IMG/VR virus record: IMGVR_UViG_3300032217_001005
Span: 1-35,098 of that record
Direction: 5' to 3' (one strand)
Origin: a virus
Length of the DNA stretch: 35,098 bases
The notes below the pieces were generated by a model, which worked only from the letters and a program-made list of their open reading frames with translations, did not search any database and had not been told where the DNA came from. Made by a program: the position numbers and the translations under genes. The stretch's first letter is position 1. Each line of letters opens with the position of its first letter. Positions 1 to 35,098 of this stretch are shown here, one piece after another.

Positions 1-119
1 CAACATTCATTAAACGTAATGTGTCGGGCGACTACCTTACCATCATACCACACCTCATACCTATCGCCCGTGCGATTAGAGGTATTCCAGTAGATCATTT
101 TGTTTGTGTTGTTGTTCAT
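1..119 (-). CDS. Hypothetical protein, 5' part only (runs off the left edge)
   Basis: A leftward reading frame opens with ATG at 119 and stays open to the window edge (39 codons). The visible protein begins MNNNTNKMIYW and continues with a polar stretch containing YEVWYDGKVVARH. I do not recognise a family. Reality is supported by an almost ideal sigma-70 promoter immediately upstream on the same strand, and by the divergent arrangement with the rightward operon. There is no Shine-Dalgarno sequence ahead of ATG 119. The next in-frame ATG, at 98, is preceded only by an A/C-rich stretch, so the start is uncertain; the promoter spacing would place transcription at the first ATG itself. No function can be assigned. 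Confidence 0.6.
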   Translation of the reverse strand, partial: MNNNTNKMIYWNTSNRTGDRYEVWYDGKVVARHITFNEC

Positions 120-125
120 GTCTTT

Positions 126-153
126 ATTATACAGTATATATCGGCATTGTCAA
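126..153 (-). promoter_or_regulatory. Sigma-70-type promoter of the leftward gene
   Basis: Read on the minus strand, positions 153-148 are TTGACA and 131-126 are TATAAT, both perfect consensus hexamers, separated by 16 bp. The expected transcription start is about seven bases past the -10 box, at 119, which is the A of the leftward ATG. It is probably recognised by unmodified host RNA polymerase, so the leftward gene is likely early. Inference from sequence match only. Confidence 0.75.
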
Positions 154-247
154 GAGAAATCTTCAGATATTTCTAGAATTTTTTTGTATTTGTTCTAAGT
201 GTTTGATATCATTGGACTTATGACGAATTTGGGCCACTGTATATGCT

Positions 248-274
248 CTAAGTCTTTGGTACGTAAGGACTTAG
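248..274. repeat. Inverted repeat, 10-bp stem
   Basis: CTAAGTCTTT at 248-257 pairs with AAGGACTTAG at 265-274 (one G-U wobble as RNA) around the loop GGTACGT. It is followed by GGTGGGGG and four T, which is not a normal terminator tail. It could be an operator or part of a structured RNA. Confidence 0.5.
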
Positions 275-303
275 GGTGGGGGTTTTATCTTAGAAAACGG
301 AAG

Positions 304-318
304 CTGCCAAACTGGCAG
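304..318. repeat. Short perfect hairpin
   Basis: CTGCCA at 304-309 and TGGCAG at 313-318 form a 6-bp perfect stem with a 3-nt AAC loop. It lies in the middle of the divergent intergenic region, between the two arms-rich segments that could pair over a longer distance. Function unknown. Confidence 0.45.
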
Positions 319-324
319 AAAACC

Positions 325-386
325 TCGGGGTGGTCCAGAAACAATAAGCACCAATAAATGTAAATGTACTACCCGATCCACCCCGA
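325..386. repeat. Long-range inverted repeat TCGGGGTGG / CCACCCCGA
   Basis: Positions 325-333 (TCGGGGTGG) are perfectly complementary to 378-386 (CCACCCCGA), with 44 bases between. A second G-rich segment at 274-282 (GGGTGGGGG) could compete for the same C-rich arm, so two mutually exclusive folds are possible if the region is transcribed. No known riboswitch class is recognised. Confidence 0.4.
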
Positions 387-411
387 TTGCCCCTTATTTT
401 CCCACGTTTCT

Positions 412-443
412 TTGTGATAATTCCTATCCGGGTGTATAATACC
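412..443 (+). promoter_or_regulatory. Promoter-like element ahead of the rightward operon (GTGTATAAT)
   Basis: TTGTGA at 412-417 and TATAAT at 435-440 are spaced by 17 bp, a reasonable sigma-70 promoter. The -10 box sits inside GTGTATAATACC (432-443), which shares GTGTATA with four other intergenic sites in this window proposed as late promoters. Predicted transcription begins near 447, right at the AGGAG ribosome binding site, giving a leader of roughly 13 nt. Confidence 0.6.
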
Positions 444-459
444 ATGAGGAGATTCTAAT

Positions 460-624
460 ATGAATGAAAAGAAACAATTAGATTGTGAATTGCATTGTAA
501 AGCTACAGCCGAAGTCAAGCGATCCGTCATGGTGGACTTGGAACAGCCAGATGTTCCAATGATAGAATTACTAAAGGAACTTGAGGACGATGAAGCTAAA
601 GACAACACCAATTCAGATTCTTGA
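460..624 (+). CDS. Small acidic hypothetical protein, 54 aa
   Basis: ATG at 460 follows a clear AGGAG (447-451) with 8 nt spacing, and the frame runs 54 codons to TGA at 622-624. The protein starts MNEKKQLDCELHCKATAEVK and has an acidic, helix-prone C-terminal half (MIELLKELEDDEAKD). It is the first gene of the rightward operon and overlaps the next start by 35 bases, suggesting translational coupling. Two cysteines flank a short Glu-Leu-His segment, too little to call a metal site. No family is recognised. Confidence that it is a gene rests on the ribosome binding site and the promoter position. Confidence 0.65.
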   Translation: MNEKKQLDCELHCKATAEVKRSVMVDLEQPDVPMIELLKELEDDEAKDNTNSDS

Positions 625-1363
625 ACGTGGACTTCCCACAGAAAACTCTTGCGACATATTCTTATCTGGCACTGAACAGGTATGTGATTATTTTCCAGAG
701 CTTCGTTATCAAAAAAACCCCCCTTGCTCTACTAATAATAGCTTTTTAGTAGCTTTTGGATTAGATAGCAAGTTTTATTACAGGCTTGAAAAGTATAATA
801 AACGCAAGCTAATTGACTTAGAGATAGGTATAGGCCACCTCTTTCAAGAAGCCCCCAACATTATTCTTCTTAAACGATCTCAGCCCCTGCTATACAAGCA
901 CGGTGATGAACAGATTGGCCCCATTGCAAGACCAGTACATGCTTTTGCTTGTCACGACCCAGATGATTACTTAGTTGTTCAATCTTATAGCGCCTACTCT
1001 CTTCCAGAATTATTAGTTGATCCACACTCACTAATAGTTTCTATTCCAGATAACCCCCTCAATATTGTTAACTTAGATGAAAATTCCGTTATTGGAAGAC
1101 TTGATGGTAATGTTACCTCCCTTTCTATTTTAGATATATGCAACAAAGCCACTGAATTACTGATTGGCTATAGCAAACAAATTATCTTATCATGCTCTCA
1201 GTTAGACGTTAAGAAGTTGAAAACTAAAATCTTACAGTTAACCCCAAGTAAACCAGACCAAGCAAAAAAAGGCAGCATCATTTATAATGAAGAACACGAC
1301 ACCATTCAATACTTCGACGGATCTCGTTGGCGAACATTATTATGGAGATTCGAAGACGAATGA
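590..1363 (+). CDS. Putative virion structural protein with fibre-type C-terminal motif
   Basis: I chose ATG at 590 (257 aa; starts MKLKTTPIQILERGL). A TTG nine bases upstream is also in frame but has no good ribosome binding site, whereas AAGGA at 574-578 lies 11 nt before 590. The C-terminus carries the pattern KGSIIYN...IQYFDGSRWRTL, close to the 'GTIVYxxxTxxFxxYNGSxW' motif that ends or punctuates many phage fibre and appendage proteins. The remaining 220 residues match no domain I know. Its stop overlaps the next start (ATGA), so it is co-expressed with the sigma factor. Assignment as structural is inferred from this one motif. Confidence 0.55.
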   Translation: MKLKTTPIQILERGLPTENSCDIFLSGTEQVCDYFPELRYQKNPPCSTNNSFLVAFGLDSKFYYRLEKYNKRKLIDLEIGIGHLFQEAPNIILLKRSQPLLYKHGDEQIGPIARPVHAFACHDPDDYLVVQSYSAYSLPELLVDPHSLIVSIPDNPLNIVNLDENSVIGRLDGNVTSLSILDICNKATELLIGYSKQIILSCSQLDVKKLKTKILQLTPSKPDQAKKGSIIYNEEHDTIQYFDGSRWRTLLWRFEDE

Positions 1364-1854
1364 AGATACCAAAAAATATGTCCGAATCAGAAGTTATGCA
1401 AAAGATATTATTAGTAGTAGATCGTATTGCCCCCAAGTATACCTTTAATGGCTATGAGGTTGATGATATAAAGCAAGAAGCTTATATTATATGCATGGAT
1501 GCTCTTGATCGTTATGACGAGGCCCGCCCCCTTGAAAATTTCTTATCAGTCAATCTATCTAATCGACTCAAGAATTTCGTCCGCGACAACTATTTTACCA
1601 AGAATGATCTAGAAAAGAAAAAGATCTTAAACCCTTCACAATTATCTTATGATGACTGTCTTGAGTCTGAAGACCACAACGTAGATATAAATATAGATGT
1701 GTCGCACATGAATAAGATTATAGATCAACACCTCCCGTCAAAATGCCGCTCAGACTATTTAAAAATACTCAGTGATGTTTACGTACCAAAGAAACGTAAA
1801 GCTGAAATTATCTCACTTATCAAGAATATAATGAAAGACCACGGCCATGCGTAA
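1360..1854 (+). CDS. T4 gp55-like late sigma factor
   Basis: A protein of 164 aa, starting MKIPKNMSESEVMQ at an ATG that overlaps the previous stop as ATGA; an in-frame ATG at 1342 is an alternative. Residues 28-76 resemble sigma region 2: a DDIKQEAYIICMDALDRYD helix, then a PLENFLSVNLSNRLKNFVRD helix, comparable to the core-binding and -10-recognition segment of T4 gp55. Length is close to gp55 (about 185 aa), and I see no clear region 4, also as in gp55. Such proteins direct host RNA polymerase to late promoters that have only a -10-type box. Gene location at the head of the packaging and capsid block fits a late-transcription role. The family call is from motif resemblance and is moderately secure. 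Confidence 0.7.
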   Translation: MKIPKNMSESEVMQKILLVVDRIAPKYTFNGYEVDDIKQEAYIICMDALDRYDEARPLENFLSVNLSNRLKNFVRDNYFTKNDLEKKKILNPSQLSYDDCLESEDHNVDINIDVSHMNKIIDQHLPSKCRSDYLKILSDVYVPKKRKAEIISLIKNIMKDHGHA

Positions 1855-2632
1855 GGGGCGAATTTCAAAAGAAGAAGAGAGATTTATATCTCGCAACGCC
1901 GAGTCTATGACCCTAGAGGATATAGCTAAATCTCTAGACCGGGATGTGGATTCTGTTGAACAATTCATGAAGAGGAAGCTTAAGCACGGACTTTCATTGG
2001 AAGAAGAAGCTGCTTTCTCTCTTGAAGATCGCCCGTACTGGATAGAGCTACAATCTCAATTCACTAACGACGAATTAGAATTGTTTAAATATCACTGGAG
2101 CCGCATTATCGCCCAGTTTAAAGATGACGTTTTCCCAACAGAAGAGTTGCAAGTTATAGACGTTATCAAGTTGGAACTATTGATGAATAGGTGTCTTAAA
2201 GGTAATAAAGATAATATTCAACAGATCTCTACCTACGAGACTATGGTCAAAGACGAGAGATCTAAAGATAAAGATGATCAAGACCTAGATTATATTATTA
2301 ACTTAGAAAGACAGATAGCTTCCCTGCGGGCTTCACAAGAAAGTCTTAACCGTGACTACCGCGAGCTTCAAACTAAGAAAGCTAGTATGTTGCGCGAGAT
2401 GAAGGGTACGCGAGAACAAAGAATTAAACGATTAGAAGATAGTAAACAGAGTTTTATTTCGTGGGTGGCTAATATGATGCAAGATCCAGAGACTATGAAG
2501 CAGTACGGAATTGAGATGGAGAAAATGAAGATGGCGATGTTAAAAGAGAAGGAACGCTTAAGCGCGTTCCATAAGTATGAGGACGGGCTGGTTGATCAAC
2601 CTTTTTTAACCCCAGACACTGTGCAGGAATAA
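1847..2632 (+). CDS. Putative terminase small subunit (HTH plus coiled coil)
   Basis: A 261-aa protein. Residues about 5-45 form a helix-turn-helix-like unit (SKEEERFISRNAESMTLEDI...VEQFMKRKL). Residues 62-115 hold a hydrophobic helical stretch (DRPYWIELQSQFTNDELELF), and about 148-205 a charged coiled coil (DYIINLERQIASL...). N-terminal DNA-binding HTH followed by an oligomerising helical region is the architecture of small terminase subunits, which bind the packaging site and feed DNA to the large subunit. The ATG at 1847 overlaps the sigma gene by 8 bases. The large subunit is 3.2 kb downstream, separated by accessory genes. It could instead be a DNA-binding regulator; I rate the terminase call as likely but not certain. 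Confidence 0.55.
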   Translation: MRKGRISKEEERFISRNAESMTLEDIAKSLDRDVDSVEQFMKRKLKHGLSLEEEAAFSLEDRPYWIELQSQFTNDELELFKYHWSRIIAQFKDDVFPTEELQVIDVIKLELLMNRCLKGNKDNIQQISTYETMVKDERSKDKDDQDLDYIINLERQIASLRASQESLNRDYRELQTKKASMLREMKGTREQRIKRLEDSKQSFISWVANMMQDPETMKQYGIEMEKMKMAMLKEKERLSAFHKYEDGLVDQPFLTPDTVQE

Positions 2633-2633
2633 T

Positions 2634-3173
2634 ATGAAAGCATACTCACAAATTGACGGCTGGTTTAATCATGAAGATGTATATAGGTTTTTAGTATCTC
2701 AATGTGCATTTTGTGGCACTTTTGTTGAGTGTGGGGCATGGCTTGGGAAAAGCTCTGCATACTTAGTTGACATATCTGAATATAAAAAATTAAACGTATG
2801 GATTGTTGATAGCTGGCAGGGATCATCTAATGAGTTAGATACTCATCACAAGCTTGTTAAACATTCAGATATATACGCATCATTTCTTTCTAACATGGGA
2901 AATAGAAAGTTTCAACACGTAAAAGCTTTATCTTGTGAAGCAAGTTTACAATTCGATAATGAATCTTGCGACGTTGTATTTATAGATATGGAACATACAT
3001 ATGAAGCTGTTAAAAACGACATAGAGCTATGGCTACCAAAAGTTAAGAGTGGTGGATATCTTGCTGGTCATGATTATCATACTAACTGGCAGGGTGTCAT
3101 ACAGGCTGTTGATGAAAAATTTGGAAATAATATTACGGTTGATAACACTTGCTGGATATATAGAAAGGAATAA
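2634..3173 (+). CDS. Class I SAM-dependent methyltransferase
   Basis: A 179-aa protein of the Methyltransf_24 type. SAM-binding motif I is at residues 30-44 (FVECGAWLGKSSAYL), a post-motif acidic residue at the end of strand 2 is D59 (VWIVDSW), and the strand-4 motif is at 112-124 (CDVVFIDMEHTYE), followed by LPKVKSGGYLAGHDYH at 134-149. These small enzymes usually methylate sugars or small acceptors and are common in nucleotide-sugar or surface-glycan clusters. It starts at an ATG two bases after the preceding stop, with AGGA at 2625-2628, and is followed after one base by the GDP-mannose dehydratase gene. The pairing suggests a methylated deoxysugar, but the acceptor is unknown. Confidence 0.8.
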   Translation: MKAYSQIDGWFNHEDVYRFLVSQCAFCGTFVECGAWLGKSSAYLVDISEYKKLNVWIVDSWQGSSNELDTHHKLVKHSDIYASFLSNMGNRKFQHVKALSCEASLQFDNESCDVVFIDMEHTYEAVKNDIELWLPKVKSGGYLAGHDYHTNWQGVIQAVDEKFGNNITVDNTCWIYRKE

Positions 3174-3174
3174 T

Positions 3175-4236
3175 ATGCGTCAGGCAATTATATTTGGAGT
3201 AACCGGACAGGATGGAAGCCATCTCGCAGATCTTCTACTATCTAAAGATTATCACGTTTTCGGTGTTTCAAGAAGAACCAGCACAGATAATACCCAAAGA
3301 ATAAAGCACCTAGAAGGATCACATAGATTTAAGTTGGTCGAGGGAGACATCACAGATGTAAGTAGTGTAATTAATATCTTTAGAAATTACGACGATGTAG
3401 ATGAAATCTATAATCTAGCCGCACAATCGCATGTTGGAACTTCATTTAAGCAACCAGCCCTTACTTGGGATATTACCGGCAAAGGTTGTATTAACCTTCT
3501 ACAGTCAATTGTAGATTGTCACATGTTTGGCGCACGGTTTTATCAAGCTTCCTCTAGTGAAATGTTTGGTAGTTCTTACGATATTGACCGTAACGGCAAT
3601 AAATATCAAGATGAAAATACTAAGTTTATGCCGAATTCCCCATACGCAATTGCAAAATGCGCCGCTCATTATGCCGTTAGAATGTATAGGGACGCATATA
3701 GCTTACATGCAAGTGCTGGAATATTATTTAATCACGAAGGCCCGCGCAGAGGCGATAACTTTGTAACCAAAAAAATAACTAATTGGATACAGTCTTTTTC
3801 TTCTTGGATGCACAAATATGACATAAAGCCAGAACAAATGTGTCCATCTGGAGACTACATCTATGGCCCCGTACAGGGCATGAGCTTTAAAAAATTAAGA
3901 CTTGGCAACATAGACACGTATAGAGATTGGGGCTACGCTGGCGACTACGTAGAGGCCATGTGGTTGATGTTACAGCAAGAAGACCCCGACGATTACGTTG
4001 TATGCACAGAACAAACACATACTGTGGCTGAATTTTTAGATATAGCGTTTAACTCTTTAGGCTTACCAGCTTGGAGAGATTATATAGTAATAGATCCAGA
4101 GTTTTATAGGCCGTCTGAAGTTACATATCTGAAAGGGAGTTTTAAGAAAGCCAAGGAAAAACTAGGTTGGACACCCCGCCACGATCTAGAGGGCTTAATT
4201 AAACTTATGCTACTTGACGGAAATGAGAAACTTTAG
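3175..4236 (+). CDS. gmd: GDP-mannose 4,6-dehydratase
   Basis: A 353-aa extended short-chain dehydrogenase/reductase. It shows the NAD(P)-binding GVTGQDG at residues 8-14, the active-site ASSSEMFG at 125-132 (Ser and E129), the YAIAK catalytic Y157/K161, and NHEGPRRGDNFVTKK from 186, close to the GMD signature. The C-terminal part contains DWGYAGDYVEAMWLMLQQ, also characteristic. The enzyme converts GDP-D-mannose to GDP-4-keto-6-deoxymannose, the precursor of GDP-fucose, GDP-rhamnose or GDP-perosamine. Start ATG 3175 has AAGGA just upstream. No reductase or epimerase follows here, so the final sugar depends on host or distant phage genes. All catalytic residues are present, so it is probably active. 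Confidence 0.95.
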   Translation: MRQAIIFGVTGQDGSHLADLLLSKDYHVFGVSRRTSTDNTQRIKHLEGSHRFKLVEGDITDVSSVINIFRNYDDVDEIYNLAAQSHVGTSFKQPALTWDITGKGCINLLQSIVDCHMFGARFYQASSSEMFGSSYDIDRNGNKYQDENTKFMPNSPYAIAKCAAHYAVRMYRDAYSLHASAGILFNHEGPRRGDNFVTKKITNWIQSFSSWMHKYDIKPEQMCPSGDYIYGPVQGMSFKKLRLGNIDTYRDWGYAGDYVEAMWLMLQQEDPDDYVVCTEQTHTVAEFLDIAFNSLGLPAWRDYIVIDPEFYRPSEVTYLKGSFKKAKEKLGWTPRHDLEGLIKLMLLDGNEKL

Positions 4237-4471
4237 ATTATCAATAGATCTATCTGACTTATACATAGAACTTAGGAGATTTGTTCTTAGAGAATATAGT
4301 CTACCCTTTTCACTAATTTTTATAGAAGCCAATGATCCAGATGATGCATGTTATATGGTGCTAATTAAATTAATGAAACTACTTATGGATCAAGATCCAT
4401 CGCTAGAAACTAGAATCTTATGCAAAAAAATCAAAAAACACATGAGAATAGATAAAATAGCACAATTATGA
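4223..4471 (+). CDS. Hypothetical protein, 82 aa
   Basis: Starts at ATG 4223 (MRNFRLSIDLSDLYIELRRF), overlapping the dehydratase stop by 14 bases; GGAA lies immediately upstream. A TTG nine bases earlier is in frame but less likely. The protein is helix-rich, alternating hydrophobic and charged residues, with a basic C-terminus (CKKIKKHMRIDK). Its stop overlaps the HNH start (ATGA), so it sits in one tightly coupled unit with the nucleases. I recognise no family and assign no function. Confidence 0.6.
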   Translation: MRNFRLSIDLSDLYIELRRFVLREYSLPFSLIFIEANDPDDACYMVLIKLMKLLMDQDPSLETRILCKKIKKHMRIDKIAQL

Positions 4472-4728
4472 AAAGGAACTATAATGATGAAGCGTACACT
4501 CAATGGCGCAAAGACGTACTAAAAAGAGATGGGAAAAAATGTAAAATGCCGGGATGTAAGTCTAGAACTAGTTTACAAGTTCACCACATACAAAAATGGT
4601 CAACAGCCAGCGCGCTAAGATATGACCTATCTAACGGGATTACTTTATGTAGAAAATGTCATGATTCTATTAAAGGTCAAGAAAATCATTATGTTCATGT
4701 ATTCAAACTAATATTGGATAACTTATGA
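4468..4728 (+). CDS. HNH endonuclease, small stand-alone
   Basis: An 86-aa protein with a complete zinc-supported HNH fold: C25-x4-C30 (CKMPGC), the HH pair at 39-40 (LQVHHIQKW), N56 (LSNGITLC), then C61-x2-C64-H65 (CRKCH). Such small HNH proteins encoded beside terminase genes assist DNA cleavage during packaging in some phages (HK97-type systems); others are homing endonucleases. Coupling by ATGA overlaps to both neighbours, lack of an intron, and position in the packaging block favour a resident packaging or repair role over a mobile element. It is preceded by a short unknown and followed by an ERCC4-type nuclease. Confidence 0.85.
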   Translation: MKRNYNDEAYTQWRKDVLKRDGKKCKMPGCKSRTSLQVHHIQKWSTASALRYDLSNGITLCRKCHDSIKGQENHYVHVFKLILDNL

Positions 4729-5219
4729 GTGAAACTAAAAAATTTATGGTCATCAAAGATACCCGTGAACAAGACGGATATTACTTTAAGGACTATAATA
4801 CTTGTGGCGGGATGATTGAGCGAAAGCTTGATACCGGGGATTATTCCATAGAGGGATTAGAAGATAAAATATGCATAGAACGCAAGGGCTGCGTAGAAGA
4901 GTTAGCTACAAATCTAGGTCAAAAGAAATACGCCTTCCTAGACGAAATAGAGCGCATGAAACCATTCCCACACAAATTTCTAGTTCTAGAATTTACATTC
5001 GAAGAATTAGCAAAATTCCCAGAAGAAACTAGGATACCATTAAAAAACAAAGCCTCAGTCAAAATCACGGGCAAGTATATGATGAAATGCTTGTTCGAAT
5101 TCGCATTATATAACAACGTACAGGTCATTTTCTGTGGAAATAAATACAACGGATTCTTGGCTGTTAGTAGCATTCTTAAGCGAGTTCATGAAATGTACAC
5201 AACTGGAAGGAAAACTTAA
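4725..5219 (+). CDS. ERCC4/XPF-type nuclease domain protein
   Basis: A 164-aa protein consisting of little more than one ERCC4 nuclease domain. Residues 10-16 give IKDTREQ, 35-41 LDTGDYS, and 51-60 IERKGCVEEL, matching the ERCC4 pattern D...GD...ERKxxxD, with Glu in place of the usual final Asp. Members cut branched or flapped DNA. Archaeal and eukaryotic relatives add an HhH2 domain, which is absent here. The ATGA overlap with the HNH gene and position before terminase suggest a part in resolving replication intermediates before or during packaging. The acid substitution in the last motif is conservative and probably tolerated. Confidence 0.8.
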   Translation: MSETKKFMVIKDTREQDGYYFKDYNTCGGMIERKLDTGDYSIEGLEDKICIERKGCVEELATNLGQKKYAFLDEIERMKPFPHKFLVLEFTFEELAKFPEETRIPLKNKASVKITGKYMMKCLFEFALYNNVQVIFCGNKYNGFLAVSSILKRVHEMYTTGRKT

Positions 5220-5220
5220 C

Positions 5221-5859
5221 ATGGAACCAGAACTTCTGAAAGATTTTCACGACTATGGTGCCAACATTAACACCAGAGAAATCTTTCTACATAATCATTA
5301 TCACGCTGAAGATAATCAAAACCCCGGTGTTGAATATCGGATGTCTAATACATTTATTAAAAATCTTAGGGCTTTAGATCTTAGAAATAATAATCCAATA
5401 ACTATTCATATGCAGAGCGTTGGTGGAGAATGGTCAGATGGTATGGCAATTTTCGATGCAATATCGATGTGTCGCTCGTATGTTAGCATTATAGTATATG
5501 GACAAGCAGAATCTATGAGTAGCATAATATTACAATCTGCTGATTATAGATACATGACTAAGAACGCTTATTTTATGAGTCATTATGGTTCCACTGGTAT
5601 TGACGCTGACTATTTAAGTGTTCAAAACTTCGTTGACTACGAAAGACGGTGCGCCAGTGTGATGTTTGATTTATACGCTAAGAGATGCGTGGATGGTCAA
5701 TTTTTTAAGGATAAGTTTGGTAAGAAGCCCAGTGAAAAACAAGTAAAACAATACCTTATTAGAAAATTGAAATCTGGCGATTGGTACATGAACGCAGAAG
5801 AAGCAGTCTATTACGGATTTGCGGATGCGATACTAACGGATTGGAATAGGAATGAGTGA
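5221..5859 (+). CDS. ClpP-like serine protease (S14 family)
   Basis: A 212-aa ClpP-fold protease; ATG 5221 follows AAGGAAAA at suitable distance. The ClpP signature is clear: nucleophile S98 in GQAESMSS (94-101), H121 in YFMSHYGS, and D187 in GDWYMNAEEAVYYGFADAIL, which matches the 'RDrFlsaeEAveYGLvD' end of ClpP. The triad therefore looks intact. Phage ClpP-like proteins are often prohead maturation proteases. However, this phage also has a second, fused protease-scaffold gene next to the capsid gene, so the ClpP-like enzyme may serve another purpose or process a different substrate. It overlaps the large terminase start by 8 bases. Confidence 0.85.
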   Translation: MEPELLKDFHDYGANINTREIFLHNHYHAEDNQNPGVEYRMSNTFIKNLRALDLRNNNPITIHMQSVGGEWSDGMAIFDAISMCRSYVSIIVYGQAESMSSIILQSADYRYMTKNAYFMSHYGSTGIDADYLSVQNFVDYERRCASVMFDLYAKRCVDGQFFKDKFGKKPSEKQVKQYLIRKLKSGDWYMNAEEAVYYGFADAILTDWNRNE

Positions 5860-7849
5860 AGCAAAGCTAAAGAAGATAGACGAAGCTTGGCTTGGGTTAG
5901 ATTCTGTAGATACAGATTTATTTAATCCAATGTGTATTTTGCGACCAAGCGAAGATGACTTTCATTTAAAGCTCGCTTGGCTTATGACTAGGCCAGAGTA
6001 TCTATCGTTTTTTTGTCATCACATCTTAAACGTTCAGCTACTACCATCTCAGGCATTAGTGCTAGATGAAGTTTGGAATAGAAAATTTCCAATGCTTATT
6101 GCTAGTCGAGGATTTGGTAAATCTTTTATGCTATCTTTATATGCAATGTTAAGAGGTTTAGTTTTACCACGACGCAAAATTGTAGTTGTCGGTGCAGCAT
6201 TTAGACAGTCTAAGGTGCTTTTTGAATACATGGAAACTATTTGGCGCAACTCTCCAATGTTAAGAGATATGTGTGATTCCGATAGTGGGCCAAGAAGAGA
6301 TACAGATAGATGTGTAATGAGGCTTAATGAAAGCACCATTACATGCTTACCACTAGGCGACGGTCAAAAAATTAGAGGTCAAAGAGCCAATGATATTATC
6401 AGCGATGAGTTTGCTTCTATTCCTAGAGATATTTTTGAAAATGTTGTTGCTGGTTTCGCCGCAGTTAGTGCTGATCCAGTGGCGAATGTTAAACGCCTTG
6501 CTGCAAAACAAAAAGCAGAAGAGCTAGGTATTATAATAGAAGATGAGAATGTGTCTTCAACACAATCTAAAGATAACCAAATTGTATTATCTGGAACTGC
6601 ATATTATGATTTTAATCATTTTGCAACATATTGGAAAAAGTGGAAAGCCATCATTAAGAGCCAAGGTAATCCTGCTAAACTAAGAGAAGTGTTTGGTGGA
6701 GAAGATTATCCAGAAACGTTCGATTGGACACAGTATTCAATCATACGTATGCCATATGAGTTATTACCAAAGGGCTTCATGGACGCTGACCAAGTTGCAA
6801 GATCAAAAGCCACTGTTCATACTGGTATTTATCAAATGGAATATGGCGCATGTTTCACAAGAGACAGTCAGGGGTTCTTTAAGAGATCATTAATTGAGTC
6901 CTGTGTTATCTCTCAAGAGAATGAGATCAAAGACAGTAAAGGTACTCCAATTCATTTTGAGGCTAACTTGATTGGAGATGTAAATAAAAAATACATCTTT
7001 GGTGTTGACCCAGCTTCAGAAGTAGATAATTTTAGTATCGTGGTTCTAGAAGTCAATCCAGACCATAGAAGAATTGTTCATTGTTGGACTACAACTAGAT
7101 CAGAACATAAAGAAAAAGTCAAAAAGGGTTATTCCAATGAAACCGACTTCTATTCTTATTGCGCAAGAAAAATTAGAGATTTAATGTTGCTATACCCATG
7201 TGTACATATCGCTATTGATGCTCAAGGTGGCGGCGTTGCCGTAACAGAATCTTTGCACGATCAAGATAAAATAAAGCCGGGAGAGCTTCCCATGTGGCCT
7301 ACAATTGATGATGATAAACCAAAAGATACTGACGGCGAACGCGGTTTACATATCATAGAGATGTGTCAATTTGCCAAGTACGAATGGTTATCAGAAGCAA
7401 ACCACGGAATGAGAAAAGACTTTGAAGACAAAGTTTTATTATTTCCATTCTTTGACGCTGTAAGCCTAGGTCTATCTACCGCACAGGATGATATTAAACA
7501 CAGAATGTTTGACACATTGGAAGAGTGCGTAATGGATATTGAAGAATTAAAAGACGAACTTTCTATGATACAAATGACTCAGACAAATAATGGACGAGAT
7601 CGTTGGGACACACCAGAGGTTGTTGTTGGCACTGGCAAAAAGAGCAAGATGCGTAAAGACCGTTATTCCGCACTATTAATGGCTAATATGGCCGCTAGAG
7701 TGTTACAGAGAACTCCAGAACAAGAAGCTTACAACTTCTATGGTGGATTCGCAACTGGGCGCGGCGGTGGAGATAAGCCATCCTACGAAAATGAAAAACT
7801 TTACACTGGACCAAGCTGGTTTGCAGATCAAATGAAAGATGTGTATTAG
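5852..7849 (+). CDS. Terminase large subunit
   Basis: A 665-aa packaging motor. The N-terminal ATPase has a Walker A at about residues 84-91 (ASRGFGKS) and a Walker B at about 182-186 (IISDE). The C-terminal RNase H-fold nuclease shows its metal-binding acids at about D386 (FGVDPASE), D456 (IAIDAQGGG) and probably D604 (KDRYSALL). There is an insertion of roughly 50 residues with a Lys/Glu-rich helix after the Walker B region. It pumps DNA into the prohead through the portal and cuts the concatemer. The start overlaps the protease gene by 8 bases. The last codons overlap a GTGTATTAG sequence resembling the proposed late promoter motif ahead of portal. Confidence 0.95.
   Translation: MSEAKLKKIDEAWLGLDSVDTDLFNPMCILRPSEDDFHLKLAWLMTRPEYLSFFCHHILNVQLLPSQALVLDEVWNRKFPMLIASRGFGKSFMLSLYAMLRGLVLPRRKIVVVGAAFRQSKVLFEYMETIWRNSPMLRDMCDSDSGPRRDTDRCVMRLNESTITCLPLGDGQKIRGQRANDIISDEFASIPRDIFENVVAGFAAVSADPVANVKRLAAKQKAEELGIIIEDENVSSTQSKDNQIVLSGTAYYDFNHFATYWKKWKAIIKSQGNPAKLREVFGGEDYPETFDWTQYSIIRMPYELLPKGFMDADQVARSKATVHTGIYQMEYGACFTRDSQGFFKRSLIESCVISQENEIKDSKGTPIHFEANLIGDVNKKYIFGVDPASEVDNFSIVVLEVNPDHRRIVHCWTTTRSEHKEKVKKGYSNETDFYSYCARKIRDLMLLYPCVHIAIDAQGGGVAVTESLHDQDKIKPGELPMWPTIDDDKPKDTDGERGLHIIEMCQFAKYEWLSEANHGMRKDFEDKVLLFPFFDAVSLGLSTAQDDIKHRMFDTLEECVMDIEELKDELSMIQMTQTNNGRDRWDTPEVVVGTGKKSKMRKDRYSALLMANMAARVLQRTPEQEAYNFYGGFATGRGGGDKPSYENEKLYTGPSWFADQMKDVY
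7841..7849 (+). promoter_or_regulatory. Variant late-promoter-like motif GTGTATTAG ahead of portal
   Basis: GTGTATTAG at the very end of the terminase gene matches six of seven positions of the GTGTATA motif. It lies 51 bases before the portal start, as in two exact copies elsewhere (52 and 53 bases before their genes). It also encodes the last terminase residues and stop, so the match may be coincidental. Confidence 0.3.
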
Positions 7850-7856
7850 TATTTAG

Positions 7857-7880
7857 ACAATCCAATTAACAATCCAATTA
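7857..7880. repeat. Perfect 12-bp tandem duplication
   Basis: ACAATCCAATTA occurs twice head to tail at 7857-7868 and 7869-7880 in the 42-bp gap between terminase and portal. It would lie in the portal mRNA leader. It may be a binding site or a recent slippage duplication. Confidence 0.7.
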
Positions 7881-7891
7881 CAGAGAAAACT

Positions 7892-9973
7892 ATGAGCAAC
7901 GAAGAAATGATAACTTGGAATGATGATGATGCGTCCAGCAAAACAGACGCTTTTGCTAAATTTTCAGATAATATCTCATCATATGTAGGGTTGCCAAAAG
8001 CTCAAGGAAATCATTATCGTAACTTTACCGATATTGAGTCTAATAGAACTGTAAAACCCGGATTTAATCCTAGCGATTATTATGCTTTTCGTCCAGATGA
8101 AGCAGTTCCGCAACAGCAGCGCCGCGCTATTAAAATGTGCATGGACGCTTATGACAAGGTTGGCATCATTAGGAATATTATTGATCTCATGGGCGACTTT
8201 GGTAGTCAAGGTATAGAGATAGTACATCAGAATAGCAGTGTTGAAAAATTCTACCAACAGTGGTTTAGAAGCGTTAATGGTAAAGAAAGGTCTGAGAGAT
8301 TCCTCAACAATCTTTACAAGGCTGGCAATGTAATTATTTATCGTAGCTATGCTAACATGACTCCAGAATTAACAAAGTACATGAAAGCTTTATCTAAAGA
8401 TATTAGGGTAGACGTTCCTACAGTTCCAGAGAACCAAATACCTTGGCGTTACAATTTCTTCAACCCAATGACTGTGAAAATGATAAACGGTAATCTATCG
8501 TTATTCATGGGCGCGAAAGACTATACTCTATCAGCTAGCACATTTTTAGATAAATTTCCCAATGGCGATATACCAAGTACAGTTCTTGACACATTACCGA
8601 CAGCTATTAAACAAAGCCTCCAAAGGGGAGAAAAGCAAATACCACTAGATCAGTCTAGATTAAGCGTATTTCATTACAAGAAAGATGATTGGCTACAATG
8701 GGCTAATCCTATGATCTATGCTATTCTAGATGATATTATTATGTTAGAAAAGATGAGACTAGCAGACCTATCTGCACTTGATGGTGCTATCTCTAATATT
8801 CGTCTTTGGACACTTGGTAGTCTTGAACATAAGATTCTTCCAAATAAAGCTGCAATTAATAAGCTAAGAGACATTTTAGCTAGTAACGTTGGTGGTGGCA
8901 CAATGGAATTAGTATGGGGTCCAGAGCTATCATTCCACGAATCAAACAGTGAAGTCTATAAGTTCTTAGGCTCAGAAAAATATACCGCAGTACTAAATAG
9001 CATCTATGCTGGCCTTGGTGTTCCACCAACACTAACTGGAATGGCAACAAATGGTGGCGGTTTTACTAACAACTTTATCTCATTGAAGACTTTGGTTGAA
9101 AGATTGCAGTACGGAAGAGATATGCTTGTAAAATTCTGGGAAAAAGAAATAGAAATAGTTAGAAAGGCTATGGGTTTTAGATATCGCGCCCATATTCAAT
9201 TCGACCAAATGAGCTTATCAGACGAGGCTACAGAAAAAAATCTCTTAATACAACTAGCAGACAGAGATATTATTAGCCATGAAACTATTCTTGAAAGATT
9301 TAAGGAAATACCAGAGATTGAGAAAATTAGACTTAAAAGAGAAACGTCTGCAAGAGAAGAGGGTAAATCTGCTCCAAAGGCTAGTCCATATCACGACCCA
9401 AAGCATAAACAAAATCTTGAAAAGATTGCTCTACAAAGTGGCAAAGTTACACCTCAAGACGTTGGCTTAAAGACCAGTGTTCCAAAAGATGTTTTAATAC
9501 CCAGACCTCCAGTAGCTCCAGCCGGTCCAGCCGCACCGTCAGCTAAACCTTCAAATAGTAATGGAAGACCACCATTGTCTAATGATACTGGCCCAAGAAA
9601 GCAGCGTATTGCTAATCCAAGATCAAAGCCGGGAGTTGCAGAGCTAGTAGTTTGGTCAGAAACTTCTTGGGAACAGCTATCTGATATATTAACTAATGCT
9701 TATCTCAAGTCTAACAATAAGAAAAATCTTAGACAATTAACAAAGGCTGAAGTTAATAATCTAGAACAATTAAAAGTTGATGTTTTGACAAATTTACCTC
9801 TCTTAGAAGAAGTTAATGAGCAGTCAATAGCGCAATTATTATCAGCTAACTCTAAAACACCTATAGAGTTCGCAAAGTTGCTTAAAAACAACAATATTGT
9901 GCTAGAAGATATGCCAATCGACACTTACCGAAGAAGTGTTTTGGGTTTATACATAGAGCAAAATTTAACCTAA
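7892..9973 (+). CDS. Portal protein
   Basis: A 693-aa protein directly after the large terminase, the usual portal position. The N-terminal 450 residues show the portal pattern: IRNIIDLMGDFGSQGIEI, a wing region, then GLGVPPTLTGMATNGGGFTN around residue 375-395 and LSLSDEA-like stem helices. The portal dodecamer forms the DNA entry vertex and docks terminase and neck. Residues about 480-590 form a Pro/Ala/Ser-rich linker (VLIPRPPVAPAGPAAPSAKP), and a further helical domain of about 100 residues ends the protein, making it longer than many portals. ATG 7892 has a weak GAGA upstream. The C-terminal extension could be a barrel or an internal core-protein tether. Confidence 0.9.
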   Translation: MSNEEMITWNDDDASSKTDAFAKFSDNISSYVGLPKAQGNHYRNFTDIESNRTVKPGFNPSDYYAFRPDEAVPQQQRRAIKMCMDAYDKVGIIRNIIDLMGDFGSQGIEIVHQNSSVEKFYQQWFRSVNGKERSERFLNNLYKAGNVIIYRSYANMTPELTKYMKALSKDIRVDVPTVPENQIPWRYNFFNPMTVKMINGNLSLFMGAKDYTLSASTFLDKFPNGDIPSTVLDTLPTAIKQSLQRGEKQIPLDQSRLSVFHYKKDDWLQWANPMIYAILDDIIMLEKMRLADLSALDGAISNIRLWTLGSLEHKILPNKAAINKLRDILASNVGGGTMELVWGPELSFHESNSEVYKFLGSEKYTAVLNSIYAGLGVPPTLTGMATNGGGFTNNFISLKTLVERLQYGRDMLVKFWEKEIEIVRKAMGFRYRAHIQFDQMSLSDEATEKNLLIQLADRDIISHETILERFKEIPEIEKIRLKRETSAREEGKSAPKASPYHDPKHKQNLEKIALQSGKVTPQDVGLKTSVPKDVLIPRPPVAPAGPAAPSAKPSNSNGRPPLSNDTGPRKQRIANPRSKPGVAELVVWSETSWEQLSDILTNAYLKSNNKKNLRQLTKAEVNNLEQLKVDVLTNLPLLEEVNEQSIAQLLSANSKTPIEFAKLLKNNNIVLEDMPIDTYRRSVLGLYIEQNLT

Positions 9974-9995
9974 AAACACACTTATTTCTGATTTT

Positions 9996-10005
9996 GTGTA
10001 TATTG
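9996..10005 (+). promoter_or_regulatory. Candidate late promoter GTGTATATTG
   Basis: An exact GTGTATA at 9996-10002 in the 48-bp gap between portal and the protease-scaffold gene. If TATATT (9999-10004) is the -10 element, transcription would start near 10011, just at the AGAGG ribosome binding site. It has no convincing -35 box, as expected for a gp55-type promoter. Confidence 0.5.
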
Positions 10006-10021
10006 TTTTGAGAGGAAATAT

Positions 10022-11458
10022 ATGAAAATATTCAAACAAGAAGTGCTAGATGGTGTCGCTGACAAAGTGCAGGCCGATACTACAGTCGCTTATTGCTCTC
10101 AGGCGGTTGTTTGTACAGCAAATCCAGAAGTAGCTCATAAGATTCAAGCCAGCGCAAACCCCAAGCAAATCGATCTATACTATATTAAATCAATCTTGGT
10201 ATCAACCGGCTGGAATAAAAATGACGATGTATTTGCTCCAGAACAAACTTGGGCTGCTAGGACTACACCAGAAGACAAGCAATTCAATTTCATGCATAAT
10301 GAAAATGATATTATTGGACATATTACTGGCAGTTACGTTGTTGACCGACAGGGCGCAACAATAGCAGCAGACACAGAAAACGCACCATCCGAATTCGACA
10401 TTATAACAGAAGCAGTTCTATATAATAGTTGGACAAATCCCGACAATCGGGAAAGAATGCAAAAGATCATTGACGAAATCGAACAAGGTAAGTGGTTTGT
10501 TTCAATGGAATGTTTATTCGCGGGTTTTGATTACGCGCTAATAGACCAACAGGGCAATCCAAAAGTCATAGCAAGGAATGAACAATCATCATTCTTAACT
10601 AAACACTTGAGAGCCTATGGTGGCACAGGTGAATATGAGGGCTACAAGGTAGGCAGATCATTAAGAGATATTTCTTTTTCTGGTAAGGGATTAGTTTCTA
10701 GACCAGCTAACCCAAGAAGCATTATCCTTGATTCAAGCAGAGCCTTCCTCGTAAATAAACAAGACGATGTTATTTTAAATGTACCTAAAGGAGAAATTCA
10801 AATGTCTGATACCAATTTAGAGCAGATTGTTAACGAAGCTCCAAGCGAGTTAACTGCTGCGACAGAATCAAATGAGGTAATTAGCACACCAGTTGAAGAA
10901 GTTACTCCCAATTATGCGGAAACAATTTCAGCACTTGAAGCTAGCCTCACAGAAAAAACAGAAGCTTTTAAGGTTCTTGAAGAGACACTTAAGGCTCATG
11001 AAACTGCAATCAAAGAACTACAAGATGCACTCGCCGCTAAAGACGCCGAGATGATGGATATGAAGAAGAAAGAGAAGAACAGAACACGTAAGGATCAGCT
11101 TATGGCTTCAGGTTTTGAAGAAACAGAAGCTGATGAATCTCTTTCTCTATACGAAAACTTAGATGATAAGTCTTTCGAAGCCATTGTAGCTATGTACAAG
11201 AAAAAAATGGCTAAAATGTCTCCCAAAACTATGACCAAGAAAGAATTGGTCAAAGACGAACAAGATGAGGAAGAAACCAATCCTAAAGCTGCCGTAGTTG
11301 CTTCTGAAGAAACAACAGAAGAAGTAACCGAAACACTTTTTGATGGTGTAAGCTCAACCGAGGCTGCTTTAGTGGATGCTTCTGATGCAAATGATGAACT
11401 TCAGGCCACCAGAGCTAGTGTAGCTCAGTGGTTAACCGAAAACGTACTACGTAAGTGA
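10022..11458 (+). CDS. Prohead protease-scaffold fusion protein
   Basis: A 478-aa two-part protein. The N-terminal 245 residues look like a herpesvirus-type prohead protease: a YIKSILVSTGWNKNDDVF strand, H92 in NFMHNENDIIGH, S161 in KWFVSMECLF, and the terminal ISFSGKGLVSRPANPRS that closes the protease domain in this superfamily. From residue 261 on, the protein is acidic and coiled-coil (Glu/Lys/Ala-rich, about 290-350), typical of a scaffold. The protease would cut the scaffold and itself during head maturation. A strong internal ribosome binding site and in-frame ATG at codon 261 would give scaffold alone. Neighbours are portal, decoration and capsid. The family call is strong; the exact catalytic residues are inferred. 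Confidence 0.85.
   Translation: MKIFKQEVLDGVADKVQADTTVAYCSQAVVCTANPEVAHKIQASANPKQIDLYYIKSILVSTGWNKNDDVFAPEQTWAARTTPEDKQFNFMHNENDIIGHITGSYVVDRQGATIAADTENAPSEFDIITEAVLYNSWTNPDNRERMQKIIDEIEQGKWFVSMECLFAGFDYALIDQQGNPKVIARNEQSSFLTKHLRAYGGTGEYEGYKVGRSLRDISFSGKGLVSRPANPRSIILDSSRAFLVNKQDDVILNVPKGEIQMSDTNLEQIVNEAPSELTAATESNEVISTPVEEVTPNYAETISALEASLTEKTEAFKVLEETLKAHETAIKELQDALAAKDAEMMDMKKKEKNRTRKDQLMASGFEETEADESLSLYENLDDKSFEAIVAMYKKKMAKMSPKTMTKKELVKDEQDEEETNPKAAVVASEETTEEVTETLFDGVSSTEAALVDASDANDELQATRASVAQWLTENVLRK
10787..10793 (+). promoter_or_regulatory. Internal ribosome binding site for scaffold-only product
   Basis: AAAGGAG sits 8 nt before an in-frame ATG at 10802, exactly at the boundary between the protease and scaffold parts. 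It is at least as strong as the site ahead of the full gene (AGAGG at 10011-10015). Confidence 0.7.
10802..11458 (+). CDS. Scaffold protein from an internal in-frame start (nested)
   Basis: Starting at ATG 10802, codon 261 of the longer gene, this would be a 218-aa acidic protein beginning MSDTNLEQIVNEAPS, with a Glu/Lys-rich coiled coil and an acidic tail. The arrangement copies phage lambda, where the scaffold Nu3 is translated from within the protease gene C. It would supply many scaffold molecules per protease. Support is a full AAAGGAG at ideal spacing and the coincidence of the start with the domain junction. Expression is inferred. Confidence 0.65.
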   Translation: MSDTNLEQIVNEAPSELTAATESNEVISTPVEEVTPNYAETISALEASLTEKTEAFKVLEETLKAHETAIKELQDALAAKDAEMMDMKKKEKNRTRKDQLMASGFEETEADESLSLYENLDDKSFEAIVAMYKKKMAKMSPKTMTKKELVKDEQDEEETNPKAAVVASEETTEEVTETLFDGVSSTEAALVDASDANDELQATRASVAQWLTENVLRK

Positions 11459-11477
11459 TTTACAAGGAGAAATAATT

Positions 11478-11948
11478 ATGGCCCTAAAATCAGATAGATA
11501 TGAATTTCAGACAGATATTAGTTTCTTTTACAATGCCGGTACTGCTACTCGCGGTGGCGTCGTTGTACATGATACTACGGCTGGCTCTGGCGCAGCAATG
11601 GATCAAGGTGTCAACCTTGTGAAGTATGCAGCCGTAACAGCAGCTAGTCGCCCAGTAGGTGTTCTTCTTAACGACGTTGTTAATAAGGATCTTACTCGCA
11701 CCCATCTAAATCAGTATAAGGATGAAGTGCAAAAGGGTGGCAAGGTGACTGTTCTCCGTAAGGGGTACGTTGTTACTAATAACATCACAGGTACTCCAGT
11801 TGCCGGTGATGCAGCTTATGCTTGCCATGTAACCGCTGGTAATCTCCGTCCCGATTCTCCCGGTAGCTCTGGTGTGCTACAAGTCGGTCGCTTCCTTACC
11901 AGTAAGGATGCTGACGGTTATGCTAAAGTAGAAGTCAACCTACCCTGA
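11478..11948 (+). CDS. Putative capsid decoration protein
   Basis: A 156-aa protein between scaffold and major capsid genes, starting MALKSDRYEFQTDISFF after AAGGAG. It contains GGVVVHDTTAGSGAA, then an alternating beta pattern (RPVGVLLNDVVN, KVTVLRKGYVVTNN) and a glycine-rich turn region. This resembles head decoration or stabilisation proteins of the DUF2190-like group, in which a beta barrel binds the capsid surface. Position and likely high expression (C-ending codons more common than in neighbouring operons) agree. No cysteine or enzyme motif is apparent. It could alternatively be a capsid vertex or head fibre base. Confidence 0.65.
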   Translation: MALKSDRYEFQTDISFFYNAGTATRGGVVVHDTTAGSGAAMDQGVNLVKYAAVTAASRPVGVLLNDVVNKDLTRTHLNQYKDEVQKGGKVTVLRKGYVVTNNITGTPVAGDAAYACHVTAGNLRPDSPGSSGVLQVGRFLTSKDADGYAKVEVNLP

Positions 11949-11978
11949 ACTAAATAAATTCTAAAAGGAGAATTAAAC

Positions 11979-12986
11979 ATGCCAGAAAACAAAAGACCTA
12001 GTGACGAATTTATCAGTCTCCTACGCAAGTCAGGTGATGCTGATATCAATGTGGCTGCGGCTGCTCAACGCGAGTTTGCCAAGGCTCTAGAACTTCCTCT
12101 TCGTAAGGGTGTTCTAGTTGGTAATATTCTTGGTGACATTTTCGAAACCATCAATGTGGAAGCCGGTTCAACAACCGAATTCCCACTCGACCTAGTTTCT
12201 CCCGGCCTTGAAGGTGAGCATGTCGCTTACACCAATCCCGGTCACGGTAGAATTCCAGAGCGCAGTGTGGAAGGCGACTACGTGATGATTCCCACCTACT
12301 CAATCGCTTCATCGGTTGACTATCTTCTTCGCTATGCCCGCGAAGCCAGATGGGATATCGTTGCTCGCGCCATGCAGGTGATGGAAGCTGGTTTCACTAA
12401 GAAGATGAATGATGACGGCTGGCACACTCTTCTCGCCGCTGGCGTTGACCGCAATATCCTCGTCTATGACGGTGATGCAACTGCCGGTCTATTCAGCAAG
12501 AGACTAGTTTCGCTTATGCAAACTGTCATGCGTCGTAATAGCGGTGGTAACTCCGCGTCAATTGGCCGTGGCCGTCTAACAGACATCTACGTGTCACCAG
12601 AAGCTCTAGAAGATATTCGTAACTGGGGTTTTGATCAAGTTGACGAAACAACTCGTCGTGAGATCTATACCGCTCCCACAGGCGGCGCTCCAATCACACG
12701 TATCTTCGGTGTGAATCTACGTGACCTAGATGAACTAGGCGAAGGTCAGGAATATCAGCAGTTCTTCGTGAACGAACTTGGCGGTGCAGTGCAAGCTAGC
12801 GACCTTGAACTCGTCGTTGGCCTTGACCTCTCCACAAGAGACAGCTTTGTTATGCCAGTTAAGGAGCAGCTACAGGTGTTTGAAGACCCCACTCTTCATC
12901 GTCAGCAGCGCGCCGGTTACTACGGCTTTGCAGAGCTTGGCTTTGGCGTTCTAGATAACCGCAGAGTGATCCTAGGCTCATTCTAA
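11979..12986 (+). CDS. Major capsid protein (HK97 fold)
   Basis: A 335-aa protein after AAAAGGAG. Features agree with an HK97-fold capsid: an N-terminal helical arm, a SIASSVDYLLRYAREARWDIV segment and long spine helix around residues 105-145, a DIYVSPEALEDIRNWGF region, and a final beta stretch with FEDPTLHRQQRAG near the C-terminus. A scaffold or delta domain is absent, consistent with the separate scaffold next door. Codon choice is visibly biased to C/G third positions (for example CTC, GGC, CGC, GTC) compared with the A/T-ending fibre genes, as expected of the most abundant protein. It is followed by a strong intrinsic terminator. Confidence 0.9.
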   Translation: MPENKRPSDEFISLLRKSGDADINVAAAAQREFAKALELPLRKGVLVGNILGDIFETINVEAGSTTEFPLDLVSPGLEGEHVAYTNPGHGRIPERSVEGDYVMIPTYSIASSVDYLLRYAREARWDIVARAMQVMEAGFTKKMNDDGWHTLLAAGVDRNILVYDGDATAGLFSKRLVSLMQTVMRRNSGGNSASIGRGRLTDIYVSPEALEDIRNWGFDQVDETTRREIYTAPTGGAPITRIFGVNLRDLDELGEGQEYQQFFVNELGGAVQASDLELVVGLDLSTRDSFVMPVKEQLQVFEDPTLHRQQRAGYYGFAELGFGVLDNRRVILGSF

Positions 12987-12993
12987 GTAATAA

Positions 12994-13023
12994 AAGCTAT
13001 ATATTTAGCTTAATCGATTAAGC
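12994..13023. repeat. Overlapping hairpin and 16-bp perfect palindrome after the capsid gene
   Basis: AAGCTA (12994-12999) pairs with TAGCTT (13006-13011). The next element, GCTTAATCGATTAAGC at 13008-13023, is a perfect 16-bp palindrome and shares bases with both the first hairpin and the left arm of the terminator. The three structures are mutually exclusive. This may be a protein site or part of an RNA processing or anti-termination signal. Confidence 0.6.
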
Positions 13024-13052
13024 CACCCTCGTTTACTTGGGGGTGGCTTTTT
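13020..13052 (+). terminator. Strong intrinsic terminator after the major capsid gene
   Basis: AAGCCACCC (13020-13028) pairs perfectly with GGGTGGCTT (13041-13049) around a 12-nt loop, running directly into five T (13048-13052). It ends the head transcript. Confidence 0.93.
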
Positions 13053-13053
13053 C

Positions 13054-13064
13054 GTGTATATACC
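13054..13064 (+). promoter_or_regulatory. Candidate late promoter GTGTATATACC
   Basis: An exact GTGTATA two bases after the capsid terminator's T run, 52 bases ahead of the next gene. A promoter is needed here because the terminator would stop upstream transcription, so this is the best-placed copy of the motif. No clear -35 box is seen; the preceding sequence is the terminator itself. Confidence 0.55.
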
Positions 13065-13105
13065 AATAGATTGTAAGTTCAGGACTCATTTTTCAGGAGA
13101 CAAAT

Positions 13106-13789
13106 ATGGCCGCAATATCGGACTACCTTGAAGCTAAAATATTGAATCATATCTTTAGAAGTGAGCAGTTTTTAAAGCCCTCTTCTATAGCTATAGCTCT
13201 CACTAGTAGCGTTGCATTAGACTCAAATACTGGCGCTACTCTTCCAGAATTACCTACTGGCGTTGCCAGAGGTGCCACAAATGTCACCACCGGTTATTCA
13301 AGACGAGATCTTGGAGCGCCATCCGGTGTTGGTGATACCACATGGTTTTCTGTTGGTTTTGATAATACCACCGTATTTTCTGTATATAGCCAAGAAGTTG
13401 GTAATAGTGGATATTTTTATCCTGTCTATTTATCTAAATCTGTAGCAGAAGCAGCGGACGCTAATGGAAATTCTAATACCTACACCTTTCCAAAAACATT
13501 TCCCGGCGTAAATTTTTATGCACCAAGAGCTATTGCAGTCTCTGGTAGCGCAATAGATCCCGGATATGTACAGTATGATGGAAATGGATTTATTAAAAAT
13601 CAAAACCAAATAGTATTTGATACTGCCCTTTCTGATTGGGGTTGGGTTTCTGGAGTTGCTGTATTAGATAGTTCAGTTGCTGGTCAAGGCAATGTGTTAA
13701 TGTATGCGGCTCTTAAAAATCCAAGATATATCTACACTGGCGACAATATCAAGTTTGATCCTAAGTCACTTGAAATTAGCCTCAAGTAA
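13106..13789 (+). CDS. Virion structural protein (small appendage type)
   Basis: A 227-aa protein, ATG 13106 after CAGGAG. It opens MAAISDYLEAKILNHIFRSE and follows a plan common in phage appendage genes: an N-terminal helix ending 'LNHIFR', an 'IAIALTSS' strand, a YSRRDLGAPS segment, a FPxxxSDWGWVSGVAVLDS stretch and a final LMYAALKNPRYIYTGDNIKFD. Related proteins in marine and freshwater phages are annotated as tail fibre or head fibre components. It lies first in the long appendage block, after its own candidate promoter. Exact virion position is unknown. Confidence 0.7.
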   Translation: MAAISDYLEAKILNHIFRSEQFLKPSSIAIALTSSVALDSNTGATLPELPTGVARGATNVTTGYSRRDLGAPSGVGDTTWFSVGFDNTTVFSVYSQEVGNSGYFYPVYLSKSVAEAADANGNSNTYTFPKTFPGVNFYAPRAIAVSGSAIDPGYVQYDGNGFIKNQNQIVFDTALSDWGWVSGVAVLDSSVAGQGNVLMYAALKNPRYIYTGDNIKFDPKSLEISLK

Positions 13790-13803
13790 GAAAGTTCTAA
13801 AAA

Positions 13804-16800
13804 ATGATTCTATCAAAGCCACAACTGGTAGAAAATATAGCTAGAGAGATATCAGATAATTCAACTGGTCAAATTTCACCACATGATATTAGACATAACC
13901 TGTTAGATATAATTGATTCAGTTCATTTATTGACAGGTTCACAGAATCTTAGAGCAAAAAACTTTGATACGATAGATGTAAGATCTACCAGAGCCGGTGA
14001 TCTTACTCTACAAAAACTTGGTCTAGATGGATATTTTTCTGTAGATAATTCAGCTTTTGGATTTTCTGCATTAAATTCCAACTATCAAGGATCAAAAAAT
14101 ACTGCTATAGGTTCTTATTCTTTAAGTTGTAATATCTATGGTGAAGACAACGCCGCGCTTGGTTATCACGCTCTAGCTGGTAATACTAATGGCTTTGGTA
14201 ATATTGGTATTGGAAGCTATAGTCTTCACAATAACAAGATTGGTAATTTCAATATAGCTATAGGACATGGTGCTGGTTACTATGTTAATAGAGATACCAA
14301 TAATAGATTGTTCATTGCCTCTCACCCTATTGATGAAACTTATCTATGTGGTAATCCAGATGGGATAGGATTGGTTCCTCTTATTCAAGGAGATATGTCT
14401 TCTGGAAACCTTAGAGTTGGTATCGCAGTTTCTGGACTCCATGAAGGTGCCACTCTTCAAATTAGTGGTCATTTTCATCCTTCTGACTCTCTTCAATCTT
14501 TTGATATAGGTCACGGAACTTATAGATGGCGCAATATTTACTTATCACAAACTCTATCATTCCCAAGCAATAATTATATTACATATGATAATGCTGGCGA
14601 TAGGTTTTTAATAAGTAATGAAACCGTTATTGGCGGTCCAGCATCTATAGGTGGAGATACGGATGTTAGTGGTAATTTAGTAGCCACTGGACACGCCGAT
14701 TTCGGTAGCTATATGAATGTTGGTGGTAAACTAGATGTCAATGGCAGAATAGATGCTAGTGGAAGTTTTAAACCAAAAGTATCTAGTGCTTTTAATTTGG
14801 GCGATTTTGATAAACGCTGGTTAAATGCCTATGTAGATAATATTTATGTTAGTGGCGTTGGTAGATTTAAACGATTTGAAGCAGTAGAACAGGCACACTA
14901 TTTACACAAAACAGTACACCTAGCATCTAGTGGTTATATTAACACTATTGATGGTGGTGGTCCAAACGGTCTATATGATTACTATAACCCAAATGAAGAA
15001 AACGTTTTACCAGTTGGATATTTAATTGACGAAGAACTCAATGGCGCTGGTTTTAATGTAAGATCACGCGGTGTTGATTACGAAAGAACTTACGAGTTTA
15101 CTTTTCACTCTCAAGACTCAGCATTAAAAAATCTATCAATAGACAATCCCTATTCACGTTCTTATTGGAATTCTAATGTTAGCATTCATACTAACTCTGG
15201 TTGCCATATTAGAACAGATAGAATTATCAGTAGCGATGTTATTGCGGCAGTAACGTACAACGACGGACTTGGGTATTTCATCGCAAGTGGAAAGACCTAC
15301 TCAACAAATGAGCATAATTTAAGTAGCAATTTAGCTGGCATTGGTAATGTTAACTTTATAGCACATTCTGGCGAACAAGACAAATATACTATCACATTTG
15401 CAAGTCCAGCTTCTGGCGTAAATATTAACCAAAGATTTCTATCAAACGTTAAAACAAAAACTATTGATCAAGAGACTAATAAAGAAAAGTTAACTGGTTT
15501 TGAAACATCTTATATTTCAGATTCTCAACTTACACAGCCAGTGTTTTTCAATGAGCAAGTGGGGCAAAGTCCAAGTAGATTTGTAATAAAGTCATATAAT
15601 GATTCATCGTATGCTAAACGCTCTTTTACTCTCTTGCAAGATGCAGCGGACGGATTTGTTGGAATAAGTAATTTTGGGTATTCCGACAATATGCTTCCAG
15701 ATACCATTTTAAATATCAGAAGCACTGGAAACGCCATTATAAGAGCTACAGCAGAAAACCAAGGCTCAACAGTTTCTTCTCTACAATTGCTTGGTAAAGA
15801 AAATTGTTTAAAATATGGCACAGAATTAGAATATCTCAATAATAGCGGGACGTTCAACATTAACATCTATAAAGACGAAAATAAAATAAACTTCGTCAAA
15901 GCTATAGATAGCGGACGAGCTAGTATTTTTAATTCTGGCATTCCACATGCAATGTTAACGATGGGTGATAGAGTAAATCATGAAGCTGTAGTTAGCTTAT
16001 ATCATTGCTCTGGCATACCTTCTGGTTACGCTAATTATGCGCAAGTTTTTACAAAAGCAAAATCAGACGTATCACAAGCTTCATCATTAAATTTTGTGGA
16101 TGCAAGCGGTAACATTTTTGAAGTTGTAATGAATTCTATAGACATTGGGGGGCAAAATTTAGATAAACCATTACTAGCAGATAATTCTGGAAATACACTT
16201 GGTGGTAGATTCTCTCCAAATAGCAAAGCTAATTTGGCAATGTCAACTAATAATACCGCTTTAGGATATAGAGCGTTATCATACATAGCTGGCGGCAACA
16301 ACAATACGGCAATTGGATACAATGCTGGCAGCGGCATTAGCACCGGTAGTAATAACGTTATACTTGGCTATAACTCTGCTAGATCTATAAAGAATGGATC
16401 TAATAACATAGTCATTGGAAATAATTTATTAAACACCTATCCTTCTGGAAGTAGCAACAATTTTGTACTTGGATCAGACAACAATATTTTGATGTCTGGT
16501 AATTTAACAACTAAGAATATGATTATGCCAGAAGGCAAACTATTCTTAACTAATACATCAAACGAAAGCATAAAAGTACAGGCTAATCTTATTGAAGTCA
16601 TTGATAGCGGTGGCAGCAACTATCCAGACAACAAGCTTGTATTTAAGTTTAGTGGTAATAACTCTTCTGATCTATTAAAACTAGATCACAACGCTAATCC
16701 AGTAAGTAAAAGTGCTAATTATCAAAATCCAGCAACACCAAGACCACACGCTGAACTTAATGGAGATTTAAAACTTCTTGGGGCTATTAGATTTAGCGAT

Positions 16801-17181
16801 GCTACATCTGTTGAGTCAGCCAGCTTCTTGCAAGACATTGCTAATCTAAGTAACAATGGATCTTCAACAGCTAGCGCACTCACTTCACTTACAAACTCAT
16901 TTAACAATTTGCTTAATGCATACAACAATTTAATCATTGAAGGCTTCGCCCAAGAAAACATAGCTGCACCACAAAACCCAAATGCCCCGACTACCGGTAG
17001 AATTAGACCAAAAGAAAAAGTTGGCGGTGTTTGGAGAGATAAGGTTGTTCCCGCTGGTCAAAATCCATTTATCTCAATTATAAATAGAGATCCTTTCTTA
17101 AAGATTAATAGTTCTGATTATGTAATTGCTATCAAGATCAACGACGAATACAGACCGATGTGGGTAAGCTATAATAGTTAG
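13804..17181 (+). CDS. Large fibre protein with YadA-head-like repeats, 1125 aa
   Basis: A long beta-rich fibre. Residues 1-45 form a helical N-terminal domain (LVENIAREISDNSTGQISPHDIRHNLLDIID) also found at the start of the protein at 31845, probably a virion attachment unit. Residues about 82-160 and again about 816-876 carry repeats of the NTAIGYNAG / NNVILGYNSA type, the left-handed beta-roll seen in YadA and haemagglutinin heads and in many phage fibres. Between them are modules such as SFDIGHGTYRWRNIYL and FNLGDFDKRWLNAYVDNIYV, common in tail fibres. About 1005-1045 is a likely trimeric coiled coil (LTSLTNSFNNLLNAYNNL). No S74 chaperone motif is apparent. Probably a trimeric fibre. Confidence 0.8.
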   Translation: MILSKPQLVENIAREISDNSTGQISPHDIRHNLLDIIDSVHLLTGSQNLRAKNFDTIDVRSTRAGDLTLQKLGLDGYFSVDNSAFGFSALNSNYQGSKNTAIGSYSLSCNIYGEDNAALGYHALAGNTNGFGNIGIGSYSLHNNKIGNFNIAIGHGAGYYVNRDTNNRLFIASHPIDETYLCGNPDGIGLVPLIQGDMSSGNLRVGIAVSGLHEGATLQISGHFHPSDSLQSFDIGHGTYRWRNIYLSQTLSFPSNNYITYDNAGDRFLISNETVIGGPASIGGDTDVSGNLVATGHADFGSYMNVGGKLDVNGRIDASGSFKPKVSSAFNLGDFDKRWLNAYVDNIYVSGVGRFKRFEAVEQAHYLHKTVHLASSGYINTIDGGGPNGLYDYYNPNEENVLPVGYLIDEELNGAGFNVRSRGVDYERTYEFTFHSQDSALKNLSIDNPYSRSYWNSNVSIHTNSGCHIRTDRIISSDVIAAVTYNDGLGYFIASGKTYSTNEHNLSSNLAGIGNVNFIAHSGEQDKYTITFASPASGVNINQRFLSNVKTKTIDQETNKEKLTGFETSYISDSQLTQPVFFNEQVGQSPSRFVIKSYNDSSYAKRSFTLLQDAADGFVGISNFGYSDNMLPDTILNIRSTGNAIIRATAENQGSTVSSLQLLGKENCLKYGTELEYLNNSGTFNINIYKDENKINFVKAIDSGRASIFNSGIPHAMLTMGDRVNHEAVVSLYHCSGIPSGYANYAQVFTKAKSDVSQASSLNFVDASGNIFEVVMNSIDIGGQNLDKPLLADNSGNTLGGRFSPNSKANLAMSTNNTALGYRALSYIAGGNNNTAIGYNAGSGISTGSNNVILGYNSARSIKNGSNNIVIGNNLLNTYPSGSSNNFVLGSDNNILMSGNLTTKNMIMPEGKLFLTNTSNESIKVQANLIEVIDSGGSNYPDNKLVFKFSGNNSSDLLKLDHNANPVSKSANYQNPATPRPHAELNGDLKLLGAIRFSDATSVESASFLQDIANLSNNGSSTASALTSLTNSFNNLLNAYNNLIIEGFAQENIAAPQNPNAPTTGRIRPKEKVGGVWRDKVVPAGQNPFISIINRDPFLKINSSDYVIAIKINDEYRPMWVSYNS
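14047..14284 (+). repeat. First cluster of YadA-head-like repeats
   Basis: Degenerate units of about 14-28 residues with the pattern NxAIGxxSL / NIGIGSYSL / NIAIGHGAG. They encode a beta-roll in the N-terminal part of the 1125-aa fibre. DNA identity between units is low, so this is old protein-level repetition. Confidence 0.7.
16249..16431 (+). repeat. Second cluster of YadA-head-like repeats
   Basis: Units NNTALGYRALS, NNTAIGYNAGS, NNVILGYNSAR and NNIVIGNNLL repeat at 16-20 residues. This is the same fold as the cluster 2 kb upstream in the gene, giving the fibre two beta-roll sections. Confidence 0.75.
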
Positions 17182-17185
17182 TTAT

Positions 17186-17935
17186 ATGAATGAAGGCTGT
17201 TTTATCAATGAAGATTGTCAAAGGCCAAAATTAGCTGGCAAAAAACATGATCCACTACTAGATGTTCCAACAAGACCATATTTAGATTTACCCACTCAGA
17301 CGGCATCAACAACCACCACGACCACAACAACGACCATTACTCCATATGATCCAGAACTTCTTGATCTTATTGTAATTCCAGTGAGTGGTAAAGCTTGCCC
17401 AATCATTTTAGTTCCACAAACAACTACAACTACCACTACAACTATTAATCCATTATATGTTCTAGGAGGATTAAAGGGCAAATTTAACACATCTAGCGAT
17501 TCAATGTCAACTATTAGCGAAGGAAATGTTGGCATAGATATACCAATATCTGGAGGTGTAGTTTTATCAAATATTAGCTATAACAATGCTGGAGATTATT
17601 ACAGCTTTCTTGCTTTTGGATATTTTAGGCCACCTGTAAATGGAATGTATACATTTTCCACAACTAGCGATGATGGTAGCGCAGTTTGGCTTGGTGTGCT
17701 AGCCAGCATAGATAATGGACGTAATACTACAAACGCATTAATTAACAACAACGTTACTGGCGTTCAAGGTGCTACCAAAAAAAGCGCTTCTATTTTACTC
17801 ACTGGAAATACATTTTATCCAATTAGAATTGTACATAGGGATGGAATACTTCAAGACGGTTTAACATTTTCTTGGAGCGGGCCAAACATAGAGGAAACAA
17901 CAGATTTAACTGAATATTTTTATTACGACAAATAA
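17186..17935 (+). CDS. Poly-Thr-linked protein with PA14/GLEYA-like domain
   Basis: A 249-aa protein starting four bases after the preceding stop. Two poly-threonine linkers lie at residues 42-50 and 79-86. They surround a short segment with PYDPELLDLIVIPVSGKACPI, reminiscent of a beta strand plug. Residues about 95-245 resemble a PA14/GLEYA carbohydrate-binding beta sandwich: YYSFLAFGYFRPPVNGMYTF, TTSDDGSAVWLG, and FYPIRIVHRDG...LTFSWSGP. Such domains bind glycans on adhesins and glycosidases. It heads a run of three proteins that share Thr linkers, likely parts of one appendage. The glycan-binding role is inferred from the family. Confidence 0.7.
   Translation: MNEGCFINEDCQRPKLAGKKHDPLLDVPTRPYLDLPTQTASTTTTTTTTTITPYDPELLDLIVIPVSGKACPIILVPQTTTTTTTTINPLYVLGGLKGKFNTSSDSMSTISEGNVGIDIPISGGVVLSNISYNNAGDYYSFLAFGYFRPPVNGMYTFSTTSDDGSAVWLGVLASIDNGRNTTNALINNNVTGVQGATKKSASILLTGNTFYPIRIVHRDGILQDGLTFSWSGPNIEETTDLTEYFYYDK
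17309..17335 (+). repeat. ACN codon tract, 9 Thr
   Basis: Nine consecutive Thr codons using ACA, ACC and ACG in mixed order. Mixed codons mean it is kept for the amino acid rather than being a pure microsatellite, though slippage is still possible. Confidence 0.9.
17420..17443 (+). repeat. ACN codon tract, 8 Thr
   Basis: Eight Thr codons (ACA, ACT, ACC). It separates the short N-terminal segment from the PA14/GLEYA-like domain. Confidence 0.9.
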
Positions 17936-17944
17936 GGACGGGTT

Positions 17945-20281
17945 ATGGCTAACGCAATAGGTTTAGCTGGATGGGAAATCGGCACCGCTAGAGGTAGAGT
18001 TGGAGCTTTTACAAAAGCTATCAATTCCCAAGATCTGAATAATGCTTTTTTTAAAAGGTTGTTCGTAAATACTGTACATTGGTCTGCTCGTAGAAACTCT
18101 AACGGTATTATTCTCTTAAGCTCTGAAAATACCACATTTGACAATTTAGTTGTTAGCGTTTTGAATTCCGCTGGATATAGCACATCTATATATGATAGAT
18201 GGTACAGCTTTAACGGCTATCCCGGAGGTCTTGGACAATTTGGATGTATGCTATTATTGCCAAGCTATAATCCATTTGGTGGCACTAAAATGCCAGATTC
18301 TGGACAATCCCAAATTCTTAACGAAGTCAGAAATATTGGCATGGGTCTGATTATATCAGAATGGTTCCATTATTTGCAGTCTTTACCTTCTAAAAGGTCT
18401 TTTTCTTTTACGAGTAATCCGCTTCTTGGGTTACACGAAATTTCTCCAATCACAATAGAAGACTATATAACATATTCAGATCCAGATAAAATTGTTTTTT
18501 CAAAAAACGTTGAACAAGATAGTATTTCATACAATATTCCTGAACAGTTCACTGTTAATGCTAAAGGTTATGCAGTTGGCTACGATGGAACAATCTCACA
18601 AATATCCACTGCTAAACCTAATGCTACTATATTTACGTTTACGGACGTTTTTGCTAGAGGCACAACTACTACCACTACTACAACAACAATAGCCCCTTCT
18701 AGAAATATTAAGTTAAAAGTTGCAGATATCAATCTTATAGATTACTGCGGCCCACATATAGTAACTATGAATGGTCCAAGCAAAGACTATTTTTTGCTAG
18801 AAAACAACGAGCTATTTCTCACAGAAAATACTGGCGCTACTGGTATATACAGCGTAACAATCTCTGTAGACGATTTATTTAATCCAAAAAGATTTAACAC
18901 AATACAAAAAACATACAATTTAGAGCTAGCAAGGTGCGACCCACCAATTTCTAAACCTCTTGATGGTTCCGGTCCAGCGTTTTCTTATCGTGGACTGTCT
19001 GTTAATGGAAACAACATGCAGTCACTATGGGGCCAACAAACTCCATACGGTATCATATCACCATTCACAGACTTTTCATTAAACGGAGAGGGTTCTCCAG
19101 ATGATCCTATTGTAGCATGGCTTGGTGGGCAGCACGGAGACACCAACGCTTTGTGGCTACAGATTAATAAATCTGGACTATTAAATTGGAATCTTAGGAT
19201 TTCATCTGAACCCAACCGTGACTACGCTTCTGTGTGGATAGTAAGTGCTAGCGGAGCTAAAGCAACACAACATACGCAACAATATAATGAAGAGTATAAA
19301 AACCTAACTAAATATAAATCCCTAGTTCCAACGGTCGATACAGACGCAAATGCCGTATTCAACATGTCGCAACTTACTGGATCGTCTACCAGCGTTGGAT
19401 CAAGAAACATAGACATACCACTAAATGACAAAATAAAAACATTTTTAGTAGTTACCTATGCTAAAGATGAAAAAAAGAGTATTGATGATGATAAGATATA
19501 TGCTCAATTTTTTATTGGAACCACAACAACCACTACTACAACTACCACAAGTACTACACCGACACCCACAACGTCAACAACAACTACAACTACAGAGCCA
19601 CCACCAAATTACACTTACACTTTAAATTTCATAGATAATATTGATTTTGGATCAATTTCTCCATTTTCATTAACTCTCGTATATCCTCGCGGTGGTTCCG
19701 CTATGGTTGGTTCTATATATTACTATGTAGATCAACCGGGATATTATTTTGCAAATCAACCAACTGTATTGAATGTTAATTCTCCAATTTCATTTTCGTA
19801 CTTTTTTAATAGGATTGATTTTTATCTCAACGGTATGCCAGAAAATGGTGGATCACAAACTATTATTATTCAAGGTGTAGCTGTTCCAACTACAACCACA
19901 ACAACAACCACAACAACCACAACGACAACATTAAGACCTTGCGATAATTTAATATACGTGCTATGCAAACAAACATTAAAATGCTTAAAATCTGGAGGTA
20001 GCTGTTTACCAAATTTAAGTGCTAGCACAAATGAAGTTGTTTTAGACTCTTGTTGTGATCTTACTCAAGCGGAAATGTTGGCGCTGTTTATATCTGAATA
20101 CGGCAACACTCCAAGCGTACAATTTGGAAGTAGATGCCCAAACATACCAACATCAGCATTTTCAGACTGTGCATCAGTAGACTCAGATGGAAATTGTCAA
20201 GACATCATTAATTATGAAACTTTAGATACTATGCAGTGTCGTTCATCGCAATTACCTCCAGATATTAACCCACTGCCATAA
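17945..20281 (+). CDS. Multidomain appendage protein with three poly-Thr linkers, 778 aa
   Basis: ATG 17945 follows AAGGA. Residues 1-235 form a globular domain with LSSENTTFDNLVVSVLNSAG, FGCMLLLPSYN and MPDSGQSQILNEVRNIGMGL, which reads like a class I glutamine-amidotransferase/ThuA-like alpha-beta fold; I see no Cys-His-Glu triad, so it may be non-enzymatic. Thr linkers follow at 240-248, 526-550 and 649-662. Between the first two is a cadherin-like repeat (DYFLLENNELFLTEN...YSVTISVDD) and a beta-rich domain of about 190 residues. Between the second and third is a short beta domain of about 95 residues. The C-terminal 115 residues are cysteine-rich (CDNLIYVLCKQTLKCL, DSCCDL, RCPNI, QCRSS), probably disulfide-bonded. 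Likely an adhesin or appendage component. Confidence 0.65.
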   Translation: MANAIGLAGWEIGTARGRVGAFTKAINSQDLNNAFFKRLFVNTVHWSARRNSNGIILLSSENTTFDNLVVSVLNSAGYSTSIYDRWYSFNGYPGGLGQFGCMLLLPSYNPFGGTKMPDSGQSQILNEVRNIGMGLIISEWFHYLQSLPSKRSFSFTSNPLLGLHEISPITIEDYITYSDPDKIVFSKNVEQDSISYNIPEQFTVNAKGYAVGYDGTISQISTAKPNATIFTFTDVFARGTTTTTTTTTIAPSRNIKLKVADINLIDYCGPHIVTMNGPSKDYFLLENNELFLTENTGATGIYSVTISVDDLFNPKRFNTIQKTYNLELARCDPPISKPLDGSGPAFSYRGLSVNGNNMQSLWGQQTPYGIISPFTDFSLNGEGSPDDPIVAWLGGQHGDTNALWLQINKSGLLNWNLRISSEPNRDYASVWIVSASGAKATQHTQQYNEEYKNLTKYKSLVPTVDTDANAVFNMSQLTGSSTSVGSRNIDIPLNDKIKTFLVVTYAKDEKKSIDDDKIYAQFFIGTTTTTTTTTTSTTPTPTTSTTTTTTEPPPNYTYTLNFIDNIDFGSISPFSLTLVYPRGGSAMVGSIYYYVDQPGYYFANQPTVLNVNSPISFSYFFNRIDFYLNGMPENGGSQTIIIQGVAVPTTTTTTTTTTTTTTLRPCDNLIYVLCKQTLKCLKSGGSCLPNLSASTNEVVLDSCCDLTQAEMLALFISEYGNTPSVQFGSRCPNIPTSAFSDCASVDSDGNCQDIINYETLDTMQCRSSQLPPDINPLP
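18662..18688 (+). repeat. ACN codon tract, 9 Thr
   Basis: Nine Thr codons joining the N-terminal alpha-beta domain to the cadherin-like region. Confidence 0.9.
19520..19594 (+). repeat. Long Thr/Ser/Pro codon tract (25 residues)
   Basis: A 25-codon stretch of Thr with a few Ser and Pro, the most mucin-like linker in the window. Confidence 0.9.
19889..19930 (+). repeat. ACN codon tract, 14 Thr
   Basis: Fourteen consecutive Thr codons, mostly ACA and ACC, the longest uninterrupted run. It tethers the cysteine-rich C-terminal domain. Confidence 0.92.
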
Positions 20282-20282
20282 A

Positions 20283-21827
20283 ATGACATCTGTACCAATA
20301 ACAACAACGGTTGCACCGCAATGTCCATGTGGATCATTGTACTTACCTAAAGGTAGAGCTTTTTCTACTTCTGGTTTATATGTTCATATAGCAAATTTAG
20401 AATTAGATTTATTACACTCTCAAGATATTTACTTGGAGTCTGGTGAAAAGTTTGTTACAGTTACGCCAATTATCAGAGATCACATAATACCAAATAAACT
20501 ATCTATATCTCACGCTTCTCCCATAATTATTAATAACGTCATACAGGTTGTTGTTAAAGATAAATTAAGCAAAGCCATACTAGGAACTCAATACATTGGA
20601 AAATACAATGAAGCAACCACAATAAACAGCATAATGGTAGATTTACATTCTAGCATTGATTTATATTATAGTGCTATCATTATTGAAATATATAGCTTGT
20701 GCGACAATGGATCTGATCCATGTTGTGATAAATTACCATCTGAGATAGATATAGTTGGGCCAAGATTACTATGTGTTCCTTTAGAGCAATACTACGTTCT
20801 TCCAACTACAACAACCACAACTACTCCAGAACCTTTCACAATAGAATTTTTAACTAGTCCAACAAATCAAATTGTAAATTCGACTACCACGGCGACATTT
20901 TCTTTTAGTGCAATCTCTCTATATGACAAAAATTTTACGTATTGGTGGGAAAAATCTGAAGACGGCGGGTTATCTTGGAATAAGGCGTCACGCTTGCTTA
21001 TTGGAAAATCAAGACAAGTACATACTCTTGTTGTTGCTTCATCATTACGAATGAATGGCTATAAATATAGGGTTGTAACTATTGATCCAAAGATTAAATA
21101 CAGCAATGTCGCAACACTATTTGTTATTCAGCCTACAACTACAACAGCTACTACCACAACATTTAACCCAGTTACCACCACCTTACCGCCTTGTGATTTA
21201 CAAATTTTTGGATCTAGTTCAAATACTACAACCACAAGCACAACAGGATCACCATCTTCAACAACTACCTCTACAACCACAACATTGTTGCCATCTTCTG
21301 CTTCGGCATACTATTTAGTTGTAAACTCTGCATATGGTGGTAAATATTGTGAAGATGGCACATACAATGGAAAACCAAAGTACAACAAAGTTGGAACATC
21401 CTTATATATTTACTATGTTGAGACAAATTGGAGAATAAATGATGTAGGTAACTTAGGCAACTTAAGCTCCAACGTTTACGGCTTTGTAATTAGCGGAAAC
21501 GCTCCACCCACTGGAATGAACTGGTTTGATCAGAATACTGGAAATGATTTAATTCTTGTGAATAATTTTTATACAACTGTTGGTCAATCTAGCTCATCAT
21601 ACACATTCTTACACTACGGAACAAATTTTAACGGAAAACCATTATACACAAGCCTAAATGAATATTGGCAAATGAGATACACTTCATATTGGGTAATAGA
21701 AGATATATCTGACTCAAGCCCAATTGAATTATGGGCTAATTATTCTAGTTCTAGCACACCACCATTAAACGGATGGGTTAGTTTTAGTTCTGCCCCTCCC
21801 ATCACTCTTATTGGGCCAAGTTGTTAA
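20283..21827 (+). CDS. Poly-Thr-linked appendage protein with Ig-like and twin NGKP modules, 514 aa
   Basis: ATG 20283 begins one base after the preceding stop, so translation is probably coupled. Residues 1-170 are a beta-rich domain with paired cysteines (CPCG; CDNGSDPCCDKLP). A Thr linker at 175-181 leads to an Ig-like domain (about 185-283; FTYWWEKSEDGGLSWN and YKYRVVTID). Two Thr/Ser-rich linkers follow (285-300, 315-334). The C-terminal 170 residues contain two copies of a module with YNGKPKY / FNGKPLY and a WRI / WVIED end, as in a W-ending module I have seen in diverse surface proteins. The architecture indicates a host- or glycan-binding appendage protein with the same linker style as the two genes upstream. 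Confidence 0.65.
   Translation: MTSVPITTTVAPQCPCGSLYLPKGRAFSTSGLYVHIANLELDLLHSQDIYLESGEKFVTVTPIIRDHIIPNKLSISHASPIIINNVIQVVVKDKLSKAILGTQYIGKYNEATTINSIMVDLHSSIDLYYSAIIIEIYSLCDNGSDPCCDKLPSEIDIVGPRLLCVPLEQYYVLPTTTTTTTPEPFTIEFLTSPTNQIVNSTTTATFSFSAISLYDKNFTYWWEKSEDGGLSWNKASRLLIGKSRQVHTLVVASSLRMNGYKYRVVTIDPKIKYSNVATLFVIQPTTTTATTTTFNPVTTTLPPCDLQIFGSSSNTTTTSTTGSPSSTTTSTTTTLLPSSASAYYLVVNSAYGGKYCEDGTYNGKPKYNKVGTSLYIYYVETNWRINDVGNLGNLSSNVYGFVISGNAPPTGMNWFDQNTGNDLILVNNFYTTVGQSSSSYTFLHYGTNFNGKPLYTSLNEYWQMRYTSYWVIEDISDSSPIELWANYSSSSTPPLNGWVSFSSAPPITLIGPSC
20805..20825 (+). repeat. ACN codon tract, 7 Thr
   Basis: Seven Thr codons then Pro-Glu-Pro, preceding the Ig-like domain. Confidence 0.88.
21135..21182 (+). 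repeat. Interrupted Thr codon tract
   Basis: Four Thr, Ala, four Thr, then Phe-Asn-Pro-Val and three more Thr, just after the Ig-like domain. Confidence 0.85.
21225..21284 (+). repeat. Thr/Ser-rich codon tract (20 residues)
   Basis: Twenty codons of Thr and Ser with one Gly and one Pro, preceding the C-terminal NGKP modules. Confidence 0.85.
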
Positions 21828-21832
21828 ATACT

Positions 21833-22255
21833 ATGATAATCACAACAGACAAAAAACACTTAATATTCAGATGCGCAGAGCGTGGATATTCAATAGAAGA
21901 AGTTATGCCATGTGTTATAACTCAAGATGGAGATAATTGGACTATAGACACATCTCACTCAAGTTATCCAAAATCTCAAAAAATACAAATAGATAGTGGC
22001 GTTGGAACAGAAATAAAAAAGCTATTAAAGCTAATAGGAATTACATCTTCACCAACTTGCTATTGTAATGCTAGAGCTAAAATTATGAATGAAAATGGAA
22101 TACGGTGGTGTGAGGATAATAAAGACACAATAGTTGGATGGCTAGAGGAAGAGGCGAACAGAAGAAATTTACTGTTTTCGCCGTATTTGGCTACAATATT
22201 ACTCAATTTTGCTATTAAAAAAGCCAAAAAAGCCCAGATCAAACAAAACTCATAA
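21833..22255 (+). CDS. Conserved phage protein with C-x-C and WC motifs
   Basis: I chose ATG 21833 (140 aa; MIITTDKKHLIFRCAERGYS) over an in-frame TTG 12 bases upstream that overlaps the preceding gene. The N-terminal half reads 'RGYSIEEVMPCVITQDGDNWTID'. The second half has GVGTEIKKLLKLIGI, then C76-x-C78 (CYCNARAKIMNENG), C93 (RWCEDN) and a helix GWLEEEANRR. The cysteines (C76, C78, C93, perhaps C14 or C27) could bind a metal. I recall similar small proteins in the structural regions of other phages and bacterial genomes, but no function is known to me. It may be an assembly factor or small virion protein. Confidence 0.7.
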   Translation: MIITTDKKHLIFRCAERGYSIEEVMPCVITQDGDNWTIDTSHSSYPKSQKIQIDSGVGTEIKKLLKLIGITSSPTCYCNARAKIMNENGIRWCEDNKDTIVGWLEEEANRRNLLFSPYLATILLNFAIKKAKKAQIKQNS

Positions 22256-22299
22256 ATGTGTAACTCTTAATAGATTTCATACAACTAAAGCTACATAAC
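22256..22299 (+). other. Short intergenic gap with a GTGTAA variant
   Basis: A 44-bp gap with GTGTAACTC near its left end, a weak relative of the GTGTATA motif. No strong ribosome binding site precedes the next ATG. I do not call it a promoter. Confidence 0.25.
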
Positions 22300-22977
22300 A
22301 TGTTAAAACTTGCTGATAGAGTAAAAGAAACATCTATAACCACTGGCGATGGTCAGTATATAAACCTAGCTGGAGCCTTTGGTGCTTCTCAGACGTTTTT
22401 AGATGGTATTGGCGATGGAAATTCTACATACTACACTATTGAAAATAATTCCAATTTTGAAGTTGGGCTAGGAACATATAGCGCATCTACGAATAGTTTG
22501 TCTAGAGACAGCATATTAGTTAGCTCTAATAACAATCAAAAAATAGATTTGCTTGGAGTATCTATAGTATTTTGCTCATATCCAGCATCTAAAGCTTTTT
22601 TGCTAAATGATCAAGGGCTAGCTACTGGTCCAGATGGCACATTTTCTGGTATTCAATTTCCAGACGGTAGTGTGCAAACTCAGGGTATAGTGCAAATAAA
22701 TCGTAATTATAGAACTATTACGAATAATGAACTTATCACGGACTCTGATGACATTGTTTTAGTGGATTGTTCTCTTTCAAACATAGAAGCCACTCTGCCA
22801 CACGCCACATTAATGTCTGGAAAAACAATAACATTTAAACTCAAAAATGGCCCCAATATACTCACAATTATTAGTCAATCTGAAGAATTAATTGATGGTT
22901 TACCAAGTTTTTCTATCTATCACAAAAATATGTCAATTTCTGTTTTTTCCGACAGCTTTGATTGGTACATAGTTTAG
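22300..22977 (+). CDS. Tail fibre-type structural protein, 225 aa
   Basis: Residues 1-105 match an N-terminal module common in phage fibre genes: LADRVKETSITTGDGQYINLAGA, FEVGLGTYSAST, LSRDSILVSSNNNQ and FCSYPASKAF. The same module begins the protein at 32812, so it is likely a common attachment unit. The middle has IQFPDGSVQTQG, the usual 'GIxFxDGTxQxTA' fibre hinge. The last 80 residues form a beta tip (LPHATLMSGKTITFKLK ... DWYIV) that recurs in the next two fibre genes. It is probably a short fibre or part of a heteromeric fibre. Confidence 0.75.
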   Translation: MLKLADRVKETSITTGDGQYINLAGAFGASQTFLDGIGDGNSTYYTIENNSNFEVGLGTYSASTNSLSRDSILVSSNNNQKIDLLGVSIVFCSYPASKAFLLNDQGLATGPDGTFSGIQFPDGSVQTQGIVQINRNYRTITNNELITDSDDIVLVDCSLSNIEATLPHATLMSGKTITFKLKNGPNILTIISQSEELIDGLPSFSIYHKNMSISVFSDSFDWYIV

Positions 22978-22988
22978 TGTATAAATTC
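22977..22988 (+). promoter_or_regulatory. Candidate late promoter GTGTATAAATTC
   Basis: An exact GTGTATA overlapping the stop of the preceding gene, 53 bases ahead of the next ATG. Its TATAAATT is a 7-of-8 match to the T4 late promoter box TATAAATA, the closest in the window. Confidence 0.55.
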
Positions 22989-23029
22989 ATGAAAGCAATT
23001 TAATAGCATCATATAACAGGGAGATTTAA

Positions 23030-24007
23030 ATGTCATACGCCCCATTCGACCGCAATCCTTCAGGTATTGTATATTTTGGTAGTTCAGCATCTGATCAAGT
23101 GTTTGAATCAAATGCTAACTTTACTTTTGATGGAACAAAATTAGTTGTTCCAAACATCCAGCTTCCAAATGGAGGTAAAATTGGAAATGCTAGCAATACC
23201 GGTATATTAACGCTAGCATCAGATGGAGTTGCCACATTTTCTTCTGGCGTAGTTATTGAAGGCGACCTAACAGTTAATGGCGATGTTGTAACACTTAATA
23301 CAACTACTTTAACAGTAGAAGATAATATAATCCTTCTTAATAAGAATGTCACAGGCTCCCCAACCTTAGATGCTGGACTAGAAGTAAAGCGAGGAACTTC
23401 TGCAAATGTCAAACTTATGTACGATGAAGGTACAGATCAGTGGAAGTTTACTAATGATGGATCTACTTACTACGCTATTCCAACTGGAGTTCCGGCAACG
23501 TCTTTTACTTTTGCTGGTGATAGTGGTACAAGTCAAACATTAAATAACGGAGATACAATAACGGTTACTGGAGGAAGTGGCATATCTACAGTTTCTGGAG
23601 CCACTGACACTGTAACTGTGCATCTTAATGTAGATAATTCTACTGTAGAAATAAATAGTGACACTTTAAGAATTAAAGATAGCGGAGTTACTTCTTCAAA
23701 AATAGCTAGTGGAGCTATCACAGAGAGTAAACTAAGTAGAACAATAGATTCATCTTTTTTAAATAATGACACTATTGATTCTGACATCAATTTAGTTGCC
23801 GGTGGAGCGGGTGGCATCACAATAAAACTACCAACACCAGTATCTGGTAAGATGGTTATAGTGAAGAAAATAGATAGCGCGGCTGGTCCCGTCACTGTGT
23901 CTCGCAATAGCACAGACACAATTGATGGTACAACTTCAAAAGCTTTATATTATCAATACGAAAGCATGACTTTTGTTTCTGATGGCACCAATTGGTTTTT
24001 AGTATAA
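23030..24007 (+). CDS. Tail fibre-type structural protein, 325 aa
   Basis: ATG 23030 after CAGGGAG. The N-terminus reads GIVYFGSSASDQVFESNANFTFDGTKL, followed by GDLTVNGDVVTLNTTTLTVED and NIILLNKNVTGSPTLDAGLEVKRG, repeats typical of phage fibres that stack beta strands along a trimer. Residues about 150-240 contain TITVTGGSGISTVSGATDTV. The C-terminal 60 residues are a beta tip (IKLPTPVSGKMVIVKK ... DGTNWFLV) matching the preceding and following genes. It has no recognisable enzyme motif. Probably a side or long fibre shaft protein. Confidence 0.75.
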   Translation: MSYAPFDRNPSGIVYFGSSASDQVFESNANFTFDGTKLVVPNIQLPNGGKIGNASNTGILTLASDGVATFSSGVVIEGDLTVNGDVVTLNTTTLTVEDNIILLNKNVTGSPTLDAGLEVKRGTSANVKLMYDEGTDQWKFTNDGSTYYAIPTGVPATSFTFAGDSGTSQTLNNGDTITVTGGSGISTVSGATDTVTVHLNVDNSTVEINSDTLRIKDSGVTSSKIASGAITESKLSRTIDSSFLNNDTIDSDINLVAGGAGGITIKLPTPVSGKMVIVKKIDSAAGPVTVSRNSTDTIDGTTSKALYYQYESMTFVSDGTNWFLV

Positions 24008-24008
24008 T

Positions 24009-25973
24009 ATGGTTCAGTCTATAACACTTCAGACTAGTGATAGCGATATCATATCTGGAGATATTTTAGGAAGACTTTCTTTTGCAGCCTCTAGTGAAAC
24101 TAGTGGATCAGACGCATTGTTAATAGGTGGCGGCATTTATGCAGAAGCAGAGGATACATTTACACAAATTGTAAATGCTACATCTTTAGTTTTTTCTACA
24201 GCTAGCAGCGAAACCGCTATTGGTAAACTAAAAATTACTAGTAGCGGTTATTTTTTGCCGATGTTAGATAATACATATGATATAGGATCTAACTCTTTTG
24301 TGTTTAGAAATTTATATGTCAATAGTGGTATTTTCACAAATTTGTCTGTTAGTGGCGTTAATGTTAGTTTAGTTGGACATACTCATACAGCGTCAAATAT
24401 TACAGATTTCAATACTGCTGTAAGTGGATTATTGCCAGTTAAAAATATAGTAGCTGGAAGCAATATTACTATTAGTTCATCTAGTGGTGTTTTTACAATA
24501 AATTCTACAGCTAGCGGTGGTGGAGGTTCATCCTCAACGGTGCGAGGATCTATTAGCACTACCAGAGTATTATCTTCTTTTAACGTCACTGGAGGATATT
24601 CTGTTGGCTATTTGGACTTATTTCAAAATGGTGTAAAATTATTAGCTGGTAGTGATTTTACTGCAACTGACGGAACCTCAGTGACTTTAAGTAATAGTGT
24701 TCCGTCTGGAACAGTCCTAGAGTATATAAGTTTGGGAGCCTCTTTAACTTCCACCAGCTATATAAAGTTAGATAGTATCAGTTCATCTTTTAACGGTTCA
24801 TCTACATCATTTGGATTAGCGGTTAGCGGAACAGCTTATTATCCAGTTAGCGCCAATACTTTGGGAATTTATGTGGGTGGAGTTGCTCAAGAGCCAATTG
24901 TCTCATATAGCGTTAGCGGATCAAACATAGTGTTTACTGAAGCTCCTGCTAGCGGTTTAACTTTTTGGGGAGTTGGTTATGGAACAACAGCGGTAGCTAC
25001 ACTAAATGGAATAGTTCCCGGTTCTTCAGGATCTCCAGCTATTAGTTCATCAAACGATTTAACTAGTGGTTTTTATTTTCCTAGTTCTGGTAATATTTCA
25101 GTAGCTGGTAATTTAGGAATAGGAACCAGTAGTCCATCAACATTATTAGACGTTAATAACAATAAATTCCGAGTAAGAAATAGCAAGACACCATCTTCGG
25201 CCACTGATACTGGTAATACAGGAGATATTTGCTGGGATAGTAGCTATATTTATGTTTGTACTAATACAAACTCTTGGACAAGAACTCCAATAAGTGCTTG
25301 GAGTAGTGATCCTTATTTTAGTTATATTTCTTTGCTATTGCATATGGATGGTACTGGAAGTTCTTTTGTTGACTCCTCACTATCTCCAAAAACAATAACA
25401 GCAACCGGCTCGGCTACCCAAACTAGCGCACAAAGTAAGTGGGGAGGTAAAAGTGCTAGCTTAACAAGCGGCAGTCTTACAACTCCAAGTTCAAGTGCTT
25501 TTGCTTTTCCAAATGACTTTGTTATAGAGGGATGGTTTCGCTTTAATGCAAATAATACAGGATATCAACCATTAATTACTGCTTATTCTGGAGGAGATGC
25601 TACTGGGTGGGCATTAATTCTTGAAACAAATAATACTTTAAATTTTTATGGATCATCCGGTAGCGGATGGGGCTTAACTTTTTCTTCCTCTTATATTCCA
25701 ACAACTAATCAATGGATTTATATTACTGTATCTAGAACAGGATCTACTATTCGCATGTGGATTGATGGTACGTCAATCGCTTCTGGTACCACTACTATGT
25801 CTATAGCATCTGGAGGCACTGTTGCTGTTGGATATTACCCATATTTCCCCGGAGGAGCAAGATCATTTGATGGGTATATAGATGATCTACGCATAACCGT
25901 AGGTTCTAATAGAGGGTATAGTGGTTCAACCATAACAGTTCCCACAGCCGCTTTTCCAAACTATAATACTTAA
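24009..25973 (+). CDS. Fibre/adhesin with C-terminal LamG-like domain, 654 aa
   Basis: ATG 24009 is one base after the preceding stop; no ribosome binding site is seen, so translation is probably coupled. Residues 1-430 are fibre-like beta modules: DNTYDIGSNSFVFRNLYV, LVGHTHTASNITDF, and SGFYFPSSGNISVAGNLGIG. From about residue 440 a concanavalin/LamG-like domain begins with LLLHMDGTGSSFVDSS, and continues with a strand pattern FVIEGWFRFN, WIYITVSRTG and YIDDLRITVG. LamG domains bind sugars or proteins on surfaces, so this is a likely receptor-binding fibre. A paralogous LamG domain occurs in the next gene. Confidence 0.75.
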   Translation: MVQSITLQTSDSDIISGDILGRLSFAASSETSGSDALLIGGGIYAEAEDTFTQIVNATSLVFSTASSETAIGKLKITSSGYFLPMLDNTYDIGSNSFVFRNLYVNSGIFTNLSVSGVNVSLVGHTHTASNITDFNTAVSGLLPVKNIVAGSNITISSSSGVFTINSTASGGGGSSSTVRGSISTTRVLSSFNVTGGYSVGYLDLFQNGVKLLAGSDFTATDGTSVTLSNSVPSGTVLEYISLGASLTSTSYIKLDSISSSFNGSSTSFGLAVSGTAYYPVSANTLGIYVGGVAQEPIVSYSVSGSNIVFTEAPASGLTFWGVGYGTTAVATLNGIVPGSSGSPAISSSNDLTSGFYFPSSGNISVAGNLGIGTSSPSTLLDVNNNKFRVRNSKTPSSATDTGNTGDICWDSSYIYVCTNTNSWTRTPISAWSSDPYFSYISLLLHMDGTGSSFVDSSLSPKTITATGSATQTSAQSKWGGKSASLTSGSLTTPSSSAFAFPNDFVIEGWFRFNANNTGYQPLITAYSGGDATGWALILETNNTLNFYGSSGSGWGLTFSSSYIPTTNQWIYITVSRTGSTIRMWIDGTSIASGTTTMSIASGGTVAVGYYPYFPGGARSFDGYIDDLRITVGSNRGYSGSTITVPTAAFPNYNT

Positions 25974-25982
25974 GGAATAATT

Positions 25983-26999
25983 ATGCCTCTTTCATCACTA
26001 CAAAGCAACAGATTTAACAGAAGCATGAATGATCTGGGCAATAGCGGATCGTCAAAAACCATAGCTTTACCAGAGAACTATAATGCTATGTTGACTTGTT
26101 CTTTGAGCGCCAACTGCACCTTCACTATGCCTTCGCCGGTTAATGGCTATCAATTCTCTTTATTATTAAAACAAGATGCTACTGGTGGGCGAACTGCAAC
26201 TTTTACTAATGTAAAATGGCCTAACAGTACAGCCCCAACTATTTCTACTAGTGGTTTTACTATGGATATTATCAATTTCTTTAGTGATGGAACTAATTGG
26301 TATGGATACTTAGGAAATAGTCAAAATTTTGATGGCTATTCTGGATTAGGAGATAAATATTTTAATAGTGTGGCTTTATTGTTACATATGGACGGAACAG
26401 GATCTTCGTTTGTTGATTCGTCTCCTACTCCAAAAACAATAACAGCAGTCGGTTCTGCTTCTCAGTCTGCCATTCAAAGCAAATGGGGAAGCAAGAGTCT
26501 TTTGATTGACTCAGTTAGCAAATACTTGTCTTTAAGCTCTTCGGGTTTTTCATTTTCCGGTAACTTTACTATGGAGTGCTGGGTATACATGACAGGCTCG
26601 GCAAGTTCGTATGTTCTGCTTGAAGGCAGGTCAGACCCTAATGCATATCAAGATTTTGTCTGGTATTTAGATAGAGGCGGATACAACGGATTTGTTGTCT
26701 CATCAAGCGGTGGACGATTTGATGGAACAAGTGCAATAGTTTCTCAAAATCAATGGACGCATGTTGCTCTAGTACGATCAAACGGGGTGTTTTCTGCATA
26801 CGTCAACGGAGTGCGAGATACACTACAAGTGTCGTATTCGGGAACAATTACCCCAGCCAACTCAATATTAAAAATCGGCTCAAATGCACAAAATAATTTC
26901 AGTGGATATATTGATGATTTTAGAATTACAATTGGTGTAGCGAGATACACGACCGCTTCATTCTCTGTTCCAACAGCAGCATTTTCTGACTCTATTTAA
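25983..26999 (+). CDS. Adhesin with LamG-like domain, 338 aa
   Basis: ATG 25983 after AAGGAAT. Residues 1-115 form a beta domain (LTCSLSANCTFTMPSPVNGY ... DGTNWYGYL) resembling the C-terminal tips of the two previous fibre genes but here at the N-terminus. From about residue 130 the protein has a LamG-like jelly roll: ALLLHMDGTGSSFVDSS, FTMECWVYMTG, WTHVALVRSNGVFSAYVNG and YIDDFRITIG. It is a paralogue of the C-terminal domain of the gene just upstream, so a tandem domain duplication is likely. Probable role is binding a host-surface ligand. Confidence 0.75.
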   Translation: MPLSSLQSNRFNRSMNDLGNSGSSKTIALPENYNAMLTCSLSANCTFTMPSPVNGYQFSLLLKQDATGGRTATFTNVKWPNSTAPTISTSGFTMDIINFFSDGTNWYGYLGNSQNFDGYSGLGDKYFNSVALLLHMDGTGSSFVDSSPTPKTITAVGSASQSAIQSKWGSKSLLIDSVSKYLSLSSSGFSFSGNFTMECWVYMTGSASSYVLLEGRSDPNAYQDFVWYLDRGGYNGFVVSSSGGRFDGTSAIVSQNQWTHVALVRSNGVFSAYVNGVRDTLQVSYSGTITPANSILKIGSNAQNNFSGYIDDFRITIGVARYTTASFSVPTAAFSDSI

Positions 27000-27007
27000 G
27001 GTATAAC

Positions 27008-27211
27008 ATGTCACTATCATATAATAATTCAATCTTAGCTCAAACTATTAGTGTAAGTGGTACTAATAATACCTCAGTTACTGGGGTTTTAACTGCTACT
27101 AGTGGTAATTTTACTAATAATCTTGCTATTGGGTCTAATAATTTGACACCAACCAAGACCCGAGATATAATCAATAGTTCAAATCTTTATTTATGGTCTA
27201 CATTTAGATAG
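27008..27211 (+). CDS. Small virion-like protein, 67 aa
   Basis: ATG 27008 follows AAGG (26998-27001). The sequence is Ser/Thr/Asn-rich and beta-prone (ISVSGTNNTSVTGVLTATSG) and resembles a piece of fibre repeat ending YLWSTFR. It lies among fibre genes and may be a short linking or capping unit. Family not recognised; a remnant of a longer fibre is possible. Confidence 0.6.
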   Translation: MSLSYNNSILAQTISVSGTNNTSVTGVLTATSGNFTNNLAIGSNNLTPTKTRDIINSSNLYLWSTFR

Positions 27212-27220
27212 GAGTTTATC

Positions 27221-27604
27221 ATGGCAGCTAGTCCAGTATTCGCAGTAACGCCCATAATAGGCATGAATCAAGTAAGCGTAGCAAATACCAATAGAGACGG
27301 AACAACAGGAACTTATGTTAATTTAGTTACTGCCGCCGCTAGCGGAACCAGAATAGCAGAAATCGTCACGCAAGCGACGGTCACAACTACTGCTGGTATG
27401 GTCAGGCTTTTTTTAACAGATGGCTCAACGACTAGAATGTTTGATGAAATAGCAATATCCGCTGCTACTGTTTCTGCTAGCGTTAAAGGAAATAGGGTTA
27501 GTACATTATATACTAACGTTGTTATTCCTAGCGGATGGAGTATTAAAGCTTCCACAAATAATGCTGAAGCTATAAACGTATTTGCACTAGGAGCAGATTT
27601 GTGA
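27221..27604 (+). CDS. Conserved virion protein, 127 aa
   Basis: ATG 27221, after AGGAG, opens MAASPVFAVTPIIGMNQV. Further segments VANTNRDGTTGTYVNLVTAA, TTTAGMVRLFLTDGSTTRMF and IPSGWSIKASTNNAEAINVF match a recurrent small phage structural protein, probably a single beta sandwich. Its stop overlaps the GTG start of the BspA/FN3 adhesin, so the two are likely made together. It may be a fibre base or capsid-associated unit. Function is inferred from context only. Confidence 0.7.
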   Translation: MAASPVFAVTPIIGMNQVSVANTNRDGTTGTYVNLVTAAASGTRIAEIVTQATVTTTAGMVRLFLTDGSTTRMFDEIAISAATVSASVKGNRVSTLYTNVVIPSGWSIKASTNNAEAINVFALGADL

Positions 27605-29757
27605 ATAATGGTATTTTTGGTGGTGATTTTCCTCCAAGTCGTTCATTAATAAATAATGGAGTGCTAAATACTCCGTCTAATGTAATTCCAACAACGTATG
27701 GACAAGGAGCAAATAGAGGGGTCGGTATTAATTATGACAACTTAGTGTTTTTATTTAACACTGCATTAGAAGCTGATAATATTGTAAGCTTTTCTTTTGG
27801 TGGAACTGTAAACTGTTTTGTAGATTGGGGTGACGGTGTTGTAGAAACTTTTAAAACCACTGGAACTAAAACTCACACGTATCCTAGCAAAGGCTTATAT
27901 ACTGTGCAGATAGGAGGAACACTATCTACTATATCTTTTGCGGCTATGACAGGTAGAGGAAAGCTAATTAGTTGTTTATCTTTTGGTAGTTTATCATTGT
28001 TGGTTTTATGTTCATTTAATGGTTGTACTAACCTTACTAGTGTTCCAAACCAAATCCCAATAACACTTACTAGCTTGGCTGGCATGTTTCAGGGATGTTC
28101 TAGATTCAACAGTCCCTCTGTAATAACTTGGGATACTAGCCGTATTACCGATATGAACTACGCTTTTGCTACACAAACTTCTTTCAATCAGCCTATTGGA
28201 GGATGGAATACTAGTAGAGTTACAAATATGGACAATATGTTTTTGCAAAGTTCTTTTAATCAGCCCATTGGTGGATGGAATACTAGTTCAGTCACAAATA
28301 TGGGCAATATGTTTTCACAGGCTCAAAATAATGGTTTTAATCAAGACATTGACGCTTGGGACGTTAGTAATGTTACTAATATGTCTCAAATGTTTTATAT
28401 CAATCCATATATGAATCGTAGTTTAAACTCTTGGAATACAAGCAGAGTAACAAGTATGAGCTTAATGTTTTACCAAGCTCAAGCATTTAATGGAAATATT
28501 GGTAATTGGAACACTAGTTCTGTCAATTATATGAATGATATGTTTTTTCAGGCTTTTACTTTTAATAAAGACATTAGTAATTGGAATTTTAAGGGCATTA
28601 ATGCTACTGCTAATTTAGATAGATTTATGTCATCAGCTACTGCATTTAGTACTACTAACTATAATGCTCTTCTTATATCCATGAATAATAACAAATCATC
28701 CGCTCCGTATAGATCAGATTTAAGGCCGGGGTTTTCCGCTACATATACTGCTAGTAGCGCAGCCGCTGCTGCGCGAGCAGCTTTAGTAACTTATGGCTGG
28801 ACCATTACAGATGGAGGAACAGTTAATGCCGTCCCAGATGCTCCAACATCAGTATCTGGAACCGCTGGAAATACTCAAGTATCTTTAACTTGGGTGGCAC
28901 CAACCTATAATAACGGAGCAGCAATAACGGACTATACAATACAATATAGTAGCAATTCAGGATCATCATGGTCCACATTTAGTCATGCCGCCTCAACTGC
29001 AACATCCATTACAGTTACGGGACTTACAAATAGTACAGCTTATATATTCAGAGTTGCTGCCGTAAACTCTGTAGGAACTGGATCTTATTCAGCTAACAGT
29101 AGCTCTGCTACGCCAGTGTTGGCATCTTTTACTCCAACCGCCGTGTTACTTACTAGTGGAACGTCATATACAGTTCCTACTGGAGCAACTAGCATGAAAG
29201 CTTGGGCTGTGGGAGCAGGAGGAAATGGATATCTTACAGGATCATTAGTATCTGGGGCTGGAGGATGTTCTTACAAAACATGGTCTGTTTCAGGCGGCAA
29301 CGCTGTTTCGTACTCTGTGGGTATAGTCCCAGCAACTGGTAATGGCGGGAGTACAACGGTCACATTCGGAGGGGTGACTATTACGGGGTCGGGCGGCGGG
29401 TCTACTGGTACCGGTGGAGCTTATTCTGGTGGGGATGGTGGAGCAAACGGTGGTGGTGGAGTCGTGTTCGGCGGTGGAAACGTAGCCGGTCAAGGCTCTG
29501 CTGGTGGGGCCGTAGGTGGAAACGGAACAAAACAATCATGCGGGCGACTTATATCCACAGATGTCAATGGATTGCTCTCGGCGGTCGCTCTCGCTGGAGG
29601 AAAAACGACAGAAGACTGCGGAACTGCGGCGGCATTCGGATCGGGTTCGTACAACGACAAGTTTACCAATAAAACTGCTGGCCTTGGTGGAGGATTTGCG
29701 ACAAGCTATGCCAACGCGGCGGCAGGAGGCGGGGCTGTAGTCCTGTATTTTACATGA
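27601..29757 (+). CDS. BspA-repeat / FN3 / glycine-rich adhesin, 718 aa
   Basis: GTG start at 27601 overlaps the previous stop (GTGA). A PKD-like strand with FVDWGDGVVETF lies around residues 73-84. Residues about 130-345 carry BspA-type (DUF285) repeats of 24-27 residues, such as FNQPIGGWNTSRVTNMDNMF. An FN3 domain spans about 411-506 (APTSVSGTAGNTQVSLTWVAP). From about 515 to the end is a glycine-rich domain (YTVPTGATSMKAWAVGAGGNG; GGGGVVFGGGN), reminiscent of glycine-rich adhesin tips such as the T4-type gp38 proteins of other phages. The DNA of the last 430 bp is GC-richer than the rest. Likely a receptor-binding protein. Confidence 0.75.
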   Translation: MNNGIFGGDFPPSRSLINNGVLNTPSNVIPTTYGQGANRGVGINYDNLVFLFNTALEADNIVSFSFGGTVNCFVDWGDGVVETFKTTGTKTHTYPSKGLYTVQIGGTLSTISFAAMTGRGKLISCLSFGSLSLLVLCSFNGCTNLTSVPNQIPITLTSLAGMFQGCSRFNSPSVITWDTSRITDMNYAFATQTSFNQPIGGWNTSRVTNMDNMFLQSSFNQPIGGWNTSSVTNMGNMFSQAQNNGFNQDIDAWDVSNVTNMSQMFYINPYMNRSLNSWNTSRVTSMSLMFYQAQAFNGNIGNWNTSSVNYMNDMFFQAFTFNKDISNWNFKGINATANLDRFMSSATAFSTTNYNALLISMNNNKSSAPYRSDLRPGFSATYTASSAAAAARAALVTYGWTITDGGTVNAVPDAPTSVSGTAGNTQVSLTWVAPTYNNGAAITDYTIQYSSNSGSSWSTFSHAASTATSITVTGLTNSTAYIFRVAAVNSVGTGSYSANSSSATPVLASFTPTAVLLTSGTSYTVPTGATSMKAWAVGAGGNGYLTGSLVSGAGGCSYKTWSVSGGNAVSYSVGIVPATGNGGSTTVTFGGVTITGSGGGSTGTGGAYSGGDGGANGGGGVVFGGGNVAGQGSAGGAVGGNGTKQSCGRLISTDVNGLLSAVALAGGKTTEDCGTAAAFGSGSYNDKFTNKTAGLGGGFATSYANAAAGGGAVVLYFT
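28183..28614 (+). repeat. BspA-type (DUF285) protein repeats, 72-81 bp units
   Basis: At least five units with pattern FNxxIxxWNTSxVTxMxxMFxQA. The first two (from 28183 and 28255) are 72 bp apart and nearly identical in DNA, suggesting recent duplication or homogenisation. The rest are more diverged. Confidence 0.85.
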
Positions 29758-30248
29758 GCGAAATTTTAAGATCACCTATTACCCATAACGCCGTTTTACT
29801 AATACCTCGCAGCGGCTCCCATTCTTTAGCGGTTGCAGCCATGCGCACTTTTTGGCCGGATATTGAAATAACTAATGAGGCTCACCCAGCGATATATTTT
29901 GGTTGCGAAGAATGGTGGGATGGTACCAATAAAAATATTGCAATTATTGTAAGAAATCCGATTGAGCGTTTTCGATCCATGTGCGCGCACAGACCAGATC
30001 GCACAATTAAAGAACAACTTGCTGATCCCATTTACGGCCCATTGCCAACTGGTAACTTTGTCTGCTATTTCCGTTTTGAAGATCAACTCAACGAAGCTGC
30101 TAAATGGCTTGGACTTCCTACTCCTTTACCGCAAGAAGATGCTACCGATCCCGCATCAAAACCCAACCTAACTTTAGAACAAGAATCTATTGTCAAGAAA
30201 ATTTATGCTGATGATATTGCCCTTTGGGAAAGTTTACAACAACAATGA
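29754..30248 (+). CDS. Small sulfotransferase-like protein
   Basis: A 164-aa protein whose ATG overlaps the adhesin stop (ATGA). Residues 17-25 (IPRSGSHSL) match the 5'-phosphosulfate-binding loop of PAPS-dependent sulfotransferases. R67 and S75 (VRNPIERFRSM) match the 3'-phosphate-binding Arg and Ser, with the correct spacing of eight. A YFRFEDQLNEAAKWLGLP segment matches the usual 'EDL...fLGL' end. It is shorter than most (about 250 aa), so an acceptor cap may be missing. The substrate may be a host glycan, lipid or virion residue; the tight coupling to the adhesin suggests a link to surface recognition. Confidence 0.7.
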   Translation: MSEILRSPITHNAVLLIPRSGSHSLAVAAMRTFWPDIEITNEAHPAIYFGCEEWWDGTNKNIAIIVRNPIERFRSMCAHRPDRTIKEQLADPIYGPLPTGNFVCYFRFEDQLNEAAKWLGLPTPLPQEDATDPASKPNLTLEQESIVKKIYADDIALWESLQQQ

Positions 30249-30263
30249 TAAAAAGGAAAACCT

Positions 30264-30728
30264 ATGAGTGCTGAAATTAAAAACCCAAATAGTGTCACAT
30301 ATTGGATTATTACAGATGGAATCGGTTACGCTGAAGGGCTAACCGGACCAGAGCAAACCACAACTGTTGGAAATGGATGGAGAATACACTGGGTAGGAAG
30401 CGACCACAGCGAGTACGTGAATGAGTGTAATAAAGTCAACTTACTACCAAGAGATATTGATGGCACAGCTTCGGTTTTAACTCAACCTTTTAGGGTTTCA
30501 GCCAGACAAATTAGATTATGGCTAGTTCAACATGGAATTGCTCTTACTCAAATAGATGATGCCATAAATAGCATAACAGATCCAAATACAAGAGAAGTTG
30601 TTAAAATAGAGTGGGAATTTGCTCCCTATGTTGAAAAAAGTCACCCGTGGCTAATTCCACTGGCAGAATCTTTGGGCTTAACTTTGGAACAAATAGACCA
30701 AGCTTTTACAGAAGCGTATTCCATATAA
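30264..30728 (+). CDS. Small conserved phage protein, 154 aa
   Basis: ATG 30264 after AAAAGGAAAA. The C-terminal half (QPFRVSARQIRLWLVQHG, VVKIEWEFAPYVEKSHP, LIPLAESLGLTLEQIDQAF) matches a small helical protein often encoded after tail fibre genes in phages. In this class the N-terminal part is variable. The function is unknown; a fibre accessory or assembly role is plausible. It marks the end of the long appendage block. Confidence 0.7.
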   Translation: MSAEIKNPNSVTYWIITDGIGYAEGLTGPEQTTTVGNGWRIHWVGSDHSEYVNECNKVNLLPRDIDGTASVLTQPFRVSARQIRLWLVQHGIALTQIDDAINSITDPNTREVVKIEWEFAPYVEKSHPWLIPLAESLGLTLEQIDQAFTEAYSI

Positions 30729-30730
30729 TG

Positions 30731-30742
30731 GTGTATAACTAA
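30731..30742 (+). promoter_or_regulatory. Candidate late promoter GTGTATAACTAA
   Basis: An exact GTGTATA two bases after the preceding stop and 33 bases before the next ATG (30764). TATAAC (30734-30739) would be the -10 box. Confidence 0.5.
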
Positions 30743-30763
30743 TTAGAGAATCTAGGGCAAAAT

Positions 30764-30934
30764 ATGTTTATTTTCAGCCTACTTCCTTTCAGCACTTCTG
30801 ATATTATATATCACAACGGCGAGGTTTTTGATCTAGTTTTAAACATCAATAGAAGTGAAAACGTTCTATCTTCAGTGTCTAGCCATGTAGAAATGGTGCT
30901 TAATATCGAAAAGAACCAAATGGTAACACTATGA
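30764..30934 (+). CDS. Hypothetical small protein, 56 aa
   Basis: ATG 30764, with AGGG about eight bases before, opens a 56-codon frame (MFIFSLLPFSTSDIIYHNGE) that fills most of the 266-bp gap between neighbouring genes. It follows a candidate promoter. The composition is mixed, beta-prone, with no transmembrane segment or motif; no family is recognised. The TGA overlaps a following ATG (ATGA). Confidence 0.5.
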   Translation: MFIFSLLPFSTSDIIYHNGEVFDLVLNINRSENVLSSVSSHVEMVLNIEKNQMVTL

Positions 30935-30993
30935 CCATCGTAGAATGCACATTATCTATCCTAAAATTAATACCCATTACGTTTAAGAGATAA
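30931..30993 (+). CDS. Possible 20-aa peptide
   Basis: ATG 30931 overlaps the preceding stop as ATGA, and the frame runs 20 codons (MTIVECTLSILKLIPITFKR) to TAA two bases before the next start. Tight packing is the only support. It might be a leader peptide or an accidental frame. Confidence 0.25.
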   Translation: MTIVECTLSILKLIPITFKR

Positions 30994-30994
30994 A

Positions 30995-31300
30995 ATGTCT
31001 AGCGAAATACATGTAGATGACGTTGGAACCAGATTTTTAGCCACTATTAAGGATAGCGGTGAGGTTGTTAATATTGCTAACGCCTCAGTATTATCCATGA
31101 TATTCAAAAAACCCAACGATACAGTTATTTACAGATCTGGCACTTTATTTACAAATGGCGTTGATGGCAAAGTGTATTATGACACAATTGCTGGCGACCT
31201 TGATGAACCGGGGTTGTACAAATTACAGGGCAGGGTTGCCCTACCAAGTGGTACATATTACACAGATATCTACACCTTCCAAGTATCCTGTAACCTATAA
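30995..31300 (+). CDS. BppU-N-like small virion protein, 101 aa
   Basis: ATG 30995; AGAGA lies just upstream. The sequence IHVDDVGTRFLATIKDSGEVVNIANAS, then FKKPNDTV, GVDGKVYYDTIAGDLDEPGLY, and a final YTDIYTFQV fits the beta-sandwich N-terminal module of baseplate upper or fibre proteins (BppU-N/DUF2479-like), present here as a stand-alone protein. Stand-alone copies occur commonly near neck and tail genes in environmental phages. It is probably a connector or adaptor of an appendage. Position before a presumed neck gene is consistent. Confidence 0.7.
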   Translation: MSSEIHVDDVGTRFLATIKDSGEVVNIANASVLSMIFKKPNDTVIYRSGTLFTNGVDGKVYYDTIAGDLDEPGLYKLQGRVALPSGTYYTDIYTFQVSCNL

Positions 31301-31311
31301 AAGAGAAAACT

Positions 31312-31833
31312 ATGTCGTGGCAAGGTCAAATATCAACGATGGTAAGGTATCTGGTTAATGATATAGAGCCAGCAAACTATAAATACAGCCCCAAACGCAT
31401 AGAAACAACCATTCTTGTTTCAGCGCAATTGGTGATGCTTGACACCGACTTTAGTAATATATATTCAATTAACGTAGAGCAATGTTCTTTATCTCCAGAC
31501 CCAACGGACACGGAGACAAAAGATGATGCATTTATGACTCTTGTTACATTAAAATCAGCATGTATTATTATTGGTAGTGAAGTCAGAACAGAATCTGGAA
31601 ATGCTATTTCTATTAAAGACGGACCATCTGCAATAGATTTACGTGGCGTATCTAGCACACTATTAGCATTATACAAAGATTTGAACGATAAATACAGTCA
31701 AGCCTTGATGAATTATCGCGCTGGAAACAGTATCGCTGGCAAGGCAATTCTTGGTCCATATAGCCCAGCAAGCGACTTTGTTACCAGAAATTACAGCGAT
31801 AGTGATCTTAGGGGTGGATATTTCAGATACTAA
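31312..31833 (+). CDS. Putative neck/head-completion protein, 173 aa
   Basis: ATG 31312 follows AAGAGA. The N-terminus (GQISTMVRYLVNDIEPANY) and helical body (ETTILVSAQLVMLDTDF, MTLVTLKSACIIIGSEV) followed by ISIKDGPSAIDLRGVSS resemble a phage neck or head-completion adaptor. In other phages such genes lie close to portal and capsid; here it is 19 kb downstream of capsid. The next gene shares an N-terminal module with the 1125-aa fibre. No catalytic motif. The assignment is by resemblance and context. Confidence 0.6.
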   Translation: MSWQGQISTMVRYLVNDIEPANYKYSPKRIETTILVSAQLVMLDTDFSNIYSINVEQCSLSPDPTDTETKDDAFMTLVTLKSACIIIGSEVRTESGNAISIKDGPSAIDLRGVSSTLLALYKDLNDKYSQALMNYRAGNSIAGKAILGPYSPASDFVTRNYSDSDLRGGYFRY

Positions 31834-31844
31834 AGGAGAAGAAA

Positions 31845-32795
31845 ATGACCGTTTTAAATGATCAGATTATCAGAAACAATATTCAAACAGACCTAGCTGA
31901 TAATAACGCAGGTCTTATTTCTGCCAGAGACGTTAGGCAGAATATGGTGGATATTATTGAGTCTTTAAAGTACATTGTTGCCAGTGGTGATTTTGATGCT
32001 GTTCATCCCTTCGCAAAAGATGTTAGAGTAAAATTAAACAACTCTGATCCAACCAATGTAGAGGGTGGTACTCTCATTGTTGAGTCCGGTATTCAGTTTG
32101 CTAATGTTATTGGCAATAATGGTATTCAAGTGGAGCCTTACCCCGGTTCCACTGGTATTCTACATAATGGTTTAGCCGGTTTGACAATTGGTGATCCTCA
32201 CACACAATATCTAAAGCTCACTGGCAACAGAAACATGGACGGCAATCTTGGTATGGGCGGTCCAAATAACTGGATTAATGCTAGTGGCACCACTATGACA
32301 AATAGGATGCATGGTATTTCTTTCCAATATGTAGATGCTGATGAAGAAATTATGCATGTTGGTAGCGGCACAACTGTCAAGTTTGATGTTGATCGCAGCA
32401 TGATGCCAACAGCCAAGGGGTCAGCGCAAGCTTGGATTAGATTTAATGGTTCGGGCAACATGGAAGTGTTATCTTCATATAATATTGCCAAACTACAACG
32501 CCCACTTGGTCCAACAAGTCCCGGCAAGTTCAAGATTTTCTTTAAACCCAATACCTTTGCTGATGGTAATTATGTTGCAGTTGCCACAAGTAACGCTAGA
32601 AGCGATAATGATAGTGGCGAAGATTTTTCTAACAATACCGTTGGTATTGTTGAAAGAGACAAGGATTATATCACTTTCCAAGTTCTTAATGCTGCTGGCT
32701 CATTCGTTGATGCCGCAGTAAATGACCTTGTGATATTTGGTAATGCTAGCGGTGTAATACCATCCACTGGCGTAATTATCCAAAATAACCCATAA
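31845..32795 (+). CDS. Fibre-type structural protein with shared N-terminal module, 316 aa
   Basis: ATG 31845 follows AAAGGAG. Residues 1-46 (QIIRNNIQTDLADNNAGLISARDVRQNMVDIIE, in part) align with the start of the 1125-aa fibre at 13804, implying a common docking site in the virion. Residues about 110-130 contain the fibre hinge GDPHTQYLKLTGNRNMDG. The C-terminal part is a beta domain with LGPTSPGKFKIFFK, NYVAVATSNARSD and LVIFGNASGV. Codon use is more GC-ending than in the large adhesins. It may be a short fibre sharing the attachment position of the long one. Confidence 0.75.
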   Translation: MTVLNDQIIRNNIQTDLADNNAGLISARDVRQNMVDIIESLKYIVASGDFDAVHPFAKDVRVKLNNSDPTNVEGGTLIVESGIQFANVIGNNGIQVEPYPGSTGILHNGLAGLTIGDPHTQYLKLTGNRNMDGNLGMGGPNNWINASGTTMTNRMHGISFQYVDADEEIMHVGSGTTVKFDVDRSMMPTAKGSAQAWIRFNGSGNMEVLSSYNIAKLQRPLGPTSPGKFKIFFKPNTFADGNYVAVATSNARSDNDSGEDFSNNTVGIVERDKDYITFQVLNAAGSFVDAAVNDLVIFGNASGVIPSTGVIIQNNP

Positions 32796-32811
32796 TTATT
32801 GGAGATAACAA

Positions 32812-34179
32812 GTGCCTAATCAAAATCTAGTTAATCTATATGATCGCATTAAAGAAGTCAGCTACACGGTAGGCACTGGTAATCTTGGTTTAGCTGGAGC
32901 CGCTGTTGGTTTTAGTTCTTTTGCTTCGGTTTATAGCCATAATTCGCCAATAATTTATGCTGTTACAGATGGCACAAATTATGAAGTTGGTTCTGGTACT
33001 TTACTAAGAGCAGATTATGATAATGGGGATGGAATTACTTACGATACACTATCTAATAGAACTCCTATTAGAAGTAGCAATGGTAACGGTTTAGTCAGCT
33101 TTCCACCGGGAACTAAAGAAGTTTATGTTACATATCCAGCTACCCATGCTGTTATGATGGGTTCTGGTCTAGGTAGCTTACGTGTTCCACAACGTAAAGG
33201 TTTGGCAGTTTGGGATTCAGAAAACATTCTTAATTATGACCCAAACATTATTTGGGATGCCGACTTTAAATCTTTAGGTTTGCAAAGAACTGCTCCTACT
33301 TATGGCATTGATCTTGGTGGGGGTGGTGGTGTTAGTTCAGCGATTCGTGCTTCTGGATATTATGTTGGCTCAACTGGCGTATATTTTCAAGAACAAAACG
33401 GCAATGAGTCAACTTATCCCGGCGGCACCCAGTTTCAACACTTTGAAAAGAATAGGCTTGATGCACATGCTTATTCTCAAAGTCTTATAGGTCAATTAAC
33501 TGGTAGCGATGCTGTTCTAGAACTAAGTGGTGTTGTTAATCAGTACATTCTGCTTAAAAAACAAAATGCTGGCAGTGTTTTTGCTGGACCTCCAGCATCA
33601 TGTACACCACCGTGTCAACCGGGATATCCAAGTTTTAGAACCTTAGTCTTAGAAGATATTCCAGATTTAACTAGCATATATGCAACATTTACACAGCTTA
33701 CTGGCGCATCTGGAGCCTTGAATACAAATTTGACAAATAGGATAACCGCCGTATCTGGTGCATTGCAACAGCAACACAACAGCGGTATTGCTTTAATTAA
33801 TGAGTCAATTGCTAGTGGCGAAAGTAGATTTGATGATTATGTTATTGCAGCTTCTGGCAGACTAGAAGACTTTATCATTACAACATCTGGTGATATTAGC
33901 AATATTACACCAATTTACAAAGTAGTAAATAAAACTATACCAGTTATTTCTGCAAATACCACTTATGAAACATCTTTCAATGTTTCTGGAATTATAGCTG
34001 GTCAGCCATACGCTGTAAATGTAAGTCCAAGTGCCAAACTTAATGGAAACGTACTATTAACTTATTCATTCCCAAGTGGAACTAACACTATTTCGTCTGT
34101 ATTTTATAACTGCGGAAATTCTTCTTCAACGAGTCAAACTCTAGATTTCTACATCACAGCACACAAAGTAATAATATAA
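32812..34179 (+). CDS. Fibre-type structural protein with DRVKE-like N-terminal module, 455 aa
   Basis: GTG start at 32812 after GGAG. Residues 1-115 (LYDRIKEVSYTVGTGNLGLAG, YEVGSGTLLRADYDN, TPIRSSNGNG, VYVTYPATHAVM) are paralogous to the first 105 residues of the 22300 gene. A central segment carries GIDLGGGGGVSSAIRASGYYV, YVGSTGVYFQEQ and a cysteine pair (CTPPCQPGYPS). Residues about 290-370 repeat 'SGALN/SGALQ/SGESR/SGRLED', a likely coiled-coil or triple-helix shaft. The C-terminus (VVNKTIPVISANTTYETSFN) is a beta domain. Probably a trimeric tail fibre. Confidence 0.75.
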   Translation: MPNQNLVNLYDRIKEVSYTVGTGNLGLAGAAVGFSSFASVYSHNSPIIYAVTDGTNYEVGSGTLLRADYDNGDGITYDTLSNRTPIRSSNGNGLVSFPPGTKEVYVTYPATHAVMMGSGLGSLRVPQRKGLAVWDSENILNYDPNIIWDADFKSLGLQRTAPTYGIDLGGGGGVSSAIRASGYYVGSTGVYFQEQNGNESTYPGGTQFQHFEKNRLDAHAYSQSLIGQLTGSDAVLELSGVVNQYILLKKQNAGSVFAGPPASCTPPCQPGYPSFRTLVLEDIPDLTSIYATFTQLTGASGALNTNLTNRITAVSGALQQQHNSGIALINESIASGESRFDDYVIAASGRLEDFIITTSGDISNITPIYKVVNKTIPVISANTTYETSFNVSGIIAGQPYAVNVSPSAKLNGNVLLTYSFPSGTNTISSVFYNCGNSSSTSQTLDFYITAHKVII

Positions 34180-34664
34180 TGGGTTTAAATATCTCTCAAT
34201 CTGTGTTTGATAAATACTATGAGTTAATTGACTCAACGTTTGATATTTTCGGAGTTACATGTCAGTTAGTATCTATCAATAAAATTGAAGAAATAGTCTA
34301 CAATCCAAACAATAACGCGCCTAATAAAAATTCACTTAATGCTCATAGAACTGGTGGAAACTCAGTGTATGATGTTGGTCACAAAACCTTCAAAGAGGTT
34401 GAGACTTTGACCGATATTCAATTAAAAGTGTACTGGGATTCTAGGCAGTGGATTAATGTCACTAGCGATATTAAAATACCTGACGGTTCTATTCAAACAA
34501 TTGGTCTTATGACAGATTTACCATCTGTATTAAAAGCTAAACAGTTGATAGCTCACAATGGAATTAAAGACTACAAAGTAATAAGGTTTGAAAGAATTGG
34601 TGAATTTATTCCAATAGGCATCAAACAAGATCGATATTTTGCTTGTTTTTGGAAAAGAGTATGA
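34179..34664 (+). CDS. Putative connector/neck protein, 161 aa
   Basis: Start ATG 34179 overlaps the preceding stop (TAATG), and its own stop overlaps the next ATG. The protein opens MGLNISQSVFDKYYELIDS, with FGVTCQLVSINKIEEI and later IQTIGLMTDLPSVLKAKQLI and DYKVIRFERIGEFIP. The pattern suits a head-tail connector or tail-terminator-type small virion protein, but I cannot match it to a named family. Its coupling to the next gene, which I also read as a neck protein, supports a structural role. Confidence 0.55.
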   Translation: MGLNISQSVFDKYYELIDSTFDIFGVTCQLVSINKIEEIVYNPNNNAPNKNSLNAHRTGGNSVYDVGHKTFKEVETLTDIQLKVYWDSRQWINVTSDIKIPDGSIQTIGLMTDLPSVLKAKQLIAHNGIKDYKVIRFERIGEFIPIGIKQDRYFACFWKRV

Positions 34665-35098
34665 TAAGCCTAAAGCTATTAGACTCTATAGATGTCATAG
34701 AAAAAAAAGTAAATGAGGCTATTGCAGATTTAGCAAACAAAGAGATAGGTAATAAAAGAACAGAAATTTTACAAAAGTGCCAAGCACTTATAAATGGATG
34801 GATTTTAGCACAACCAGAAATAATTTCACTAAATAGTTCATCTCCAGATTCTTTGGCTGGACAATTTGGTTTGCTTCCCGGTCAAGCTATGTCTGTGACT
34901 AGTAGTGTTATCAACGCAGTAAAAGATTCTATCACAGTTAAAATAACCAAATTTAATAACAAGCTTCAGGGCGGCATTACAGTAGAATTTCAACCAGCAA
35001 ATTTTCTCAACATACTAAATATACCACAGGGTCACACATCTATTAGCGGCGGCGATTTACATTGGATGGATTGGCTACTAAAACGCGGAGACAGCATA
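34661..35098 (+). CDS. Putative neck/tail-completion protein, N-terminal part (runs off the right edge)
   Basis: ATG 34661 (ATGA overlap) opens a frame that is still open at the window end (146 codons seen). It begins MISLKLLDSIDVIEKKVNEA, a helical region, then SLAGQFGLLPGQAMSVTSSV and, near the edge, SGGDLHWMDWLLKRGDSI. The 'LHWMDWLLKRGDS' segment resembles a pattern in phage neck or tail-completion proteins. The C-terminus is outside the window, so length and family stay uncertain. Confidence 0.55.
   Translation, partial: MISLKLLDSIDVIEKKVNEAIADLANKEIGNKRTEILQKCQALINGWILAQPEIISLNSSSPDSLAGQFGLLPGQAMSVTSSVINAVKDSITVKITKFNNKLQGGITVEFQPANFLNILNIPQGHTSISGGDLHWMDWLLKRGDSI

Follow-up and report, generated by a model that had tools for sequence, protein, structure and literature searches.

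The heptamer GTGTATA is very probably the core of a -10-type promoter that host RNA polymerase, carrying the phage sigma factor encoded at 1342-1854, uses to transcribe the structural genes of an uncultured phage, part of whose genome makes up the 35,098-nt stretch of DNA analyzed here (the window). The motif recurs in a consistent placement and with strict sequence specificity, and is conserved among relatives that also carry the sigma gene. Judged from sequence, GTGTATA promoters would be bound by this sigma factor and would act late. The original prediction of a late promoter related to that of phage T4 therefore survives as a candidate phage promoter, with a GTGTATA core ahead of structural genes and a conserved sigma gene nearby, and loses its kinship with T4.

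All five exact plus-strand copies lie where they had been reported, at 432, 9996, 13054, 22977, and 30731, and their distances to the next start in the ORF list (28, 26, 52, 53, and 33 bases, respectively) fall within the claimed 26-53 bases. Each had been assigned to an intergenic gap, which is correct for all five except that the 22977 copy shares its first base with the end of a stop codon. The near copy GTGTATT is at 7841 as described, but it overlaps the final terminase codons instead of occupying a gap, and the impression that no exact copy falls inside a gene is contradicted by an antisense copy within a gene at 21643-21649. Counting the motif on both strands, as had been proposed, gives six copies against 6.29 expected; the total equals chance and was dropped as evidence. 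Placement is a different matter, because gaps make up 1.8% of positions yet hold five of five plus-strand copies (p = 1.8e-9), with the single antisense copy as the only other occurrence. GTGTATA is the most gap-enriched of all 7-mers (about 3e-5 once corrected for 16,384 words), and its gap bias exceeds that of ribosome-binding-site words.

The same bias is found in relatives, whose genes were delimited by mechanical ORF calls. Across 80 of them, 83 of 127 plus-strand copies fall in gaps, as opposed to 1 of 33 reversed copies, and among held-out loci that were not used in motif discovery GTGTATA is the top-ranked 7-mer (79/93 in gaps versus 0/6 reversed). A substitution scan found GTGTATA 40-fold gap-enriched and its 21 single-base variants 0 to 5.9-fold; all seven bases matter, because every single change abolishes or strongly lowers the enrichment. 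Orthologous sites precede the same genes throughout the family, and since such sites share ancestry the p-values overstate the independent evidence; the held-out test and the codon-drift test described below are the least inflated by relatedness. In a far lineage, whose seed was a terminase sharing 52% identity with that of the window and whose contigs reach 230 kb, GTGTATA ranks sixth by gap enrichment, and AGTGTAT and GTGTATT are also high. The rule is not universal in that lineage, as the terminase-portal gap of L260, L268, and L272 contains only GTGTAC or GTGTAA-like words. No report of GTGTATA or GTGTATAAT as a phage promoter was found in the open-licence papers searched. GTGTATA also precedes a conserved gene (MSTTAAK...) carried by the opposite strand, which is presumed to be early or middle (G002:23380, G003:26402, and G005:4590), and the promoter class may include middle genes. 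High-scoring promoter matches within giant ORFs of three genomes, 173-189 bases ahead of the next called start (G003:81752, G004:66301, and G006:52531), possibly represent a conserved internal promoter.

Alignment of 51 non-redundant sites gives the consensus TTTT-GTGTATAAT, extending in late sites to TTTT-GTGTATAAT-N4-TAGA as a single -10-type element, with a purine start signal at offsets 15-16 and no -35 element above shuffles in the late class. Among 12 non-redundant class D sites (those before the homologue of gene 13106), 7 have TAGA at precisely offset 13, as do 4 of 10 other sites. This spacing puts a purine about seven bases past the hexamer, where a start site is expected, and transcription would thus begin at the G or A of TAGA, approximately seven bases after the TATAAT-like hexamer.

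Four plus-strand sites in the window fit this late pattern. The highest scoring, TTTTGTGTATATTGTTTTGAGA at 9992..10013 (PWM 21.6), precedes gene 10022, which occupies the prohead protease/scaffold position, and has an orthologous site in 50 listed rows, some of them repeats. The site TTTCGTGTATATACCAATAGAT at 13050..13071 (PWM 18.5, TAGA at offset 13) precedes gene 13106, has class D orthologues, and abuts the rho-independent terminator of the capsid gene (13020..13049, plus strand; a 12-pair stem and T-run). Its GTGTATA begins two bases past the T-run of that terminator, as had been noted, and the same T-run also serves as the promoter T-run; in relatives, almost every class D site is likewise preceded by the hairpin. 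Further downstream, TTTAGTGTATAAATTCATGAAA at 22973..22994 (PWM 16.2) lies ahead of gene 23030 and has orthologous sites in G005 and L048, and AATGGTGTATAACTAATTAGAG at 30727..30748 (PWM 15.6, TAGA at offset 13) lies ahead of genes 30764-31833, with counterparts before the homologue of gene 31312 in G003, G004, G006, and L061.

The portal gene appears to have a promoter of the same type, GTGTATTAG-N4-TAGA (7841..7857, plus strand), that overlaps the last terminase codons and the stop codon. GTGTATT at 7841 is made up of the Val and Tyr codons and the opening base of the stop codon, so that its seventh base has to be T. For the penultimate (Val) codon, 56 of 56 relatives use GTG; by contrast, GTG accounts for 11.5% of Val codons overall and for just 20% in the next conserved Val column. 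Outside the coding part, offset 13 is T in 91% and offset 14 is A in 73%, the start-site pattern of the other promoters. In L068, L079, and L080 the terminase lacks GTGTAT, and a complete GTGTATA is found directly past the stop codon. The 29 distinct held-out loci repeat this arrangement: GTGTAT is absent from the terminase in 28 and GTGTATA is present just past the stop in all 29, the terminase Val codon having drifted to GTT, GTC, or isoleucine codons where GTGTAT is missing. No other single argument for a functional motif is as strong as this constraint on terminase codons together with the replacement copy. Just past the presumed portal start site, CAATCCAATTA occurs twice in direct orientation in the portal leader, at a distance of 12 bp (7858..7880, plus strand). 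In relatives, a similar pair is retained at a spacing of 10-12 bp, and TCCAATT shows gap enrichment equal to that of GTGTATA; the repeats could be a packaging site, an operator, or an RNA element.

By its sequence, the 432 copy belongs to a different class from the late sites, one with a -35-like element. This plus-strand class A promoter of the sigma operon (412..440) reads TTGTGA-17-TATAAT with GTG before the hexamer, placing GTGTATA at 432-438. In 33 of 40 class A sites TATAAT is preceded at 17-18 bp by a TG element, versus 4 of 30 and 6 of 22 sites of the late classes; the sigma-operon class is the only one with the -35 element, and class A sites lack TAGA. A third kind of promoter, TTGACA-16-TATAAT (126..153, minus strand), matches the host type at 12 of 12 positions, fires leftward, and is a candidate early promoter. 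Of 39 relatives, 23 have perfect or near-perfect TTGACA-16/17-TATAAT promoters on the opposite strand, against 0.8 expected, and 1 has them on the plus strand; upstream of the sigma operon they are often in tandem. None of the 44 host-type promoters with a listed preceding triplet (46 distinct) has GTG before TATAAT.

The protein encoded at 1342-1854 (plus strand) is the probable reader of the motif. It matches Pfam Sigma70_r2 at 27.8 bits (cut-off 24), and PHROG sigma families are matched in 25 of 26 members. Nearly all of the 50 listed PDB matches in a fold search are bacterial sigma factors, at E-values of 0.03-0.3, with none reaching 0.001, and confidence in the predicted fold is moderate (pLDDT 77). 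Region 4 has no Pfam match; the model has three C-terminal helices, and the fold alignments cover whole sigma factors. The sigma gene is present in 10 of 10 near relatives and 10 of 10 far-lineage contigs tested, and tblastn against named phages returned only one weak fragment. We infer that this sigma factor reads GTGTATA because the two co-occur and a -35 element is missing. A gp55-like sigma gene had been announced at 1360; the gene does encode a sigma factor, but homology to gp55 was rejected (hhalign probability 2.8%, with only 27 aligned columns), as was homology to phiEco32 gp36 (probability 0.5%). Second, weak Sigma70_r2 matches at other places in some relatives (G002:23003-23101, G027:169406-169576, and G028:29080-29154) possibly mark another sigma-like factor.

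Overlapping the sigma gene by eight bases is a gene for a protein with an HTH and a long coiled coil (1847..2632, plus strand). The D5-like regulator family phrog_323 is matched over the N-terminal HTH in 22 of 22 members, and fold searches return weak HK97 small-terminase matches (E 0.9-1.3), making the protein a candidate small terminase or accessory transcription factor. A split sigma factor with region 4 on this protein was considered and rejected, as the Pfam region 4 score is far under the cut-off and the fold search gave only the weak HK97 small-terminase matches.

The two classes of site and the opposite-strand host promoters suggest a cascade running from host-driven early genes through a hybrid sigma-operon promoter to virion genes under the phage sigma factor. 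We hypothesize that the perfect TTGACA-TATAAT host promoters would first drive the opposite-strand early genes, and that the hybrid promoter at 412-440, with its host-like -35 element and GTGTATAAT core, could let the sigma operon be started by the host enzyme and then sustain itself. The phage sigma factor would then open the promoters without a -35 element at 7841, 9996, 13054, 22977, and 30731, and host RNA polymerase carrying it would transcribe the structural genes from TTTT-GTGTATAAT-N4-TAGA.

If the sites were instead host sigma-70 promoters of the ordinary kind, having a good -10 element but no -35, a phage sigma factor would be unnecessary. TATAAT does fall within the family consensus, and at a spacing of 17-18 bp the sigma-operon sites do have a -35-like element, but in the substitution scan changes to the preceding GTG are tolerated no better than changes to the hexamer. 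That GTG is not in the register of a TGn extended -10 element, is not found before the host-type promoters of the same genomes, and accompanies late sites whose -35 region does not rise above shuffles; we regard this explanation as unlikely. A smaller probability still attaches to a site for some other protein (an activator, repressor, or packaging factor) or for RNA processing in place of a promoter core. The HTH protein co-encoded with the sigma gene and the second conserved element, the CAATCCAATTA repeats adjoining one copy, would suit such a role, which we consider the least probable of all, since the motif is strictly oriented toward starts, is placed directly past a terminator, resembles TATAAT in composition, and has a start-site-like TAGA at fixed spacing. 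An RNA site would also leave the conserved upstream T-run unexplained.

The 22977 copy had been likened to the T4 late box. T4 late promoters (TATAAATA), served by gp55, gp33, and gp45, are single-element promoters of virion genes read by a small phage sigma factor. The present sites share that single element and the service of virion genes, the putative phage sigma factor is likewise small with a clear region 2, and TATAAATT does occur inside the 22977 copy. The likeness does not extend further: TATAAATA is at chance in the window (5 copies versus 5.0 expected, all within ORFs and none in gaps), the family consensus is GTGTATAAT, gp55 similarity is missing in the hhalign comparison, and the PHROG annotated as late sigma transcription factor is touched by only 1 of 26 members (E 0.009). 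No T4-like record is among the terminase matches listed. The proposed kinship of the 22977 copy was accordingly abandoned, and a gp55-like sigma factor acting with gp33 and a gp45-like clamp on TATAAATA-like boxes is very improbable here.

For the preferred reading, a phage sigma factor on -35-less promoters, the closest known case is gp36 of phiEco32, which would be alike in its working but is not of the same family by sequence. The middle and late promoters of phiEco32 (tAATGTAtA) are recognized by gp36, acting on host RNA polymerase, through a single -10-like element without a -35, with the start 6-8 bp downstream (PMC8948821). Both systems combine a phage sigma gene, putatively the reader here, with a -10-like element lacking a -35 before structural genes; both cores contain TGTATA, and the start-like TAGA of the present sites would lie at the same 6-8 bp distance. 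The present core is GTGTATAAT and not tAATGTAtA, however, and carries an extra TAGA start element and T-run; no phiEco32 relative is among the terminase matches listed. In phage 7-11, gp47 replaces the host sigma factor for late genes at GTAAtg-16-aCTA promoters (PMC8948821), which are bipartite with an upstream element, unlike the late sites described here. Late genes of phage K have a -10 element and no recognizable -35, with nothing conserved beyond the -10 reported (PMC11598898), whereas the present late consensus is sharp and extended.

Taken together, these features probably reflect an unrecognized and very widespread sigma/promoter system that sets the transcription program of uncultured aquatic phages forming a deep clade, contigs of 220-230 kb included. 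In one subgroup, part of the late promoter would be encoded by the final codons of the large terminase gene, and where drift has changed these codons a copy further downstream would take its place. Such a system would give a large phage family a transcription map open to testing, would allow late operons to be called from sequence alone, and would pair an orphan sigma factor with its likely promoter. It would also offer a clean natural example of an essential gene whose codon choice is constrained by a promoter, and the sharp consensus could serve to read the stage of phage expression in metatranscriptomes.

Terminase homologues number at least in the hundreds in IMG/VR. Among 50,697 records of named phages, all terminase matches listed are at most 28% identical, a DNA search with the head region found no match, and the searches made found no cultured member of the family. 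Near-complete relatives are approximately 130-170 kb long and carry the structural module on one strand and the rest largely on the opposite strand. Two terminase relatives (L198 and L199) lie on contigs that binning assigned to SAR202 and Flavobacteriales MAGs, and the hosts of these phages are uncertain because the binning of phage contigs is unreliable. Within the window, an HNH endonuclease gene followed by an ERCC4-type nuclease gene (4468-5219) adjoins a prohead-protease-like gene, GC skew is negative at 18-22 kb, and long homopolymeric threonine tracts run through the consecutive structural genes 17186, 17945, and 20283 (17296-21300).

Follow-up and report, generated by a model that had tools for sequence, protein, structure and literature searches.

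Serine-rich-repeat (SRR) adhesins, which are bacterial secreted proteins, are O-glycosylated on serine and threonine in the cytoplasm, and their GtfA/GtfB systems share with the locus described here a hydroxyl-rich stalk that presents a binding domain, soluble glycosyltransferases (GTs) being candidates in our case too (PMC7661464). The phage tracts are shorter and Thr-based. The GTs of the relatives include GT4 domains, and no GtfA/GtfB homologue appeared in a sequence search of the PDB, where a 553-aa GT from the relatives had no match and a 375-aa GT resembled other GT4 enzymes weakly. Glycosylation of virion proteins has been described for mycobacteriophage Che8 and its relatives (Freeman et al. 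2023, as cited in PMC11256854 and PMC12619734). The likeness lies in phage-encoded GTs, present here in long relatives, and in virion proteins as possible targets; the glycans are reported there on capsid and tail tube subunits, whereas the candidate sites here are poly-Thr linkers with hypothetical glycans, and any homology between the two sets of genes would be conjectural. For phage GTs, effects on host serotype and a role in modifying DNA are reported as well (PMC12619734). Low-complexity regions surveyed in phages and prokaryotes likewise form conserved segments of proteins, but those of phages are enriched in Ala, Gly and Pro (PMC6821194), while the segments studied here are poly-Thr, occur family-wide and join domains. 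In the literature searched, we found no phage case of poly-Thr.

The window, by which we mean the whole 35-kb stretch of a virus record that was analysed (35,098 nucleotides), belongs to a large, widespread lineage of uncultured aquatic phages. Among 50,697 phage records neither its major capsid protein nor any of the three tract proteins had a match, and the only relatives in isolated phages were weak matches for the terminase and one GT. A pattern scan of viral contigs recovered capsid relatives encoded in at least 597 stretches, the best 80 of which were 84-99% identical, the longest contig among them measuring 174 kb. The window itself is probably a fragment of a larger phage genome. A host call from genome contigs was dropped because the four metagenome-assembled genomes (MAGs) concerned belong to different taxa. 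One such contig (VFHP01000009.1), filed under a SAR202 bacterial MAG, encodes a capsid protein 86% identical to that of the window; it may therefore derive from a phage and have been sorted into the bacterial bin.

Three consecutive plus-strand genes, situated between capsid genes and tail-fibre-like genes, carry the tracts. The first (17186-17935) encodes a 249-aa protein with a short N-terminal segment, two Thr tracts and a C-terminal PA14/GLEYA domain (Pfam PA14, E 4e-15, PF07691 at 56.3 bits against a cutoff of 24; GLEYA, E 1.4e-12). This domain is what it shares with PA14/GLEYA adhesins; here, in contrast, Thr tracts attach it to a family-specific N-terminal segment, and binding is putative. 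The second gene (17945-20281) encodes a 778-aa modular protein of four segments linked by three Thr tracts, and the third (20283-21827) a 514-aa modular protein; neither product matched a family in Pfam, PHROGs or NCBIfam. From gene position and the PA14 domain, all three are probably virion surface proteins of a tail or adhesin type.

Scanning these genes gave nine tracts, all read on the plus strand. The 249-aa protein has tract 1 (TASTTTTTTTTTIT; 17300-17341) and tract 2 (8 Thr; 17420-17443). The 778-aa protein has tract 3 (9 Thr; 18662-18688), tract 4 (25 residues of Thr, Ser and Pro; 19520-19594) and tract 5 (14 pure Thr; 19889-19930), and the 514-aa protein tract 6 (7 Thr; 20805-20825), tract 7 (21135-21161), tract 8 (21225-21245) and tract 9 (21261-21284). 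Their Thr codons (46 ACA, 23 ACT, 17 ACC and 5 ACG) are mixed, at frequencies near those found elsewhere in the window (chi-square p 0.03). Overall the tracts exceed chance by far: uninterrupted Thr runs reach 9, 14 and 7 residues in the three proteins, in gene order, whereas 5000 composition-preserving shuffles yielded at most 6, 7 and 7. Taken alone, the 7-Thr run of the third gene is borderline. No other gene of the window has a Thr run longer than 3. An AlphaFold2 model of the 778-aa protein, of low confidence, showed an alpha/beta N-terminal part followed by beta-rich segments, with low pLDDT at the Thr tracts; a fold search with this model gave no clear match, and most segments lying between tracts have no assignment.

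Comparison with relatives indicated that the tracts are held at the protein level. In the scanned loci the coding strand reads Thr in frame at all 341 (ACN)8 positions, and homopeptide runs of at least six residues were formed by Thr in 121 cases, by Gly in 21 and by all other amino acids together in 6. Amino acid change within tracts was about one-third as frequent as elsewhere and was accompanied by synonymous codon turnover. Between the window and L002 the amino acid had changed at 3 of 66 tract codons versus 144 of 953 elsewhere, and 31 of 57 conserved tract Thr used a different codon; for L097 the corresponding values were 11 of 68, 388 of 943 and 38 of 56. Tract 3 ranked first for conservation among the 770 nine-residue stretches of the 17945 protein when nine proteins of 31-98% identity were aligned, every one of its 81 cells holding Thr or Ser. 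A caveat is that the aligner prefers to match Thr runs to one another. Single-residue interruptions, collected from 133 tracts, were Ser in 96 of 124 cases (77%), compared with the 13-26% expected from mutation, and Ala or Ile in 5 (4%), compared with 32-64%. Some of these interruptions sit in repeated (TTTS)n arrays and are thus partly dependent; counted per tract, Ser occurred in 63 of 74 interrupted tracts. The predominance of Ser, where transitions would produce Ala and Ile, suggests that a side chain with a hydroxyl is required, subject to the reservation just made about repeat arrays.

The tracts also divide the proteins into exchangeable parts. When segments were cut at the tracts and clustered, common N-terminal segments were followed by varied domains in shuffled order. 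The clearest case lies in the 514-aa protein, where DNA similarity to L002 and L096 stops at 21235, inside tract 8, and resumes at 21851; the C-terminal domains encoded between these points are unrelated, and L002 carries an extra gene in the swapped interval that is related to window gene 29754-30248. As judged from such alignments the tracts serve as joints for terminal domain exchange, by an exact breakpoint in this case and by domain order in others. Selection on the tracts as protein, graded together with this modularity, is well supported. The initial annotation had listed eight Thr tracts, including the 14-Thr run, as connections between domains of these proteins, and had argued from their mixed codons that the amino acid is selected. 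Both arguments held up, the latter through the in-frame Thr, the low replacement rate and the conservation of tract 3, and the count is reproduced when tracts 8 and 9 are joined.

Our preferred reading, to which we assign a probability of about 0.7, is that the tracts are selected hydroxyl-rich spacers and joints of modular phage surface proteins, whose location and role we infer. The domains of such proteins are linked by Thr/Ser tracts held by protein-level selection, each tract probably forming an extended, disordered, hydroxyl-rich spacer between receptor-facing domains; tracts double as joints at which related phages have exchanged terminal domains. Linkers in phage adhesins are commonly regarded as filler; here, in proteins that evolve fast, the Thr linkers rank with the best-conserved parts, and that Ser is the main accepted substitute suggests a functional hydroxyl group. 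Domain exchange at the tracts would bear on receptor switching by phages.

The family count covered 36 loci that extend 8 kb or more past the capsid gene and that formed 31 clusters once near duplicates were removed. Tract proteins were present beyond the capsid gene in 23 loci (19 clusters); the other 12 clusters had no tract within the region examined. All but one of 58 tract ORFs lay downstream of the capsid gene, and the tracts, when defined by their Thr/Ser/Pro content, were 5 to 163 residues long. The longest stretches seen, of 163 and 99 Thr/Ser-rich residues with (TTTS)n repeats, were found in L103 at 13277 and 17020. A wider scan for patterns of at least 15 ACN repeats, a sample and no census, gave at least 120 matches, of which 80 loci were analysed. 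There the longest frame read Thr in 74 of 100 tract occurrences, and similarity to window proteins was detected within the DNA analysed in only 5 of the 80 loci. Long Thr tracts are also present in loci without detected similarity to the window family, and some of the proteins encoded in the ACN-repeat loci match PA14, C-type lectin or Ig/Hoc-like families, which counts in favour of the preferred reading.

The initial annotation had also pointed to sugar genes, and both that it named in the window are borne out. The plus-strand gene gmd (3175-4236), upstream of the terminase gene, encodes a GDP-mannose 4,6-dehydratase whose family membership is clear from both Pfam and the PDB (PF16363, E 8e-107; PDB 1n7g, E 2e-90); it has an insertion near residues 206-240 and, at 345 bits, scores below the 415-bit NCBIfam equivalog cutoff of TIGR01472. 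PF16363 matches in most relatives are likewise split near this insertion. Just before gmd, on the same strand, lies a gene for a Methyltransf_24 protein (2634-3173), a possible sugar O-methyltransferase by its Pfam match. PF16363 was matched in all but one of 23 records from relatives. The distribution of the Methyltransf_24 gene is patchy, with 8 of 23 records carrying it. No GT was found among the family matches of the window, itself a fragment. Absence of a GT from the genome had been named as a finding that would refute self-glycosylation; the long records of relatives do encode GTs, GT4 in 10 of 23 and GT2 in 8 of 23. All of these records are at least 73 kb long, so the lack of a GT in shorter ones says little. 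The L087 cluster comprises, by Pfam, three GT4 genes, two FkbM methyltransferases, one GT2 and a UDP-GlcNAc 2-epimerase, together with one weak methyltransferase match and two genes without assignment. These findings lend circumstantial support to the idea that the phage glycosylates its own appendages; three records speak against a tight link between gmd or GT genes and tracts. In the 135 kb of L044/G005, gmd and four GT4 genes were found and no tract, L058/G011 has gmd and GT4 genes and no tract except one pattern match, and L045/G006 has tracts and no GT4 match. The records examined gave no support for tracts being specifically associated with GT genes, and this idea was set aside.

How the tracts are used can be read in several ways. 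That they arise at the DNA level, whether as a hypervariable contingency repeat, through slippage of trinucleotides or from errors of assembly, is very improbable. Tract length does vary somewhat in near relatives (14 Thr in tract 5 versus 12 in L003), and Tandem Repeats Finder gives weak imperfect arrays at some tracts, but the codons are mixed, the tracts are always in frame and present on independent contigs, and most relatives keep tract 3 at 9 residues, L010 having 10. Slippage and contingency repeats were rejected on the mixed codons, the frame and this near-constant length. A far more serious contender, which we place just short of an even chance, is that the sugar genes serve other ends, for instance host surface polysaccharide or phage DNA, and that the Thr tracts are bare linkers. 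This would fit the genomes that combine GT and sugar genes with no or almost no tracts, the activities reported for phage GTs elsewhere (PMC12619734), and the position of the GT genes of L086, seen there as ORFs, and of L087, which follow replication-like genes as judged by eye from translations. Bare linkers alone, however, would not account for interruptions being so much more often Ser than Ala, Ile or Pro.

Common routes of DNA glucosylation require an enzyme of the thymidylate synthase/hydroxymethylase family. PF00303 was absent from 13 long records in which controls matched, and DNA glucosylation was rejected as the GT role on this ground; a search for TET gave no match, nor did its controls. 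It is also conceivable, at somewhat below even odds, that the tracts are mucin-like O-glycosylated stalks, decorated on Thr and Ser late in infection by the phage Gmd, which would supply a GDP-6-deoxyhexose, cytosolic GT4/GT2 enzymes, methyltransferases and possibly a sulfotransferase. The glycans would make the appendages stiffer or protect them, on the pattern of SRR adhesins. The hydroxyl-specific substitution pattern, the enrichment of Pro in tract flanks, the near-universal gmd and the GT4 clusters of long relatives, extended in L087, are consistent with this, and precedents exist in mycobacteriophage virions, as cited in PMC11256854, and in SRR adhesins (PMC7661464). Against it stand the three records above with one of tracts and GT4 genes and little or nothing of the other, the replication-like and not structural genes that precede the GT genes in L086 and L087, and the remoteness of the 553-aa and 375-aa GTs from enzymes in the PDB. 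Glycosylation would add to the preferred reading of selected spacers and joints rather than exclude it: enzymes of the phage or of the host might then O-glycosylate the tracts within the cytosol of the infected cell, a tentative step of the mechanism. If so, a widespread phage lineage would decorate its host-binding machinery, with effects on host range, shielding and proteome detection. The fullest version, in which an abundant uncultured aquatic lineage relies on a sugar pathway of its own to build appendages that are mucin-like and O-glycosylated, and uses poly-Thr both as glycan carrier and as exchange point for receptor-binding domains, we consider unlikely.

The putative sulfotransferase is a 164-aa plus-strand protein (29754-30248) in which the motifs IPRSGS and VRNPIERFRS were recognized by eye. 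It had no match in Pfam, PHROGs or NCBIfam, no significant match in the PDB and no relatives in a pattern scan of viral contigs, so that the assignment is a lead only. A profile of the protein matched four relatives' records, two of them nearly identical, with L111 and L112 among the matches. Its L002 counterpart (19741-20262) is 33% identical, and both lie beside variable adhesin genes.

In L099 a homologue of the 17945 protein (15014-18241) contains a large insert that by eye is formylglycine-generating-enzyme/C-type-lectin-like. The window proteins at 13804 and 31845 have N-terminal segments that look similar by eye, suggesting a common anchor. Two adjacent proteins (24009-25973 and 25983-26999) have one Laminin_G_3 domain each and are apparently paralogous, and an adhesin-like protein (27601-29757) combines DUF285 repeats with an fn3 domain, its gene containing a 72-base tandem repeat at 28174-28315.
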